From positions 1-60,140 of the forward strand of contig CANQYD010000008.1 in NCBI GenBank assembly GCA_947627985.1: a stretch of DNA of 60,140 nt, written 5' to 3'. The notes below the pieces were generated by a model. That model saw only the letters and a list, made by a program, of their open reading frames with translations. It did not search any database and was not told the origin of the DNA. The DNA is from an uncultured Clostridia bacterium (GTDB taxonomy: Bacteria; Bacillota; Clostridia; Oscillospirales; Ruminococcaceae). This document shows positions 1 through 60,140 of the stretch, piece by piece (position 1 is the first letter of the stretch; each line of letters begins with the position of its first letter). Position numbers and translations under genes: made by a program.

Positions 1-185
1 AAAAAATGCTGGACATGGGCAAAGTAATCTGCCCCGAAAGACAGTTTATTTTCGGCGAAATGCCGGAGAATACATATGTGGATTACTCGCAGCTCAGAGC
101 AGAAATACCGATTGAGTTTGAATGCCAATCCGACTTCAAAGAAAGCATCCTAAAAACGGCGAAGTGGGTCAAAGAAAACTTATGA
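1..185 (+). CDS. C-terminal end of an NAD-dependent nucleotide-sugar epimerase/dehydratase (partial)
   Basis: Only the last 60 residues are in the window, read from base 3 to the TGA at 183-185. The tail SDFKESILKTAKWVKENL matches the usual end of extended SDR sugar epimerases and dehydratases, where a TDFxEGIxKTxxW helix closes the substrate domain. The next gene follows within about 15 bases on the same strand, so it belongs to the same polysaccharide operon. The substrate cannot be told from this fragment, and the NAD-binding half lies outside the window. Confidence 0.6.
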   Translation, partial: KMLDMGKVICPERQFIFGEMPENTYVDYSQLRAEIPIEFECQSDFKESILKTAKWVKENL

Positions 186-198
186 AATGAGGAATAAA

Positions 199-1362
199 AT
201 GGGAAGAATCATCGTTGTCGGCACCGGGTTTTCGGGCAGCATACTTGCCCGGAAAATTGCCGAGGAATGCGGTCGCAGGGTCGAAGTCATTGAAAAGCGC
301 TCGCACATCGGCGGAAATATGTATGACGAGTACGACGAAAACGGCATACTCATTCAGCGCTACGGTCCGCATTTTCTGAATACGAACAAGTATTTCATAA
401 TTAAATTCCTTAAGCAATATGCCGAGCTTTTCCCGCACAATACCAAGCTTCTTAGTTATCTCGACGGGCAGTATATCCGTCTGCCGTTCAACTTCCAGTC
501 GGTTCAGGAGCTTCTGGGTGCCGAACGCGCGGAAATCGTCATAAATAAGCTTCGGACTAACTTCCCCGGAAGCGACCGCGTGCCTATCCTTCAGATCGTC
601 GATTGCCCGGATAAAGATGTTTCGGATTTTGGCACGCTGCTGTTTGAAAAAGCGTTCAGAACCTACACCTCTAAAATGTGGGGAACCGACATCAACAAAA
701 TCGACAAATATGTGCTCGAACGCGTGCCCTTCGCGATGAACTACGACGAGCGCTATCTCAACAAGGATTTTCAGTACCTCCCGAAAAACGGCTTTACCGA
801 AATTTTCCGTAATATGCTGGATCATGAAAAGATATCCGTTCATCTTGAAACAGACGCCCTTGAGCATATTGAATTTAAAGATAAACATGTCCTGTACGAC
901 GGTGAAAATGTAGAACTTCTCGTGTTTACCGGTCCTATTGATGAGCTGTTTGATTATAAATTCGGCAGCCTGCCCTACAGGTCTTTGGATATTCGCTATG
1001 AATACAGCGATGAGGATTCCGTTTTGCCGGCTGAAATCATTTCCTTCCCGCAGGCTGATGGGAAAACGCGCAGCACCGAGTACCGAAAGATCATGTTCGA
1101 CGAAAGCGAATGCAAGGGCAGCGTAGTTGCGACGGAATATCCGCTTTGGTATGACAAAAATGCCGAGATCGGAAATATTCCATATTATCCCGTCGTCACG
1201 GAAGAGAGTAACGAGATGTATGAAAAATATGTCGCCGAAGCCCGAAAATACGGTAACATCGTCCTCTGCGGTCGCCTCGCGGAATTCAAATACTACAACA
1301 TGGACGTCTGCATCGAGCACGCGCTCCAAAAATTCGAGGAAATAAAGGAGAGGTTAAAATGA
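199..1362 (+). CDS. glf: UDP-galactopyranose mutase
   Basis: Flavoenzyme that converts UDP-galactopyranose to UDP-galactofuranose, the donor for galactofuranose in cell-surface glycans. The N-terminus carries the FAD dinucleotide-binding loop GTGFSGS (residues 8-14) followed by the acidic end of strand 2 ([12 protein letters not shown]). The family hallmark [10 protein letters not shown] follows at about residues 55-65. Length (387 aa) is normal. The frame is open from an ATG at 187, but the ATG at 199 is preferred because GAGGA lies about 6 bases before it and the protein then begins directly at the FAD strand. The stop overlaps the rfbA start as ATGA, indicating translational coupling. Confidence 0.93.
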
Positions 1363-2237
1363 AAGGCATAATCCTCGCGGGTGGCAAGGGCACTCGGCTC
1401 TACCCGAACACAATCTCGGTCTCAAAACAGCTCCTGCCGATATACGATAAACCGCTTATATATTACCCTCTGTCGGTACTATTGCTTGCAAATATCTCGG
1501 ATATCTTGATTATTTCCACCCCGCAGGACATTGACAATTACCGCAATCTTTTGGGCGACGGCTCGAGAATCGGCGTCAAGTTTACATATGCCGTTCAGGA
1601 CAAGCCTCGCGGTCTTGCCGACGCGTTTATCCTCGGCGCGGACTTCATAGGTTCGGACAGCGTTTGCCTTGTTCTTGGAGACAACGTCTTTTATGGGCAG
1701 TATTTTTCATCAATCCTCGAACAGGCTAAGAATCAGGCGGAAACTTCCGGCGCGGCAATCTTCGGGTATCCTGTAAAGAATCCGAAAGAGTTCGGCGTGG
1801 TGGAATTTGATGAACATAATAAAGTAATATCCATCGAAGAAAAGCCGCAGAAGCCGAAATCCAACTATGCAGTCCCGGGGTTATACTTTTATAACAACGA
1901 CGTCGTGAACATCGCGAAGAACGTCAAACCATCTGCGCGTGGAGAGATTGAAATAACCGCCATCAACAATGAATACTTAGAGCGCGGGCAGCTGCAAGTA
2001 ACGCTGATGGGCAGGGGAATGGCATGGCTCGACACCGGCTCGCCCAAAGGAATGCACAAGGCGAGCGGATTCGTGAAAACGATTCAGGAAATGCAGGGGT
2101 TTTATATCTCTTGCATTGAAGAGATAGCGTGGCGCAGAAAACTCATCTCGACCGAGCAGCTTAAAAAACTCGGCGAGGAGCTGAAAATGACTGAATACGG
2201 GCAGTATCTGCTGTCCTTAACGGAGGACATCAGATGA
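1359..2237 (+). CDS. rfbA: Glucose-1-phosphate thymidylyltransferase
   Basis: Makes dTDP-glucose from dTTP and glucose-1-phosphate, the first step of the dTDP-rhamnose/deoxysugar pathway. The nucleotidyltransferase signature GGKGTRLYP is at residues 8-16, followed by [18 protein letters not shown], which is characteristic of RfbA/RmlA. The catalytic region LGDNVFYG is also present. The length of 292 aa is standard. It overlaps glf upstream (ATGA) and the acyltransferase downstream by four bases. rfbB is three genes on; rfbC and rfbD are not in the window and are probably upstream or elsewhere. Confidence 0.95.
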
Positions 2238-3284
2238 GCGAAAAGCGAAATATTACGATTGATGTCATAAAAGCTGTCGCCATATTGCTTGTGATTTTGG
2301 GACACAGTATTCAGTACGGTTGTGGGACAGAATATCTTGAGAGTAACGCCTTCTTCCAGAATCCTCTTTTTGAATATATTTATTCATTTCATATGCCGCT
2401 GTTTGCTATGATAAGCGGGTATTTGTTTTACTACACTGTAAGCAAACGAAACCTAAAAGAGATAATTTTCAACAGAATTCAGAGGCTGTTTATACCGATT
2501 TTATCATGGCAAGTCGTCCTTTGCATTTGGAATGCTGTTAAAAATGTTGTAAAATCCGGCGGGGGGGGTAAACATATTATCTGTAATTTTAAGTTATAAA
2601 GATGTTATAAGTAATATGTGGTTTTTGTGGAGTATGCTCGGACTTTCTATGGGCACGGCGATTGTGCATTTTGCATTTAAGGACAGTATTTCTGTATATA
2701 TTATAGGTTTTATTATTTCACCGTTTTTACCCTATCTCGGAGGATATATCTGGCTGTATCCGTTTTTTGTAGGAGCATATTTGTTTGCAAGATATAATAA
2801 TAAACTTTCATTTTTCATTGATCATATAAAGAAACCGTATGTCATTGCAACGCTCGTTATTTTGCATTTTGTCTTGGTTTTGCTTTGGAAGAATGACTAT
2901 TATATTTATGTACCGCCGGGTTTGGGCTTTACTGTGTACGGTCAGGAAAATCACATTAAATATTTCATCGCACTGTTTTACAGAACTTTTGCCGGGGCAG
3001 TCGGCAGTATTGCTGTAATTTTGGCAATTGATGCAGCAGTAAAATTTGTTGCTCCGAAAAATGTTAATAAATTTGTAGGCATGCTGTCAAGATATTCGCT
3101 TGGCATATATGTTTTCTCGGTTCATATTCTTAGCGGAGTTGTATCATGGCTCGTCCCGGGAGACGGTTTTAATTTAATTACAGTATTGGCAATAGCATTA
3201 GTGCAAGTAATTATATCATTGATTGCAATGATTATAATAGATAAGATTTATATTACAAGAAAACTTCTTTTAGGAGGAAGATAA
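2234..3284 (+). pseudogene. Membrane acyltransferase (acyltransferase 3 family), frameshifted at a G8 run
   Basis: Two reading frames together make one acyltransferase-3 type membrane protein. Frame 1 (2234-2599) begins [20 protein letters not shown] and has the family pattern of a His after helix 1 (LVILGHS) and FHMPLFAMISGYLF. Frame 2 continues through to 3284 with several further hydrophobic segments and the usual basic C-terminus. The frames join at eight consecutive G at 2561-2568: with seven G the frame reads through as GGGVNILSVILSYKD into MWFLWSMLGL with no stop, giving about 350 aa, the normal family size. Such enzymes O-acetylate surface polysaccharide. As given the gene is off; this is either phase variation or an assembly length error. 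Confidence 0.85.
2561..2568 (+). repeat. Homopolymer G8 tract inside the acyltransferase gene
   Basis: Eight consecutive G in the coding strand. Seven would restore the full-length reading frame. Mononucleotide runs of this length are typical slipped-strand mispairing sites, and also typical sequencing-error sites. Confidence 0.9.
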
Positions 3285-4304
3285 ATGACAATTATTGTAA
3301 CCGGCGGCGCGGGATTCATAGGCTCAAACTTCATCTTCCACATGCTGAAAAAGTACCCCGACTACCGCATGATTTGCTTGGATAAGCTGACCTACGCGGG
3401 CAATCTATCCACACTCGAACCTGTAATGAGCAACCCAAATTTCAGATTCGTGAAGTTAGATATTTGCGATAGACAAGGTGTCTATGCACTCTTTGAGGAG
3501 GAGCGCCCGGATATTGTCGTCAATTTTGCGGCAGAAAGTCACGTCGACCGAAGCATAGAAAATCCGGAAGTCTTTTTGCAGACCAATATCCTCGGCACGC
3601 AGGTGATGATGGACGCGTGCAGAAAGTACGGCATTAAGCGCTATCATCAGGTGTCAACGGACGAGGTTTACGGCGACCTGCCGCTTGACCGCCCCGACCT
3701 GTTCTTCACGGAAGAAACGCCTATACATACATCGAGCCCGTATTCGGCATCGAAAGCGTCCGCAGATTTGCTGGTACTTGCATATCATCGCACATTCGGA
3801 TTGCCGGTCACGATTTCGAGATGTTCAAACAACTACGGACCCTACCACTTCCCGGAAAAGTTAATTCCATTGATGATTGCAAACTGCCTCAATGACAAGC
3901 CTCTGCCGGTCTACGGCAAGGGTGAGAACGTCCGCGACTGGCTTTATGTCGAGGATCATTGCAAGGCGATTGACCTCATCATTCATAACGGCAGAGTCGG
4001 CGAGATTTACAATGTCGGCGGGCATAACGAGATGAAAAACATTGACATCGTTAAGCTGATTTGCAAAGAGCTCGGCAAGCCTGAAAGTTTAATAACTTAT
4101 GTAACCGACCGCAAGGGCCACGATATGCGGTACGCGATCGACCCGACTAAGATACATACCGAGCTCGGTTGGCTCCCGGAAACTAAGTTTGAGGACGGAA
4201 TCAAGAAGACGATTAAATGGTACCTCGATAACAGAGAGTGGTGGGAGACCATTATCTCGGGAGAGTACCAGAATTACTACGAAAAGATGTATGGCAATCG
4301 TTGA
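3285..4304 (+). CDS. rfbB: dTDP-glucose 4,6-dehydratase
   Basis: Second enzyme of the dTDP-deoxysugar pathway, converting dTDP-glucose to dTDP-4-keto-6-deoxyglucose using bound NAD. Extended SDR features are all visible: GGAGFIGSNF at the N-terminus, the active-site stretch STDEVYGDL, the YSASKAS motif (YxxxK), and the substrate loop NNYGPYHFPEKLIPLMI. Length 339 aa is normal. The ATG follows directly after the acyltransferase stop and has AGGAGG at a good distance. It is the last gene of the surface polysaccharide block; base composition changes sharply just after it. Confidence 0.95.
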   Translation: MTIIVTGGAGFIGSNFIFHMLKKYPDYRMICLDKLTYAGNLSTLEPVMSNPNFRFVKLDICDRQGVYALFEEERPDIVVNFAAESHVDRSIENPEVFLQTNILGTQVMMDACRKYGIKRYHQVSTDEVYGDLPLDRPDLFFTEETPIHTSSPYSASKASADLLVLAYHRTFGLPVTISRCSNNYGPYHFPEKLIPLMIANCLNDKPLPVYGKGENVRDWLYVEDHCKAIDLIIHNGRVGEIYNVGGHNEMKNIDIVKLICKELGKPESLITYVTDRKGHDMRYAIDPTKIHTELGWLPETKFEDGIKKTIKWYLDNREWWETIISGEYQNYYEKMYGNR

Positions 4305-4370
4305 ACAATAAATAGAAGTAGTCATAGTATTACAGCTACATGAAAAGTGCTGAAAAGGACATCTATTGAT

Positions 4371-4871
4371 ATGGACAAGGAATTGAGAACTATTGGTATG
4401 GCAAGAGTGCCACTTTCACTTGGAAGGACTTATTTAAATATCCCTGGAGGTGACCACATTATATGCAACGTAAACCTAATTGACGCCATTAAGTATATAG
4501 GATGTAATTATGGGTATGGCTCGGAAAGCAATCTTAAAAAAGGAATTAGGTTTATATATAATAATGTGTCTGGGTGTTCAAAAAGACAAATTAAATTAAC
4601 ATTAAGAAGCATAAAAAACGATATGCTGCATAATCATAACGAAGAAACATATATATTTAGATGTAGCAGAGAATATTACACAGCAATATACAAATTAGTG
4701 CTTGAGTCATCCAAAAGTTTTTTAATTGAGAAAAGAACATATGATTCAGATAGTCTAGTTTCAGATGTGAAAAAAGGACTTTTATATGTCTCACAAAATA
4801 GCAATAATACAACTGATAGTCATGATGCCTTAAAAATATACCACGGAATAATAGACCTTGACAAAGCATAG
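4371..4871 (+). CDS. Hypothetical protein, first gene of an AT-rich two-gene unit
   Basis: No recognised family. The protein is about 166 aa from the ATG at 4371; a GTG at 4347 would add eight residues, and neither start has an ideal ribosome site (AAAAGGA lies about 11 bases before the ATG). It looks soluble and mainly alpha-helical, rich in Lys, Asn and Ser, with no signal peptide or membrane segment. A central stretch (KRQIKLTLRSIKNDMLHNHN) could be a helix pair. It is followed after 16 bases by a membrane protein gene, so the two are probably coexpressed. Base composition is much more AT-rich than the polysaccharide genes to the left, suggesting acquisition. Confidence 0.6.
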   Translation: MDKELRTIGMARVPLSLGRTYLNIPGGDHIICNVNLIDAIKYIGCNYGYGSESNLKKGIRFIYNNVSGCSKRQIKLTLRSIKNDMLHNHNEETYIFRCSREYYTAIYKLVLESSKSFLIEKRTYDSDSLVSDVKKGLLYVSQNSNNTTDSHDALKIYHGIIDLDKA

Positions 4872-4887
4872 AAATGAGGCTTTAGCA

Positions 4888-5616
4888 ATGAAAAACAAAG
4901 TAAATGAATGGCAGGAATTAAGTCTTAAAAAAGATGTTGAAAAAATTCGTCGGTCGATTTCAGAAAAAGATGTAATAGATTATGCTTTTATGGTTGAGGC
5001 ATTACTTGCATTTTGGACTTTAGTTTCTGACAAATTTATTGATTTCTCAAATATTAAAAAAGCTTATATATACGTGATTGTTATTATTTTATTTATTGCA
5101 CCATTTATTGTAGCAGGCTTCGCTAAGATAATTTCAAAAAGGATACGTGTAGGTAACTATAAATCATATAGCGTTTCGGAATTAGTTGATTCTTTTGATA
5201 ATGATATTTGTTATTGTGTCATGACTGCAGACTCATATGTACAAATGTTAAATGAGGCAATGACACTGGTTGGACAAAATGATAGTATTTGCAATTTTTA
5301 TTATATAGAAGTGTGTTACTACATTAACAGAGCAAAATATATGCTTGCCCGTATGGAATATAAAGTTTCTCATATTTTCACTAAAGAAACAGATAGTGTT
5401 CTTTCTGATGGAAAGATATTGTATTATAGATTAGAAAATGTGATGGATCTAATTAGTCAAGTCGATGCTTTTTTACTCCAAATAGAAACTGGTAAAGTCG
5501 AAGCTAAATGTAACCCTGAAATAAAAAAGTTAAATCAACTCTATGATGACCAGTATGCCGTATTTAGAAATACTGTCAAATCGTATTTTAAAGAGAATGA
5601 TGTAGACTGCAAGTAA
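4888..5616 (+). CDS. Hypothetical two-TM membrane protein with a cytoplasmic helical domain
   Basis: About 242 aa from the ATG at 4888, which has a GAGG eight bases upstream; an earlier in-frame TTG at 4858 is less likely. Residues roughly 30-50 and 60-85 (KKAYIYVIVIILFIAPFIVA) are hydrophobic and probably form a hairpin in the membrane, followed by a long helical, charged C-terminal part. No known domain was recognised. The general plan, two N-terminal membrane helices and a helical cytosolic tail, is shared with the protein at 12505-13176 in the same island, though no sequence similarity is obvious. It may be a membrane-acting partner of the preceding soluble protein. Confidence 0.6.
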   Translation: MKNKVNEWQELSLKKDVEKIRRSISEKDVIDYAFMVEALLAFWTLVSDKFIDFSNIKKAYIYVIVIILFIAPFIVAGFAKIISKRIRVGNYKSYSVSELVDSFDNDICYCVMTADSYVQMLNEAMTLVGQNDSICNFYYIEVCYYINRAKYMLARMEYKVSHIFTKETDSVLSDGKILYYRLENVMDLISQVDAFLLQIETGKVEAKCNPEIKKLNQLYDDQYAVFRNTVKSYFKENDVDCK

Positions 5617-5768
5617 TAATAGATTGACAAAAGAAGTTTGAGACAAAAAAGATAACTACATGGTCTGCGTATTGTAGTAATTCATCAAAACAGAGAGGTT
5701 GAGGTTGTGATTAAAAACATATAACCTAAAAGGAAAATATTCAAAATATTTCGCTCCACCAGAAAGAT

Positions 5769-5797
5769 AAAAAGACGGAACCAATCAATGTTCCGTC
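5769..5797 (-). terminator. Rho-independent terminator-like hairpin, minus strand
   Basis: Perfect 8-bp stem GACGGAAC/GTTCCGTC with an 8-base loop; read on the minus strand it is followed by five T. No intact minus-strand gene ends here, so it may be left over from a lost gene. Confidence 0.4.
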
Positions 5798-5942
5798 TCA
5801 AAAATCAACTTGATAACACGTCTTTCCAGTCGTTTGGGAACCCCCATAAAAGACAGATTAATGATATCTTGGTACCAGTCTATCCCTCGTTGCTTGAAGT
5901 TCGTTTCTTACTATTGTAGGACGTTAAAAGACATCAAACATA

Positions 5943-5976
5943 GCAGAGTTGGACAAAAATGTCCGGCTGCTTTTTT
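5943..5976 (+). terminator. Terminator-like hairpin with T6 tail
   Basis: GCAG and GGACA pair with TGTCC and CTGC around an AAAA loop, with a small internal loop, followed by six T at 5971-5976. It could end the 4371-5616 unit. Confidence 0.45.
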
Positions 5977-6147
5977 ATTATGCAATCGCTTTGCTCCCGG
6001 TTTGTAATTGGTCTTTTAAGGGGGTGTCCGAAGCGACCACATTTAAGTTAAATGGGGGAAGTGGAAAGCGTTTAGTAACGGTGAATTGTCCAGCAAAAAA
6101 TTTTTATAATGTGGTGGAAATGGACACTTCCGTCTTTTAAGATTCAC

Positions 6148-6176
6148 TTGACAATGCAAAATACATATGATATAAT
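6148..6176 (+). promoter_or_regulatory. Consensus sigma-70 promoter for the AbiEi-like antitoxin gene
   Basis: TTGACA at 6148-6153 and TATAAT at 6171-6176 with an exact 17-base spacer: both hexamers are perfect. It leaves a leader of about 45 bases before the ATG at 6230. Such a strong promoter on an antitoxin gene whose toxin partner is destroyed is notable. Confidence 0.85.
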
Positions 6177-6229
6177 ATGCTCGTATTTAAAGTCTTAAGT
6201 CCGTATATAATATATCATGGGAGATCTCA

Positions 6230-6883
6230 ATGACATACACAGAATTTATAAGCAAACAGTTAGCGGAATACAATGTTGGGCAACCAATCTATACACGCGA
6301 CATCTCTAAAAAACTCGCGTCCACATATGAAATACCGCCAAAGGAAGCTTCTGCAGCTGTTGCAGTTGTATTTAAGCGAGTAATGAGCAATACAGTGTTT
6401 CCGAATCTTCGATTCTATCAAAATGGAATCTATTATTTTACTGCTGTCACTCCATTTGGCGAGATTGGGATCAATAAGGAACAGCTGATAGCGGATAAAT
6501 ATCTTTTGCCTAACGAAGGATATGAAACGGGATTTACGGTACTTCATCGTATCGGACTCACTACGCAGCTTCCAAAAGAGAGATGTATTGCAACCAACCG
6601 GGCAACCGGAAGTATTCGTATGGACAAAAGGCTAAATGTTTTGGTTCGTCCTCCAAAAGCAAGAGTTACAGAAAGCAATAAAGTATATTTACAATTTCTT
6701 GATGTACTGGACATAATGGAAAATGCGCCTGTCGATGCAGAACGCCCATATGAATTGCTTGGAAAATATGCAGAACAGATGGGGCTAAAGTATGAATATT
6801 TGTTGGCACTGGCAGACAGATACTATACCAGAAAAACCATAGCTGAGCTCGCCCATACGGCAAGTGAAGGAGGGATACTATGA
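6230..6883 (+). CDS. AbiEi-type antitoxin / transcriptional regulator (type IV toxin-antitoxin)
   Basis: Resembles the AbiEi_4/DUF6088 antitoxins, which have an N-terminal winged-helix domain that represses the abiE operon and a C-terminal domain that opposes the AbiEii nucleotidyltransferase. The N-terminal 80 residues (YTRDISKKLA, then RFYQNGIYYF) fit the winged helix; the middle contains the typical YLLPNEGYETG..L..IGL stretch; the C-terminus is helical. Length 217 aa fits the family. The stop overlaps the following ATG as ATGA, the usual coupled arrangement of AbiEi and AbiEii. The assignment rests on both sequence pattern and context. Confidence 0.75.
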   Translation: MTYTEFISKQLAEYNVGQPIYTRDISKKLASTYEIPPKEASAAVAVVFKRVMSNTVFPNLRFYQNGIYYFTAVTPFGEIGINKEQLIADKYLLPNEGYETGFTVLHRIGLTTQLPKERCIATNRATGSIRMDKRLNVLVRPPKARVTESNKVYLQFLDVLDIMENAPVDAERPYELLGKYAEQMGLKYEYLLALADRYYTRKTIAELAHTASEGGIL

Positions 6884-7185
6884 ATCTTCATGAAAACAGA
6901 GATGCTTTCAGAGTATTGATTGAGGATATTCATAATAGAACGGGATACCGTTCTGATGTATAGGAAAAGGACTATTATGTGGTGCTAATTCTATCTGAAC
7001 TTGCCGAAAAGCAGCAAAACGGACTGCCTGCATATTTTAAAGGCGGTACTGCATTATATAAAGCGCTAAAATCCACTAACCTTTTTTCAAATGATACCCC
7101 AATTTGGACTAAACAATGCCTTCAAATACATATCATCTATTTGCCGGATTCAGCTAAATCAAATCATTTTGTTCGGAGGTTCTAA
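6880..7185 (+). pseudogene. AbiEii-type nucleotidyltransferase toxin, inactivated remnant
   Basis: Starts in an ATGA overlap with the antitoxin and reads 27 residues ending TGYRSDV before an in-frame TAG at 6961-6963. Beyond the stop the same frame continues EKDYYVVLILSELAEKQ and then FKGGTALYKALKST, which are the conserved AbiEii motifs (EKDYxV and FKGGTxLxK). The sequence then leaves the family: the catalytic Asp pair expected in FSEDIDL is replaced by FSNDTPIWT and the frame ends at 7185. About two thirds of the expected 260-300 residues are missing. The toxin is therefore destroyed by a nonsense codon plus a 3' deletion. Confidence 0.8.
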
Positions 7186-8336
7186 TGACACGACTCCAAA
7201 TTTATACACTATCTTTGCCGCTGGCGTATTATACATATGATCTTCGCAGCGACCAGGGAGAATTCATTTTAGGATTGGGTGATACCATTGAGTGGGACGA
7301 GCCATGCCCAGTAGATGTGCCATATCCTAATGACAATCACAGGAGATATCAAGCGACGGAAAGTATTCATTTTTCTATTTCCTGCAAAAATAATGTTCAC
7401 ATAGATGATAAGGGCAATAGTTCCTATGAGATGCCGGATAAACAGTTTATGTGTGTTGTTTCGGGCATAGTTGCAGAATCGAAAATAAAGGCAAGGGAAC
7501 TTGTTGACGAATCGATCTTAAAAGCCTGCAAGTCGCTAAGCGTTCTAATGAGCCTTAACAACGGTAATAAGCATGGGTATCAACCGAGAGTCGAGCCTAT
7601 GTTCAATCAGCAGGAGTGGTCGATTGACAAATATGAACCATATGAGGCATTGATTGAGAGGGAATATGGGTCGAGTGAGTATATAGATGAAAATGGAAAC
7701 AAAATAATACGGCTGTATGCGTCGGATAGCATTGATATCGAGGTTAGTGTGCATCATGTTTTATTTGGGAAAATGGACATCTCACGGTTTTTCACATATT
7801 ACGATCTTGAAAAGTCGCCGGCGTTAAGCTTTGTAGTCGATGAGTATTACACAGCGCTTGGGCGGGAGTCTGTTTCAAGTAAATTCTTTCACCTGTTCAC
7901 GATAATTGAGTTTATTGAAAGAGAATATGCAGCCTTGGCAGATACGGAGAAAGTTTTTGATGAAACTGATATGCAGACAGTTTCAAAATGTATCGAGCAA
8001 ATTGATATGCCCAAAGGTAAGAGAGATCGACTGAAAAGTTCTGCTATGACAATGATGGACAAAATCACTGTGCTTGGAAGAAATGCAAAGCTGGTCAACA
8101 TACTTCATAAAATGGGAATAAAAGAATTTGATGATTGCGGAACTCATTTTGTTGTAGATAAAACGTGCATTGAGAAACTCACGGACTTGCGCAATATTTA
8201 TTTTCACGGTAAAAGACGTAAGGCAGAGAACCCCGTCAGTCATATCAGCGTAGACTTAGCCGTTACGAAGCTTATGTATATCTGCGAAAAGGTAATAGTC
8301 TATATTGCGGGGAATAATGAATGGCGGAATATGTAA
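7186..8336 (+). CDS. HEPN-domain protein (Apea-like), putative ribonuclease
   Basis: 383 aa from the ATG right after the toxin remnant (the coding start is read at about 7185, with GGAGG five bases upstream). The C-terminal 130 residues look like an Apea-type HEPN domain: a helical region with IIEFIEREY, then LTDLRNIYFHGK, giving the R-x4-H catalytic pair at Arg336 and His341, followed by a last helix. HEPN proteins with this pair are metal-independent RNases common in phage defence and toxin-antitoxin modules. The N-terminal 200 residues match nothing known and may be the sensor. The location in an island with AbiE and other accessory genes supports a defence role, which remains inference. 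Confidence 0.65.
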
Positions 8337-8352
8337 AGGTATTAAGAAATGA

Positions 8353-8412
8353 ACGACGGTACGAGATCTGAATGCTTTTATTGGAATATTCAGATTTCGC
8401 ACCGTCGTTTTT
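8353..8412 (+). terminator. Rho-independent terminator after the HEPN gene
   Basis: ACGACGGT at 8353-8360 pairs with ACCGTCGT at 8401-8408; an inner stem GATCTGAAT/ATTCAGAT extends it, and five T follow. It lies 16 bases after the HEPN stop codon. Confidence 0.8.
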
Positions 8413-8520
8413 GTGTGTAAAAGCCTTATTTATGCGGGCTTACAGGTTCGTGTGTTTTCATCAGAAGAGCATTTGTAATCGCACTAACAATTCAAAATCA
8501 GACCACAAAGACATGGTGGG

Positions 8521-8616
8521 ATTACCGAGTATGACGATTCTATTGTGAGGAGTCTTGTAGCAAGGGTTATTGTATGCCAGAATGGAATTATTGAGGTTAT
8601 TATCAAATCTGAATAA
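8521..8616 (+). pseudogene. Serine recombinase C-terminal remnant
   Basis: The frame ending at TAA 8614-8616 reads ITEYDDSIVRSLVARVIV then CQNGIIEVIIKSE. This fits the very end of large serine recombinases, where a FDxxLxxxLVxxIxV strand is followed by a turn and an xIEIxFK strand. Stops interrupt the frame just upstream (before about 8500), so only about 30 residues are left. It suggests a former mobile element in the island. The fragment is short, so the call is tentative. Confidence 0.4.
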
Positions 8617-8820
8617 TTTCAAGTCATCAATGTTGGCAACATACGATGTGCTTTTTCTGGAAATCTTCATTGGTTTGGCTCTACGAATCAGAAAAAGCGA
8701 TAATTACGCCATCTTGCTTGAACCGGCGGTTAATCTCCTGCAAAGCTATCAGGGTTCAAATGATTAGTAACTACAATATTTGTGACAGTATATGAAGTGA
8801 ATCCCGCGAATGTTAACTTC

Positions 8821-8849
8821 TTGACGAAACCGGCCTTTTGATGTATAAT
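8821..8849 (+). promoter_or_regulatory. Sigma-70 promoter for the AlbA_2-type gene
   Basis: TTGACG at 8821-8826 and TATAAT at 8844-8849 separated by 17 bases. A second TTGACA occurs at 8870-8875 with a poor -10. The start would be near 8857, giving a long AT-rich leader. Confidence 0.65.
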
Positions 8850-9035
8850 CTAATAATATCAATACCGATTTGACATAATATCAAGTATAAGTATATGCGC
8901 AATATGAGATTACTTTGCGAAAAACAGGTGAGCAGATGCTTGAGCAGCTCAAAAATACCCAATAAATTGAGCGGTAGTTAACTGTATGACGCCTTAAACA
9001 TACAGCAAAATTAATGTGAAACGAGGATCAGTCAG

Positions 9036-10379
9036 ATGCCTGAATTACAGAATATTGAATGGAAATCAATATGGAAGGACGATTATCTTGCGTGGATATG
9101 CGGATTTGCCAATGCACAGGGCGGTATCCTTTATATCGGGAAAAACGATGAGGGCGAAGTCGTAGGCGTGGCAAGCTCACGCAAACTTCTCGAAGATCTC
9201 CCGAATAAAATAAGAGATGCACTGGGTATCATCGTGCCCATAAACCTATTAGAAGAGAATGGGCTCGAATACTTGGAGATTCCGGTTCAGCCATATCCTA
9301 TTGCCATCTCTTACAGAGGAACATATTATTATCGGAGCGGAAGCACCAATCAGAAGTTGACAGGATTAGAATTGGAAAGTTTCTTGCTACACAAACAGGG
9401 CGCAACGTGGGACAATCTGCCACTGCCGTCATTTACGATAGAAGATGTGGATGATGGCGTCGTAAGTCGTTTCAAAAAGTGGGCGTCCAAAAAAGGGCGC
9501 ATTGATAAGAGCGCACTGGATGAGCCGAAAGACATTCTGATGAAAAAGCTCCATTTGATGAACAATGGATATTTGACAAATGCCGCTATGCTCCTGTTTG
9601 CGGAAGACCCGGAGTCTTGGCAGCTTGGTGCATTCACGAAAATCGGATATTTTGAAAGCGACTCAGATCTGCTTTATCAAGACGAGATTCACGGTTCATT
9701 GCTCGACCAGATTGATCGCATCATCGAAATCGTTCACCTGAAATACATGAAAGCAAAAATTTCCTACGAGGGGGTACAGCGGATTGAGCGATATTTCGTT
9801 CCAGATGAGGCTCTGCGTGAGGCTCTGTTGAATGCACTGTGCCATAAGGATTATGCGCGCGGCATCCCGATTCAAGTGAGTGTGTATGATGATAGACTGT
9901 ATATCGCCAACTGTGGACGTCTTCCTGAAAACTGGTCTGCGGAAAAACTCATGGAAAAGCATTCTTCAGAACCGTTTAACCCCAATATCGCTCATGTTTT
10001 CTATTTGGCAGGCTTTATTGAAAGCTGGGGGCGTGGCGTTGAGAAGATATGTGATGCTTGCGGTGCAGATAATGTGCCGCTACCCGAATATGACATTACT
10101 GGCAATTCCGTAGTGATTAAATTCACAGCCCCGGAAGATAAAGTTATCAGAATTGGTTCAGAGAGGGTGACTGAGAGGGTGACTGAGAGGGTGACTGAGA
10201 AAGAGCTTAAAGTTTTATCATTGTTACGGGAGAATCCCTCTTACACCTACAACGAATTAGCCGAAAAACTTCATGTAAGCCGAAAAACAGTTTCTGTTCG
10301 CATTGCTAAATTGAGAAATAAAGGCATCATTCTTCGTATTGGCTCTGACACAGAAGGACATTGGCAAATCAATGAGTGA
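9036..10379 (+). CDS. AlbA_2 (Schlafen-like) domain / ATPase / winged-helix regulator
   Basis: 447 aa. The N-terminus (MPELQNIEWK...GFANAQGGILYIGKNDEG) is a classic AlbA_2 or Schlafen-AlbA domain. The middle carries a GHKL ATP-binding region: EALREALLNALCHKDY (N box with Glu and Asn), LYIANCGRLPENW and the GWGRGVEKI-like stretch FIESWGRGVEKI. After a linker made of three RVTE repeats comes a winged helix (SYTYNELAEKLHVSRKTV). This architecture is widespread in bacteria as putative transcriptional regulators or RecG-like proteins and is frequent in mobile islands. Role here unknown. The stop is followed, in the same frame, by open sequence (see next entry). Confidence 0.8.
   Translation: MPELQNIEWKSIWKDDYLAWICGFANAQGGILYIGKNDEGEVVGVASSRKLLEDLPNKIRDALGIIVPINLLEENGLEYLEIPVQPYPIAISYRGTYYYRSGSTNQKLTGLELESFLLHKQGATWDNLPLPSFTIEDVDDGVVSRFKKWASKKGRIDKSALDEPKDILMKKLHLMNNGYLTNAAMLLFAEDPESWQLGAFTKIGYFESDSDLLYQDEIHGSLLDQIDRIIEIVHLKYMKAKISYEGVQRIERYFVPDEALREALLNALCHKDYARGIPIQVSVYDDRLYIANCGRLPENWSAEKLMEKHSSEPFNPNIAHVFYLAGFIESWGRGVEKICDACGADNVPLPEYDITGNSVVIKFTAPEDKVIRIGSERVTERVTERVTEKELKVLSLLRENPSYTYNELAEKLHVSRKTVSVRIAKLRNKGIILRIGSDTEGHWQINE
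10162..10197 (+). repeat. Three perfect 12-bp direct repeats in the linker of the AlbA_2 gene
   Basis: GAGAGGGTGACT occurs three times in tandem, followed by GAG, encoding (E)RVTERVTERVTE. Because 12 is a multiple of three, copy number changes would alter linker length without breaking the frame. Confidence 0.9.
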
Positions 10380-10640
10380 GCCAAGTCAGAAAGTAACAAC
10401 GAAGAGAAACGAGTATATACCTACGACCCGGTTACAAGCTATGATGCAAATGATTTGTTGCAAAGATTTAGTAGAGTAAAAATAGAAGCTACCTCTTTTA
10501 CAATCAGCGAGCCTTTTTCGGGTTTGACGATTTCCCCGTTGCTTTATGATTCTGCAACAGAGGAACAAAAACGCATTTTGGAATCGCAATATAAAGTTAA
10601 TTTGGAGATAAATGTAGATACCATCATGCACTATAAATGA
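10380..10640 (+). pseudogene. Orphan coding remnant, no start codon
   Basis: Immediately after the TGA of the AlbA_2-type gene the same frame stays open for 86 codons to TGA at 10638-10640, reading as natural-looking protein (VYTYDPVTSYDAND, then ATSFTISEPFSGLTISPL). There is no ATG near its start and no ribosome site; a TTG at 10455 is the first alternative start. It may be the C-terminal scrap of another gene fused to this spot, or a stop-codon extension. Family not recognised. Confidence 0.3.
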
Positions 10641-10798
10641 GCGTCTAAGCTATCGACTACACTCATATAATAACAATTTTCCGCAGTTTTCTTTCATGGT
10701 GCTTAAAAAGGGTATTACCCCAATTTGACAACAGAAAATATAAAAATGTCAGCATTTTGGACACATCTTGTGCATTTGACATATTATGATGCAGGCTA

Positions 10799-10827
10799 TT
10801 GCAAAACGGAGAATTATATGATAAAAT
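10799..10827 (+). promoter_or_regulatory. Probable promoter of the HATPase/STAS/2TM cassette
   Basis: TTGCAA at 10799-10804 and TAAAAT at 10822-10827 with a 17-base spacer. An alternative TGGACA/TATTAT pair (18-base spacer) starts at 10758. The interval 10641-10798 holds nothing else recognisable. Confidence 0.5.
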
Positions 10828-10863
10828 AATAATAAATTTTACAGAGCAAGGATATCGCATATT

Positions 10864-12180
10864 TTGGATGTACATATGAATAAGAATAGTAAGCGGAAAT
10901 TACAAAAGCTAAAACATCAGAGATATGTTAATCGTAAGATACAAAAGTGGCTAAGAAAGAGAAACAACACGCAGAGCGTTGAATGTTTATCGCATATCGG
11001 CGTAGGAGCTTATAAAAAATTTGAGTATACTTCTGATGTTTTTGAGTGCCTAAAAAGGGCAGACTTCTTAGTGCCAACTAATTTCGAGTCTTCTGTTGTC
11101 CCTTTGACCATTCCGGAAGTTTTTTGCCTATCAAAAAACCCTGATGAATCATTGGGGTTTTTGCGAACCTTATACAGCGCCCTGTTGAATCCCGATGTTA
11201 CGGAAATCCATTTTAATCATTTTAATTGCAGGTATATGGGCGTATGCGCTTCCACTATAATGGATATAATAATATTGGAATGCGTAAGATTTATAAGGAG
11301 CAAAGGCAGGACAATTCGGATTTCCGGAAGTGTAAAAGATGGCAGGATTTCAGATAGCGATGAAGTAGATACTTTAGTAAAAATGAGCGGTTTACTCAAC
11401 CATTTGGACATATATCGAGGCAAAATTCAAAATGTTGAAAAGCTGGATTTATTAGTAAAAGGCGAATCATCTGAAGTTGCCGAGAAGTCTATTGAATATA
11501 TTAATAGATCCCTTGCAAGGCATGGATATATGTTAACCAAAGAGGGTGCAAACCATTTTGGCAAATTATTTGGTGAAATAGTTGATAATTGCAAATTACA
11601 TGGCGGAACCTCATCGGTTTGGTATACATTGGGGCATTATGTGTTTGATAAAGACAGCAATCTTGGCAAGTGTAATCTATGCATTTTTGATTTTGGTGAT
11701 ACGATATATGAAAGCTTGAAGAATTGTGATCAACCGAAGATTTTGAATAGGATCACACACTATGTAAAAAAATCACTAATTTCGTTTAAGTCTGTGAGAG
11801 ACAAAGAAACATTATATACTCTGTTTTCCTTACAGCAAAGAGTATCCCGAATTATTGATAAGAATGTAGTAAGGGGCAATGGGACGGTAACATTTATTGA
11901 GGCCATTTTGAAATTATTTAATACTAACGATCGCAATTTCAAATCGTGTTTTAGTATTACATCTGGAAAGTGCAGTATACTTTTTGATGGAAAGTATCAA
12001 TTAGCGGAAAAATCATATGCGAGCGGGTATTCAAATAAGATTATAGCGTTTAACCCGGAAAATGATTTAACTAAAGAACCTGACACGGATTATGTCAGAA
12101 CACTTAAAAACAGTTTTCCAGGAACAGCTATATCAATGGAATTATATATTGATAGTAAATATTTGAAAGGAGTCGAATGA
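10864..12180 (+). CDS. GHKL-type ATPase with STAS-like N-terminal region
   Basis: 438 aa from the TTG at 10864 (AAGGA 11 bases upstream), or 434 from the ATG at 10876. A very basic N-terminus is followed by an alpha/beta segment (about residues 112-157, VTEIHFNHFNCRYMG through RTIRISG) that looks like a STAS fold. A histidine-kinase-like ATPase follows: N box LFGEIVDNCKLHGG (Glu238, Asn242, His246), G1-like CIFDFGDTIYESL (about 273-285) and G2-like RGNGTVTFIEAI (about 353-364). There is no phospho-acceptor His box, so it resembles an anti-sigma or Spo-type kinase or an MutL-type ATPase rather than a sensor kinase. First gene of a tight three-gene unit. Confidence 0.6.
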   Translation: MDVHMNKNSKRKLQKLKHQRYVNRKIQKWLRKRNNTQSVECLSHIGVGAYKKFEYTSDVFECLKRADFLVPTNFESSVVPLTIPEVFCLSKNPDESLGFLRTLYSALLNPDVTEIHFNHFNCRYMGVCASTIMDIIILECVRFIRSKGRTIRISGSVKDGRISDSDEVDTLVKMSGLLNHLDIYRGKIQNVEKLDLLVKGESSEVAEKSIEYINRSLARHGYMLTKEGANHFGKLFGEIVDNCKLHGGTSSVWYTLGHYVFDKDSNLGKCNLCIFDFGDTIYESLKNCDQPKILNRITHYVKKSLISFKSVRDKETLYTLFSLQQRVSRIIDKNVVRGNGTVTFIEAILKLFNTNDRNFKSCFSITSGKCSILFDGKYQLAEKSYASGYSNKIIAFNPENDLTKEPDTDYVRTLKNSFPGTAISMELYIDSKYLKGVE

Positions 12181-12181
12181 T

Positions 12182-12508
12182 GTGGATAGGATAGATATGA
12201 GTGTTATAAGTGGAAAAAAGTATAAGGTGTTGTCCGGGGTAGACTTAGGAAAGCGTGCAAGAGAAGAATTCAATTTAGATTTACTTGATGAGCAAAAAAA
12301 TGAGGTTACATTCTTTGTTCCAGAAGATGTCTTTTCTGTCAATTCTTCTTTCTTTTCTGGAATGTTTCAAGCGAGTCTTAAAGAGTTGGGAGAGAAAGAA
12401 TTTCGCGAAAGATACAAGTTTGAATGTGATGATATTATCATGATGAATATTGAAAATGGAATTAGTAACATAGTTAATACAATGGATCTATTAGGCGGAC
12501 AGTCATGA
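12182..12508 (+). CDS. STAS-like domain protein (DUF4325 type)
   Basis: 108 aa from a GTG with AAAGGAG nine bases before it. The body VTFFVPEDVFSVNSSFFSG followed by MFQASLKELGEKEF fits the DUF4325/STAS-like pattern, in which a strand ending in V-x-S(F/S) precedes a helix and a second strand. In anti-sigma antagonists this strand-helix step carries the regulated Ser; here Ser residues lie in the same place (VNSSFF). Such proteins often sit beside GHKL ATPases, as here, which suggests a switch pair. It begins one base after the ATPase stop and overlaps the next gene by ATGA. Confidence 0.6.
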   Translation: MDRIDMSVISGKKYKVLSGVDLGKRAREEFNLDLLDEQKNEVTFFVPEDVFSVNSSFFSGMFQASLKELGEKEFRERYKFECDDIIMMNIENGISNIVNTMDLLGGQS

Positions 12509-13176
12509 AAGAAAAGTCAGATGCTAAAAAAACAAATACAAAAAGCAAAATAAAGGGTTTTCCTACTTGTTTGTTTTTCTTCTTTTTATTATTTACCGTT
12601 TTATTGTTGATTTTTTTAGAAATTTGTGATTTTAAGACTTCTAGTGCAGAGGATAAAATTAGGAATGTAACATCTATATTCACTTGTATAACTGCCTCTG
12701 TTTCCCTTTACATTGCTAGTGCTGCTAGAAAAGAAGCGATAAACAACAGAATTATTGACAGAAAAAATGACATAACGCAGAATTGGTACAACACTTTAAT
12801 CATTGAACGCCATTTAGATGCTGTTTTAATGTTTTTTGACAGCTGTGTAGAACTTATTGGAGTTTTGAAAGAAATTAATGCGAACAGAGAGAATATTTCA
12901 TACTCAGACTATGATGAACAATGTAAAGCTAAAGTAATGAAACCGTTTACAATGCAATACACACGTTTGCAATATAGTTTAGTGTCTGATGCTAAAATCA
13001 TAAGCGTGGAGTTATCTAATAAACTCTGTGAATTGTTCGCTGAGTTCCAAGATGGTTTTGCTACGCGAGTAGATACCAAAAATCCGAATTACGAGACAAT
13101 TAAGAATTACATAACTGACACTCAAGTCAATATGGTCAAGTTGATTAAAGAGTATAATACCGGTATGATGGATTAA
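12505..13176 (+). CDS. Two-TM membrane protein with cytosolic helical domain, possible effector of the cassette
   Basis: 223 aa. A lysine-rich N-terminus (about 18 residues) precedes TM1 (TCLFFFFLLFTVLLLIFLEI, about 24-43) and TM2 (SIFTCITASVSLYIASAA, about 56-74), then a long charged helical domain. No domain is recognised. The ATG overlaps the stop of the STAS-like gene (ATGA), so all three are translationally coupled. A membrane protein downstream of a signalling pair is the order seen in several abortive-infection type systems, where the last gene is the membrane-damaging effector; that is inference only. Confidence 0.6.
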   Translation: MKEKSDAKKTNTKSKIKGFPTCLFFFFLLFTVLLLIFLEICDFKTSSAEDKIRNVTSIFTCITASVSLYIASAARKEAINNRIIDRKNDITQNWYNTLIIERHLDAVLMFFDSCVELIGVLKEINANRENISYSDYDEQCKAKVMKPFTMQYTRLQYSLVSDAKIISVELSNKLCELFAEFQDGFATRVDTKNPNYETIKNYITDTQVNMVKLIKEYNTGMMD

Positions 13177-13271
13177 TATTAATCTTGATTGACTTGAGCA
13201 AACCAACCTATTATGTATTCGGGGCGGACTATTATAGACAGTGTTCATCTATTTCAATCCTAAAATACATA

Positions 13272-13301
13272 AGTCCTTGCCGACGGCAGGGACTTTTGCT
13301 T
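13272..13301 (+). terminator. Terminator-like hairpin after the cassette
   Basis: AGTCCTTGCC at 13272-13281 pairs, with one wobble, with GGCAGGGACT at 13285-13294, followed by a T-rich tail. Confidence 0.6.
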
Positions 13302-13334
13302 TATATAAATAATCTCAACATGAGGGGGATCAAT

Positions 13335-13575
13335 ATGTCTTTATTCGGCAAAAAAGGAAAAAGAAGAAATATCGCGGCTTAAAACTCAGCTCACGCCCGA
13401 GCAGGTTCAGCTTGCGGATATCAATGCCGAGCTGGAACGTCAAAGATCGTTTTTGCAGCTCGTTCATCAGAATTTGGAGAAGGCTCGGACCGAGCTGGCT
13501 CAAAAGAGGGCTCAGATCATCGAGACCGATGAAGCGATTCTAATGCAGTCTTTCGGATTCTGTATAAAAACACAA
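13335..13575 (+). pseudogene. DUF4041/T5orf172-type protein, frameshifted and truncated N-terminal remnant
   Basis: Begins MSLFGKK at an ATG at about 13335 with GAGGGGG upstream. The first frame stops after 15 codons, but shifting by one base in the A-run near 13350 gives a good family match: EISRLKTQLTPEQVQLADIN, a coiled coil, then RAQIIETDEAILMQSFGF. This is the start of phage-type DUF4041 proteins, which normally carry a coiled coil followed by DUF4041 and a GIY-YIG T5orf172 nuclease domain. The sequence then runs into the terminator at 13574, so the nuclease part is gone. It marks the right edge of the island. Confidence 0.65.
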
Positions 13576-13602
13576 AAAGCAGTGCGGAGGCACTGCTTTT
13601 TT
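13574..13602. terminator. Bidirectional terminator at the right edge of the island
   Basis: GCAGTGC/GCACTGC stem with a GGAG loop, flanked by five A on the left and six T on the right, so it can work in both directions. It ends the minus-strand acetyltransferase operon. Confidence 0.85.
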
Positions 13603-14086
13603 ACTGTTTCCCCACCACCTTCTCCATCTCGCACCTTTGCACGCCATACCCGAGCCTCTCATAAAACCCCCTCGCGCCCGCGTTGAACCCCCAGACGTTG
13701 AGCGTGACGTTATAAAACCCGTTTGCGCGCGCGTAGTCCTCGGCAGCCTCCATCAGCGCCCTGCCGAGCCCTTTGCCGCGGCTGTTTTTATCGACGCAGA
13801 GGTCGTCAAGATATAAAGTCCGCAGGTCTTTCAGCACCGGATTTCCGCCTTTTTCGATGATTTTGCAGATCAGATACCCAGCCGGCTTTCCCTCGTCTTC
13901 CGCGATGAAGATGACCGCTTTGTCGTCCTTTACCAGCTCCTCAAATTCCTCTCTGCTGTATTTTCCCTTTGAATCTTCCTTGGCTTTGAATAAATCCGGT
14001 CTTCCGTCGCGATGAAGGTCCAAAATCTCCTCCAAAAGCCTCCCGACGAGCTCATAATCCTCCGGTCCCGCACGTCTCACCATCAT
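13601..14086 (-). CDS. GNAT-family N-acetyltransferase
   Basis: Acetyl-CoA dependent acetyltransferase of about 161 aa. The acetyl-CoA loop RGKGLGRALM (Q/R-x-x-G-x-G/A) follows the strand LYLDDLCVDKNS, and the C-terminal GARGFYERLGYG is the usual GNAT ending. The ATG at 14086 shares its A with the stop of the upstream aminopeptidase gene (TGATG), and AAGGTGG is seven bases before it, so translation is coupled. Substrate unknown. Confidence 0.88.
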   Translation of the reverse strand: MMVRRAGPEDYELVGRLLEEILDLHRDGRPDLFKAKEDSKGKYSREEFEELVKDDKAVIFIAEDEGKPAGYLICKIIEKGGNPVLKDLRTLYLDDLCVDKNSRGKGLGRALMEAAEDYARANGFYNVTLNVWGFNAGARGFYERLGYGVQRCEMEKVVGKQ

Positions 14087-15645
14087 CACTCACCCACCTT
14101 ATATCCGCCGTCGGTCGGGATTATCTCGGTCCTGAAAAATTCCGCGATCGCTCTTTCAAGATGAATAGTGTCCATCGACCCCGCGGTCTCATAGCTCGAG
14201 TGCATCGAGAGCTGCGCGAGCCCGATATCCACCGTCGGGACCGACACCCTCGTCGCCGAAATGTTGCCGACGGTGCCGCCTCCCGGAAGATCGGAGCGGT
14301 TTGCAAAGCTCTGATACGGCACGCCGACCGACGCGCAAATTTTCTTGAAGATCGCTTCCGTCTGCGAGTCGGTGGCATAGGACTGCCTTGCAGCCGTCTT
14401 GATGACGGGTCCCTGATTCATCGTCGGTTGGTTGATCGGATCGGCATATTCGGGGTGATTAGGGTGAAGTGCGTGAGCGTTGTCGGCTGACACGCAGAAG
14501 CTTTTTGATATAGTGATCTCCGGGTCGATCGACAGCGCCCGGCATATCCGCATAAAAACGCCTCTCAGTAAATCGGAATTTGCGCCCTGCTTGGTCGACG
14601 AGCCGACCTCCTCGTTGTCAAAGACACAGTAGAGCGATATTCTCCGATCATTTTCGCCATTGACAAATCCCTGCAGGCCCGCGTAAGTGCACTGCATATT
14701 GTCAAGCCTCGGAGAGGATACATATTCCCCGTCCACACCCCATATCATGCCTTCGGTGCGGTTGTAGACAAAGAGCTCGGTGCCCAAAATCTCCCGCTCC
14801 TTGACCCCCGCAGCCAAAGCCGCCTTCTTTAAAAGGCTGCCTTTTGCCGAAATTGAGCCCAAAATCGGCAGGGTGTCGATCTGAGGATTTATATGAAGCC
14901 CGTCGTTCACCGTCCTGTTGAAGTGAATAGCGACGCTCGGAATGATGACGTTTGCGTCCGTGAGATTCACAAGAACCGATCTCACGCCGTCGGGAGAATT
15001 TACAGCCACCCTTCCCGCAATCGAGAGCGGTCTGTCGAACCACGTCGAGAGGATAGCTCCCCCGTATCTCTCGGTATTGAGGCGGATATATCTGCCGAGT
15101 GTCTCCATCTCGGCGTCGGGCTTGAGCTTGAACATCGGGCTGTCCCCGTGGGCTATATAGATGTTGGCGCCCGAGATATCCGCAGAGCCGATCTTGAAAG
15201 CGATTACCGACGAGCCGTTTCTTACGGTAAAATACTTCCCGCCGGGCTGAATATCCCAATTATCCCACTCGTTTAAGCGGGTAAAGCCCTCGTTAATCAG
15301 CTTCAGGGCGATATTTTCCGCCGTGTGAAAAGCCGTCGGGCTTGATGAAATAAACCGTAAAAGCTTCTCGGCGCTTCCCCTTTGGTCGAGCATGTCGATG
15401 AGATTATCCCCGTCCGAGACGTTGTCGGAGGACTGACCCATCGCCGCCGTCACCCCCAAGATGTACTCGCTCGAGACGTCGTAGAGCCGAGAGAGCTTCT
15501 TTAAGACCTCCGGAGACGGAGCCGAAGTGTCCTTTTCATACCTTGAAAGCGATTTGTTGGATATCCCGAGCGCGTCAAAGACGTCCATCTGCGAAAGGCC
15601 CTTGCGCTTTCTTGCCTTTCTTAAGCGTTCACCGAGAGTTGACAT
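14086..15645 (-). CDS. HTH-type regulator fused to an M18 aminopeptidase
   Basis: Two-domain protein of 519 aa. Residues about 3-65 are a Cro/CI-type helix-turn-helix (GERLRKARKRKGLSQMDVF, ISNKSLSRYEKD). From about residue 90 the rest is an M18 zinc aminopeptidase: FTRLNEWDNW, the metal-binding HGDSP, DNEEVGSSTKQGA with the catalytic Glu pair, and the ligand stretch SADNAHALHPNHPE. M18 enzymes are normally about 430 aa with no DNA-binding part. The ATG at 15645 is chosen over an upstream TTG because AGGAGG is six bases before it. It is flanked by overlapping genes on both sides, so it belongs to a four-gene operon with MTA/SAH nucleosidase. Confidence 0.85.
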   Translation of the reverse strand: MSTLGERLRKARKRKGLSQMDVFDALGISNKSLSRYEKDTSAPSPEVLKKLSRLYDVSSEYILGVTAAMGQSSDNVSDGDNLIDMLDQRGSAEKLLRFISSSPTAFHTAENIALKLINEGFTRLNEWDNWDIQPGGKYFTVRNGSSVIAFKIGSADISGANIYIAHGDSPMFKLKPDAEMETLGRYIRLNTERYGGAILSTWFDRPLSIAGRVAVNSPDGVRSVLVNLTDANVIIPSVAIHFNRTVNDGLHINPQIDTLPILGSISAKGSLLKKAALAAGVKEREILGTELFVYNRTEGMIWGVDGEYVSSPRLDNMQCTYAGLQGFVNGENDRRISLYCVFDNEEVGSSTKQGANSDLLRGVFMRICRALSIDPEITISKSFCVSADNAHALHPNHPEYADPINQPTMNQGPVIKTAARQSYATDSQTEAIFKKICASVGVPYQSFANRSDLPGGGTVGNISATRVSVPTVDIGLAQLSMHSSYETAGSMDTIHLERAIAEFFRTEIIPTDGGYKVGE

Positions 15646-16135
15646 TATTATCCTCCTCAAAATCTATGCCTGAAATTTCCTTTTTGTGATTTTTGTGTAT
15701 GCCGATATGCCCTATCCCCAGCGGGATCACAAAGAGCGCCAGCTGCGGGCTTTTTCCGAATATCGCCAAAAATCCGAACGCCAGAACGGGAAGCACGGCT
15801 CCCGCAAGGGGTATCCCCAAAATCCCGGAATAAAAGTCCCGAAGCCGCTTTTTGCCGATGAAATATTTTATCCACCAAGCCTCGTAAAGAGCCATGCACA
15901 GGGCGGAGACGATGAGCCACAGCGTCCATGGAGTGAACCCGTCGGAGTTTAAATTTTTGGAGATGGGGCATATCATCGTCACCCCGACCTGACCGATCTT
16001 CTCCAAAATCCCCAAAATTCTGTCCTCGGGACCGAGCTTTTCCCAGCCGACCGGGCGATTTTTTATAAAGATAATATTAGGCAAAAACAGTAAAATCAGC
16101 ATGATTATGCCGACGTATGATATACCGACCTGCAT
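15629..16135 (-). CDS. Hypothetical integral membrane protein
   Basis: 168 aa with about four membrane segments (residues about 4-24, 71-92, 104-127 and 131-147) and a charged C-terminus (HKNHKKEISG). No family recognised. Its 3' end overlaps the start of the HTH-M18 gene by 17 bases, and its own ATG lies one base after the stop of the nucleosidase gene with GGAGG at six bases, so it is translated in an operon with both. Confidence 0.75.
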   Translation of the reverse strand: MQVGISYVGIIMLILLFLPNIIFIKNRPVGWEKLGPEDRILGILEKIGQVGVTMICPISKNLNSDGFTPWTLWLIVSALCMALYEAWWIKYFIGKKRLRDFYSGILGIPLAGAVLPVLAFGFLAIFGKSPQLALFVIPLGIGHIGIHKNHKKEISGIDFEEDNNVNSR

Positions 16136-16136
16136 T

Positions 16137-16814
16137 TTATGCCTCCAAGACCGCCATCAGCGCCCGAACGCATTCGGAAGCCGCCTCCGCGACGTTTTTC
16201 TCAGCCTCCGAAGCTCCCCCGAAGAGACTGTCCGAGACGGATTTTATCATCAGAACCGGGACCCCGGCTCTGTCAGCCGTCAGAAGGATTCCGGCAGCCT
16301 CCATTTCGCAGATGTCGGCTCCGTATTTTTCATGGAGTTCCCGCTTTTTATCGGGGTCGGCGACGAATTTGTCGCCCGAGGCGCAGATGACTTTTTTAAG
16401 CCCCGGGACCGCCGCCAAAGCCCGATTTAAAAGGGTTTTGTCGGTCTCGAGATATATTGACGGATAGTTTATATACCTTGCGGGTCCGCAGCCGTCGACC
16501 GGCGATGTGTCGAAGTCGTAGTGGACGACCTTATCGACCGCGACGGTGCGGCAGACGGTCATCTCGTCGGTGAGCCCGCCGACAATGCCGTAGTTGACGA
16601 TCATTTCCACCCCGAAGCGGGTGATGAGAAACTGCGCCGCGCCGGCGGCATAGATTTCTCCGGCGCCCGAGCGGGTCAGATAAATTTCGCTGTCGGCGAT
16701 TTTGTAGACAGAGATATTCATGCCGCAGACCGATTCGGTGCGCAAAGGCGATCCGAAAGCTGAGATTGCCGATTCAATTTCGCGCTCCATAGCGACGATC
16801 ATTCCTATTTTCAT
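16137..16814 (-). CDS. mtnN: 5'-methylthioadenosine/S-adenosylhomocysteine nucleosidase
   Basis: Hydrolyses the glycosidic bond of MTA and SAH, recycling by-products of SAM use and feeding the activated methyl cycle. MKIGMIVAMEREIESA is the family N-terminus with the catalytic-site Glu; RSGAGEIYAAGAAQFLI is the phosphate/ribose region; NYGIVGGL follows; CEMEAAGI is the signature that binds ribose (M-E pair); KSVSDSLFGG holds the catalytic Asp. Length 225 aa is typical. The ATG has TCGGAGG upstream. First gene of a minus-strand operon with a membrane protein, HTH-M18 and GNAT. Confidence 0.9.
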   Translation of the reverse strand: MKIGMIVAMEREIESAISAFGSPLRTESVCGMNISVYKIADSEIYLTRSGAGEIYAAGAAQFLITRFGVEMIVNYGIVGGLTDEMTVCRTVAVDKVVHYDFDTSPVDGCGPARYINYPSIYLETDKTLLNRALAAVPGLKKVICASGDKFVADPDKKRELHEKYGADICEMEAAGILLTADRAGVPVLMIKSVSDSLFGGASEAEKNVAEAASECVRALMAVLEA

Positions 16815-16890
16815 AAGTGACCTCCGATCAGATGTTAGGGGTTAGACGGTTAGAAGATAGATTTGGATTAAGGGGTTAGGCGGGACAAGG

Positions 16891-17040
16891 CGAGTTTAGG
16901 ATCAAGCCCTTTTTAAAGGGCTTGCGGGGGTCTCGGGGACAGCGTCCCCGAGTCGCCCGTCGCAACGGGCGAAATCTTCAAGCAATAATATGTTCGCTTG
17001 CGGACATATTATTGCTTTTATCGTTCAAAAGGCGCAGGAG
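16891..17040 (+). repeat. Modular hairpin repeat block A, copy 1
   Basis: Begins GTTTAGGATCAAGCCC and contains, in order, the palindrome AAGCCCTTTTTAAAGGGCTT (16904-16923), stem CTCGGGGAC/GTCCCCGAG (16932-16952), stem TCGCCCGT/ACGGGCGA (16953-16972), and a 13-bp stem AGCAATAATATGT/ACATATTATTGCT (16981-17016) followed by TTTTATCGTTCAAAAG. The frame sequence is shared with copies at 19931 and, inverted, at 49404, but the inner stems differ. Confidence 0.85.
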
Positions 17041-17215
17041 GGAGCATAAGCTGGTTTTGTTGCTGCTCGCACTTCGCAATCGTAAACGATTGATTGCTCG
17101 TGCTTGCAGACAAAACCCCGCGTATGCGGATGAAAACAGTCCGGTGGACTGTTTTCATCGGGGGAACCCTCGCCGGGGGTTCCCCCAACCAAAAACCGGC
17201 GACGAAGTCGCCCGG

Positions 17216-17435
17216 AGCCGAGCGAAGCGAGGCTCATAAGCCCCCTCTCCCTTGGGAGAGGGGGTTGGGGGTGAGGGGAAACCGGAGGGGTGTGGGGAAC
17301 CCCGCAGGGGTGCCCCACAGAGCCGAGCGAAGCGAGGCTAAGCCCCTCCCCTCGGGGAGGGGTTGGGGTGGGGGAAAGCCGGAGGGGCGTGGGGAACCCC
17401 GCAGGGGTGCCCCACAGAGCCGAGCGAAGCGAGGC
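17216..17435. repeat. Tandem G/C-rich repeat, about 100 bp period
   Basis: AGCCGAGCGAAGCGAGGCT recurs at 17216, 17321 and 17418, periods of 105 and 97 bases. Each unit also contains a C-run/G-run hairpin and GTGGGGAACCCCGCAGGGGT followed by GCCCCACAG. The same pieces appear at 20083 and, inverted, at 49363. Confidence 0.85.
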
Positions 17436-17779
17436 AAAATAGCAGTGCACTTTATAAAACAACTTTGTACCGCATAGCTTGGAAATAGGGCAAGCCCCGA
17501 TAACATGCAAGCACCACATACCCGCCGCACCCTTTTAAAAGTTGTTATGGCGCGGGATTGGGCGCTCCTGCCAACCCATATCAGAAGCAGCAGGTAAAAG
17601 ATAACCTCTAACTTCTTCCCTCTTCCCTCTATCTCGCTATTCTACCACATCCCCCCTCAATTTTCAACCGAAATTTAAGAATAATCCCGCAAAATTCCGA
17701 AAAAATTCATAAAACAGTCACACTTGCACCCATAAAACGCGCTATAATTAAAATATACCAATTTACAGGGGGAATTTTT

Positions 17780-18454
17780 ATGCCGAGAATTCTTATCGTG
17801 GACGACGAGGCGAAAATCCGCGAGGTCGTCAAGGAATATGCCGCGTTCGAGGGCTATGAGGTCGTCGAAGCCGCAGACGGAATGGAAGCTGTCGAAAAGG
17901 TCCGGGAGGATCAGAATTTCGACTGCATAATCATGGATATCATGATGCCCAAATTAGACGGCTACTCCGCCTGCAAGGAGATCAAAAAGATACGCAATAT
18001 ACCCGTCATCATGCTCTCGGCAAGAGGCGAGGAGTATGACAAACTCTTCGGCTTCGAGGTCGGTATCGACGATTATGTCGTGAAGCCCTTCTCACCGAAA
18101 GAACTGATGGCAAGGATAAAAGTCGCCATCAAGCGTTCCTCAAAAGAGCCTTCCGAAGATATCATCAGGTACAAGGGTCTTGTCATAAACTTTGCGGCGC
18201 GCGACGTCATCATCGACGGCAAGCGCGCGCAGATGACTCCGAAGGAATACGATATCCTCTTTTTCCTCGCCAAGAATATGAACATCGCGATGAGCCGCGA
18301 AAAGCTTCTTGAAGAGGTCTGGGGATTTGATTTTTACGGCGATGACCGAACCGTCGATACGCATATCAAAATGCTGAGAAACAGCTTGGGACCGTATCGC
18401 GACCTCATCGTCACGCTTCGCGGAATGGGGTATAAATTTGACAACATCAGATAA
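17780..18454 (+). CDS. OmpR/PhoB-family response regulator
   Basis: 224 aa. The receiver domain is complete: acidic pair Asp8/Asp9 in ILIVDDE, phospho-acceptor Asp53 in CIIMDIMMPKLDG, Ser80 in IMLSARG and Lys102 in YVVKPFSP. The C-terminal winged helix ends with the typical DDRTVDTHIKMLRNSLG and GMGYKF. It acts as a DNA-binding regulator switched by the kinase whose gene overlaps its 3' end. GGGGGA lies about six bases before the ATG; a TATAAT is present at 17743-17748 but without a good -35. Confidence 0.93.
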   Translation: MPRILIVDDEAKIREVVKEYAAFEGYEVVEAADGMEAVEKVREDQNFDCIIMDIMMPKLDGYSACKEIKKIRNIPVIMLSARGEEYDKLFGFEVGIDDYVVKPFSPKELMARIKVAIKRSSKEPSEDIIRYKGLVINFAARDVIIDGKRAQMTPKEYDILFFLAKNMNIAMSREKLLEEVWGFDFYGDDRTVDTHIKMLRNSLGPYRDLIVTLRGMGYKFDNIR

Positions 18455-19862
18455 ATCCCGCCGGGCTCTGACGGTCCGCTCCACCATCTGGGTGTACTTC
18501 GCCGTCTTTACCGCCGCGATCCTCGTGATCGTCTGGTTCTTTCAGGTATTCACTTTAAATCGCTATTATGAGATGTCCACGCGCTCCAAAATCTACAAGA
18601 TCGCATCAGCCATCTCCCAGCAGTTCGACGACGAATACCCTTTCTCAATACGCGACGTCGTCGAGGACCTCGCATATAACAACACCGCGACCATCGTCAT
18701 CACCGACTTAAACGGCAACGCAAAAGTCGCGGCTGATTTCATGGGAGGATTTTCGGTGCTGACCGCAGACGGCGGCTTCCGGCTCTTTAAATACCGCCAG
18801 GACGTCCTGAAAAGCTCCACCGGCAGATATATGTCCGAGACCACCAACGAGCGCTTCGGCACCACCGAATACCTCTACGGCGAGAAGCTCCACGACGACT
18901 ACATCACCTTCATCAACACCTCCACCGAGCCGATCGGTCCCACGGTCGAGATCATCAAAGAGCAGCTGATCTTCATATCCTTCATGACGTTTTTCATGGC
19001 GCTGTTTATCTCGCTGATGCTCTCAAACCGCCTCTCAAGACCTTTCAAGCGGCTGACAGAGTCCGCCGAAACGCTTGCCTCGGGGGATTATAACGTCCGC
19101 TTCGAGGGGGGAGGATACGCCGAGGTCAACGAACTCTCCGACGCCCTTAACTACGCCGCTTCCGAGATATCAAAAGTCGACAGCCTGAGAAACGATCTCA
19201 TCGCAAACGTCTCCCACGACCTGCGTACCCCGCTAACCATGATAAAAGCCTATGCGGAGATGATCAGGGACCTCTCGGGAGACAATCCCGAAAAGCGAAA
19301 CGAGCACCTCGCCGTCATCATCGACGAATCGGACAGGCTCTCGGAGCTGGTGAACAATCTCCTCGAGCTTTCAAAGCTTCAGAACGGCGCGATCGAGCTC
19401 GAGCGGCACCAATTTTCCGTTCAGGAATTTATCTCTTCGGCGCTTTCGAGGTATGAAGTGCTTGCCGAGCGCGGGGGATATGAATTTGAGTATCAATCCG
19501 ACGACGACGTCATCTGCTACGGCGACGAGTCGAGGCTTGCACAGGTGCTCTACAACTTTATCAACAATGCGGTCAACTATTCGGGCGACTCCAAGAAGAT
19601 CATAATCCGCCAGAAAAATCTCAAAGACACCGTCAGGATCGAGGTTATCGACTTCGGCGTGGGGATCGCGAAAGACCGCCTGCCGCAGATTTTTGACAGA
19701 TATTACCGCGACGAGCGAACCAAGCGCGACGTCGTCGGCTCGGGGCTCGGGCTGTCGATCGTCAAGGAAATCATGCGCCTGCACGGGCTGAGGTTCGGCG
19801 TTCAGAGCGAGCTCGGCAAGGGCTCGACGTTTTGGTTTGAGATGAAGAGGATGGGCGAATAG
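18438..19862 (+). CDS. Membrane sensor histidine kinase
   Basis: 474 aa from a TTG at 18438, overlapping the response regulator by 17 bases; no ATG precedes TM1, so the TTG is the likely start. Order: TM1 (about 16-38), an extracytoplasmic sensor of about 135 residues, TM2 (about 176-197), HAMP (LSRPFKRLTESAETLASGDY), then His260 in LIANVSHDLRTPL, the N box NFINNAVNYS, G1 DFGVGIAKD and G2 GSGLGLSIV. Forms a two-component pair with the preceding gene. The signal is unknown; the large transporter cluster lies next to it on the other strand. The stop codon TAG lies in the first unit of a heptad repeat. Confidence 0.92.
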   Translation: MTTSDKSRRALTVRSTIWVYFAVFTAAILVIVWFFQVFTLNRYYEMSTRSKIYKIASAISQQFDDEYPFSIRDVVEDLAYNNTATIVITDLNGNAKVAADFMGGFSVLTADGGFRLFKYRQDVLKSSTGRYMSETTNERFGTTEYLYGEKLHDDYITFINTSTEPIGPTVEIIKEQLIFISFMTFFMALFISLMLSNRLSRPFKRLTESAETLASGDYNVRFEGGGYAEVNELSDALNYAASEISKVDSLRNDLIANVSHDLRTPLTMIKAYAEMIRDLSGDNPEKRNEHLAVIIDESDRLSELVNNLLELSKLQNGAIELERHQFSVQEFISSALSRYEVLAERGGYEFEYQSDDDVICYGDESRLAQVLYNFINNAVNYSGDSKKIIIRQKNLKDTVRIEVIDFGVGIAKDRLPQIFDRYYRDERTKRDVVGSGLGLSIVKEIMRLHGLRFGVQSELGKGSTFWFEMKRMGE

Positions 19863-19902
19863 AGGGTAGAAGGCAGAGGTCAGAGGGCAGAAGTCAGATT
19901 TT
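19862..19902 (+). repeat. Heptad tandem repeat following the kinase gene
   Basis: Six 7-base units of the form GARGKCA (gagggta, gaaggca, gaggtca, gagggca, gaagtca, gattttg), starting on the kinase stop codon. Confidence 0.8.
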
Positions 19903-19920
19903 GTACAATGCCTGCTAAAA

Positions 19921-20130
19921 GACAAGACAAATTTAGGATCAAGCCCTTTTTAAAGGGCTTGCGGAATCCAAGGGCGGAGCCCTTGGTCGCGCTCCGCAGA
20001 GCGCGAAATTCCCGCAAAAAGGACAGCGAGAGCTGTCCTTTTTGCTTTTATCGTTCAAAAGAGGGCGACGAAGTCGCCCGGGAGCCGAGCGAAGCGAGAC
20101 GGGAGCCCCCTCTCCCTTTAGGGAGAACAG
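19921..20130 (+). repeat. Modular hairpin repeat block A, copy 2 (with bidirectional terminator)
   Basis: Fills most of the 356-base gap between convergent genes. Contains TTTAGGATCAAGCCC with the AAGCCC/GGGCTT palindrome (19941-19960), stems CCAAGGGC/GCCCTTGG (19968-19986) and CGCGCTC/GAGCGCG (19989-20005), AAAAAGGACAGC/GCTGTCCTTTTT (20016-20043), GGGCGAC/GTCGCCC (20063-20079), and then GAGCCGAGCGAAGCGAG. TTGCGGAAT before the two middle stems pairs with ATTCCCGCAA after them (one bulge), so the pair forms a three-way junction. Confidence 0.85.
20016..20043. terminator. Bidirectional terminator within repeat block A copy 2
   Basis: 12-bp stem AAAAAGGACAGC/GCTGTCCTTTTT with a GAGA loop; A-run and T-run flanks allow termination of both the kinase gene (plus) and the transporter cluster (minus). 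Confidence 0.7.
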
Positions 20131-20218
20131 CTGTGTGTGAGGACAAAATCCCCAAAAAGGAAGCGCCCCTCCCCACCTCAAGAGCGCCTCTTCGTAATAT
20201 TTGCCTCAAATTATACTC

Positions 20219-20575
20219 TCAGTATTCCCTTTTCCTCCCCTGCGTCCCGATAAACATATAAATTATCCACCCCACCGCGGTGCCGATATAAAACGCCGCG
20301 GGGTACATCGAAATCGCAAGGATCGCTATCCCCAAGATCAGCGAGCCGAGGGCGTCCCAGTCGGAAAGCCCAAAGGCGGCGGCGATAAACCCGCCTCCCG
20401 CCAGCGCCATAATCGCGATGACGACCTTCCCGAATATCGTCGGTATCAGCTTCACCGGCATGCTCTTCGCGAACATGCAAAAGAGAATCTGAATCCCCAC
20501 CCCTGCCGCAAAAATTCCTCCCTCGGTCGCGGCAAAGATCATTCTGCCGAAAATGTCCGAATCGGTAAACTGCAT
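20219..20575 (-). CDS. Small integral membrane protein, last gene of the transporter cluster
   Basis: 118 aa, mostly hydrophobic, with about four membrane segments (around residues 15-35, 45-65, 72-90 and 93-110) and a basic end. No family recognised. The ATG has GGGAGG about six bases before it and lies 12 bases after the stop of the FtsX-type permease gene, so it closes the minus-strand operon. It may be an accessory subunit of that permease. Confidence 0.7.
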   Translation of the reverse strand: MQFTDSDIFGRMIFAATEGGIFAAGVGIQILFCMFAKSMPVKLIPTIFGKVVIAIMALAGGGFIAAAFGLSDWDALGSLILGIAILAISMYPAAFYIGTAVGWIIYMFIGTQGRKREY

Positions 20576-20587
20576 ACTTTCCTCCCG

Positions 20588-23401
20588 TCAGTCCTCGCCG
20601 AGTTTCAGCGCTTTGTTGATGTTGATCTGCTTGATCAGCCTCGCGATCACAATGAACCCGACCAGCAGCATGATAAGAACGATCACATATAGCTTGATAT
20701 AGTCGCTGCGCTGGGAGATCACCCTGAACGGCGGCACCTGATCGGTGACGTTGTAGAGCACTTGGAACAGCGGCACGAAGATGTCCGAAGCGATACCGCC
20801 GATGATTATCGACAGGAAGATCGACACGCCGGACACCAAGACCTGCTCGTAGACGATCATCGCGATGATTTCTCTAAAGCTCATTCCCATCGCCCGCAAA
20901 ATGCCGAACTGAAGCGTCCTTCCCTTGATCGAGAGGATCCAGTAGATCAGGAAGCCGATGAAGCACATCGCCATTATCGTGATGAACCCGAGGGTCAGCG
21001 CGCCGTTCACGCCTTGCAGGACGGCGTCCGTCTTTGAGGAGATGATGAGCTGCGAGGCGACGTCAAGGCGGGTCGCGACGATATCGCGGTCGATTACGTC
21101 CTGATAAAGTTTTGAGATATCCGCGCCGTCCTCAAGCTTGAGCCAGACTTCGTAGGGCTCGGTGATGGTCATTATCGACATGTAGTCGTAGTTTAATATC
21201 ACGAAATCCCGGTATTCTCCGGCTGAATTCTTGTCGTAGGGATTCAGCGCGGGCCAATAGTCCACAATCGCGACGACCACCGTCTCGAACCAATCGTTTC
21301 TCGCCCACTTTATTTCGAGGACGTCGCCCAGCTTTATCCCCGACTTATCGGCGTAGGATTTTGAGATGATGATGCCGTCCTGGCACTCGTTTAAAGCGTT
21401 GATATAGTTGTTTATGTGCGACGGCAGGAGGTCTGAGCGGAACCATGCGACCTTCGCAAACTGGTCCGGGATTATCGCCATCGCGTGCACGTCCGGGGTG
21501 GTCTTTTCATCATAGCGAAGCTGCACCGCGTCTCTTTGGAACACCGGTGTCGCGAGCTCAACCCCCGAGAGAGTGGAATATCTTTCAAAATCAGGTTCGG
21601 TATACTGCGTGGTCGAGCTGTCTTCACCCGTCTCGGGATCGACGACCTTCACGCGGCTCGTCTTCCAAGCTTCGGTGATGACCGCGTCGGCGCCGAGATT
21701 ATACCTGATCCTGTCCTCGGTATTTCTGTTTATAGCCCTCGCGGTATTTGCAGAGAAAATCCCGAGCGCGACAGTCAGAATCAGGAAGATCATGATGAAC
21801 TTCTCCCGACCCGTCGAGCTTCTGCCGATGTTGTTTAGGGATATATATGCCGCCGGGGACCAGCGCTTTTTGCCGATCCGGTAGACGAGACGGATAAAGT
21901 AGGGATAAATCCTCACGCACAAAAGCGCCGCGCCTAAGATAAATACCGTCGAAGCCGCAAACATCAGCGGGTTCATCGTCGAGGACGTATCCACAATGCC
22001 CTGACTGATGAGGTTGTCGTTCAGCCTGTTATACCACCAGAGCCACGCGATCGGCAGGACTATGCAGAAAATATCAAGGAATGAGCGCTGCCAGAAGGGC
22101 TTTTTCTGCTCGTGGGCTTTGGACTGCTTGTGCGCGACGATTGAGACCCTCGAAGCCGGGATTATCGGCAGAAGAGTCGTCACAAAGAACACTCCGACTG
22201 CGGCAAGGGCATATCCGAAAGCCGTCAGCGAGAGTTTTGCATGGAGCGCCGGGCGGTTCACAAATTCGAGGAAGCCGTTCGATACTCCCAAAATATTGCA
22301 GAGCCCGAGCCCCACAAAAGGTCCGACCAGAGCCGCGATCGCGCCTAAAATCAGCGTTTCATATGCATAAATTCTCAAAATCTGCCAGCTCGAAGCGCCT
22401 CGGGATTTTAACATCGCGATCTCGTTTCGTTCGCTCTCAATATTTAACTGCGATACCATAAAGAGGTAGAATATCAGCATCAATATGACCGGGATATCGA
22501 GCATGAGAAGGATATATTTTAAGGACGCCGCCTTTTTGGCATAATCCTCCAAGACCGCCTGAGCCGGGACCTCGAAGGTCGCGTTGTCGTCGTCATACTG
22601 ATCTTTCTGCACCTCGAAGCGGTTTCTGACGTGCTCGATGACGTTCATGTCCATGTGCTGGTAGTCGATGATGATACGGACATCAACCTGATTTAAATTC
22701 ACAACTCCCGTTAAAATCACGTCGTCGGTAAGCGTGTTAAAGTCGCAGAATACGGTGTTATCGTATTCCGTCAAGCCCTCCGACCAGTATGTGTCGTTCG
22801 GGTCCGAAAGCTCAAACACGCCCACTACCTTGATCTTGACGGTGTCGCCGGGGCTTAGAATATTTGTGACCTCATAGACGGTGTCCGGCATCATCTGAGC
22901 CGTCTGGAGGGCGCGCTCGGTGCATATCACCTCATAGACGCCGTCGGACGTCTTTCCCGGCTCGAACATGCGACCCGTTTTTATGCTGACATGATCGCCG
23001 ATGTCGGTCATTCCGCCTAACTTGACAAGCGGACGGTCCCCCTCGGTCTCGATGTTGGTGATGTATAAATAGGCGTCGGAAGTGTAGCACTTGTGCGTGA
23101 GATATGGCACAAGAAGATCGTTAAATCTATTAACCGCCTTGGCGTAAATGTCGTGGACGGTGTTTCTCTGCCTGACGGCGTTGGAGCCGGAGATTATGGT
23201 CTTCGAGACGGCGTAAACTCCGGGATATTCCCCCGTCTCCTCCTGATATGCCTGCATGTCCTTGATGAGCATTCTCTGTAAGGACGCGTGCATGTAGATG
23301 GGTATCGTGCTGGTCATGGCTGTCGCCATGATGAAGCCGATCAGCAGGCAGATGACCATCCATTTTGTGTTTCGCATCTTGCGAATCAAAAGAGTGAGCA
23401 T
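20588..23401 (-). CDS. FtsX/MacB-like ABC transporter permease
   Basis: 937 aa. An N-terminal anchor (KWMVICLLIGFIMATAMT, about 14-31) is followed by a large extracytoplasmic region, three membrane segments (about 303-325, 352-375 and 395-420), a second large external domain and a C-terminal FtsX domain with three more segments. The motif before the FtsX helices (NEIAMLKSRGASSWQI and LQFGILRAMGMSFREI) is the cytoplasmic coupling helix typical of the MacB/LolC/FtsX class, present twice. Such permeases act with a LolD-type ATPase by mechanotransmission. The adaptor lipoprotein gene is 31 bases upstream, and the matching ATPases are the first two genes of the cluster. Confidence 0.85.
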   Translation of the reverse strand: MLTLLIRKMRNTKWMVICLLIGFIMATAMTSTIPIYMHASLQRMLIKDMQAYQEETGEYPGVYAVSKTIISGSNAVRQRNTVHDIYAKAVNRFNDLLVPYLTHKCYTSDAYLYITNIETEGDRPLVKLGGMTDIGDHVSIKTGRMFEPGKTSDGVYEVICTERALQTAQMMPDTVYEVTNILSPGDTVKIKVVGVFELSDPNDTYWSEGLTEYDNTVFCDFNTLTDDVILTGVVNLNQVDVRIIIDYQHMDMNVIEHVRNRFEVQKDQYDDDNATFEVPAQAVLEDYAKKAASLKYILLMLDIPVILMLIFYLFMVSQLNIESERNEIAMLKSRGASSWQILRIYAYETLILGAIAALVGPFVGLGLCNILGVSNGFLEFVNRPALHAKLSLTAFGYALAAVGVFFVTTLLPIIPASRVSIVAHKQSKAHEQKKPFWQRSFLDIFCIVLPIAWLWWYNRLNDNLISQGIVDTSSTMNPLMFAASTVFILGAALLCVRIYPYFIRLVYRIGKKRWSPAAYISLNNIGRSSTGREKFIMIFLILTVALGIFSANTARAINRNTEDRIRYNLGADAVITEAWKTSRVKVVDPETGEDSSTTQYTEPDFERYSTLSGVELATPVFQRDAVQLRYDEKTTPDVHAMAIIPDQFAKVAWFRSDLLPSHINNYINALNECQDGIIISKSYADKSGIKLGDVLEIKWARNDWFETVVVAIVDYWPALNPYDKNSAGEYRDFVILNYDYMSIMTITEPYEVWLKLEDGADISKLYQDVIDRDIVATRLDVASQLIISSKTDAVLQGVNGALTLGFITIMAMCFIGFLIYWILSIKGRTLQFGILRAMGMSFREIIAMIVYEQVLVSGVSIFLSIIIGGIASDIFVPLFQVLYNVTDQVPPFRVISQRSDYIKLYVIVLIMLLVGFIVIARLIKQININKALKLGED

Positions 23402-23432
23402 TTTCGTTCCTCCGAAGGAAAATTGTCAAAAT

Positions 23433-24476
23433 TTATCTGATGATCACCTCGTCGCCCTCTTCAAGCCCGGAAGTTATTTCGACAAGCGAGCCGCTCTGGA
23501 GCCCGAGGGTGACGTTTACCTGCGTGCGCTGGTTGTCCTTGAACACATAGACGCACTTCACGCCGTCGACGGTCTTGACAAGGTTTGCCGAGATCACGAT
23601 GACGTCCTTCCTCTCGTCTAATACAAGAAGCGTGTCGGCGATGTTTCCGACGGACGAGCTCTCGGGGATCATGTCGTTGAACCTGACGGTCACGGCGTCT
23701 GTGGGTGCCGTTAAGATATCTTCGCCGTTTTCATCTTTTAAGGGTCCGCCCGAGGCTTCGTCCCACTGCTCTCCGGTGGTATTTCCGACGATGGTGCCGT
23801 CAAAATATTCTCCTTCGTATCTTATCTTGATGGGTCTGCCGACCATGAATTCCTCTTTTTCGTCGGGGTCGATCTTGATATAAAGATCGGTCACGTCGAT
23901 GACCTTTACGACCGTCACGCCGGGGTTTACCCAGTCGCCGGGGGAACATGTCAGAACATACGACACCGTTCCCGACACCCCGGAATAGAGCTTAGCAGCC
24001 TCTTTTTCGTCATAGAGCTTGTCGAGATCATTCTGCATAAGCTCGACGTCCAAAAGCTCCTTAGCCTTGACGTTTTCGCTCTCGTGCTTTTCGACCGCGA
24101 TGTCGTACTCAAGCTGCTCCCGATAGAGCTCTTTTTCCTTTCTTGCGATGTTGCTGTCAAGCTCATACGTCTCGAATTCGGCTAAGAGCTGACCTTCCTC
24201 GACGGTGTCGCCCGCATGGACGTAGACTGCCTTGATGTTTCCTCCCACGTCCTGAAATCTCGCGTTATATTCGGTGCCGGAAGCGATCGCGCCCGGGGTG
24301 AGTATCTGCTTTGTGAGATCGCGCCTGGTGGCGGCGGTGGTGGTGTAGGAGACCTCGTTCTCCCTGACTACCGGCGCTTCCAGGAGCTCCTCCTCTTCGG
24401 GAAGGAAATAGCACCCGCTCGCCGAGAAAATTACGGCTCCCGCGATAGCTGCGAGCATGATTCTGTTAAGCTTCAT
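23433..24476 (-). CDS. MacA/HlyD-like efflux adaptor lipoprotein
   Basis: 347 aa from the second ATG (AGGAGG six bases upstream). Lipoprotein signal with lipobox SASGC at about residue 22. Then the standard adaptor layout: a biotinyl-lipoyl half (NIKAVYVHAGDTVEEGQLLAEFE), a helical hairpin (about 105-150), the second lipoyl half (SGVSGTVSYVLTCSPGDWV) and beta-barrel domains ending in SGLEEGDEVIIR. It would join the FtsX-type permease encoded next to form a MacAB-like complex at the outer face of the membrane. The gap to the GH26 gene upstream holds a heptad repeat. Confidence 0.87.
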   Translation of the reverse strand: MKLNRIMLAAIAGAVIFSASGCYFLPEEEELLEAPVVRENEVSYTTTAATRRDLTKQILTPGAIASGTEYNARFQDVGGNIKAVYVHAGDTVEEGQLLAEFETYELDSNIARKEKELYREQLEYDIAVEKHESENVKAKELLDVELMQNDLDKLYDEKEAAKLYSGVSGTVSYVLTCSPGDWVNPGVTVVKVIDVTDLYIKIDPDEKEEFMVGRPIKIRYEGEYFDGTIVGNTTGEQWDEASGGPLKDENGEDILTAPTDAVTVRFNDMIPESSSVGNIADTLLVLDERKDVIVISANLVKTVDGVKCVYVFKDNQRTQVNVTLGLQSGSLVEITSGLEEGDEVIIR

Positions 24477-24514
24477 AATCATCCTCCTAAAGATGCTCCC
24501 GAATCGGTCGCATC

Positions 24515-24556
24515 AAGAAATCAGAAATCGGATATCGGATATCGGATATCGGAATT
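24515..24556 (-). repeat. Heptad tandem repeat between GH26 and adaptor genes
   Basis: Six 7-base units: aagaaat, cagaaat, then cggatat three times and cggaatt. The cleanest heptad tract of the window. Confidence 0.85.
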
Positions 24557-24589
24557 TCAAGGTGCCGCCTTCGTCGGCATATTTTAAAT

Positions 24590-26203
24590 TCAGTAATCTA
24601 TCTCATCTTTGGTGATGACGGTGTCCGCGGAATAGAAGATATCCCAGTCGTACGCCGGCATGAACATCTCGGAAAGCTCGCCGTCCAGCTCGGAATAAAT
24701 CCCCGAAAAGACCGAGCAGAATAGCCAGCGGCAGTTGTCGCGGGACATTTGGTCAGGGCTCGGAAGCTCGGCGCATTCGCTGATCGCAGCGGGTTTTGAG
24801 CTTATCCTCTGGGCTTCGAGCATGAATTCCACCCCGCTTCTTGAGCCGTCGTAGCCCTCGGGATAGTAAAGATCATACGAGACGATGTCGGCATAGTCGT
24901 CGCCGGGGTAAAACGCCTCGTCCTCGCCGTTCCAGATGAAGATGAGATTGTCGAGCCCGTGATAGAAATCGAGCCGATCGAATATCAGGCGGTATAGCCA
25001 GAGATAGCTTTCGGCGTCCTGACCCCACCAGAAAAGCCCGTTGCCGGCCTCGGGAAGCGGTCTGAACAGGACGGGAATTTTCTCGTCGCGAAGCCTTTTT
25101 AGTTGGATAGCGACAAGATCGATCCCGTCGATCACCATCAGCGTTTCGGTGGAGATGTCTCCCGCCTTATATCGCTCGTTGAGGGCTCCGCCGTCCATCG
25201 AAGCGATGTCGAGATCGGTCACGGCTTTTTTGAGATCGAAGCCGTTTTCGAGATACAGTGAACCTCCCATCTCCCAGTACCAGCTGTAGCCGACGATCCC
25301 GCCGTCCTCAGCCCAATCAAGGGCAAGCTCGATGTCGCCCGAGTCGTCGCCGGAAGAATATCCCATCAGCTCACCGAAGCGTATCGCCGGGTACTTGCCG
25401 ATCGCGTTATAGACGGCGTCTATCTCGGCGTTCGAGCCTTGGGAGCACTGCTGCGCGGAAAGGGTCTTATCGCCGTATAATCCGCTTAAATATTTATACA
25501 GATTTTTTGCAGCCCTCAGAGGGCTTTCGTTGACGGGCTTCGTACCTACGTCGTACTCCAAATCTTCGGCGCTTGTCGATGATTCAATGAGCACGCAGTC
25601 AAGATATGCTCTGCCGTCAAAATCCCCCAAAACAAGGGTATGAGCCCCCGCTGAGAGGTATATATTGTCAAATTTCAGCGAGACAAAGCCCTCGGACGGC
25701 TCTATCTCAAAGCTCTGCGACAAATTCGAGCCCTCGCATACTATGCTCCCCTCGGCTCCCGCGTCGGAGGAGGCTCTTAGGGTGAAGCTGTAGTGCTGAT
25801 CAGAGGGCACCGCGATGTCCAAAACGGCGCAGGCGCCCATGCCGGAGCATGCCAAAGTCCCCGAGCCGGAATACCCCGCGGGAAGGTCGGTTATCTCCCC
25901 CGAGATCGGTTTGAAGTCCTCAAATTCATAGAGCTTGCTGAAATCCTTGTGTTCGATGCTGTAGTCCGCGACTTCGTAGACGTCCGGGACCGGGGTCGTC
26001 GCCTCGGTCGGCGGTATCGGCATTGTCACCGGAGGATTCGTCGCGGTGGTCTCCTCCGTCGTCGTGACGGGTTCGGTCGTGAGATCGGTACCCGTGGTTA
26101 TGCTGTTTTCCGTCGTGATCATGCCGCTTTGCTCTTCGGTCTGATTTGAACATCCAGATAAAATCAGCGCGCAGCATAATATCACGGAAAGAAATCTTCT
26201 CAT
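24590..26203 (-). CDS. GH26 (beta-mannanase-like) lipoprotein with a carbohydrate-binding-like N-domain
   Basis: 537 aa from an ATG with AGGGGA upstream; an earlier in-frame start would spoil the signal. Lipobox ILSGC, then a Thr/Pro/Glu linker (TTEPVTTTEETT), a beta-rich domain of about 140 residues resembling a CBM (DFKPISGEITDLPAGYSGSG) and a TIM-barrel. GH26 motifs are visible: LSAQQC near the barrel start, the acid/base region VLFRPLPEAGNGLFWWG and the nucleophile region AAISECAELPSPDQ. GH26 enzymes cleave beta-1,4-mannans, beta-1,3-xylan or related glycans; the substrate is not certain here. Surface-anchored, and embedded in a transporter operon, consistent with glycan capture. Confidence 0.85.
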   Translation of the reverse strand: MRRFLSVILCCALILSGCSNQTEEQSGMITTENSITTGTDLTTEPVTTTEETTATNPPVTMPIPPTEATTPVPDVYEVADYSIEHKDFSKLYEFEDFKPISGEITDLPAGYSGSGTLACSGMGACAVLDIAVPSDQHYSFTLRASSDAGAEGSIVCEGSNLSQSFEIEPSEGFVSLKFDNIYLSAGAHTLVLGDFDGRAYLDCVLIESSTSAEDLEYDVGTKPVNESPLRAAKNLYKYLSGLYGDKTLSAQQCSQGSNAEIDAVYNAIGKYPAIRFGELMGYSSGDDSGDIELALDWAEDGGIVGYSWYWEMGGSLYLENGFDLKKAVTDLDIASMDGGALNERYKAGDISTETLMVIDGIDLVAIQLKRLRDEKIPVLFRPLPEAGNGLFWWGQDAESYLWLYRLIFDRLDFYHGLDNLIFIWNGEDEAFYPGDDYADIVSYDLYYPEGYDGSRSGVEFMLEAQRISSKPAAISECAELPSPDQMSRDNCRWLFCSVFSGIYSELDGELSEMFMPAYDWDIFYSADTVITKDEIDY

Positions 26204-26228
26204 AAAAAATCCCCTGTAAATAACCGTC

Positions 26229-26260
26229 AAAACCTGCCGCTTGAATGAAACGGCAGGTTT
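26229..26260 (-). terminator. Internal terminator between permease and GH26 genes
   Basis: Perfect 10-bp stem AAACCTGCCG/CGGCAGGTTT with an 11-base loop; read on the minus strand it ends in TTTT. It would reduce expression of the GH26, adaptor and FtsX genes relative to the upstream half. Confidence 0.65.
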
Positions 26261-26316
26261 ATCAGGTTGCAGTTTCGATATTTCATATCCCCGGATATCA
26301 GCGGGTTTTCGGGATA

Positions 26317-27438
26317 TTACATACCGGTCAGACCGGAACGCGCAAGACCTTCGGTGAAGTGCTTTTGCAGGAAGATGTACATGACCAGAATCGGCGCGAT
26401 TGAGAGCAGGCAGCCCGATTCAAGCCAGACGATCTTCTTTCTTGTGCCGACCTGAGCGCCGTTAAAGAGGAGCTGGTCGAGGTCGTTTGACAGCTTCTGA
26501 AGCTGAAGCGCGACGGTGTGGTAGCTGTTGAAGTAGGTGGAAGAGATGTAGTAGTCGTTCCAGTACCAGACGATGGAGAAGAGGAATACGGTCAGGAACG
26601 CGGACGAGGCGTTCGGGATCATGATCTTGACAAAGGTCTTGAAGGGTCCGCAGCCGTCTAAGTATGCGGCGTCTTCGAGCTCGATCGGCAGTCCTCTGAA
26701 GAACTGGCGGAAGATGAAGATGAAGAGTCCCGACTTGATACCGTTTGCAAAGATCGCCGGCGCGTACATGACGATCGGAACATCGATCATCGAGCAGTAG
26801 AGCGAGCCGTCAAATTCGGAGACCTGAATGGTCTTGCCGAAGATTGTCTTGACTCCCATGGAGGCAAGCAGCTTGACAAGTCCGAAGCCCTTGAAGAACG
26901 CCCACTGCAAGTAAAGCGGAATGACGGTGATCTGCGGGGGGACGATGATCTGCATGATCACGAGCGCGAAGCAGATGCCCTTGCCCTTGAAGTTGAATCT
27001 TGCGAGACCGTAGCCGGTTATAGCGCAGGTCACGACCGACAGAAGCGAGCAGACGAGGTTCAGCTTAACAGTGTTCCAAAGGGTCATGCCGAAGTCCATG
27101 ACTTCCCAGGTATCGATCATGTTTGAAAGCGTTAAGGACTTAGGCAGCCAGATGACGGACGGGTCTGTCATCTGAATGTTGGGTCTGAAAGCCGTCGAGA
27201 ACATGTAGATAAGCGGGTAGAGGATGACGAAGCAGAGCCCGAAGAGAATGAGGAACCTGAAGAAGGGCCATACTTTGCTCATCAATGCCTTACGCCTTAA
27301 ATAAGCGGTGTGCTCGGGGGATACTATGCGCTCGTCCAAAGTGCCTGCCTTCTTGGCGGCTTTATATGCCTTATGCCGCTCTTTGAGGGCTTTTGCACGT
27401 TCTTTTTCAAACAGTTTTTCTTCTTTTGCAGTTGCCAT
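26317..27438 (-). CDS. Carbohydrate ABC transporter permease (MalG type), pair 2
   Basis: 373 aa, with a Lys/Glu-rich N-terminal extension of about 60 residues before the first membrane helix (FFRFLILFGLCFVILYPLIY). Six membrane helices and the EAA loop LEDAAYLDGCGPFKTFVKIM that docks the ATPase. The tail ends EGLARSGLTGM, typical of MalG-like permeases. AAAGGAGG precedes the ATG. Partner of the MalF-type permease encoded 13 bases upstream. A pair-2 solute-binding protein is not encoded here, so it may share the large binding protein of the cluster. Confidence 0.88.
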   Translation of the reverse strand: MATAKEEKLFEKERAKALKERHKAYKAAKKAGTLDERIVSPEHTAYLRRKALMSKVWPFFRFLILFGLCFVILYPLIYMFSTAFRPNIQMTDPSVIWLPKSLTLSNMIDTWEVMDFGMTLWNTVKLNLVCSLLSVVTCAITGYGLARFNFKGKGICFALVIMQIIVPPQITVIPLYLQWAFFKGFGLVKLLASMGVKTIFGKTIQVSEFDGSLYCSMIDVPIVMYAPAIFANGIKSGLFIFIFRQFFRGLPIELEDAAYLDGCGPFKTFVKIMIPNASSAFLTVFLFSIVWYWNDYYISSTYFNSYHTVALQLQKLSNDLDQLLFNGAQVGTRKKIVWLESGCLLSIAPILVMYIFLQKHFTEGLARSGLTGM

Positions 27439-27451
27439 AGCTATCCCTCCT

Positions 27452-28459
27452 TTATACCTCGTAGTAAACGAATTTGTTGAGTATCGGCAGGACGATGCAC
27501 AGCGCCGCGATTACTATCGCGAAGTATGCCCACGCCATAGCCGCCGAATAACCGTGGTTCCAGCCGGAAGCCTCTCTTAAAACTATCGTCATGACGCCGT
27601 TTGCCGGGTCGATGAAGGAGTCGACGATAGTGTAGATGAGGTTTGTGACGATCATCGGGCTGATGTAGGGGATCGTGATCTTCCAGAAGAATTCCCAAGC
27701 CGTAGCGCCTTCGATGGAGGCTGCTTCACGCGCCGAAACAGGGATATTCTGCAAAGCGGAGAGGAAGATGATGATCTGGATACCGGAATCCCAGACGAGG
27801 TTGAATACGTTTGACGTTACCGTCGATATCAGATCCGTGACCTTATCCGAGATGTTGTACACGCCCAAGAAATTCAGCAGTGCGCCCGTCATATCCGTCT
27901 CGAACATTGTCGAGAACGCTTCCGCGCCTCCCGAGTAGCCCGAGGTGTCCATATCGCCGTTGATGATCGAGATAACGGGTCCCGTGGCGATGATGACGGG
28001 GAGGAAGAATACCGCTCTTGCGAAGGTTCTGCCTCTGAATTTCTGGTTTAAGATGACCGCGATGAATATCGAGAAGATAATGATTAGCGGGGTCTGCCAG
28101 AGGGTGTCCTTTAAGACGACGAGGAGAGCCTCGGTGTATTCGGTGTCCTTTCTGAACGCGTCGATGTAGTTCTGAATGCCGATGAAGGTTGTGCTCATGT
28201 GTCCGAGCTCGACCTTTGTGGTGTTCAAAGAGTACCAGAATGATACGAGCAGAGGTCTGATAAAGAAGTAGAGGGAGCCGATGATCCAGATCGCCAGGAA
28301 TCCGTAGGCGTAGAGGGCTTTTCTGCGCTCATAGGCGATCCTCATGCCCTTTACTTTAGGGGCTTTTTCAGGCTTAGGCTCCTTGACCTTGGGCTCTTTG
28401 ACCTTTGGCGCCTTGACCTCCTTGACCGCTTTTACGGTCTCGTTTTGGGTGTCAGCCAT
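27452..28459 (-). CDS. Sugar ABC transporter permease (MalF type), pair 2
   Basis: 335 aa with a highly basic N-terminal tail carrying short KVKEP/KAPKVK repeats (about residues 10-40), then six membrane helices. The EAA loop SAREAASIEGATAWEFFWKI is intact. It starts inside the stop of the DUF5696 gene (TAATG overlap), so expression is coupled to it. Works as the heterodimer partner of the next gene. Confidence 0.88.
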   Translation of the reverse strand: MADTQNETVKAVKEVKAPKVKEPKVKEPKPEKAPKVKGMRIAYERRKALYAYGFLAIWIIGSLYFFIRPLLVSFWYSLNTTKVELGHMSTTFIGIQNYIDAFRKDTEYTEALLVVLKDTLWQTPLIIIFSIFIAVILNQKFRGRTFARAVFFLPVIIATGPVISIINGDMDTSGYSGGAEAFSTMFETDMTGALLNFLGVYNISDKVTDLISTVTSNVFNLVWDSGIQIIIFLSALQNIPVSAREAASIEGATAWEFFWKITIPYISPMIVTNLIYTIVDSFIDPANGVMTIVLREASGWNHGYSAAMAWAYFAIVIAALCIVLPILNKFVYYEV

Positions 28460-31005
28460 TATTTCAAACCTCCTTTAACATAATCCTGATAGTTATAGCT
28501 CTTGCCGCCGGCGGTGATATTGCCGCTTGAGAGGTCCACAACAGTCTGATAGCCGTTGGAGTAGGTGGTGGTGATTACCTTGCCGTCCACCTCGTAGTCG
28601 GTGATGGTGGCGTCTTTAGCGCCCGAGAGCACCTCGTCCACAAGCTTATACGCACCCGCCGCTTCCTCGAGCCAGCCGTCATAGCAGGCGTAGAAGAGGT
28701 TGACGTAATCGGTGTTCACAAGCTCCGCGGCTTCATCGTGAATGAAGTCGAAGTGGATATTGGAGCCTGCCGCGATAGCTTTCAGAACCGCGACCGTTGT
28801 ATCGGGAGTGCCGTTTACAGCCTCGCAGGCGTAATCGACATATCCGTGAAGGACCATCTGATAGAACGGGACGTCGTAATCGGTGACCTTGAACTGGCTC
28901 GACTTGAGCGTCAGGTTGTCGACCCTGTTGACCCACGGGATCAGGTAGGCGTTAGGCGCGTCCGCGATGACCTTGCCGACGGTTTCCTTTGCGCTCTTGT
29001 AGTAGTCGATGATGTAATCGGCAGTCACGCAGCGGTTGGTGCGGTTCTTGTTGGAGAAGTCGCTCCAAAGTGTGGAGGAGACGATTCCGAGACCTGCGCC
29101 CTGATCAAACTTTCCGAGGTTTTTGACGACCTTGTTTGAAAGCTTTGAGATGGATTTCGGGCTCATCAGAGCCGGTGCGACGCCGGAATCGGGCGTGCCG
29201 TAGGCGATGTTGTAGCTGTACTGTCTTGAATATGACTTGGAGACTCTGTAAGCAGTGTTAAAGAGCGTCCAGAAGCCGTTGCCGTTGTTTTTAAACGTAA
29301 TTCCGGTGACGGAAGCGTAGTAATCAACTCCCTGATCGGCAAAGCTCTTGAGCATCTTCTTGTAAGCGCTCTTGCCGCCCAAGCATCCCGCGACGGAATC
29401 GCCGGTGTCGATCTTGTTTGACATGGAGTCGTTGGACCAGTCGTTGTAGTTGACAACGATCTTGTCGGCGCCCATCTCCTTGAGCTGGGATACGATATCG
29501 ACGGCTTCATCAAACTTCGTGTAAGAAGTCTTGAGCTTGATCGGGAAGCCTAAGATCGACTTCGACTTCAAAGTTCCGCCGTAGAAATCGACATAAAGCG
29601 CAGGATCGGAAGCGTCGGCATTTTTGGCAAGGCTCTTTTCCTCGATGAGGTAATTTCTGTAGACCTCGGCGATATCGCCTATGCTGACCTCTTCGCCGTC
29701 GGAGGAGGAGACGGGATAATATCTCACGCCGATCTCCGGAACGCCTATCTTGCCGTCGCCCTTTTCATAAACGGTGATGGCTGAGGAGTCGCCGGTCATG
29801 TAGTAGTCGTCGGTGGAGCGAAGCGTGAAGGAGAAGTAGCAGTTATTGTACCAGGAGTTCTCCTGCTTCGAGTAGCTGACGTTTGCGTTGACCTTCGAGA
29901 AGGTGTCGCCCTCGGAGGCGATCATGACCCAGCCGGTGTCGCCGGTGACGAGCGCCATGACCGGAAGATATGCCTGCTCGGTCTGATCCGGCTCGACTTC
30001 CTTGACTTGGGTGATGTCTCTGCCGTAGACATCCTGAGTGTAGTCGGCATATGCTCCCTTGCCGTTGTTAAGGCGGATTATCGCGCCGGAGCCGTCGGGG
30101 ACGAACATATAGCCTTCCTGATCTTCTGTAGCCGCCGCAAAGTAGGGTGCCATCGCGACTTCGGTGAGGATTATGGTGTCGCTCTCGGCTTCGGTATCGT
30201 CCTTGATCTCCTCTTTATAGCCGTTGCGCTCTTTGATCTCATCGGTCGGGGTGTAAATATGTACATAGTCGTCATATAAATCGATGTAGACAGGGAATTG
30301 AACTCCTGCTGTACGCCAACTGTAAGTGATCTTAATGCCCTTATCGGTAGGCTCCATCTTCGTATTGCCTTTTTCGGTAGACTCTCTGTAAGAGTAAAGG
30401 AAAGCGGAAGATGTGATCAGATCGGTGGCGTTGCCGTATTTATAAGCAACTGTACTCATACGGTTCTTTCTGAGGCTTGATTTCTTGGTAGATGTATCCG
30501 CAAGTGCATTGATCGGATTCGTCCATGAAATCTTACCGAGCTGCTTGTCATAGATTCCGACTCTTTCCATCGTCGGCTCGGGATCGTCTCCCTCTTCCTC
30601 AGCGACAAGACCCTCGTCGTAGTAGAGAATGAAGCGGTCGTTCTCGGCTGCTACCAAGCAGTTTGCAAGCGCTTCGTCGTCGGAGATAAGAGCCGCCGCG
30701 GCGTCTTCATCTTCATCTCCGCCGGATTCTGCGGGAGCTTCCTCTGCGGGCTCTTCCTCAGCGGGAGCCTCTTCTTCGGGAACTTCCTCGGGATTTTCCT
30801 CTGCGGGTGCCTCTTCCGGATTATCTTCGGGAGCCGCTTCCTCCTCGGGATCGACCGTGTTATTGTCCTCCGCGGTCCCGTCCAAGACGGGAGCGTCTTC
30901 GGGTGCGGCTTCTTCGGTATCTGCAAATGCGGAAGCCGCAAGTGTGCTCATGAGCATTACCGCTGCCAGCAGGCAAGCCAGTAATTTAAGAAATTTACTT
31001 TTCAT
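28459..31005 (-). CDS. DUF5696-type large secreted protein
   Basis: 848 aa from the ATG at 31005 (an earlier in-frame TTG adjoins the upstream stop). Signal peptide with LACLLAAVMLMSTLAASAFA, then an acidic, Pro-rich stretch of EEAPAEE-like units (about residues 30-105) and a large folded domain of about 700 residues with many Tyr/Asp and strand-helix alternation, which resembles DUF5696 proteins. That family is found next to sugar ABC transporters and may be a distant glycosidase or glycan-binding fold; this is not established. No cell-wall anchor was found, so it could be released or held by partners. Confidence 0.65.
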   Translation of the reverse strand: MKSKFLKLLACLLAAVMLMSTLAASAFADTEEAAPEDAPVLDGTAEDNNTVDPEEEAAPEDNPEEAPAEENPEEVPEEEAPAEEEPAEEAPAESGGDEDEDAAAALISDDEALANCLVAAENDRFILYYDEGLVAEEEGDDPEPTMERVGIYDKQLGKISWTNPINALADTSTKKSSLRKNRMSTVAYKYGNATDLITSSAFLYSYRESTEKGNTKMEPTDKGIKITYSWRTAGVQFPVYIDLYDDYVHIYTPTDEIKERNGYKEEIKDDTEAESDTIILTEVAMAPYFAAATEDQEGYMFVPDGSGAIIRLNNGKGAYADYTQDVYGRDITQVKEVEPDQTEQAYLPVMALVTGDTGWVMIASEGDTFSKVNANVSYSKQENSWYNNCYFSFTLRSTDDYYMTGDSSAITVYEKGDGKIGVPEIGVRYYPVSSSDGEEVSIGDIAEVYRNYLIEEKSLAKNADASDPALYVDFYGGTLKSKSILGFPIKLKTSYTKFDEAVDIVSQLKEMGADKIVVNYNDWSNDSMSNKIDTGDSVAGCLGGKSAYKKMLKSFADQGVDYYASVTGITFKNNGNGFWTLFNTAYRVSKSYSRQYSYNIAYGTPDSGVAPALMSPKSISKLSNKVVKNLGKFDQGAGLGIVSSTLWSDFSNKNRTNRCVTADYIIDYYKSAKETVGKVIADAPNAYLIPWVNRVDNLTLKSSQFKVTDYDVPFYQMVLHGYVDYACEAVNGTPDTTVAVLKAIAAGSNIHFDFIHDEAAELVNTDYVNLFYACYDGWLEEAAGAYKLVDEVLSGAKDATITDYEVDGKVITTTYSNGYQTVVDLSSGNITAGGKSYNYQDYVKGGLK

Positions 31006-31029
31006 AACTTTACTCACTTTCTGCTTCAA

Positions 31030-31665
31030 TCAGCTTCGTACTCGGTAGAGTATCTCGGTGTAAATTGTTGCGAAGAATACATAGACCTGCTGGAACAGCG
31101 ACATTATCAGAGCTAAAAGGATCAGGATAATGAGCATTCCGACGACGGTGAATATCATCGTCACGATGGTCACGGTGAAGTTGTACTGATGGCACGCCTT
31201 CATGCCGAAGATCATTAGGATCACGCTCCACCAAAGACCGATCTGGTAGATTGCGGTATACCAGATGCTCTCGTCAAGGGTCAGGAAGTAGGAGATCGCA
31301 GTGGAGAGGAAGTTGCCGATTATGAACGGCACCAAGGCGTAGGCGGAGTAGATCGCGACCCTGCGCATATTTCCCTCGCCGTCAAAGAGCGTGCAAAGGC
31401 TCCAGTTTGCGACGACCCATGTCGCGTAATACGCAACGGACTGAACGAGTATCGGAACGATGTTGAAGATATCGGAATATCCGCGAGGGTTATATGCGAA
31501 TCCTCCGTAACGGGTGCTGAAAACCTGCGAGGCAAACAGCAGGAAAACGATAAAGAACGCGATCTTGAGCGATCCGGCTTTCTTCCATCTCATATCCTCA
31601 AACCCTTCGGTCGGGTGGAATATGACGTGCTTGACCCATGCCCAAGGTTTCATATCATAGATCAT
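31030..31665 (-). CDS. Yip1-family membrane protein
   Basis: 211 aa with the N-terminal lead KPWAWVKHVIFHPTEGFEDM typical of bacterial YIP1 proteins (PF04893 type) followed by five membrane segments. Function in bacteria is unknown. The ATG overlaps the stop of the NHL gene (ATGA), so both are coupled. In clostridia and paenibacilli such genes recur beside NHL/TPR and DUF5696 proteins, which agrees with this layout, though I recall this only as a pattern and have not searched. Confidence 0.75.
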   Translation of the reverse strand: MIYDMKPWAWVKHVIFHPTEGFEDMRWKKAGSLKIAFFIVFLLFASQVFSTRYGGFAYNPRGYSDIFNIVPILVQSVAYYATWVVANWSLCTLFDGEGNMRRVAIYSAYALVPFIIGNFLSTAISYFLTLDESIWYTAIYQIGLWWSVILMIFGMKACHQYNFTVTIVTMIFTVVGMLIILILLALIMSLFQQVYVFFATIYTEILYRVRS

Positions 31666-33332
31666 TTGCCTCTGCCCCCTTTCTTAACTTTGTCAACGAC
31701 GCTCACGGCGATGTTTTTACACCCGTCCGCAAGCTTGCCGATGCCGGTTGCGATGAGCTTTTGCGGGATTTTTCCCTTGCGCTGCAATACTTTAACGACG
31801 ATGTAAAGTATAACAAGCGCCAAGATGATGAATACATAAAGGGTGAAGTTCTTTCTTAAGCCCTCCTGACGGTTAGCCTCGAACGCCTTGTCGTACTCCT
31901 TGGAATAGTAAGAGAGTTTTGAGTATTTCATGGCGCCCTCGTAATCGTCCTGATTGTAAAGGGCTTTTGTGACGCCGACAAGACCCATGTAGTAGGCTCC
32001 GTCGCGCTTTAAGACTTCCTTCCAGATGTCGTAGGCTTCTTCGTAAAGTCCCTGATTGTGAAGGGCGATAGCCTCGTGGACATAGGAGCCGAACTCGGTC
32101 ATTCCGAAGACGGTGATGTCGTTGTTACGACCGTCTAAGATGTAGATTTTGTCCTCCCAAGTCTCGATGGCGTTCGGGTTTGAGAATCCGCCGCGCTGCT
32201 CTTCCTGATCGAATCCGAAGATGAAGAGGAGGTTGCATCTCTCGTCATACTGGAATACGCGTCCCGAGGTGTAGTCGAGGATATTGATGAACTTGTCGTC
32301 CGAGACTGCGATATCGGTAAGACGGGTGGCGTATGTCGTGCCGTTATATGTAACGGAAATCTGATCGCCGAAGGAGTTGTTATCGGCTGTTCTCTCAAGG
32401 ATATTGTAGCCCGCGGGGTTCATCTTCTTGACCGCGTCGGTGGTGGCGTTTGCGACCTCGGTGACGGTGTAGATGAAGCCTTCGTCGTCGATGTCGAAGT
32501 TAGCGTACTCAACAGGGGTGGACTTCGTAAGAGACGCTATCTGCTCTTCGGAAGCTATCTTTCTCCAGAGCTTGTTTCTTATGACGTCCGCCGTGACTTC
32601 AACTCTGTTTGCGCCGTAGTAACCAACGAATGAGCCGGAATCTGAGAACATTATAGCGCCCTTATTGACAGCCGGGCAGATGACGTAGACGTTTTTAGCG
32701 GCGTCGACGAGAACCTTTGTGCAGTAGAAGGACTGCGACTCATAAAGAGCGGTCTCGGGCTTGTAGTATTCCTGCAAAATCCTTGCAGTGGTGGGAGTTT
32801 CGGCAACGCATTTTACGATTCTTTGGTTGTCTCTGTCGGCGATGTACATGACGTCGTCCTCATCGACAAAGATACCGTAAGGAGCCTTTAAGTTGTCGGC
32901 GTCGACCTCGATCTCGTTGCCCTCTTCATCGGTAACGATATGCTTTGAAGTGGAGCCGGGGAAGGTCTTGAAAACTGCTAAAAGCTCAAAGTCGCTTGAA
33001 AGCTTGACGATTCTGTTGTTTCCGGTATCGACGATATAAATCTCGCCCTTTTTGGATACGAAGAAGTCCTTCATATCCGAGAAGTTGACGTTCTCGTCGT
33101 CCGAGATGTAAAATTCCGAGGTGGGGTCCTGAACCCGCTCAAGACCGATATCGCGATAGTTTACGGTCTGAACGACTTCATAGCCCGCCTGAGAGGGGAG
33201 CGCGTTATACCACGCGTCGTAGTTATAGGTAGTGTAGGGATCAACTGCGCTGACAGTCGCGCACATAAGCGAGAGCGAAAGCGCTGCAGCGATCAGTACA
33301 GCCGTTAAGTTTTTAAGTTTCATACTTTTCAC
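31662..33332 (-). CDS. NHL-repeat protein with C-terminal TPR-like region and membrane anchor
   Basis: 556 aa from GTG 33332 (AAAGGTG about seven bases before); an ATG three codons in is an alternative. Signal peptide or anchor (TAVLIAAALSLSLMCATVSA), then at least three NHL-type blades (GEIYIVDTGNNRIVKLS, VMYIADRDNQRIVKC, KIYILDGRNNDITVF), a TPR-like helical stretch (NQGLYEEAYDIWKEVLKR, QDDYEGAMKYSKLSYYS) and a C-terminal membrane helix (LYVFIILALVILYIVVKVL) with a basic tail. It is thus an extracellular beta-propeller held to the membrane. Probably a glycan-binding or scaffold role; this is inference. Confidence 0.8.
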   Translation of the reverse strand: MKSMKLKNLTAVLIAAALSLSLMCATVSAVDPYTTYNYDAWYNALPSQAGYEVVQTVNYRDIGLERVQDPTSEFYISDDENVNFSDMKDFFVSKKGEIYIVDTGNNRIVKLSSDFELLAVFKTFPGSTSKHIVTDEEGNEIEVDADNLKAPYGIFVDEDDVMYIADRDNQRIVKCVAETPTTARILQEYYKPETALYESQSFYCTKVLVDAAKNVYVICPAVNKGAIMFSDSGSFVGYYGANRVEVTADVIRNKLWRKIASEEQIASLTKSTPVEYANFDIDDEGFIYTVTEVANATTDAVKKMNPAGYNILERTADNNSFGDQISVTYNGTTYATRLTDIAVSDDKFINILDYTSGRVFQYDERCNLLFIFGFDQEEQRGGFSNPNAIETWEDKIYILDGRNNDITVFGMTEFGSYVHEAIALHNQGLYEEAYDIWKEVLKRDGAYYMGLVGVTKALYNQDDYEGAMKYSKLSYYSKEYDKAFEANRQEGLRKNFTLYVFIILALVILYIVVKVLQRKGKIPQKLIATGIGKLADGCKNIAVSVVDKVKKGGRGK

Positions 33333-33379
33333 CGCTTATCACCTTTCAATAAATTTTTAACGATGTCTTAACTATTGAA

Positions 33380-34354
33380 TTAGTCCTTCATACCGGAGTT
33401 AGCCATGGTCTCCATGACGTTAGACTGGGCAATCAGGAATATGACAAGCGGAGGGATCATCAGAACGACGGCGGAGGCGTAGATGATGCCCTGTCTCGCG
33501 ATACCGGAGGCTGCGATCTGCGACATGATGGTCGGCAGGGTCTTTAAGCTCTCCTTGTAGACGAGCGCACCGCCTTGGACGTTCCATGCGCCTTGGAAGA
33601 CGAAGATGATAAGCGTCGCTATAGCGGGCTTCTGGTTCGGGATGACGACCTGCCAGCAGGTCCTGAAAGCTCCCGCGCCGTCGACTCTTGCGGCGTCGAT
33701 GATGGCGTCGTTGATGGTTGACATGTTCTGCCTCATCAGGTACAGACCCATCGAAGTCGCGACGTTAGGAAGGATCATCGCCCAGTAGGTGTTGATCATT
33801 CCCATCTTCGCCATGATGACGAACTGCATGATCCACGTCGCCGTTGATGTGAAGAGCATCGAGGTGACGATCAGCTGGTTTGCGAATTTGTAGCCGGGAA
33901 TGTGCGGGCACTTAGCCAGAACGTAAGCGCAGCAGCAGACTACAAAGACGTGCATGATGGTGATCGCAATCGTGATGAATACCGAGTTGAACACGTATCT
34001 CGAGAAGGGAACCCAGAGGTTGCCCGCAACTTTGAAGAGGTTCGAGAAGTTCTCGGCGGTGGGCTGCTGAACATAGAGCTTAGGCGGGAATACGAAGAGC
34101 TCGCTGATCGGCTTTAAGGACTGAACGATGGAGTAGTAGAGCGGGAATACCATGAAGATTCCCAGCAGGCAGAGGAGAATGAATATGCAGATATCTCCGC
34201 CCAAAGAGCCGTTTATATGCTTGCCCTTTGACTTTTTGACTCTCGCCTTTTCGATGTCGCCTCTCTTTTTCTGGCGCTTCTTTAACTTTTTAAGCGCTTT
34301 TGCATTCGCTGCTTCCAGCGATTCCGGAACCATTTCCTTTGTGATTTCAGCCAA
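33380..34354 (-). CDS. Carbohydrate ABC transporter permease (MalG type), pair 1
   Basis: 324 aa from a TTG with AGGAGGGG seven bases before it. Basic N-terminal tail (KALKKLKKRQKKRGDIEKA), six membrane helices and an EAA loop DAARVDGAGAFRTCWQVVI. Starts 14 bases after the pair-1 MalF-type gene and forms a heterodimer with it. Both basic tails of the cluster's permeases are unusually long and may contact the ATPase or membrane. Confidence 0.88.
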   Translation of the reverse strand: MAEITKEMVPESLEAANAKALKKLKKRQKKRGDIEKARVKKSKGKHINGSLGGDICIFILLCLLGIFMVFPLYYSIVQSLKPISELFVFPPKLYVQQPTAENFSNLFKVAGNLWVPFSRYVFNSVFITIAITIMHVFVVCCCAYVLAKCPHIPGYKFANQLIVTSMLFTSTATWIMQFVIMAKMGMINTYWAMILPNVATSMGLYLMRQNMSTINDAIIDAARVDGAGAFRTCWQVVIPNQKPAIATLIIFVFQGAWNVQGGALVYKESLKTLPTIMSQIAASGIARQGIIYASAVVLMIPPLVIFLIAQSNVMETMANSGMKD

Positions 34355-34368
34355 GATATTCCCCTCCT

Positions 34369-35322
34369 TTAATCAGTGTATTTGCTGAGCACGCTTCTGA
34401 TAACGTGGTTGCATATCAGCATTACCGCGAAGAGTACGAAGCATATTGCGGACGCGTAACCCATCTCGTAACGGATAGAGCCGTAGTCGTTCGCGTGGTT
34501 CATGATCGTGTGGACCGCGTATCCCGTCGAAGGCAGTCCGCAGAGCGCCTGACCGACTGAGCCGACGGTGAACGCACCGGATATTGCCAAAACGGCTGCG
34601 AACAGAAGCGACGGACCCATAGCGGGGATAGTGATCGTGAAGAGCTCCTGGAAGCGGTTCTGGATTCCTTCGATGGCGCCCGCTTCATAGAGTGCGGTAT
34701 CGATTCCCTGGAAGCCCGCGCGCAATGCAAGGAAGCCTGCGCCCATCGACATCCAGAGCTGGACGATGATGACGACGGTCATCATGTACGTCACGTCCGT
34801 CAGCCACTGTTTTGCGGAATTTATGATTCCGAAGTCCAAAAGTACGGAGTTTAAGTATCCGTAGGAGTCGCCAGAGAAGACGAGCTGCCAGATTACGAAT
34901 GCCGACGGCGTCATCGACGGAGCGTAGAACACGAAGGTGAAGAATACCTTGAGGAAGGGGTTCATCTCGTTGATGAGCCATGCAAGCAGGAAGCTCAGTA
35001 CGTAGGAGAACGGACCCGTAAAGACCGCAAGGATCAGGGTGTTCTTGACCGCGATGAGGAATACGTCATCGTTTACGAACAGGGAGTAGAAGTTCTGAAG
35101 TCCTATGTAGCGCGGGAACTGAACGAGGTTGAAGCTCGTCAGACCGAGCGGCAGGGACATCACGACCGGTACTACTGTGAAGAGCGTGAACAGAATGAAG
35201 AAAGGAAGCATCATCCAGTAGCATGCCTGATTCATCTTCATCAGGTGAAGAGTGTACGCCGACTTGCTTTCGGTGTTGATCGGCTTCGGCTTTTTGACCT
35301 CGGCTGTTTTATCTTTTGCCAT
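34369..35322 (-). CDS. Sugar ABC transporter permease (MalF type), pair 1
   Basis: 317 aa, six membrane helices and EAA loop LYEAGAIEGIQNRFQELFTI. Follows the giant binding-protein gene by 13 bases, AAGGAGGG before the ATG. The usual order (binding protein, MalF, MalG) is kept for this pair; the sugar-type MsmX ATPase is absent from the window and two LolD-like ATPases precede the binding protein instead. Confidence 0.9.
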   Translation of the reverse strand: MAKDKTAEVKKPKPINTESKSAYTLHLMKMNQACYWMMLPFFILFTLFTVVPVVMSLPLGLTSFNLVQFPRYIGLQNFYSLFVNDDVFLIAVKNTLILAVFTGPFSYVLSFLLAWLINEMNPFLKVFFTFVFYAPSMTPSAFVIWQLVFSGDSYGYLNSVLLDFGIINSAKQWLTDVTYMMTVVIIVQLWMSMGAGFLALRAGFQGIDTALYEAGAIEGIQNRFQELFTITIPAMGPSLLFAAVLAISGAFTVGSVGQALCGLPSTGYAVHTIMNHANDYGSIRYEMGYASAICFVLFAVMLICNHVIRSVLSKYTD

Positions 35323-35335
35323 TTCTGTCCCTCCT

Positions 35336-38257
35336 TTAAGATTCAGTGGGAACTTCGATTCCGAGTTCCTCGTATTTTCTTATGATCTCATCGTTGATAT
35401 CCTTGTTGTACCAAAGGAGAGTGTCTCTCGGGTTGGTACTGAGGTTGATGGTCTCTCTGAAAGCGTTGGTGATGTTACGGGTGACGATATATGTCGCGGG
35501 AATGATGTCGATATCGACCGTCGTATCCATCTGAGCCCTGATCATCTCAAGCTCCGACTGGCTCCATGCGAGCTGTCCCAAAGCCTCTCTGTTAGCCGTA
35601 TCGAAACGACCCATCGGTCCCAAGAGGGCTTCTATCGAGCGTCCGTACTCGGACTGGATCTCGGTGGAAGTGAACCACTTGATGAGCTCCCACGCGACCT
35701 CTCTCTGCTCCTGACTGAGCTTGGAGAAGATGATAGCTCCCGAGGAAGAAGAGGTGGTGGAGTGGTTGACGGTGCCGTCAGCCTGAACGGTGCCCGGCAT
35801 GAGCTGGAAGTCCCAAAGTCCTCTGATTTCGGGCGCCGCCATGTAGAGCTGGTTGTAGAAGGTGTAGCCGGTGATGACGATCGGGTACTCGCCTGTTCTG
35901 AAACGTGTGAACTGGTCGAACGTCTGCTCGAAGGAATATGTCGAGTAGAACTTGGTCCACATCTCAAACGCCTCGACGGCGGGCTGAGTCTCAAATATCG
36001 TCTTGGTCTTGGTATCGTTGTAGTAGCCGAGACCTCTCTGTACCATGAAGGTCGCATACGCGTCGAAGTTGAAGCCGACGCCCATGTAGCTTCTCTGGAG
36101 GGTCGGGAGCATGTCGATAAGCTCATCCCAAGTCTCGGGTCCCTTGTCGAATCCGAAGCCGGCTAAAACGTCGTTGCGGCAGAACATCATCGAGTAGTTC
36201 TGGGAGATCGGAAGCCCGTAGACGCCGTCCTGATAGGTGTAAAGGGTCATGACGTTGGGAGCGAATCTCTTGATGACTTCCTGATAATCCGGGAACTGGG
36301 AGATATCCACAAGGCAGTCACGGGCTGCAAGCTGGATAGGCAGGTCGCCTCCGACGAAGAGCACGACGTCAGGTCCCTTGCCCGCGAGGGTGGATTCCAA
36401 AATACCGCCCTGAACGAGGTTGATGTTGACGGGTCTCGTCTCGTTTGCGAAGTAGGAATCGACGAGCTCCTTGACTATCTGAGCCTGATCGCGTCCGAGC
36501 GAGACCCAGACGTTGAGGGCTGCCGCGTTGTCGTCGGAAAGAACGTCGTAATCTTCAAAGAAGGAGCCCAAGAAGCTGCGGAAGCTGAAGGAGAGCTGCT
36601 TGAAGAAGTTTTCCTTGATGGGGCTGAAATTCTGCTCGGCGGAAGCGATCTCGATGACGTCGATCTCAAGCGCCTGAGAGCGGTAGTCAGCCATCCACTG
36701 GGAAAGCGAGGAGATATTGTCCTTGATCTGACTGAGGCAGCCCGGAATGTCGTCCGGCTTGTCGATAAGTCTGTCAAGAAGCTTAGCCATCGTCTCAAGG
36801 GAGACGGCTTCGGTGCCCTTTGTGCCCGCAAGCGTCTCGACTTCGGACTTGATGTCTCTTAAGGTATCGGCATAGGTCTGGAAATCGTCCAGAATGCCGA
36901 CGATCTGATTCTGGATCATGTAGGTGTTGTATTCGTCGGGGGAAGGACCGGTGATCTGCAAAATCTGGCGGTAGTAGCTGTTGAGATAGTAGACTACGTC
37001 GTCAAGTTTACGCATAATGCCGCCGATCTCGCCCGGCATCGCTTCCAGCATGAGATTGTGCTTGCCGGCGTCGAGGTAGAAGTAGAGGGTATTGCCGTCG
37101 GCGTCGGTGGGAGTTACGCATTCCCAGGTGGTGGAGTAGTAGAACTTCACCTGTTCAGCCTCTTCGCAGGGCACCACGCCGTCGATATAAAGCGTGCGGT
37201 TGGAGTAAAGACCTCTCATCTGGTCCTGTTTTGCCCTGATACCGATCTTGACCCAACCGGCTTTCGGCATCTCGAAGTCCCAGCTGATGTACTGGTTCGA
37301 GGTCTTCCAGTTTTCCTTGCCGATGGTGTTGTAGGTCATCTTGGTCGGGTCGGAAGGGGAAGTTAAGTAGGTCGAGCGGTCGTATGTAGGATATAAAGTG
37401 ATATCCGACGCGGTCGAAGGAACCTCGCCCTCGATGCTCACAAAGATATCGGTAGTAGACGACGCCTTGGATTCATCGGTGGTGACGTTGTCTTGCTCTG
37501 AAACGGAGACGGGTTCATCTTCCTGAGCGAGAGTTATCGATTTGATAGCAAATCTCGCCTTTTCGGAGATGAGGGTGATTGTGTGATGACCCTGCTCGAA
37601 GTAGAAGCCCAGAGGTCCGGCGAATAATCCGTCGCCGTCTTTGAACCATGCTGTCTGCCAGCCGAGCTGCTCTTCAAGGGTAGGTCTTATCTGGTTGTCG
37701 TGAACGTCTTTTCTGAATCCGGCGCGGTTTCCGGCTTCATCGTGCTCAAACGAGCTCTCGGCGCCCACCCAGATTTTGGACAGCGAGATTCTTTCCGCGG
37801 AATCAAACGGGATTTCACCGTCTATCGCCACGGAAAATTCGATGTTGTTTGCGGAGCTTGCGAGGGCGTAGTAATCGATCTTTACGCCGTAAACGCCTGT
37901 TGTCGGGACGTCGATCTCAAAACTGACTTCTCCCGAAGCCTCGGGCCAGAAGAGAACCTCTCCCGCACCGTCGGCGCCGTCGCCGATGTAAGCGCCCGTT
38001 TCCTCCGACCACTCAACGCAGTCCTTGCCCATGACCGTGACTTCACCCGCAGGTCTTGGGTCGTTTGCATGCGTATCGTAATATGTGCCGTAGGTACGCG
38101 CTCTGTTCGCCTCGTCGATCGACTGCGCCGAGGTCTCCTTCTTCGGCTCTGCCGGATCGGCTGGCTCGGCGTCGGCAAATACCGCCGGGATCATCGGCAG
38201 TACCATCGCCATAGCTATGACAATCGCGCTCAGACGCCTTAACATTTTGTCTTTCAC
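35336..38257 (-). CDS. Giant extracellular solute-binding protein with carbohydrate-binding-like domains
   Basis: About 973 aa from a GTG (AAAGGTGG seven bases before); signal peptide AIVIAMAMVLPMIPAVFA. Two beta-sandwich-like segments (about 60-230, with GEVSFEIDVPTTGVYGVKID, and about 290-420, with WDFEMPKAGWVKIGIRAK) resemble CBM6/CBM35-type modules. They are followed by a helical bundle (about 430-560) and, from about 570, a family-1 solute-binding domain (TRPVNINLVQGG, KGPDVVLFVGGDLPIQLA, VYGLPISQNYSMMFCRNDVL). Typical binding proteins are about 430 aa. No lipobox is present, so it may be held by other proteins. Fusion of CBM-like domains to a binding protein suggests binding of a long polysaccharide. 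Confidence 0.85.
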   Translation of the reverse strand: MKDKMLRRLSAIVIAMAMVLPMIPAVFADAEPADPAEPKKETSAQSIDEANRARTYGTYYDTHANDPRPAGEVTVMGKDCVEWSEETGAYIGDGADGAGEVLFWPEASGEVSFEIDVPTTGVYGVKIDYYALASSANNIEFSVAIDGEIPFDSAERISLSKIWVGAESSFEHDEAGNRAGFRKDVHDNQIRPTLEEQLGWQTAWFKDGDGLFAGPLGFYFEQGHHTITLISEKARFAIKSITLAQEDEPVSVSEQDNVTTDESKASSTTDIFVSIEGEVPSTASDITLYPTYDRSTYLTSPSDPTKMTYNTIGKENWKTSNQYISWDFEMPKAGWVKIGIRAKQDQMRGLYSNRTLYIDGVVPCEEAEQVKFYYSTTWECVTPTDADGNTLYFYLDAGKHNLMLEAMPGEIGGIMRKLDDVVYYLNSYYRQILQITGPSPDEYNTYMIQNQIVGILDDFQTYADTLRDIKSEVETLAGTKGTEAVSLETMAKLLDRLIDKPDDIPGCLSQIKDNISSLSQWMADYRSQALEIDVIEIASAEQNFSPIKENFFKQLSFSFRSFLGSFFEDYDVLSDDNAAALNVWVSLGRDQAQIVKELVDSYFANETRPVNINLVQGGILESTLAGKGPDVVLFVGGDLPIQLAARDCLVDISQFPDYQEVIKRFAPNVMTLYTYQDGVYGLPISQNYSMMFCRNDVLAGFGFDKGPETWDELIDMLPTLQRSYMGVGFNFDAYATFMVQRGLGYYNDTKTKTIFETQPAVEAFEMWTKFYSTYSFEQTFDQFTRFRTGEYPIVITGYTFYNQLYMAAPEIRGLWDFQLMPGTVQADGTVNHSTTSSSSGAIIFSKLSQEQREVAWELIKWFTSTEIQSEYGRSIEALLGPMGRFDTANREALGQLAWSQSELEMIRAQMDTTVDIDIIPATYIVTRNITNAFRETINLSTNPRDTLLWYNKDINDEIIRKYEELGIEVPTES

Positions 38258-38322
38258 TTTGAATCCACCTTTCAATAGATTTGGAGTGTCTATTTTCTCT
38301 CCGAATGAGGTTGATAAAGAAA

Positions 38323-39282
38323 TTATTCAGCCTTGCGGATATATATCCGCTGCTGCTCTTGGTCAAGATCAGCCCTGACCTTCGTCCCTCCCTTGATATC
38401 GAGGGCTTCAAGATATTCCTTCGGGATCTGCATTCTCCCCGTGCGGTCGAGTACCACAAGCTCCTCCGAGACCTCCTCAGCCTCGGCGGTCGTGCCGTCG
38501 TCCCAGCCGCTCGTTTGCTCCGACATTATCTCGGCGTGAGATTTTTTAATGATCTCGCTCGAAGTTCTGCCGTCGCGGATCGATATCACCCGATCTATCT
38601 TTTTTGCAAGCCGCAGGTCGTGTGTGACTATAACGACCGTCACGCCCCGCTTCTGATTGATTTCTTTGAATACGTTTAAGAGCTGATCGGAAGTCTTTGT
38701 GTCCACCGATCCCGTCGGCTCGTCTGCAAGAAGTATCGCTGGATTGTTTGCCAAAGATATCGCGATCGCGACCCTCTGCTGCTCGCCTCCCGACATCTGA
38801 TCCAAGCGGGAATTCACGCGATTTGAAAGCCCGACGGCGTCCAAAAGTTCTAAAGCTCGCTCTCTTCGCTGCTTCTGACCCTGCAAGAGCATCGGCAGCT
38901 CGACGTTTTGCTCGGCTGTGAGATAGGGCACCAAGTTTCTCGCGTTATTCTGCCACACAAACCCGACGGTGTTTCGCTTGTAGTTCATGTAGTCCTCCTC
39001 GGTGAATTTCAAAAGATTTCTCCCGTTCACCGTAAGGCTCCCGGCTGACGGTTTATCCAGCCCGCCGAGCATATTTAAAAGCGTCGATTTTCCGGAGCCC
39101 GACGTCCCGACGATGGCAACCAGCTCGCCCTTTTTTATCTGCAAATCGAGACCCTGAAGCGCCACGACCTCGATCTGGTCGGTCTTGTATATTTTTACCA
39201 GATTTTCGCATTCGATCGCATATTCGCTCTCGGCGATGAGTTCCTGCTCATGTTCGAGCTTTGCCTTTTTCTTTTTAGTCAA
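38323..39282 (-). CDS. LolD/MacB-type ABC ATPase with a C-terminal AbrB-like domain
   Basis: About 319 aa; start uncertain (TTG at 39282 with GGTGAG upstream, or GTG at 39291; the frame is open to 39321), overlapping the first ATPase gene. Walker A GTSGSGKSTLLN, signature MSGGEQQRVAIA, Walker B AILLADEPTGSVD. After about residue 240 a linker is followed by DRTGRMQIPKEYLEALDI plus KVRADL, a match to the SpoVT/AbrB or MazE swapped-hairpin fold. An ATPase with such a tail is unusual; it could dimerise the ATPase or bind DNA. Supplies energy to the FtsX-type permease or to the sugar permeases of the cluster. Confidence 0.85.
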   Translation of the reverse strand: MTKKKKAKLEHEQELIAESEYAIECENLVKIYKTDQIEVVALQGLDLQIKKGELVAIVGTSGSGKSTLLNMLGGLDKPSAGSLTVNGRNLLKFTEEDYMNYKRNTVGFVWQNNARNLVPYLTAEQNVELPMLLQGQKQRRERALELLDAVGLSNRVNSRLDQMSGGEQQRVAIAISLANNPAILLADEPTGSVDTKTSDQLLNVFKEINQKRGVTVVIVTHDLRLAKKIDRVISIRDGRTSSEIIKKSHAEIMSEQTSGWDDGTTAEAEEVSEELVVLDRTGRMQIPKEYLEALDIKGGTKVRADLDQEQQRIYIRKAE

Positions 39283-39952
39283 CGATCTCACCGTCCTCAA
39301 GCGTATATACGCGGTCGGCAATCTCCAAAAGGCTGACGTCGTGGGTCGTCATGACGATGGTCATGTGCTCGTCTAAGACCAGCCTCTTGAACAGCTCGAC
39401 GATGTGATGCGACGTGCCGGAGTCGAGTTCCGCAGTCGGTTCGTCCGCAAAGATTATCTTCGGCTCATGCGCTAAAGCCCTTGCGATCGCGACTCTTTGC
39501 TGCTCGCCGCCCGATAGTTCGCCGGGTCGGTGATCCATTCGCTTCGCAAGTCCGACTTCCTCGAGGCATTTTTTCACTCTTTCCTGCCTCTTTTCGAGGG
39601 GAAATCCTGCCAGCCTCAGCCCGAAATCGACGTTTTCATACGCCGTCATCGAGCTCATCAGCGCCACCGACTGGAAAACGAACGCCATCTGATATCTTCT
39701 GATCTCGTCGCGCTTTAAATCGCTGAGTTTGGTGATATCCTGCCCGTCGAAGATGACCTCGCCCGAGGTGGGTCTGTCAAGCGCGCCGAGCATATTTATC
39801 AGCGTCGTCTTGCCGGAGCCGGATCGACCTTTTAAGATCGTCAGCCGCCCTTCCGCAACCTGTATATTAACACCCCTCAGCGCGTGGACCACGCTTCCGT
39901 CTCCGATCACGAAATCCCGGGTGATGTTTGTCGCCGTCAAAAGCTCTGCCAT
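39275..39952 (-). CDS. LolD/MacB-type ABC ATPase
   Basis: 225 aa. Walker A GRSGSGKTTLIN, signature LSGGEQQRVAIARALA, Walker B IIFADEPTAELDS, and the switch His in MTTHDVSL. Size and the short helical insert are those of MacB/LolD-type ATPases that work with FtsX permeases. First gene of the cluster, with GGAG eight bases before the ATG and a strong promoter about 150 bases upstream. Two such ATPases in a row may form a heterodimer. Confidence 0.92.
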   Translation of the reverse strand: MAELLTATNITRDFVIGDGSVVHALRGVNIQVAEGRLTILKGRSGSGKTTLINMLGALDRPTSGEVIFDGQDITKLSDLKRDEIRRYQMAFVFQSVALMSSMTAYENVDFGLRLAGFPLEKRQERVKKCLEEVGLAKRMDHRPGELSGGEQQRVAIARALAHEPKIIFADEPTAELDSGTSHHIVELFKRLVLDEHMTIVMTTHDVSLLEIADRVYTLEDGEIVD

Positions 39953-39971
39953 GTTTATACTCCGTAGTCAT

Positions 39972-39988
39972 TTGTGCATCTTGCACAA
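39972..39988. promoter_or_regulatory. Palindrome near the start of the cluster (possible operator)
   Basis: TTGTGCA-TCT-TGCACAA, 7-bp perfect arms, about 20 bases upstream of the first ATPase gene's start codon. It could bind a regulator or mask the ribosome site as a hairpin. Confidence 0.4.
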
Positions 39989-40018
39989 TTTGGGGTGTTA
40001 AATCTCTAAAACGACTTT

Positions 40019-40069
40019 AAGCAAATACTTTTTTCGGCAACTTCACCACGTGAAAAAAGATATTTGCTT
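40019..40069 (-). promoter_or_regulatory. Long hairpin in the 5' leader of the transporter cluster
   Basis: AAGCAAATA pairs with TATTTGCTT and the inner CTTTTTTC with GAAAAAAG; one bulged base, about 17 bp in total. It lies between the promoter and the first gene, so it is in the RNA leader. It may act as an attenuator or stabilising hairpin. Confidence 0.55.
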
Positions 40070-40108
40070 TAGTTAGGGTCTATTTATTTATCCGGATTTT
40101 ACGGATAT

Positions 40109-40137
40109 ATTATACCAAAGTGACAGGCTCGTGTCAA
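40109..40137 (-). promoter_or_regulatory. Consensus promoter of the transporter cluster
   Basis: On the minus strand TTGACA (40132-40137) and TATAAT (40109-40114) with a 17-base spacer, both perfect. The predicted start near 40102 gives a leader of about 150 bases. Confidence 0.85.
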
Positions 40138-40200
40138 GTGTTATCACGCATTTTCCACAAAAAAATTTTTCCGGGAAGTCCAAAATACAATATATTGTGC

Positions 40201-40233
40201 AAAAAAATCTCCCCCTGTCTGCATCAGGGGGAG
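40201..40233 (-). terminator. Terminator of the surface-protein gene
   Basis: CTCCCCCTG/CAGGGGGAG stem with a 7-base loop; on the minus strand it is followed by seven T. Lies about 40 bases beyond the stop. Confidence 0.88.
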
Positions 40234-40269
40234 AAATCATTTCTTTATCCTTCTTTTTTATAGGAGGAA

Positions 40270-42585
40270 TTAGTGCTTCTTGGAGATAACCGCAGCAGCG
40301 GCAGAGATGATCATCGGGATAACTGCGAGAGCGATACCGGTGGTCGGGTTCTGCTCAGCGGGAGTCTCAGCAGGAGTCTCAGCGGGAGTCTCCTCAGCGG
40401 GCTCAGTCTCGGTGGGCTCTTCTTCAACGTCAACGGCAGGAGTGTCGTCGGTAACGTCCTCGGACTCTTCCTTGTTCTCGTTGCTCTGAGTCGGGTTCTC
40501 AACTTCCTCAGCCTCTTCTTCGCCGGGGATGAGGAGGTAGATAGCAGCAGCCTCAGCAGGGAAGTTCAAGCCCTTGTTGGTCAAACCGGTCTGAGCGCTG
40601 TAGGTGCCCCAGTCGCCAGCGTAGCTCGGGTTGTCATCCTCGACCCAGTTGACCGATGCGTCAGTAGCAGCAGCAGCACCGACAGTGGTCTTGAGAGTGC
40701 CCTTGACCTCAGTGGTAGGATAAACGGTGATCTGCTCGCCGGTAGCGGGATCCTCGTAAACGGTAGGAGTACCGGTGGTGTCGATCTTGTACTCGATAAC
40801 AGCGTCATCGATAGAAGTGAGGGTGTACTTGGTCTTAGCATCCTCATCAGTGTACTTGATGGTGCCGTCGGCATTGATGTCGACAACATTCTCATAAGCC
40901 TTGCCGGATGCATCGTAAACAGTGGTAAGAACAGGCATCTTGTCAGCCTTCTCGTTGGCGCCGTAAGCAACACCGGTGTCGGTGTACTTGTAGCGGACAA
41001 CTTCAGTACCGGCGCTGCCGTTGCTTGCAGCAGTGTAGGTGAGGGTCCTGATCTTCTCCATGGAAGTGATACCGCCGTTGGCGTATCTGACTCTCTCGTA
41101 ACCGTCATCAGTCCTGTAGCAGACCTGGTTGCCGTAGCTCCAGCCGAGCTTGCCGACATTACCGCTGCCCATAGCGTTCATAACGAGCGGGTTGTAACCG
41201 GCAGCAGGAGTGGACCAAGTGGCAGGAATAGGATTGCCGTAAGCATCGTAACCGGTGATTCCCCAACCATCAGTCTTGTAGGTGAGGTAGCCATTCATCA
41301 GAGTGCTGTTGAAAGCAGTGATGTTCTCAAAGATTACGAATTCCTGGTTGAGAGTGCCGTAGTTAGCGGACTCATAAAGAACGGAAAGCGGAACATTGAA
41401 TTCGAGCTTGTCGAGCTTACCGTCGAGGGTGACTTCGGAGACATAGCGTCTGCCGCCGTCATAGTTCCACCAGTTCTGCTGACGGACATCGGTGTTAGCC
41501 CAGAGGGTGTAAGTTGCACCACCGATAAGGGGTTCGTCGAGCTCAACAACGAGCTTGGCATCGCCGGTAGCGCCATAGATCTTAGCTCTGTTGACGAGGT
41601 TGTGGTCCCAAGCAAGTCTTACGACATCGGCACCATACTGCTCCATGAGGGACTCGTTCCAAGAACCGCCGCCATAGTAGCCGTAGAGGTAGTTGTTGCT
41701 ATAATCAGCAGAAGTGTTAGGCATGGTCATCCAGAGGGTGGACCAGTCAGCAGTGACGAACTGATAAGTGCCGTCGAAGGTGTTGGCACCGTCGTTAGAA
41801 AGGGTAGGATTCCAGTCTCTCATGAAGGAACGGGAACCGATAACCATGGTGTCGTCAGTGGTGTCAGCAGCATCGTTGACGCTGTAGATCTGAGCGTTGC
41901 AGATGGTAGGAATGTTGTTAGCAGTGTTCTGATCGGAGTAAGCACGAGAGAATCTCCAAATATCAACAGTAGCATATCCCTGGTTGAGGTCTCTAACAGT
42001 ACCGACGAGTCTGATGGAAGTCAGATCGTTGTAACCGGTGGACTGAGGGATAGTGGTGTCCTGACCGTTGACGAAGCCGTGAGTCAGGAAGCCGAAGTTG
42101 ACCTTGTGCTCGGAGATTTCAATGTTCTGACCAGCGTACTGAGCGTTGTCAGCAAATCTCGCAGTGACAAGTCTGCTCTTGGACTCAACGGACTCGAGGG
42201 AATACTCGGTACCGTTGACGATGATAGACCAGCTGATCTTGTACTGAGAGTCATTGACGGGATAAACGGTGTTACCCTTCTCATCAGTGGTAGGATGATC
42301 ATAGTCATAGTAAGACTTGATGTTGCCACCGAAGTTGGTAGGCAGGGTCAAGACCATGTAGTGGTCGGAATCCATGTAGCCATAAAGGGCATAGATCGGG
42401 ATGTCGAAGGTGACGGTCATGTCTCTATAATTCGCATTGTTAGAGAACAAAGTGTGACCGGTCGAGGCATCGTATCCCTTGGTAGGATAGAGATCAATTC
42501 TCTGATCCTCAGCAAATACGTTGACAGCCATTGCAGAGAGGGCCATCATGACAGCCAGAACGACTGCCAAAATTTTCTTTGCCAT
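40270..42585 (-). CDS. Secreted surface protein with NPTTG-type C-terminal sorting signal
   Basis: 771 aa. Signal peptide ILAVVLAVMMALSAMAVNVFA at the N-terminus, a large Tyr/Asn/Asp-rich, beta-type extracellular region, a Glu/Thr/Pro-rich wall-spanning stretch (ETEPAEETPAETPAE) and the ending NPTTG-IALAVIPMIISAAAA-VISKKH. NPxTG followed by a hydrophobic segment and basic tail is a sortase signal. A consensus promoter, AAGGAGG and a strong terminator flank it as a single-gene unit. Codon use is extremely biased, leaving the opposite strand open for over 770 codons, which suggests very high expression. Function unknown; possibly an S-layer-like or major surface protein. Confidence 0.85.
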   Translation of the reverse strand: MAKKILAVVLAVMMALSAMAVNVFAEDQRIDLYPTKGYDASTGHTLFSNNANYRDMTVTFDIPIYALYGYMDSDHYMVLTLPTNFGGNIKSYYDYDHPTTDEKGNTVYPVNDSQYKISWSIIVNGTEYSLESVESKSRLVTARFADNAQYAGQNIEISEHKVNFGFLTHGFVNGQDTTIPQSTGYNDLTSIRLVGTVRDLNQGYATVDIWRFSRAYSDQNTANNIPTICNAQIYSVNDAADTTDDTMVIGSRSFMRDWNPTLSNDGANTFDGTYQFVTADWSTLWMTMPNTSADYSNNYLYGYYGGGSWNESLMEQYGADVVRLAWDHNLVNRAKIYGATGDAKLVVELDEPLIGGATYTLWANTDVRQQNWWNYDGGRRYVSEVTLDGKLDKLEFNVPLSVLYESANYGTLNQEFVIFENITAFNSTLMNGYLTYKTDGWGITGYDAYGNPIPATWSTPAAGYNPLVMNAMGSGNVGKLGWSYGNQVCYRTDDGYERVRYANGGITSMEKIRTLTYTAASNGSAGTEVVRYKYTDTGVAYGANEKADKMPVLTTVYDASGKAYENVVDINADGTIKYTDEDAKTKYTLTSIDDAVIEYKIDTTGTPTVYEDPATGEQITVYPTTEVKGTLKTTVGAAAATDASVNWVEDDNPSYAGDWGTYSAQTGLTNKGLNFPAEAAAIYLLIPGEEEAEEVENPTQSNENKEESEDVTDDTPAVDVEEEPTETEPAEETPAETPAETPAEQNPTTGIALAVIPMIISAAAAVISKKH

Positions 42586-42675
42586 AGTAATTTTCCTCCT
42601 TAAAAAATTGGATATGGTTGTTAATCCCTATACGGGTATAGGAATCAGGTGTCTCGGGAAATCCAAGACGAAAGC

Positions 42676-42704
42676 ATTATAGCATCTTTTAATCAAATTG
42701 TCAA
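42676..42704 (-). promoter_or_regulatory. Consensus promoter of the surface-protein gene
   Basis: Minus strand TTGACA (42699-42704), 17 bases, TATAAT (42676-42681). The leader contains a palindrome CCTATAC/GTATAGG at 42627-42642. Confidence 0.85.
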
Positions 42705-42878
42705 GCCTTTTCCAATTTTATTTTGAAAATGCCGTCGATTTGTGACGCCGGAGCTTTCATCGCTTCCCGCTGTCTAAATAGTGTCATATCGGGGGCAAAT
42801 TGTTGCAATAAATTTCAGAAAATTTTTAATTTGTAGAAAATGCATAAGCGGCAGCTTGATATGCCGCCGCTTTGTTGT

Positions 42879-44444
42879 CTATTTTGCATAATCCACAGCA
42901 CGGGATTCGCGAATGAGGTTGACTTTGATCTGTCCGGGATAATCCATCTCGTCCTCGATCTTCTTTGAAATCTCGCGGGCGACGATGACCATCTGCTCGT
43001 CGGAGACCTTCTCCGGAACCACAAGAATGCGGACCTCGCGACCGGCTTGGATCGCAAAGGATTTCTCGACGCCGTCGAAGGAGGAGCAGATCTCTTCCAA
43101 TTTTTCGAGGCGCTTGATGTAGTTCTCGAAGTTTTCGGAGCGAGCCGCAGGTCTTGCCGCGGATACAGCGTCGGCAGCCTGAACGAGAGCCGCGATCACG
43201 CTGTGGCACTCGACGTCGCCGTGGTGGGCTTCGATCGCGTGGATAATGTCCGGCGATTCCTTATACTTCTTGCAGACGTCTACGCCGATCTGGACATGCG
43301 AGCCCTCGATCTCATGCGATAGCGCCTTGCCGATATCGTGCAAAAGTCCTGCTCTGCGGGCAAGAGTCGGGTCTACGCCGAGCTCCGAAGCCATCATTCC
43401 CGCAAGGTGCGCGACCTCGATGGAGTGGTTCAGGACGTTCTGGCGGTAACTCGTGCGGTAGTGAAGTCTGCCGATGAGTTTGACGAGCTCATGATTGAGA
43501 CCGTGGATATTAGCCTCCAAAACGGCTCTCTCGCCCTCGGATTTGATGACCTGCTCGACTTCTCTGCGCGCCTTATCCACCATCTCCTCAATGCGTGTGG
43601 GATGGATTCTGCCGTCCTGAATGAGCCTCTCAAGGGCTATCCTTGCGACTTCACGGCGAACGGGATCGAAGCAGGAAAGGGTGATGGTCTCGGGCGTGTC
43701 GTCTATAATAAGGTCTACGCCTGTGAGCTGCTCGATAGCGCGGATATTTCTTCCCTCGCGACCGATTATCCTTCCCTTCATCTCATCGTTGGGAAGCGGC
43801 ACGACGCTGACGGCGCTCTCGGAGACCTGATCAGCCGCGCATCTTGCGATCGCAAGCGAGATATACTGCCTTGCCTTAGCCTCGCACTCCTCCTTGATCT
43901 GCGCCTCGTAATTCATGATTCTGACGGCTTTTTCATGGATCAGCTCGTCCTCAAGCTGCTTTAAGAGGTAATCCTTAGCCTGATCCTGAGTGAACTGGGA
44001 GATTTTTTCAAGCATCTCGATCTGGCTTCTTCTGATCTCCTCGGCTTCGGCAAGTTTGTCGTCAGCCTGGTTCAGTTTTTGCTGCACAAGATCGTTTTTG
44101 CGCTCAAGGTTCTCGATTTTTTTATCGAGCGTCTCCTCCTTTTGCTGAACTCTTCTCTCCTGCCTTGAAATCTCGGAGCGGCGCTCTTTGATCTCTCGGT
44201 CGGCTTCCTGACGGGCTTTATAAATCTCGTCCTTGGTCTCGATAAGTTTTTCTTTCTTCAGCGAATCGGCGTTCTTTTTAGCTTCGGCGACGATCCTCTC
44301 GGCTTCCTGCTCGGCTGAACCTATCTCGGCTTCAGCTTTTGTGCGCCTGTCGTCATATCCTCGGCGGTAGGACAAAAATCCCGCGCCGATGGCTGCCGCT
44401 ATCAGAATCACGGCGGTCAGGATCAGCAGCCATAACGGTATCAT
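42879..44444 (-). CDS. rny: Ribonuclease Y
   Basis: 521 aa from the ATG with AAAGGAG upstream (the frame is open 15 codons further). N-terminal membrane helix ([18 protein letters not shown]), long coiled coil (about residues 25-190), KH domain ([20 protein letters not shown]) and HD hydrolase domain with [13 protein letters not shown] and [13 protein letters not shown]. It is the membrane-anchored endoribonuclease that starts mRNA decay in Firmicutes. Size and order agree fully with the family. Confidence 0.95.
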
Positions 44445-44762
44445 AAGACATTCTCCTTTCGTGAGTATTATAATAATGTAAGATGACATGCGGGCTCAAA
44501 ATAAAAAAACGTATGCAAAATCAGCCCGGTCATGTCGGAAATAGAGTGATATAAGCATCGTTTTAATAATGTATATAATATAAAAGTCACTGTGGGAAAA
44601 AATATATAATAAACATTACATTCAGCCTCCGGGTGGGTACACGGGTGCATGGTGATGCAATATACAGATATATTGTATACTTTTTTATCGGATATGTCAA
44701 GAAGTATTTTGAAAAATGTTTGAAATTCGGCGGATTTTTTTAAAAAAGACAGCCCTCGCCTA
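44445..44762. other. Intergenic region between divergent rny and the thr operon
   Basis: About 318 AT-rich bases holding the rny upstream region and no gene; several TATA-like hexamers but no convincing minus-strand promoter pair was found. Confidence 0.5.
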
Positions 44763-44791
44763 TTGACATCTTAAAATTTTCGTGATAAAAT
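44763..44791 (+). promoter_or_regulatory. Promoter of the T-box/threonyl-tRNA synthetase operon
   Basis: TTGACA at 44763-44768 and TAAAAT at 44786-44791, 17-base spacer. Start near 44798, directly before the T-box leader. Confidence 0.8.
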
Positions 44792-44797
44792 CATCGT

Positions 44798-45068
44798 TAA
44801 TAAAGCGATGAAGGGAAACCCCGAGCCGAAGGCTTTTTCAGAGAGCGCCCGCCGGTGTAAAAGGCGCAAAGCCCAAAGCAAGATGAAGAGTATGGATATA
44901 GCACATCTGATTTCTGACATCTGACCTCTGTATTCTAATCGGGCACCTTTCCCCGAGCGCGCCCAATCAGCGCCGGCTGCCGCCGTTACCCGGCTTACGA
45001 GTTACAAACTTGGGTGGAACCGCGGCTATTGCCGCCCCATGAGCCGAAAGCGCTTGTGGGGCGTTTTT
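44798..45068 (+). ncRNA. T-box riboswitch leader, threonine specific
   Basis: Senses uncharged tRNA-Thr and controls the downstream methyltransferase-thrS unit. Stem I base helix GGGAAA (44813-44818) with TTTCCC (44948-44953) closes a specifier loop whose 3' side holds ACC (44945-44947), a Thr codon; CCCGA (44820-44824) pairs with TCGGG (44939-44943) above it. The T-box sequence TGGGTGGAACCGCGG is at 45011-45025. The terminator is CGCCCCA (45033-45039) with TGGGGCG (45057-45063) followed by five T. A heptad repeat lies inside stem I (44907-44941). Confidence 0.88.
44907..44941 (+). repeat. Heptad tandem repeat inside T-box stem I
   Basis: Five 7-base units beginning CT (ctgattt, ctgacat, ctgacct, ctgtatt, ctaatcg), ending in the base that forms the TCGGG stem. 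Confidence 0.8.
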
Positions 45069-45101
45069 GTTTTCCCGCTATCATCAAAGAGGTGATTGTA
45101 C

Positions 45102-45911
45102 ATGAATGATTTATTTCGCGGCTTATTCAACCGTCCGCCCGCGGAAGTGATCTGCGGCGATTACTACTACGGCACCGACGCCGACGCCGACCAATTTGAT
45201 GAAGAGGACCGCGATTATTGGCTCGACAGCCGTTTCCGTGACACATGGTATGATAAGCAGCATGAAAGCCCCGTCCATGAAGAAGTTTTCAATGAAGTCC
45301 GCAGACTGTTTTCCGACGTATCAGCGCCGTTTTTAGAGATCGCCTGCGGTCCCGGAATGGGTCTTGCCCCGATAATTTTAGGCAGCAACCCGAAGCTTGG
45401 CTGTTTGGCGACCGACGCCTGCTCGATTCTTATTGAGGCTTGGCGCGATTATATAAACATGAATCTGCGCGGCTTAAATATCGGTCTTTCGCAGTTCAGC
45501 GTCTTTGATATTCCGCTTATTGACGGCGCTTTTGAAAATGTGACAAGCTACATCGGAGTTTCTTCGACGAGGTCGGGCAAAGAGGGTCAGATAAAAGCGC
45601 TTAAGGAAATCCACCGCGTTTTAAAAGACGGCGGCAGGTTCGTCGCCATTGAAAGCGACGGTTGGAAGGATATTGAAGCGGTAAAAAAGGTCTATGCCTC
45701 GTGGGACCCGCCGCTTTGGAAACCCTACAGCGACGGACCCGGCGAGACGTGGAAAGAGATGTTTATAAGGTGCGGATTTGAAATCGAATCCTGCGACAAG
45801 TCGTACTATCACAAATGGGATAAATCCGACAACGAGTTCGGCAGGCAATCCGAGGGCGTGGGTATCGAAATAGGAGACATCACCACGCTGTATGTTCTGA
45901 GAAAAGTTTAA
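45102..45911 (+). CDS. SAM-dependent methyltransferase
   Basis: 270 aa from an ATG with GAGGTG eight bases before it (the frame is open two codons earlier). Class-I methyltransferase core: motif I FLEIACGPGMGLAPII, the acidic end of strand 2 (LGCLATDACS), then the later strand ending VLKDGGRFVAIES. Substrate unknown. It lies between the Thr T-box and thrS, so it is controlled by tRNA-Thr charging, a feature that is not part of any well-known thr operon. Confidence 0.82.
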   Translation: MNDLFRGLFNRPPAEVICGDYYYGTDADADQFDEEDRDYWLDSRFRDTWYDKQHESPVHEEVFNEVRRLFSDVSAPFLEIACGPGMGLAPIILGSNPKLGCLATDACSILIEAWRDYINMNLRGLNIGLSQFSVFDIPLIDGAFENVTSYIGVSSTRSGKEGQIKALKEIHRVLKDGGRFVAIESDGWKDIEAVKKVYASWDPPLWKPYSDGPGETWKEMFIRCGFEIESCDKSYYHKWDKSDNEFGRQSEGVGIEIGDITTLYVLRKV

Positions 45912-45936
45912 TACTATATAAATAGGAGGATACACA

Positions 45937-47700
45937 ATGAAAGTAATCTATTCAAACGGAACTGTCGGCGAAGCGGCGCCCGAAGAGGAGCTGCACATCT
46001 TAAGACACACCGCGGCGCATATTCTCGCTCAGGCGGTGCAGAGGCTCTGGCCCGAGGCGAAATTTGCCTACGGACCCGCAAACGAGCAGGGGTTTTATTA
46101 TGACATCGACCTCGGCGAAAATTCCGTCGGCGAGGAGGACTTGCCTAAGATCGAGGCGGAGATGAAAAAGATCGTCAAGGAAAATCTCCCGATCAGGCCC
46201 TTTATCCTTCCGCGTGAGGAAGCGGTCGCTTATATGCAGGAAAGAGGGGAGAAGTATAAGGTCGAGCACATCGCCGATCTTCCCGAGGACGCCGTTATAA
46301 GCTTTTACAAGCAGGGGGATTATGTGGATATGTGCATCGGACCGCATCTCACATACACCAAGGGCTTGAAGGCTTTCAAACTGACCGCGGTCTCCGGCGC
46401 ATACTGGAAAAACGACAAGAACAACAAAATGCTGACCCGTATCAAGGGCACCGCGTTTAAAACTCAGCAGGATTTGGACGATTATCTTAAAATGCTCGAA
46501 GAAGCCGAGAAGAGAGATCATCGTAAGATCGGCAAGGAGATGGGGCTCTTTATGCTCGCCGAGGAGGCTCCCGGCTTCCCGTTCTTCCTTCCGAAGGGAA
46601 TGGCTGTAAAAAATGCTCTTATCGACTACTGGCGCGAGCTTCACACCCGCGAGCACTATGTCGAGATTCAGACCCCGATGATAATGAGCCGCAAGCTCTG
46701 GGAGACCTCGGGTCACTGGGATCACTACAAGGACAACATGTATTCCACCGTCATCGACGACGAAATTTTCTGCGTCAAGCCGATGAACTGTCCCGGCGGG
46801 GTCATGGTCTACCGTTCGCAGCCGCATTCCTACCGCGATCTGCCGATAAGAATGGGCGAGCTCGGTCTTGTCCACCGTCATGAACTCAAGGGCACTCTTC
46901 ACGGGCTTTTCCGCGTCAGATGCTTCACCCAGGACGACGCGCATATATTCATGACAAGAGATCAGATCACCGACGAGATAATCGGCGTTGTGAACCTGAT
47001 CGACGAGGTATACAAAAAATTCGGCTTTAAGTACGCGGTCGAGCTCTCCACAAGACCGGAGAATTCGATGGGCTCCGACGAGGACTGGGAAGCCGCCACA
47101 AACGGTCTCAAAAACGCTTTGGAGAAGCTGAATCTGCCCTACACCATCAACGAGGGAGACGGGGCTTTCTACGGTCCGAAGATAGATTTCCACATCGAGG
47201 ACTGCCTCGGGAGATCATGGCAGTGCGGAACGATCCAGCTCGACTTCCAGATGCCTCTCAATTTCAATCTCGAATATGTCGATCAGAACGGCGAAAAGCA
47301 GCGCCCGATCATGATCCACAGGGTCGTGTTCGGCTCCATCGAGAGGTTCATAGGAAACCTCATCGAGCAGTTTGCCGGCAAATTCCCGACGTGGCTTGCG
47401 CCTGTTCAGGCGAAGGTGCTGCTCGTCTCCGAGAAGTGCGCGGACTACGGAAACAAGGTCTACGAGGCTCTCAGGGCTGCAAAGGTTCGTACCGAGCTTG
47501 ATGATCGCAACGAGAAGATCGGGTATATGATCCGCGAGGCGCAGGTGGTCGACCGCGTGCCGTATATGCTGATCGTCGGTCAGAAGGAAGCCGAGGAGGG
47601 CACGGTTTCGGTGAGAAAGCTCGACTCAACCGAGACTCAGACCGTGAAGCTTGAGGATTTTGTGGAGAAGATCACGGAGGAGATCAGGGAGAGGGTTTGA
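45937..47700 (+). CDS. thrS: Threonyl-tRNA synthetase lacking the TGS domain
   Basis: Charges tRNA-Thr. 587 aa, compared with about 635-645 usually. After a short N-terminus (MKVIYSNGTVG) the editing domain starts directly with LRHTAAHILAQAVQRLWPE, the H-x-x-x-H motif; no TGS domain precedes it. The catalytic core is complete: zinc ligand Cys in VKPMNCPGG, motif 2 (GLFRVRCFTQDDAHIF), motif 3 (HRVVFGSIERFIGN) and the anticodon-binding domain ending ITEEIRERV. AGGAGG precedes the ATG. Last gene before a strong terminator; controlled by the T-box. Confidence 0.95.
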   Translation: MKVIYSNGTVGEAAPEEELHILRHTAAHILAQAVQRLWPEAKFAYGPANEQGFYYDIDLGENSVGEEDLPKIEAEMKKIVKENLPIRPFILPREEAVAYMQERGEKYKVEHIADLPEDAVISFYKQGDYVDMCIGPHLTYTKGLKAFKLTAVSGAYWKNDKNNKMLTRIKGTAFKTQQDLDDYLKMLEEAEKRDHRKIGKEMGLFMLAEEAPGFPFFLPKGMAVKNALIDYWRELHTREHYVEIQTPMIMSRKLWETSGHWDHYKDNMYSTVIDDEIFCVKPMNCPGGVMVYRSQPHSYRDLPIRMGELGLVHRHELKGTLHGLFRVRCFTQDDAHIFMTRDQITDEIIGVVNLIDEVYKKFGFKYAVELSTRPENSMGSDEDWEAATNGLKNALEKLNLPYTINEGDGAFYGPKIDFHIEDCLGRSWQCGTIQLDFQMPLNFNLEYVDQNGEKQRPIMIHRVVFGSIERFIGNLIEQFAGKFPTWLAPVQAKVLLVSEKCADYGNKVYEALRAAKVRTELDDRNEKIGYMIREAQVVDRVPYMLIVGQKEAEEGTVSVRKLDSTETQTVKLEDFVEKITEEIRERV

Positions 47701-47733
47701 TTCCCAAGCGTTTTTAGATATTGATTTTTGAAG

Positions 47734-47770
47734 AATCCCCCATTTTGCTGCGGCAAGGCGGGGGATTTTT
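47734..47770 (+). terminator. Terminator after thrS
   Basis: AATCCCCC (47734-47741) with GGGGGATT (47760-47767) and a T-rich tail; the loop holds a further GC pair. Confidence 0.85.
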
Positions 47771-47802
47771 GGGGTATTTTTCTGCGCGAAGGAGGTATAA
47801 TT

Positions 47803-47844
47803 TCCTCATCTGTCCTCCGTTCTCTGCCTTCTGTCCTCTATTCG
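47803..47844 (+). repeat. Heptad tandem repeat upstream of the bile salt hydrolase-like gene
   Basis: Six 7-base units of CTGTCCT type (tcctcat, ctgtcct, ccgttct, ctgcctt, ctgtcct, ctattcg). It ends three bases before the -35 box of the next promoter. Confidence 0.8.
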
Positions 47845-47846
47845 GG

Positions 47847-47875
47847 TTGACTGCCTCCGAAAAATATGCTAAAAT
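47847..47875 (+). promoter_or_regulatory. Promoter of the bile salt hydrolase-like gene
   Basis: TTGACT at 47847-47852 and TAAAAT at 47870-47875 with a 17-base spacer; leader of about 25 bases. Confidence 0.8.
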
Positions 47876-47905
47876 ATATTCAAACAATTCAGGAGGTTGA
47901 AAATT

Positions 47906-48877
47906 ATGTGCACTGCGGCGTCATTCAAAACAAAAGACCACTACTTCGGCAGAAATCTCGACTACGAGTTCTCCTACTGCGAGACCGTCACCGTCACCCC
48001 GAGAAATTTCCCCTTTAAATTCCGCTTCGCCGGCGAGATTTCCCATCACCCCGCGCTCATCGGCATGGCTTTCGTGCAGGAAAATTATCCCTTATATTAC
48101 GACTGCACCAACGAATTCGGGCTGTCGATCGCCGGGCTGAATTTCCCGGGATATGCCGACTACAAGCCGATTTGCGACGGTGCCGACAACATCGCGCCCT
48201 TTGAGTTCATTCCGTGGGTGATGTGCCGCTGCAAGACCGTTTCGGAAGTCAAAGAGCTGCTTTCCCATACGAATATTGCCGCGGTCAATTTCAGCGACGC
48301 TCTTCCCGCGTCCCCTCTTCATTGGATGATCTCCGACCGCGACGAGACCGTCGTGGTGGAGTCGGTGAAGGACGGGATCAAGATCTACGACAACCCGACC
48401 AAGGTGATGACTAACAGCCCGCAGTTCGACTATCATCTTCTAAATATTACAAATTATCTCAGCAGTACCCGAGAGGACGTGACCTCGAGATTTGCCGACT
48501 GCATCGACCTGAAACCCTTCAGCAGAGGGATCGGCAGCTTCGGGATACCGGGTGATCTTTCGAGCGCTTCGAGATTTGTAAAGGCGGCTTTTACGCGGCT
48601 CAACTCGGTCTGCGGCGATTCCGAGGAGGAAAGCGTCTCGCAGTTTATGCATATCCTCGCCTCCGTCGCGCAGCAAAAGGGCTGCTGCCGGGTCGAGAAG
48701 GGTTTTGAGTACACCATCTACTCCTCCTGCTGCAATACAGATAAGGGGATTTATTATTATAATACTTATGAAAATTCCGCCCTCAGCGCCGTCGATATGC
48801 ACAGGGAAGACCTCGACGGCACCGGGCTTGTGAGCTATCCGCTGAATGAGAAGATGGCGGTGACGTTCCAGAATTAG
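47906..48877 (+). CDS. cbh: Choloylglycine hydrolase family enzyme (bile salt hydrolase-like)
   Basis: Linear amide C-N hydrolase, 323 aa, starting MCTAAS: Cys2 becomes the N-terminal nucleophile once Met is removed, which fixes the start at this ATG (AGGAGG upstream). Other family residues are in place: Arg16 and Asp19 in GRNLDYEFSYCE, Asn in DCTNEFGLSIAGLN, Asn in VMTNSPQFDYH and Arg in SASRFVKAAFTRLN. These match bile salt hydrolases better than penicillin V acylases, so deconjugation of glycine or taurine bile salts is likely, but acylases cannot be excluded. Single-gene unit with its own promoter. The stop codon TAG begins a heptad repeat. Confidence 0.87.
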   Translation: MCTAASFKTKDHYFGRNLDYEFSYCETVTVTPRNFPFKFRFAGEISHHPALIGMAFVQENYPLYYDCTNEFGLSIAGLNFPGYADYKPICDGADNIAPFEFIPWVMCRCKTVSEVKELLSHTNIAAVNFSDALPASPLHWMISDRDETVVVESVKDGIKIYDNPTKVMTNSPQFDYHLLNITNYLSSTREDVTSRFADCIDLKPFSRGIGSFGIPGDLSSASRFVKAAFTRLNSVCGDSEEESVSQFMHILASVAQQKGCCRVEKGFEYTIYSSCCNTDKGIYYYNTYENSALSAVDMHREDLDGTGLVSYPLNEKMAVTFQN

Positions 48878-48917
48878 AGATCAGAAATTAGAGGATAGAT
48901 GTTAGATTTTGAAATTA
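48876..48917 (+). repeat. Heptad tandem repeat on the stop codon of the bile salt hydrolase-like gene
   Basis: Units agagatc, agaaatt, agaggat, agatgtt, agatttt and a last degenerate unit. The first unit shares its bases with the stop codon TAG. Confidence 0.85.
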
Positions 48918-48929
48918 GGAGAGGATTTC

Positions 48930-49100
48930 TTAACCTAACCCCTGACTGCGACAAAAGCTCTCAGAGCACGGGCAATCTTGCATTTTTGATTGCGAAGTGC
49001 GATGAGAAAGTTTTTGTGCAAGTCATGCCCCATCCCCCCTTTAGGGGGATGGGGTCTCTTTACTGTAAGTTTGCGCAAAAGTAAACCGGGGGGAGGGGGT
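48930..49100 (+). repeat. Intergenic repeat block C, copy 1
   Basis: CCCCTGACTGCGACAAAAG, the hairpin-like ATTGCGAAGTGCGATGAG core, CATCCCCC/GGGGGATG and CTGTAAGTTTGCGCAAAAG. Closely related blocks are at 51640-51800 (inverted), partly at 59836-59945 and 17065-17105. Confidence 0.8.
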
Positions 49101-49362
49101 ATGCTTCAAACAGCATGAGTTCATTTTCCGGCGGGAAAATGAACGAATACCTTTTAACAATGGGTAGGGTAGGGCGGGGACTACTGTTTAATATTTAAGC
49201 CGTTGTTTAATTTCTTCCGACGCCGCTACTATATTGGGGACAACCCTTACAGGGTTTTCCCGCAGACACGGGGTTTTGTCTGCGAAACAACCGAGGCGGG
49301 CGTTTCCGCCGAGGACAGTTGAGCAGGAACAAAACCAGCTTCTGCTTGCCCCTTTTCCGGCT

Positions 49363-49575
49363 GTGGGGCACCCCTGCGGGGTTCCCCACACCCCTCCGGC
49401 TTCGGGCGACTTCGTCGCCCTCTTTGAAGGCAAATAAAAGGAAAAAGGACAGCTTTCACTGTCCTTTTTGCGGGGATTTCGCGCTCTGCGGAGCGCGACC
49501 AAGGGCTCCGCCCTTGGATTCCGCAAGCCCTTTAAAAAGGGCTTGATCCTAAACTTGACTTGTCCCGCTTAAGGT
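49363..49575 (-). repeat. Modular hairpin repeat block A, copy 3 (inverted) plus flanking pieces
   Basis: Same order as the copy at 19921 but reversed: GGGCGAC/GTCGCCC, AAAAAGGACAG/CTGTCCTTTTT (49442-49469), CGCGCTC/GAGCGCG, CCAAGGGC/GCCCTTGG and the AAGCCC palindrome followed by TTGATCCTAAAC. The 5' flank repeats the GGGGCACCCCTGCGGGG piece of the tandem repeat at 17216. Together with block C and two heptad tracts it fills the 738-base gap 48878-49615, which has no gene. Confidence 0.85.
49442..49469. terminator. Bidirectional terminator within repeat block A copy 3
   Basis: AAAAAGGACAG/CTGTCCTTTTT with a 6-base loop; can end the minus-strand sigma/anti-sigma operon. Confidence 0.7.
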
Positions 49576-49587
49576 TTGGTGCAGGAT

Positions 49588-49620
49588 CTATCTTCTACCT
49601 TCTGACCTCTACCCCCTAAG
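49588..49620 (-). repeat. Heptad tandem repeat on the stop codon of the anti-sigma-like gene
   Basis: Plus-strand units ctatctt, ctacctt, ctgacct, ctacccc, then cta that is the complement of the stop codon TAG. Confidence 0.8.
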
Positions 49621-50488
49621 CAAACAGCTCGCCCACGTCGCTGCCGATCTCGAACTCGGTCTGCCAGCTGCCGGTGATCTCAAGAGGCTGGTCGCCTTTT
49701 GAATTCATCACAAGCTTATCGACGTCGAGCGTGTAAACTCCCTCGCGAAGGGAATCGCGCGACTCGATAAGATACAGCATATCCCCCGTCACAACGTCGC
49801 GATAGCCCTCCAGATACTCGATCTCGATCTCCTGCGTCTCGCCGTCGCTCGGGGTCACGACGGTGTAGCTCTGCTCGCCGGTTTTTTCAAGATTTTCCGC
49901 ATTTATGCGAAATTTGACGACCCCGTCGCCTGCTTCGGGATCGCTGCCGTCGAGCGTCACCCAAACCGTGTCGACGTCCGGCGTGACGTCCCCCTCTACC
50001 TCATAACTGACGACGGTCCCGTTGCTGTCAGCTTCGATCTCGCCGACATATTTATAGGTCATCGCCGTCGAATATGCCTCGCTGCCGTCGCTTTTGATGA
50101 CGACTTTGCCGTCGCTGTCGGTGACGGTGTAGGACAGCAGATCGAGCTTGGCGCCGTTTTGAATCTCGCGATAGGGCTCGGCGTCGGGGTTGGTGATGTC
50201 AAAATCAACATCTACCCGACCGTCTTTAAATCCCGCAAATTTTATCGAGAGATCATCGCTCGCGTCCTCATACCGGGTGCCGGTGACGGTCCCGAAGATA
50301 TTTTTGACATTGACAAAATGCCCGCCGACAGCTGCGACTGCGGACGTCGCACATAAAACCGCCGCCAGCGACGCCGCCATTATCCCAATCTTAACGGGTT
50401 TGCGCTTTTTGGGGGAAGCCTCCGAAGCGGCACTGATCATCGCGCCGTCGATATAATCCAAAGCGTCGGAAATATTTTCCTTATTCAT
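49616..50488 (-). CDS. Membrane protein with extracellular beta domain, probable anti-sigma partner
   Basis: 290 aa from the ATG at 50488 (AAGGAG eight bases upstream; an in-frame GTG is closer and unlikely). About 35 cytoplasmic residues (NKENISDALDYIDGAMISAA), one membrane helix (IGIMAASLAAVLCATSAVAA) and an extracellular beta-rich domain of about 230 residues resembling DUF4179-type proteins. It directly follows an ECF sigma factor gene (overlap of four bases), the classic arrangement for sigma/anti-sigma pairs. It has no obvious ZAS zinc motif, so it may be of another anti-sigma type. Confidence 0.7.
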   Translation of the reverse strand: MNKENISDALDYIDGAMISAASEASPKKRKPVKIGIMAASLAAVLCATSAVAAVGGHFVNVKNIFGTVTGTRYEDASDDLSIKFAGFKDGRVDVDFDITNPDAEPYREIQNGAKLDLLSYTVTDSDGKVVIKSDGSEAYSTAMTYKYVGEIEADSNGTVVSYEVEGDVTPDVDTVWVTLDGSDPEAGDGVVKFRINAENLEKTGEQSYTVVTPSDGETQEIEIEYLEGYRDVVTGDMLYLIESRDSLREGVYTLDVDKLVMNSKGDQPLEITGSWQTEFEIGSDVGELFA

Positions 50489-51042
50489 ATATAACACTCC
50501 TTTTCAAGCCTTGCTCTGAGCTTTTTTCTCAGGCGGAATAAAATGCTCTTGACCTTTTCCTCGCTCACGGAGAGCTTTTTGGATATCTCCGCGATCGGCT
50601 CTGCGAAGTAATACCGAAGGACGAAGATATTCCGCTGTTCATCATTCAGATCGAGGAGCCAGCCGTTTATCACCCGACCGAGATCACGCGATTCGACCTG
50701 ATCTTCGGGATCGTCTCCGCCGGGAATTATCTCGGAAAGCTCATCCAAAGACACTGCATACTCCGATGCCCTGCGTTTTTCGCGGGATTTTGCTCGGAGG
50801 ATATCTATCGCCGACCTGCGCAAAATCTTGAGAAGGAAGGTCTTTAAGTCGTCCGGTCGGTTCGGGGGTATCGCATTCCACACTCCCATAAGCGCGTCGG
50901 ACAGGGCTTCCTCGGAGTCGAGCGTATCCCCCAAAATGTTGTAGGCGGTCTTTAAAAGGTATCTGCCGTAGGCTTCACGGCATTCCCCGACAGCCCGCTC
51001 GTCACGCTCAAGGAACATCGCGACAATCTCTTCGTCCTGCAT
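50485..51042 (-). CDS. ECF-type RNA polymerase sigma factor
   Basis: 185 aa from the ATG with AAGGAG upstream. The frame is open about 97 codons further but that part is low-complexity and belongs to the intergenic repeat. Region 2 (SEEALSDALMGVWNAI, LKTFLLKILRRSAIDILRAK) and region 4 (LNDEQRNIFVLRYYFAEPIAEISKKLSVS followed by VKSILFRLRKKLRA) are both present and separated by an acidic linker. Co-transcribed with the membrane anti-sigma-like protein. The regulon is unknown. Confidence 0.88.
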   Translation of the reverse strand: MQDEEIVAMFLERDERAVGECREAYGRYLLKTAYNILGDTLDSEEALSDALMGVWNAIPPNRPDDLKTFLLKILRRSAIDILRAKSREKRRASEYAVSLDELSEIIPGGDDPEDQVESRDLGRVINGWLLDLNDEQRNIFVLRYYFAEPIAEISKKLSVSEEKVKSILFRLRKKLRARLEKECYI

Positions 51043-51178
51043 TTCATTACTCCTTTTTTGTTTTTCAGGCGCCTGTACCTTATATCTCGACAAATGGTGC
51101 GTCGGGGTTGCGGGGTGAGGGATATTTTTGGGGCATGGGATAAGAAATCGGGCTGCGGGAGAACGGCGGGGGGTGCGG

Positions 51179-51263
51179 GGCGAAGCCCCCGGCGCCGAAG
51201 GCGCCGGCTTCCTCCGCGAAGCGGAGGAAGCGCCCGCGCGCTTGCGCGCGGGCGGGCTTCGCC
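51179..51263. repeat. Cloverleaf hairpin repeat 1
   Basis: An outer stem GGCGAAGCCC (51179-51188) / GGGCTTCGCC (51254-51263) encloses three adjoining hairpins: CCGGCGCC-GAA-GGCGCCGG, CTTCCTCCGC-GAA-GCGGAGGAAG and CGCCCGCGCG-CTTG-CGCGCGGGCG. All stems are perfect and there are almost no spacer bases. Confidence 0.88.
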
Positions 51264-51581
51264 TTGTGCCTACTGTAAGTTTTTGCAAAGGTCCGGCGGG
51301 AGCACTCAGCCTTGCAGGTCGGATTCTGCACAAGGTTTGTGCTGTGGCGGGACGGGAGGTGTGTAATTGTGGGGAGGATTTCGTTCTCTCGGCATTTGGT
51401 AAAAGGGGCTTCGTTTTTTGCAGTATTGGTAAAATTTAGCTTGCCAAGTCTTGTATAAAAGGTGGTGTATCATTTTGGCAGTAATGTTTGACCCAAGTCT
51501 TAGCTAAAAGATGTTACAACATTTTGCGGCGGTATTGTCTTATTCCCGCCCGCCGCGACCTTGGTCAATTGGTCAAAAGGT

Positions 51582-51617
51582 ATTCCCACCATTTTGCAGG
51601 GGCAAAATGGTGGGAAT
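51582..51617. repeat. 16-bp perfect inverted repeat
   Basis: ATTCCCACCATTTTGC and GCAAAATGGTGGGAAT around an AGGG loop; no T-run follows, so not a standard terminator. Preceded by TTGGTCAATTGGTCAA, a direct 8-bp repeat. Confidence 0.8.
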
Positions 51618-51639
51618 GCTATTATAAGCAGACCCCCAC

Positions 51640-51800
51640 CCCCGGATTACTTTTGCACAGACTTATAGTTAAGCGCAGCCCCTCCCCCTAAAAGGGGGAG
51701 GGGGTATGACTTGCGCAAAAACTTGCTCATCGCACTTCGCAATCGAAAATGCAAGATTGCTCGTGCTCTGAGAGTTTTTGTCGCAAGTCAGGGGTGAGGG
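51640..51800 (-). repeat. Intergenic repeat block C, copy 2 (inverted)
   Basis: Reverse complement of the block at 48930-49100, including CTTTTGCACAGACTTATAG, CCCTCCCCCTAAAAGGGGGA, the CGCACTTCGCAATCG core and CGCAAGTCAGGGG. Confidence 0.8.
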
Positions 51801-51914
51801 TGGTACAAAATTTGCAGTAAGCTTTCTGCTTCTATCAAAAGTCGGGATTAGATGGAAGGCTTGTCTGACAGGGTCTGTTGCCCCTACCGAACCTTGGTAG
51901 GAGCAGAAGGCTCT

Positions 51915-51991
51915 GGGCGAAGCCCCGCTGCCGAAGGCAGCGCGCCGACGCTTCGCGTCGGCGGTGCGACTTCGTCGCACGGGCTTCGCCC
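51915..51991. repeat. Cloverleaf hairpin repeat 2
   Basis: Outer stem GGGCGAAGCCC (51915-51925) / GGGCTTCGCCC (51981-51991) encloses CGCTGCC-GAA-GGCAGCG, CGCCGACGC-TTC-GCGTCGGCG and GTGCGAC-TTC-GTCGCAC, with no bases left over. Same outer stem as cloverleaf 1 but different inner stems. Confidence 0.9.
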
Positions 51992-52104
51992 TTCCCCCAC
52001 CTTTCCCACAAACTCCTCCCAAATCCACATCGCCCCGAGTCCGCACTAAGCCTTCCCATCCCACTCATCCCGCTCAGAGGCACCTCGGTAAAAAGCCCCC
52101 GCTT

Positions 52105-52644
52105 CTACCCTCTAATCTCCAACTGCCTGATCTTCCCCGCAATTCCCACCGCGCACGCAATCTTCACCGCGTCTCCCGGCAAAAACGGCAGCACGCAGGT
52201 TCCGAGCGCAGGCAAAATCCCCGTCCCGCTCATCACGCAAAACCACGCAGTCCCAAGGGCATAAAGCGTCGCGGTCCCGATCAGCATTCCGACCGCCGCC
52301 GCCCACTTTTTCCCGATCTTGTCGGCGAAAAGCCCGGTGATGACCGCACAGGGAATGTACCCGACGAGATAGCCTCCCGTCGGACCCGCAAGCCGCTGTA
52401 TTCCGCCCATGAACCCCGAAAATACCGGCAGCCCGATAAATCCCAATATAAGGTACACCGCGACGGCAATCCCGCCTCTTTTCCAGCCCAAAACGGCTCC
52501 CGAAAGGTAGACCCCGAAGGTCGCAAGCGTGATCCCGACGGGTCCTATCGGTATCGAAAAGGGCGAAATTATGCACAAAATCGCCGCAAATACAGCCGTC
52601 ACCGTCAAATCCCTGATTTTTACTTTGCTTTCTGTTTTTGACAT
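52105..52644 (-). CDS. bioY: Biotin transporter substrate-binding subunit BioY
   Basis: S component of an ECF-type vitamin transporter: 179 aa, six hydrophobic segments, the conserved GPVGITLATFGVYLSGAVLG region and GLPVFSGFMGG(I)QRLAGPTGGYL with the biotin-binding glycine-rich loop, then LPFLPGDAVKIACA. It uses the shared EcfA/EcfT module encoded elsewhere. The gene stop lies in a heptad-like sequence (52102-52118). The 122 bases to pheA have no clear terminator. Confidence 0.93.
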   Translation of the reverse strand: MSKTESKVKIRDLTVTAVFAAILCIISPFSIPIGPVGITLATFGVYLSGAVLGWKRGGIAVAVYLILGFIGLPVFSGFMGGIQRLAGPTGGYLVGYIPCAVITGLFADKIGKKWAAAVGMLIGTATLYALGTAWFCVMSGTGILPALGTCVLPFLPGDAVKIACAVGIAGKIRQLEIRG

Positions 52645-52766
52645 TTTAATTCTCCGTTTCTATCGATATTCGAGCCGGGCAGTCTCGTCCTGCTGCTCCT
52701 CGCCGCTTATTACGACGGTCGTCCCTCGCCTGTCACAGCCTCGCCTTTCCGCATTTTGCCGTATAC

Positions 52767-53900
52767 TCAGCTTTCCGCATAATTTCCCAAAAACTTGAAA
52801 CTTTCGCAGGTCTGCTCAAGCGTTTCGAGCATCGCCGCGACCCTTGAATCACGCACCGAGCCCTGCATCTCAAAGAAGAACATGAATTCAAAATCATGCC
52901 CGACGATGGGACAGCTTTCGAGCTTGATGAGGTTGATTTCAAGCGCCGTCAGCATCGACAAAACCTCGTAAAGCGCGCCGGGACGGTGCTTAAGGGCGAG
53001 GATCAGGCTGATCCTGTCGGCACCGGGATATATCTCCCGCTCCTTCGATATACAGATGAAGCGGGTGTAGTTGTTGTCGCTGTTTTGGATATTTTTGGCG
53101 ATCGGCACCAGCCCGTAGAGCTCGCATGCCGGGTGTGAGGCGATAGCGGCGATGTCTCCGAATTCCGACCGCGACGCCAGTTCCGCCGCCATAGCGGTGT
53201 TGGCGCAGGGGACCACCGAGACCTTGTTTCCGAGCGATTTCAAGAATTCCGAACACTGTCCCAGAGCCTGCTCATGCGACCTTATCTCCCGGATTTTATC
53301 GATGGTCGTGCCGGGCTTGGCAAGAAGTTCATGCCGAATACAGAGCCGCGTACTTCTCACGATGCTGACGTTTTTGCGGTTCAGAAGTTCATACACAGCC
53401 CTCACTGAGCCGTTCGTAGAATTCTCGATCGGGATCACCCCGAACCTGCAAAGCCCGCTCTCAACAGCGTCAAAGACCGCCTCGAAGCTCTTGAAGAACA
53501 TGAGGTTCCCCCTCGGGAAGAGGCTGTCGGCAGCCATCTGCGAGTTTGCGCCCTCGACCCCCTGAACGGCTACCGTCCCGCCCTGCGGAAATTGCGACGG
53601 CGCATTTGAAAGCGCTTCCGCAAGTATCCCCCGGATCTTTGTCCCGGCGGGGTTCACGCATTCGCGATACGCACGCCCGAGCTCGAACAAAGAGCTGTAG
53701 AATCGGTGGATATAGGGCTCCATCTCGCCTGCGCGCTCAGTCGCCCACTTCATCATCTCCCGCTCCCTGCCTTTTATCTCGGCGGGACTCAGACCGTCGT
53801 CCTCCGAAGCCTGAGCCGAAAGCTCCATTCTCCGTAAGATTTTCGGGAGAAGATCGCGGTCCAGTTCGTCAATTTCCCTTCTGATTTCATCGATCGGCAT
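52767..53900 (-). CDS. pheA: Bifunctional chorismate mutase / prephenate dehydratase (P-protein)
   Basis: 377 aa, two steps of phenylalanine synthesis. Residues about 1-90: chorismate mutase (EIRREIDELDRDLLPKILRR). About 105-285: prephenate dehydratase (TVAVQGVEGANSQMAAD, GVIPIENSTNGSV and NYTRFICIS with the catalytic Thr). About 295-375: ACT regulatory domain with the Phe-binding LIKLESCPIVGHDFEFMFF. It starts one base after the stop of the DAHP synthase gene, so both act as an aromatic amino acid unit. Confidence 0.94.
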   Translation of the reverse strand: MPIDEIRREIDELDRDLLPKILRRMELSAQASEDDGLSPAEIKGREREMMKWATERAGEMEPYIHRFYSSLFELGRAYRECVNPAGTKIRGILAEALSNAPSQFPQGGTVAVQGVEGANSQMAADSLFPRGNLMFFKSFEAVFDAVESGLCRFGVIPIENSTNGSVRAVYELLNRKNVSIVRSTRLCIRHELLAKPGTTIDKIREIRSHEQALGQCSEFLKSLGNKVSVVPCANTAMAAELASRSEFGDIAAIASHPACELYGLVPIAKNIQNSDNNYTRFICISKEREIYPGADRISLILALKHRPGALYEVLSMLTALEINLIKLESCPIVGHDFEFMFFFEMQGSVRDSRVAAMLETLEQTCESFKFLGNYAES

Positions 53901-53901
53901 T

Positions 53902-54921
53902 TTATTTCACCTCGTTATTTTCCGCCCGCAAAGACGCTATTTCATCAGCCTTTTTAACTATCTCCGCAAATCCCGAGACCTTGACGGTGAGCGGCCCGTC
54001 GCACATGGCATGGGACGGGTCCGCATGAACGGCGACCAAGATTCCGTCGGCACCCGCAGCAACGGACGCCAAAGAAAGCGGCTCGCAGAGGCTGTATTTT
54101 CCCGAAGCATATGACGGGTCGGCTATCACCGGAAGATGGGAAAGCTGCTTTAAGACGGGTATTGCGGATATATCGAAAGTAAAACTCGTGTGCGGCTCGA
54201 AGGTCCTGATCCCCCTCTCACAGAGGATCACCTCCTGATTTCCGGCGGACATTATGTACTCGGCGCTCATCAGAAGGTCCTCATATGTCGCCGAGACCGC
54301 TCTTTTTAAGATCACCGGCTTTTTAATCTCCCCGAGGCACCGCAAGAGCTCGTAGTTTCGCATATTGCGGGCGCCCACGATGATGATATCTACATCGTCA
54401 AATTCCTCCGCTTGGGAGATGTCGGCAAGCTCCGCCGCTATCGGCATTCCCGACAGCTTTTTTGCCTCCGAAAGATACTTTATCCCCTCGCTTCGAAGCC
54501 CCTGGAAGGAGTAAGGCGACGTGCGGGATTTATATGCCCCGCCCCACAGAATATCCGCCCCCGAGGCTTTTAAATCATCGGCGAGGCTGATTATCTGCTC
54601 CTCAGATTCAACCGCTCCCGGTCCCGCGATCTTTACAAAGCTTCCCCCGCCGATTTTTACATTTCCGACGGTGATGACCGTGTCCTGCGGGTGAAATTTT
54701 CGGTTGGCGTTTTTATAGGGTTCCTGAACGCGGCGGACCGCTTCGACGATGTCAAGAGCGGATATGAGATCGATATCTATAGCCGACGTGTCGCCGACAA
54801 GACCCAGAATCGTCTGCTGAGCGCCGACGGTCGTGTGAACGCTGACACCCCGGGACTCGAGCCACGTCATAAGCGATTTAAGCTGACCCTTGTCGGGATT
54901 TGGTTTGAGAATTACTACCAT
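53902..54921 (-). CDS. aroF: 3-deoxy-7-phosphoheptulonate synthase (DAHP synthase)
   Basis: First step of the shikimate pathway, from PEP and erythrose-4-phosphate. 339 aa of the type I-beta class: an N-terminal ferredoxin-like domain (VVILKPNPDKGQLKSLMTWL, about 1-70) that gives feedback control, then the barrel with DILWGGAYKSRTSPYSFQG, RNMRNYELLRCLG and VIADPSYASGK. The ATG at 54921 has GGTGAG close before it. Upstream lies a strong hairpin (54942-54983). Confidence 0.92.
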   Translation of the reverse strand: MVVILKPNPDKGQLKSLMTWLESRGVSVHTTVGAQQTILGLVGDTSAIDIDLISALDIVEAVRRVQEPYKNANRKFHPQDTVITVGNVKIGGGSFVKIAGPGAVESEEQIISLADDLKASGADILWGGAYKSRTSPYSFQGLRSEGIKYLSEAKKLSGMPIAAELADISQAEEFDDVDIIIVGARNMRNYELLRCLGEIKKPVILKRAVSATYEDLLMSAEYIMSAGNQEVILCERGIRTFEPHTSFTFDISAIPVLKQLSHLPVIADPSYASGKYSLCEPLSLASVAAGADGILVAVHADPSHAMCDGPLTVKVSGFAEIVKKADEIASLRAENNEVK

Positions 54922-54941
54922 TTTTCTCACCGTTAAGCATA

Positions 54942-54983
54942 GGACGCCTTGACGCCGCGTGAATCTGCGGCACCAAGGCGTCC
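54942..54983. promoter_or_regulatory. Strong hairpin between phosphotransferase and DAHP synthase genes
   Basis: GGACGCCTTG and CGCCGC pair with GCGG(C) and CCAAGGCGTCC, long stem with an inner bulge. There is no T-run on the minus strand directly behind, so it may be an RNA-stability or attenuator element rather than a terminator. Confidence 0.5.
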
Positions 54984-54990
54984 CGAATTT

Positions 54991-55740
54991 TTACTCGTAA
55001 TCTACGACGTTGACCCAGTGCAGCAGAAGCTCGCGTTCCCTCTCGTTGCCTTTTACGGACTGAGAAGCCGCGACTATCGGCATCCACTTCTGGACATACT
55101 GTCTTGCGGTGTCCGACTTCATGCAGAAGAGGTCGAGATACTTCTTCGCGGTATCGTACTCGCCCGACAGGCAGAACAATAGATAGGTCCTTGCCGCGTC
55201 TGCCGAGGCGTTGCCCTGAGTGGCGTGCGCCCAGTCGATGACGTACCACTTCCCGTCCTCGGTGATGATGACGTTTGAGGGGTTGAAGTCGCCGTGGCAG
55301 ACTTTATTGTGCTTCGGCATGCCGTCGAGGCGAACATGCAGCTCATACCTCGTCGTCGCGTCGAGCTGGGTCTGGGATATCTTTGAATTCATCTTGTCTT
55401 TTAATTTATTGAGCATGGGGCAGGTCTTTGACTGTATCTCGACCTGAATATCAACAAGCTGCTCCAGATACTCCTGCTTCTTCTCGGGATTTTCATCCAT
55501 CAGCTGCTGCAAGGTCTTCCCCTCGATATATTCCGAGACGATCGCCCATCTGCCGTCGATGGTGGTGACTTCCAAAAGTTTCGGGATCGGAAGCCCCGTC
55601 TCCTCGATCCTTGCCTGATTGAGGGCTTCGTTTAAGATATTTGCCTTGCTGTAGCCCTCGACAAAGAGCTTTATGCAGCGGTTTCCGTCGCGATAGACCG
55701 TTTTAGTGGGTCGCTCGGCTATAACATTGGTAAGATTCAT
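54991..55740 (-). CDS. Phosphotransferase with aminoglycoside phosphotransferase/choline kinase fold
   Basis: 249 aa from an ATG with GGAGGAGG upstream. Kinase-like fold: the Brenner motif VCHGDFNPSNVIITEDG (catalytic Asp and Asn) followed by WYVIDWAHATQGNA (metal-binding Asp). A hydrophobic EY(IE)GKTLQQL hinge precedes. The substrate may be a small molecule such as an aminoglycoside, choline or sugar; no resistance role can be claimed. It follows adhE with almost no gap, suggesting co-transcription. Confidence 0.82.
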   Translation of the reverse strand: MNLTNVIAERPTKTVYRDGNRCIKLFVEGYSKANILNEALNQARIEETGLPIPKLLEVTTIDGRWAIVSEYIEGKTLQQLMDENPEKKQEYLEQLVDIQVEIQSKTCPMLNKLKDKMNSKISQTQLDATTRYELHVRLDGMPKHNKVCHGDFNPSNVIITEDGKWYVIDWAHATQGNASADAARTYLLFCLSGEYDTAKKYLDLFCMKSDTARQYVQKWMPIVAASQSVKGNERERELLLHWVNVVDYE

Positions 55741-55742
55741 AC

Positions 55743-58361
55743 TTATGCCTCCTCCGTCCATTTTTTGCCGTAATATGCGTCAAGATACATCTTTCTGATC
55801 TCGCTCATCAAAGGATATCTCGGGTTTGCGCCGGTGCACTGATCGTCAAAGGCGTTCTCCACCATGCTGTCAAGAGACTCAAGGAATTTCGCCTCGTCGG
55901 GAACATAATCCTTAATGGTCGGCTTGATGCCGATTTTCTCCTTCAGCTCGTCTATCGCCTTGATGAGATTTTCAACCTTCGCCTTGTCGTCCTTGCCTTT
56001 AATTCCCAAGCAGTCGGCGATTTCGGCATACCTATGTTGTGCATGGGGATATGCGTACTGCGGGAAGGTGCCCATCTTCTGCGGTACCTCGGCTGAGTTG
56101 AATCTGATGACTTCATCTATCAAAAGCGCATTCGCAACGCCGTGGGCGATGTGATGATAAGCCCCGAGCTTGTGCGCCATCGAGTGGCAGACCCCGAGGA
56201 ACGCGTTTGCAAAAGCCATGCCAGCCATCGTTGCGGCGTTAGCCATCTTCTCCCTTGCCTCAACGTCGGAGCCGTTTTCATAAGCCCTCGGGAGGTATTC
56301 AAAGATGATCTTAAGAGCCTGAATCGCGAGCCCGTCGGTGTAATCGGTCGCCATGACGGAAGCGTAAGCCTCCAAAGCGTGGGTGACGGCGTCGATACCC
56401 GAAGCGGAGGTGAGCCCTTTAGGAGCCGACATATGAAAATCGGTGTCGATTATCGCCATGTCGGGGAGGAGTTCATAATCCGCAAGAGGATACTTGACCC
56501 CCGTCGTCTCGTCGGTGATGACCGCAAAGGGAGTTACTTCGGAGCCGGTGCCGGCAGATGTCGGGATCGCCGCAAAATAGGCTTTTTCACCCATGTGCGG
56601 GAATTTGTATACCCTCTTTCTGATATCGGAAAATCTCATCGCCATGTCCGCGAAATCGACCTCGGGGTGCTCGTAGAGGACCCACATTATCTTCGCCGCG
56701 TCCATAGCGGAACCTCCGCCGAGCGCGATAATGAGGTCCGGCTCGAAGCTCGCCATCGCCTTTGCTCCGGCTTTTGCGGAGGCAAGGGTGGGGTCGGGTT
56801 CGACGTCGAAGAAGGCGGTGTACTGAATCCCCAAGTCTTCCAGCTTATCGGTGATCGGCTTGGCGTAGCCGTTTTTGTAGAGGAAGCTGTCGGTGACGAC
56901 GAAGGCGCGCTTTTTACCCATCTCCTTGAGCTCTGAAAGAGCGGTGGGCAGGCAGCCCTTCTTGATATAAACCTTTTCGGGTGCACGGAACCAGAGCATG
57001 TTCTCTCTCCTTTCGGCTACGGTCTTGATGTTGAGAAGGTGCTTAACTCCGACGTTTTCGGACACCGAGTTGCCTCCCCATGAGCCGCACCCCAGCGTCA
57101 GCGACGGTGCAAGGCGGAAGTTGTATAAGTCGCCTATGCCGCCTTGCGATGAAGGCGTATTGACCAAAATTCGGCAGGTTTTCATTCTCTCGGCAAATTC
57201 GTGGAGCTTTTCCTGCTCGGTCTGAACATTGAGATATATAGACGACGTATGCCCGAAGCCGCCGTCGGCGATCAGCCTCTCAGCCTTTCTGAAGGCGTCC
57301 TCGATATCCTTCGCCTTATACATCGCAAGGACGGGGGAGAGCTTTTCATGCGCGAACTCCTCGGAGAGCTCGACGCTTTCGACCTCGCCGATCAGAATCT
57401 TCGTGCCGACCGGGACTTCAACGCCGCAGAGGTTTGCGATGGTGTGCGCGGTCTGACCGACGATCTTTGCGTTCAGCGCGCCGTTGATGATCATCGTCCG
57501 CCTGACCTTGTCGGTCTCCTCGGGGTTTAAGAAATAGCACCCGCGGCGTCCGAATTCCTCTTTGACTTCGTCATATACGTCTTTGAGGACGATCACCGAC
57601 TGCTCGGAGGCGCAAATCATGCCGTTATCGAAAGTTTTTGAGTGAATTATTGAATTTACTGCAAGTAAGATATCGGCAGAGCTGTCGATGATAGCCGGCG
57701 TATTTCCCGCGCCGACGCCGAGAGCCGGCTTGCCGGAGGAATAGGCAGCTTTTACCATTCCCGCGCCGCCAGTCGCGAGGATTATATCCGCCTCGCGCAT
57801 CAGAAGATTCGTCATTTCAAGCGTCGGAACGTCTATCCACGCGATGATATCCTCCGGCGCGCCCGCGGCGACGGCAGCCTCCAAAACGATCCTCGCAGCC
57901 TCGATAGTGGACTTTTTAGCCCTCGGGTGAGGGGAGATTATGATGCCGTTCCGGGTCTTTAAGGAGATGAGCGTTTTGAAAATCGCGGTGGAAGTCGGGT
58001 TGGTGGTCGGGATTACGGCGGCGATAACGCCGATAGGCTCGGCGACCTTCATTATTCCGCCCGCTTTGTCCTCCTCGACTACGCCGCAGGTCTTGAAGTC
58101 CTTGTAGGCGTTATAGATATATTCGGAGGCATAGTGATTCTTGATTACCTTGTCCTCGACGACGCCCATTCCGGTCTCCTCGACGGCGAGCTTTGCAAGG
58201 GGGATTCTTGCGCTGTTTGCCGCCCTTGCCGCGGCAAGAAAGATTTTGTCCACCTGTTCCTGCGAATACTCAGCGAACCTTGCCTGTGCCTCTCGGACGC
58301 GCTTTAAGGCTTCTTCGAGCTTCGGAACGCTGTCAACGGTTTCATACTTTCTTTTTTCCAT
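55743..58361 (-). CDS. adhE: Bifunctional acetaldehyde/alcohol dehydrogenase
   Basis: 872 aa, converts acetyl-CoA to ethanol to reoxidise NADH in fermentation. N-terminal ALDH domain (about 1-445) with GVGAGNTPAIID and the catalytic Cys250 in NGMICASEQSV. C-terminal iron-dependent ADH domain with the NAD-binding GGGSAMDAAKIMW and the iron ligands in MAIIDTDFH and CHSMAHKLGAYHHIAHG. Length is the family standard and it can form spirosomes. AGGAGG before the ATG, 33 bases after the phosphodiesterase gene stop. Confidence 0.96.
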   Translation of the reverse strand: MEKRKYETVDSVPKLEEALKRVREAQARFAEYSQEQVDKIFLAAARAANSARIPLAKLAVEETGMGVVEDKVIKNHYASEYIYNAYKDFKTCGVVEEDKAGGIMKVAEPIGVIAAVIPTTNPTSTAIFKTLISLKTRNGIIISPHPRAKKSTIEAARIVLEAAVAAGAPEDIIAWIDVPTLEMTNLLMREADIILATGGAGMVKAAYSSGKPALGVGAGNTPAIIDSSADILLAVNSIIHSKTFDNGMICASEQSVIVLKDVYDEVKEEFGRRGCYFLNPEETDKVRRTMIINGALNAKIVGQTAHTIANLCGVEVPVGTKILIGEVESVELSEEFAHEKLSPVLAMYKAKDIEDAFRKAERLIADGGFGHTSSIYLNVQTEQEKLHEFAERMKTCRILVNTPSSQGGIGDLYNFRLAPSLTLGCGSWGGNSVSENVGVKHLLNIKTVAERRENMLWFRAPEKVYIKKGCLPTALSELKEMGKKRAFVVTDSFLYKNGYAKPITDKLEDLGIQYTAFFDVEPDPTLASAKAGAKAMASFEPDLIIALGGGSAMDAAKIMWVLYEHPEVDFADMAMRFSDIRKRVYKFPHMGEKAYFAAIPTSAGTGSEVTPFAVITDETTGVKYPLADYELLPDMAIIDTDFHMSAPKGLTSASGIDAVTHALEAYASVMATDYTDGLAIQALKIIFEYLPRAYENGSDVEAREKMANAATMAGMAFANAFLGVCHSMAHKLGAYHHIAHGVANALLIDEVIRFNSAEVPQKMGTFPQYAYPHAQHRYAEIADCLGIKGKDDKAKVENLIKAIDELKEKIGIKPTIKDYVPDEAKFLESLDSMVENAFDDQCTGANPRYPLMSEIRKMYLDAYYGKKWTEEA

Positions 58362-58394
58362 ATATATCCTCCTATATAAAATTATAAAAGAGCC

Positions 58395-58931
58395 TCAGAT
58401 ATCGCGGGAGTCGTACCGGTCTCCCTCAAGGGAAGTCCAGTTCAGAGTCCCGTTTTCCCAGATGATGAACCCCTTCGGCGTGCCCATTTTCGGTATCGAC
58501 ACAGAGCCGGGGTTAGCGTAAATCACGCCGTTTTTAACGGTATTGTCGGGAATATGAGTGTGCCCCGAAAATACTATATCCACGCCCTTAAGCGGCAGTT
58601 TATCCGGATCCTTATGACCGTGTATAGCAATAGCCGTCACGCCGTCGTTGCAGATAATTGCGGTCTCGGACATTATCGGGAAGTCGAGGACCATCTGATC
58701 GACCTCGCTGTCGCAGTTGCCTTTTATGCAGATAATGTCGGCGGCATGCCGATTCAGCATATCCGCAACGCCTTTAGGGTCATAGCCGTCGCAAAGACCG
58801 TTGCGGGGTCCGTGATATAAAACATCACCCAAAAGAAGAAGCTTTTCGGAACCCGACGAGGAAAAAATCTCCAAAAGACGGCGGCAATATTCGGCTGAGC
58901 CGTGGATATCCGACGCGATCATTATTTTCAT
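58395..58931 (-). CDS. yfcE: YfcE/MJ0936-family metallophosphoesterase
   Basis: 178 aa with all five metal-binding blocks of the calcineurin-like fold: ASDIHG, LLLGDVLYHG, IKGNCDSE, AIHGHK and FSGHTHIPD, ending NPGSVSIPK. YfcE-type enzymes hydrolyse phosphodiesters in vitro; the natural substrate is unknown. It has its own promoter upstream and precedes adhE by 33 bases. Confidence 0.92.
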   Translation of the reverse strand: MKIMIASDIHGSAEYCRRLLEIFSSSGSEKLLLLGDVLYHGPRNGLCDGYDPKGVADMLNRHAADIICIKGNCDSEVDQMVLDFPIMSETAIICNDGVTAIAIHGHKDPDKLPLKGVDIVFSGHTHIPDNTVKNGVIYANPGSVSIPKMGTPKGFIIWENGTLNWTSLEGDRYDSRDI

Positions 58932-58965
58932 ATTTTCCCTCCCGAGAACCTTTTTATTCTAATAT

Positions 58966-58994
58966 AATATAGCAGAAAGCGGGGAAAAAGTCAA
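58966..58994 (-). promoter_or_regulatory. Promoter of the yfcE-adhE unit
   Basis: Minus strand TTGACT (58989-58994) and TATATT (58966-58971) with a 17-base spacer; leader of about 30 bases. Confidence 0.65.
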
Positions 58995-59022
58995 TCAAAC
59001 CTCGATGTTTTGTAACAGCGCA

Positions 59023-59057
59023 CAAAAAAATCCGACCGCAAAAGCCCGCAGTCGGAT
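59023..59057 (-). terminator. Terminator downstream of the unknown membrane protein gene
   Basis: ATCCGAC/GTCGGAT stem with a further GC pair, followed on the minus strand by seven T (59024-59030). Confidence 0.8.
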
Positions 59058-59067
59058 GATTTTAAGG

Positions 59068-59583
59068 TTATTCGGAGGATAGCGACCGCTCCTCCCTGAT
59101 TTTTTCAAAGACCTCGGCGGCTTCGGGGGATATCCTTTTGGATTTTGAATCGACGTCGTCGGACATCATGCGTATCGCCCGTACAAGATCGTCGGCATAT
59201 TTTGCCATCAATTCGGGGTGCTGCATCATGGAGGAAGCTGCCGCGCCGATGTCTGAGAGCTGGCGGGGAGTGAGCTTCGGATAACCCCGGCGGAACGCGA
59301 TCAGGACGGTTTTTGATTCCGAATTTCGCTTGGATATGGAATAAAACTCCAAAAGTCTCTCGCCGGCGGTTTCCATGCCCAAAGGATCAAGCCCGTCGGC
59401 ATAATCCGAAATACCCCTTTCGGCGACGGAAAGGCAGCTTGTAGAGGTGAGGCGGTCCTGCTTGACACGCCGGGTGATGTCCACCTCGGCGGTCAGCCAG
59501 AAAATGCAGAACACCAACGCGGAGATGTAGACCGTGAAGAGCTTGATTTTATATTTTGCTGCGGCTGAGAGGGGTTTGCGCAC
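59068..59583 (-). CDS. Hypothetical single-TM protein
   Basis: 171 aa from a GTG with AAAGGAG seven bases before it. Basic N-terminus, one membrane segment (LFTVYISALVFCIFWLTA, about 15-32) and a largely helical outside or cytosolic domain of about 135 residues. No known family recognised. It has its own terminator and lies alone, upstream of yfcE. Confidence 0.7.
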   Translation of the reverse strand: MRKPLSAAAKYKIKLFTVYISALVFCIFWLTAEVDITRRVKQDRLTSTSCLSVAERGISDYADGLDPLGMETAGERLLEFYSISKRNSESKTVLIAFRRGYPKLTPRQLSDIGAAASSMMQHPELMAKYADDLVRAIRMMSDDVDSKSKRISPEAAEVFEKIREERSLSSE

Positions 59584-60140
59584 GGGAGTGCTCCTTTCGG
59601 GACTTTACTAAGGTAAAATGTATGGTATAATATATAGCCTAACAAAACCGGGTGTGTTTCGGGCAACGGCTCGGTTTTTTATTGCGGTTCTTTTGTAGCT
59701 CGGCAGGTTGGAAATGATAAATGCTGCGCAAATTTGCGGCAATTTTGATGTTAGGTACTGCTGATTTAAACTATATCACAGATGTGGGGATTTGTCAATG
59801 AATTCGTGCGGGGGTGATTGAGGGATGGGGACGGGGTGATGGGCTTTCGCCCCCACCCCCAGACCACCTCACCTTTTAGGGGGAGGGGGCTTTGCTTTCC
59901 TGTAAGTTTGTACAAAAGTAAACCGGGGGTGGGAGATCTGCTTTAAATAGCATTGTAGTGCTATCCTAAAATCGTACACGAAGGGGGTAGAAACTGCACA
60001 GAAGATGGTATAATATAAGACATGATAAAATCATCTTCCGCACAAGCAATCTCTAACTATGAACAGGAGGTTTAGCGTGAAAGAAAATACGTCATGATAT
60101 AAAAAAGAGCACAACAAAAGAGCCCCGCAAAAAAACAGGA
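59584..60140. other. Right-end intergenic region with a small transcription-unit-like signal and repeat C fragment
   Basis: TTTACT-16-TATAAT on the plus strand near 59605-59631 is followed after about 15 bases by a terminator-like hairpin AAAACCG/CGGTTTT (59644-59680). The part 59836-59945 is related to repeat C. TATAAT occurs at 60009-60014. Near the end AGGAGG at about 60064 precedes a GTG frame of only six codons, so no gene can be called before the window ends. Confidence 0.5.

Follow-up and report, generated by a model that had tools for sequence, protein, structure and literature searches.

The window, by which we mean the whole analysed stretch of 60,140 nucleotides, contains a cluster of 14 ORFs that all lie on the minus strand and span 20219..39952 (Table 1). 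Intergenic distances range from -47 to +107 bp and are below 90 bp at 12 of the 13 junctions, the widest gap (107 bp) being found upstream of MFP and a gap of 86 bp upstream of GH26. A terminator-like hairpin (40234..40208) precedes the promoter match in the minus-strand sense. The promoter search returned one promoter-like site, compared with 0.9 in shuffled sequences at a looser 9-of-12 threshold, the perfect 12/12 score itself being uncalibrated. Weaker promoter-like matches on both strands between 19500 and 39400 number 19, versus 13.1 (sd 4.0) in shuffles, so that internal promoters are neither favoured nor disfavoured. An Rfam search of the window gave no match. The first-pass annotation had described a same-strand cluster of 14 genes with short gaps and a consensus promoter, which the ORFs, gaps and promoter match confirm. 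The domain identities it assigned were borne out by Pfam, both for the LolD/MacB-like ATPases with an FtsX permease and a MacA-like adaptor, and for two MalFG pairs with a giant binding protein and without an MsmX-type ATPase in the window. The 14 genes comprise two separable systems, an eight-gene core and a four-gene FtsX/MacAB-like unit (system 2).

Table 1. Features of the gene cluster and its ends, with positions in the window.
Feature	System	Positions	Strand	Basis
Sigma-70-type promoter match, TTGACA-17-TATAAT with extended -10		40109..40137	-	Pattern match 12/12
Leader, about 150 nt, strongly folded (z -4.1)		39953..40105	-	Folding calculation; no Rfam family
nbdA, LolD/FtsE/MacB-type ABC ATPase	2	39275..39952	-	Pfam; best NCBIfam matches below their cut-offs
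nbdB, second ABC ATPase with C-terminal AbrB/MazE-like tail	2	38323..39321	-	PF04014 below cut-off
Giant solute-binding protein (SBP), 979 aa	Core	35336..38275	-	Pfam, predicted model
MalF1 permease	Core	34369..35322	-	Pfam; EAA-like motif in relatives
MalG1 permease	Core	33380..34354	-	Pfam below cut-off; NCBIfam UgpE-like, below its cut-off
NHL-propeller protein	Core	31662..33332	-	Pfam; N-terminal signal-like and C-terminal transmembrane segment
Yip1 membrane protein	Core	31030..31665	-	Pfam
DUF5696 secreted protein	Core	28459..31029	-	Pfam; GH129/GH101-like predicted fold
MalF2 permease	Core	27452..28459	-	Pfam; EAA-like motif in relatives
MalG2 permease	Core	26317..27438	-	Pfam; EAA-like motif in relatives
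GH26 lipoprotein		24590..26230	-	Pfam, lipobox
MFP, HlyD/MacA-type adaptor	2	23433..24482	-	Pfam
FtsX-type permease	2	20588..23401	-	Pfam, two stretches
118-aa membrane protein		20219..20575	-	No Pfam family
Two terminator-like hairpins 3' of last gene		20179..20160 and 20079..20063	-	

The giant SBP consists of two strand-rich N-terminal regions and a helical stretch followed by a MalE-like domain. Its SBP_bac_8/1 Pfam domain, together with a predicted model that matches oligosaccharide-binding proteins, indicates a putative extracytoplasmic sugar-binding protein. Four BPD_transp_1 permeases were identified in the window by Pfam (MalG1 under the cut-off), and an EAA-like motif can be seen by eye in all four. 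Among relatives the motif was recovered in 119 of 122 MalF1, 106 of 125 MalG1, 100 of 133 MalF2 (the motif search missed the other 33) and 127 of 136 MalG2 sequences, as expected from permeases of the MalF/MalG type with an EAA loop, which would place them with the CUT1 importers. No OB_MalK-type ATPase is encoded in the window, and the sole MalK/MsmX-type ATPase found in its genome lies outside the cluster. Of 40 genomes tested, 39 encode an OB_MalK ATPase, 29 of them a single one, and the genome with six DUF5696 copies (G045) again has a single one. The retention of the EAA-type coupling loop in all four permeases suggests that both pairs are probably driven by a MalK/MsmX-type ATPase acting in trans.

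The core is not confined to this genome. A scan of named genomes recovered at least 571 stretches that encode relatives of DUF5696 (with two patterns used per gene, the number of genes is lower), and 80 named loci were kept. Among the 67 with enough left flank, NHL is found within six ORFs upstream of DUF5696 in 66, giant SBP and MalF1 in 65 each and MalG1 in 64, while MalF2 and MalG2 are present in all 72 loci with right flank. In a set of 140 loci, which includes truncated loci and two known duplicates, NHL (135), MalF2 (134) and MalG2 (134) lie within three ORFs of DUF5696, and MalG1 (125), MalF1 (124) and SBP (123) within eight. The linkage of DUF5696, Yip1, NHL and two permease pairs proposed from the window thus holds in unrelated genomes. 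TPR is present in relatives of the NHL protein, and NHL and Yip1 are joined into a single protein at 32 of the 135 loci; the remaining 9 loci called without Yip1 have the gene hidden beneath another ORF, and we therefore rejected loss of Yip1 from part of the loci.

A phylum draw of 398 genomes gave a similar picture: DUF5696 was detected in 37, the NHL-Yip1 profile in 38 and the giant SBP (at least 650 bits) in 40, and all three co-occur in the same 37 genomes, with giant SBP present without DUF5696 in three (G138, G162 and G212). These 37 genomes belong to 20 genera and 15 family labels, uncorrected for shared ancestry, and the profile was counted per genome rather than per locus, with the top two or three candidates scored in each. 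Gene order varies in a few cases, the SBP trio following MalG2 in L083, L086 and L088, and L062 starting with MalF2-MalG2. The SBP trio was not seen within the examined stretch of L076, L077, L081, L134 and L146 (the best giant SBPs of G121, the source of the first two, are on other contigs), which suggests that the NHL-DUF5696-MalF2-MalG2 part may stand alone. Downstream of the core are glycosidases of many families (GH26, GH10, GH30, GH43 and others) that vary among loci. Import specific to mannan, a role initially suggested as a possibility, was rejected on this ground.

We interpret the core as a CUT1-type sugar importer of eight components, among them a fixed accessory set, a functional reading of sequence data to which we assign a probability of about 0.65. 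The giant SBP would capture glycan fragments and deliver them to MalF1-MalG1, with MalF2-MalG2 as a second translocation unit. DUF5696 would act outside the cell, its GH129-like fold binding or trimming the chain. The NHL-TPR protein and the Yip1 membrane domain may together serve as a membrane-anchored scaffold joining the parts. Energy for both permease pairs would come from the MalK/MsmX-type ATPase outside the cluster, and the flanking nbdA/nbdB and MFP/FtsX belong to a distinct FtsX/MacAB-like unit. The basis of this reading is composition, synteny, genome profile, NHL-Yip1 fusion, EAA-like motifs, the one OB_MalK ATPase outside the cluster and the separability of system 2; from these we infer transport direction, complex formation, pairing with the ATPase in trans, the substrate, and the roles of DUF5696 and NHL-Yip1.

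The strongest competing explanation is that DUF5696 is an active exo-glycosidase of GH129/GH101 type which trims side groups before import, the remainder being an ordinary importer pair. The predicted DUF5696 model (pLDDT 78) has its best Foldseek matches in GH129 (5opq, E 2.3e-27; 5wzn, E 1.0e-21) and then in GH101, with loose whole-chain superpositions (rmsd about 9-10), and a sequence profile links it weakly to GH129 (whole-sequence E 3.3e-7). A GH129/GH101-glycosidase-like fold is therefore predicted, and Asp occupies position D657 in 124 of 141 DUF5696 sequences and D717 in 122, which also speaks for an enzyme. Against this, at the two positions of the aligned stretch where the quadruple-mutant entry of NagBb has Ala in place of the wild-type His and Asp, DUF5696 has His in none and Asp in 1 of 141 sequences. 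A further candidate acid, at position 649, is Asp in 79 of the 141, but among the 19 same-genus sequences only one has it, and the window has Ile. The sequence alignments between DUF5696 and GH129 stop before the GH129 catalytic pair and are still compatible with an active enzyme. PF11308 was not listed at E<=10 for four DUF5696 proteins, the HMMER filters dropping most weak matches, and a search for GH129 (PF11308) gave no match in 149 phylum genomes, a result of little weight since the control genomes gave none either. Taken together, an active enzyme is possible, at rather less than even odds. A more elaborate, speculative form of our own interpretation is a two-stage Gram-positive glycan importer. 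The giant SBP would load one permease pair, and DUF5696, a glycosidase fold that has become a glycan receptor, would take the role of binding protein for the other; the propeller-TPR-Yip1 protein would hold both, and the MalK/MsmX-type ATPase would be shared. We regard this as unlikely.

Synteny alone falls short of demonstrating one complex, and the two pairs could be two importers. According to this explanation, two CUT1 importers of the ordinary kind, serving related sugars, and unrelated membrane genes are joined by co-regulation only. MalF1 and MalF2, like MalG1 and MalG2, share only 21% identity, the SBP trio is not nearby in some loci, and in 56 of the 67 named loci an ordinary SBP lies immediately before the giant one. 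The last count also speaks for the eight-component importer; counting against that importer, an ordinary SBP holds this place in only 1 of 18 loci from the order and 3 of 16 from the phylum, and none was found in the 18 same-genus loci. The near-identical genome profile of the three accessory parts and the NHL-Yip1 fusion would nevertheless exceed what co-regulation usually produces, and we consider two independent importers doubtful.

System 2, with ATPases of MacB/LolD type, an FtsX permease and an HlyD-type adaptor, has the components of MacAB/FtsEX-type systems, as judged from sequence; the AbrB-like tail of nbdB also occurs in orthologues. G391 and G099 have the unit as a contiguous block with no core genes in the 20-kb stretch, as does G057 in a different gene order. 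Of the 25 same-genus genomes searched (out of 31), 13 have FtsX next to the core and it is absent beside DUF5696 in the other 12, one of which (G009) has GH26-MFP-FtsX and a weak, partial DUF5696 match. In G393 MFP-FtsX and core are on different contigs, and in G140, G398, G125 and G432 FtsX is away from every scored DUF5696 copy (up to three per genome). Within the genus of the window, GH26 is mostly close to MFP-FtsX, and profile matches to the 118-aa membrane protein are limited to two same-genus loci, L045 and L182. Linkage to the core does exist: all 18 same-genus loci, and G393 as well, have nbdB ahead of the giant SBP, with nbdA before nbdB in all three same-genus genomes whose stretch extends that far. 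Of the 80 named loci, three carry MFP-FtsX or the complete unit no more than 10 kb from the core, namely L097 and L101, which share one arrangement (MFP-FtsX directly upstream of the giant SBP), and L138 (nbdA-MFP-FtsX-nbdB downstream). That a MacAB-like export or mechanotransmission unit and the MalFG importers form a coupled machine acting on one surface glycan, as the cluster and promoter common to both systems in the window and these linkages might suggest, is very improbable given the separate units and rare association listed above. A single 14-gene machine is rejected on the same evidence, and neither the single capture-and-export machine nor the conservation of the full set envisaged in the first-pass annotation is supported.

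The 80 kept loci pair the core with changing glycosidases, and the core may therefore serve generally in taking up polysaccharides of plant or host origin. DUF5696, a family without assigned function, and the bacterial Yip1 family gain a concrete context and a list of candidate partners. In open-licence PubMed Central we found no paper on DUF5696, none on Yip1 in combination with other terms and none linking Caldicellulosiruptor and NHL repeat. The arrangement also raises the question of why one sugar importer would need two channels and an outside scaffold.

MalEFGK and the MsmX-energised systems of Bacillus subtilis are CUT1-type carbohydrate ABC importers. With such importers the core shares the SBP fold, MalF/MalG-type permeases with EAA-like motifs and a candidate ATPase in trans, but it differs in its two permease pairs per unit, in the size of its SBP (about 980 aa) and in the regular presence of NHL-TPR, Yip1 and DUF5696. 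The core thus has four additional surface or membrane components that are almost always found together in related bacteria, and this fixed accessory set is best read as new for a CUT1-type importer. DUF5696 shares a predicted fold and a weak sequence match with GH129/GH101 (ZgGH129, NagBb, EngBF), but it is linked to permeases, and two residues that were changed in the quadruple mutant of NagBb are missing from it. System 2 has the nbdA, nbdB, MFP and FtsX components of MacAB/FtsEX-type systems, but with two distinct ATPase genes, one with an AbrB-like tail, and is separable from the core. As in Gram-positive polysaccharide utilisation loci, importer genes stand beside glycosidases, but here the core is constant and the glycosidases change.

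The window's genome comprises 2.16 Mb in 72 contigs, of which the window is contig 8. Fourteen minus-strand ORFs run in one direction, 12 of the 13 junctions between them being shorter than 90 bp and four of these overlapping or abutting. By pattern match, a sigma-70-type promoter (12/12) lies 3' of the preceding gene's terminator-like hairpin, and terminator-like hairpins also follow the last gene. The first-pass annotation's description of a one-direction run with short gaps or overlaps and a consensus promoter was borne out, as were the protein parts it named, by Pfam domain matches. The 14 genes plausibly form a single operon.

Coordinates of features in the window and elsewhere in its genome
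Feature	Coordinates	Strand	Observation
M18 aminopeptidase ORF	14086-15660	-	starts with an HTH_3 DNA-binding domain
Fourteen-ORF run	39952 down to 20219	-	
GH26 lipoprotein gene	24590..26230	-	between MalG2 and MFP
Eight-gene core	38275 down to 26317	-	
nbdB	38323-39321	-	C-terminal AbrB/MazE-like tail (Pfam, below cut-off); tail sequence also in G391, G099 and G057 orthologues
Operon leader	39953-40105	-	about 150 nt; much more strongly folded than shuffled sequences (z -4.1), with a long hairpin; two same-genus genomes share a 69-base piece of it (loci L050/L180 and L181)
Promoter match	40137..40109	-	
771-aa protein directly before the operon	40270-42585	-	signal-like start, hydrophobic C-terminal end; no Pfam family matched
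Choloylglycine hydrolase family protein	47897-48877	+	CBAH, 330 bits; family of bile salt hydrolases
OB_MalK-domain ATPase	C12:39089-39286		outside the window

We read the core as an eight-gene CUT1-type sugar importer with accessory parts, with a probability of roughly 65%. Core genes were called, with profiles made from the window's relatives, at 140 loci: 60 from relatives and the best 80 of at least 571 encoding stretches found in named genomes using two patterns per gene (L074 and L157 are the same place, as are L075 and L092). Most of these best 80 come from Paenibacillus and Cohnella. Among the others are Lachnospiraceae and further Clostridia, Gracilibacillus, a record under the name Bacillus subtilis DE0224 and a single short contig with the label Spirochaetaceae. 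The order SBP-MalF1-MalG1-NHL-Yip1-DUF5696-MalF2-MalG2 was found repeatedly by profile search. Within six ORFs left of DUF5696, NHL was called at 66, the giant binding protein (SBP) and MalF1 at 65 each and MalG1 at 64 of the 67 named loci with enough left flank, and MalF2 and MalG2 lie to its right at all 72 with enough right flank (again from the best 80 of at least 571). Across all 140 loci, truncated ones included, the counts are NHL 135, MalF2 134, MalG2 134, MalG1 125, MalF1 124 and SBP 123. The SBP-MalF1-MalG1 trio lies 3' of MalG2 in L083, L086 and L088, and MalF2-MalG2 come first in L062; the trio was not found within the fetched stretch at L076, L077, L081, L134 and L146, and loci lacking it nearby slightly lower our confidence in the importer reading. 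Locus L142, on an 8.4-kb contig of the Spirochaetaceae-labelled MAG, carries NHL-Yip1-DUF5696-MalF2-MalG2, which could reflect transfer or mis-binning.

Co-occurrence was scored per genome, ignoring kinship, on the top two or three candidates in each of 398 phylum genomes, a single draw used for all three profiles and including the window's genome among the matches. DUF5696 (E<=1e-30) was present in 37 genomes from 20 genera and 15 family labels, the NHL-Yip1 profile (E<=1e-30) in 38, and the giant SBP (E<=1e-60) in 45, 40 of them at >=650 bits and the remaining five in the SBP domain only, at up to 284 bits. All 37 DUF5696 genomes contain both other components. The exceptions are G138, G162 and G212, with a giant SBP without DUF5696, and G301, with an NHL fragment; for two of the DUF5696 loci of G121, the best giant SBPs of that genome lie on other contigs. 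The 1.8-Mb genome G045 has six DUF5696 copies (L057-L062) and one OB_MalK ATPase. Same-genus genomes (G001, G014, G019, G024, G027, G009 and others) encode separate proteins of 630-690 aa that match DUF5696 weakly and in part (about profile 195-400, E 1e-4 to 1e-11), possibly a second, diverged family.

A separate Yip1 gene was called in 94 of the 135 loci with an NHL call. In 32 of the other 41, the NHL protein is 655-915 aa long and its final ~200 residues match the Yip1 profile, indicating fusion; in nine a Yip1 ORF is masked by another ORF. Such fused proteins match NHL and Yip1 in Pfam, and TPR below cut-off, and the fusion suggests that NHL and Yip1 are physical partners.

The first-pass annotation had suggested that the 14 genes could make one capture-and-export machine. 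Besides the core, they include a second system of two ABC ATPases (nbdA, nbdB), an adaptor (MFP) and an FtsX-type permease. Of the 59 genomes searched, 33 have an FtsX homologue (E<=1e-20). G391 and G099 show the arrangement nbdA-MFP-FtsX-nbdB, G057 shows MFP-FtsX-nbdA-nbdB, and no core genes were found in the 20-kb stretches around these systems. All 25 same-genus genomes searched (25 of 31) have FtsX: it lies <=10 kb from DUF5696 in 13, on the contig of DUF5696 but at a distance of ~46-47 kb in three (G030, G024, G006) and on a different contig in eight, the DUF5696 match of G009 being weak and partial. GH26-MFP-FtsX stay together in G030, G006 and G009, and G004 has GH26 with the core and MFP-FtsX on another contig. 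On the side of linkage, nbdB is 5' of the giant SBP at 18/18 same-genus loci and in G393, MFP-FtsX directly precede it at L097 and L101, and the four-gene system lies 3' of the core at L138. These three loci, among the best 80 of at least 571 named ones, make a clean split less certain, and the two systems may be loosely connected, for example by sharing a substrate or their regulation.

In the predicted model of the giant SBP (mean pLDDT 87.1, pTM 0.84), the C-terminal part matches oligosaccharide-binding proteins, and residues 1-415 contain two strand-rich, perhaps CBM-like, regions followed by helices. Forty-two relatives, picked for size (850-1150 aa), share 29-36% identity with it.

The AlphaFold2 model of DUF5696 (64 sequences; mean pLDDT 78.1, pTM 0.80) has GH129 enzymes as its best Foldseek PDB matches (ZgGH129 5opq, E 2.3e-27, target TM 0.65; NagBb 5wzn, E 1.0e-21, target TM 0.69), followed by GH101; whole-chain rmsd to GH129 is ~9-10, which means that the domains are either placed differently or not placed reliably. 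A sequence profile alone also recovered GH129 (whole-sequence E 3.3e-7), ZgGH129 through weak single stretches and NagBb through one stretch. The alignment spans the first barrel strands and does not place the GH129 catalytic pair on DUF5696. In this part a NagBb His and Asp, probably functionally important since they are Ala in its quadruple-mutant entry, correspond to His in 0/141 and Asp in 1/141 DUF5696 sequences. Acids are best conserved at D657 (124/141), D717 (122/141) and the column of window A753. This last column is Glu in 118/122 sequences outside the genus and Ala in 19/19 within it; position 649, Ile in the window, is Asp in 79/141 and in 1/19 same-genus sequences. We lean towards a receptor rather than an active enzyme in this genus.

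The EAA motif couples permeases to their ATPase. By eye, an EAA-like motif is present in all four window permeases, and it recurs in relatives (MalF1 119/122, MalG1 106/125, MalF2 100/133, MalG2 127/136). The window's genome has one OB_MalK-domain ATPase; such an ATPase was found in 39 of 40 chosen genomes, in 29 of them as a single copy. The core permeases are probably paired with this ATPase encoded elsewhere in the genome. Bacillus subtilis MsmX is described as a multitask ATPase (PMC7658222).

Of the genes in the first two positions 3' of the core, 106 were on the same strand and 200-999 aa long, and the 72 scanned for domains matched GH26 (10), GH10 (7), GH30 (7), GH43 (4) and SBP_bac_1 (11), with many other families once or twice (among the matches listed, 25 of 60 families). 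Upstream, 28 of 57 genes were scanned, with SBP_bac_8 in 22 and GH43 in five. An ordinary SBP directly precedes the giant SBP at 56/67 named loci (best 80 of at least 571), 3/16 phylum, 1/18 order and 0/18 same-genus loci. The core appears to serve hemicellulose-like glycans in general, its specificity coming from binding proteins and enzymes.

No paper on DUF5696, or on Yip1 or NHL repeats with transporter terms, was found in open-licence literature. Compared with CUT1 importers, the translocating parts of the core are ordinary, and we therefore place it as a variant of the CUT1 importer rather than as a new type of machine.
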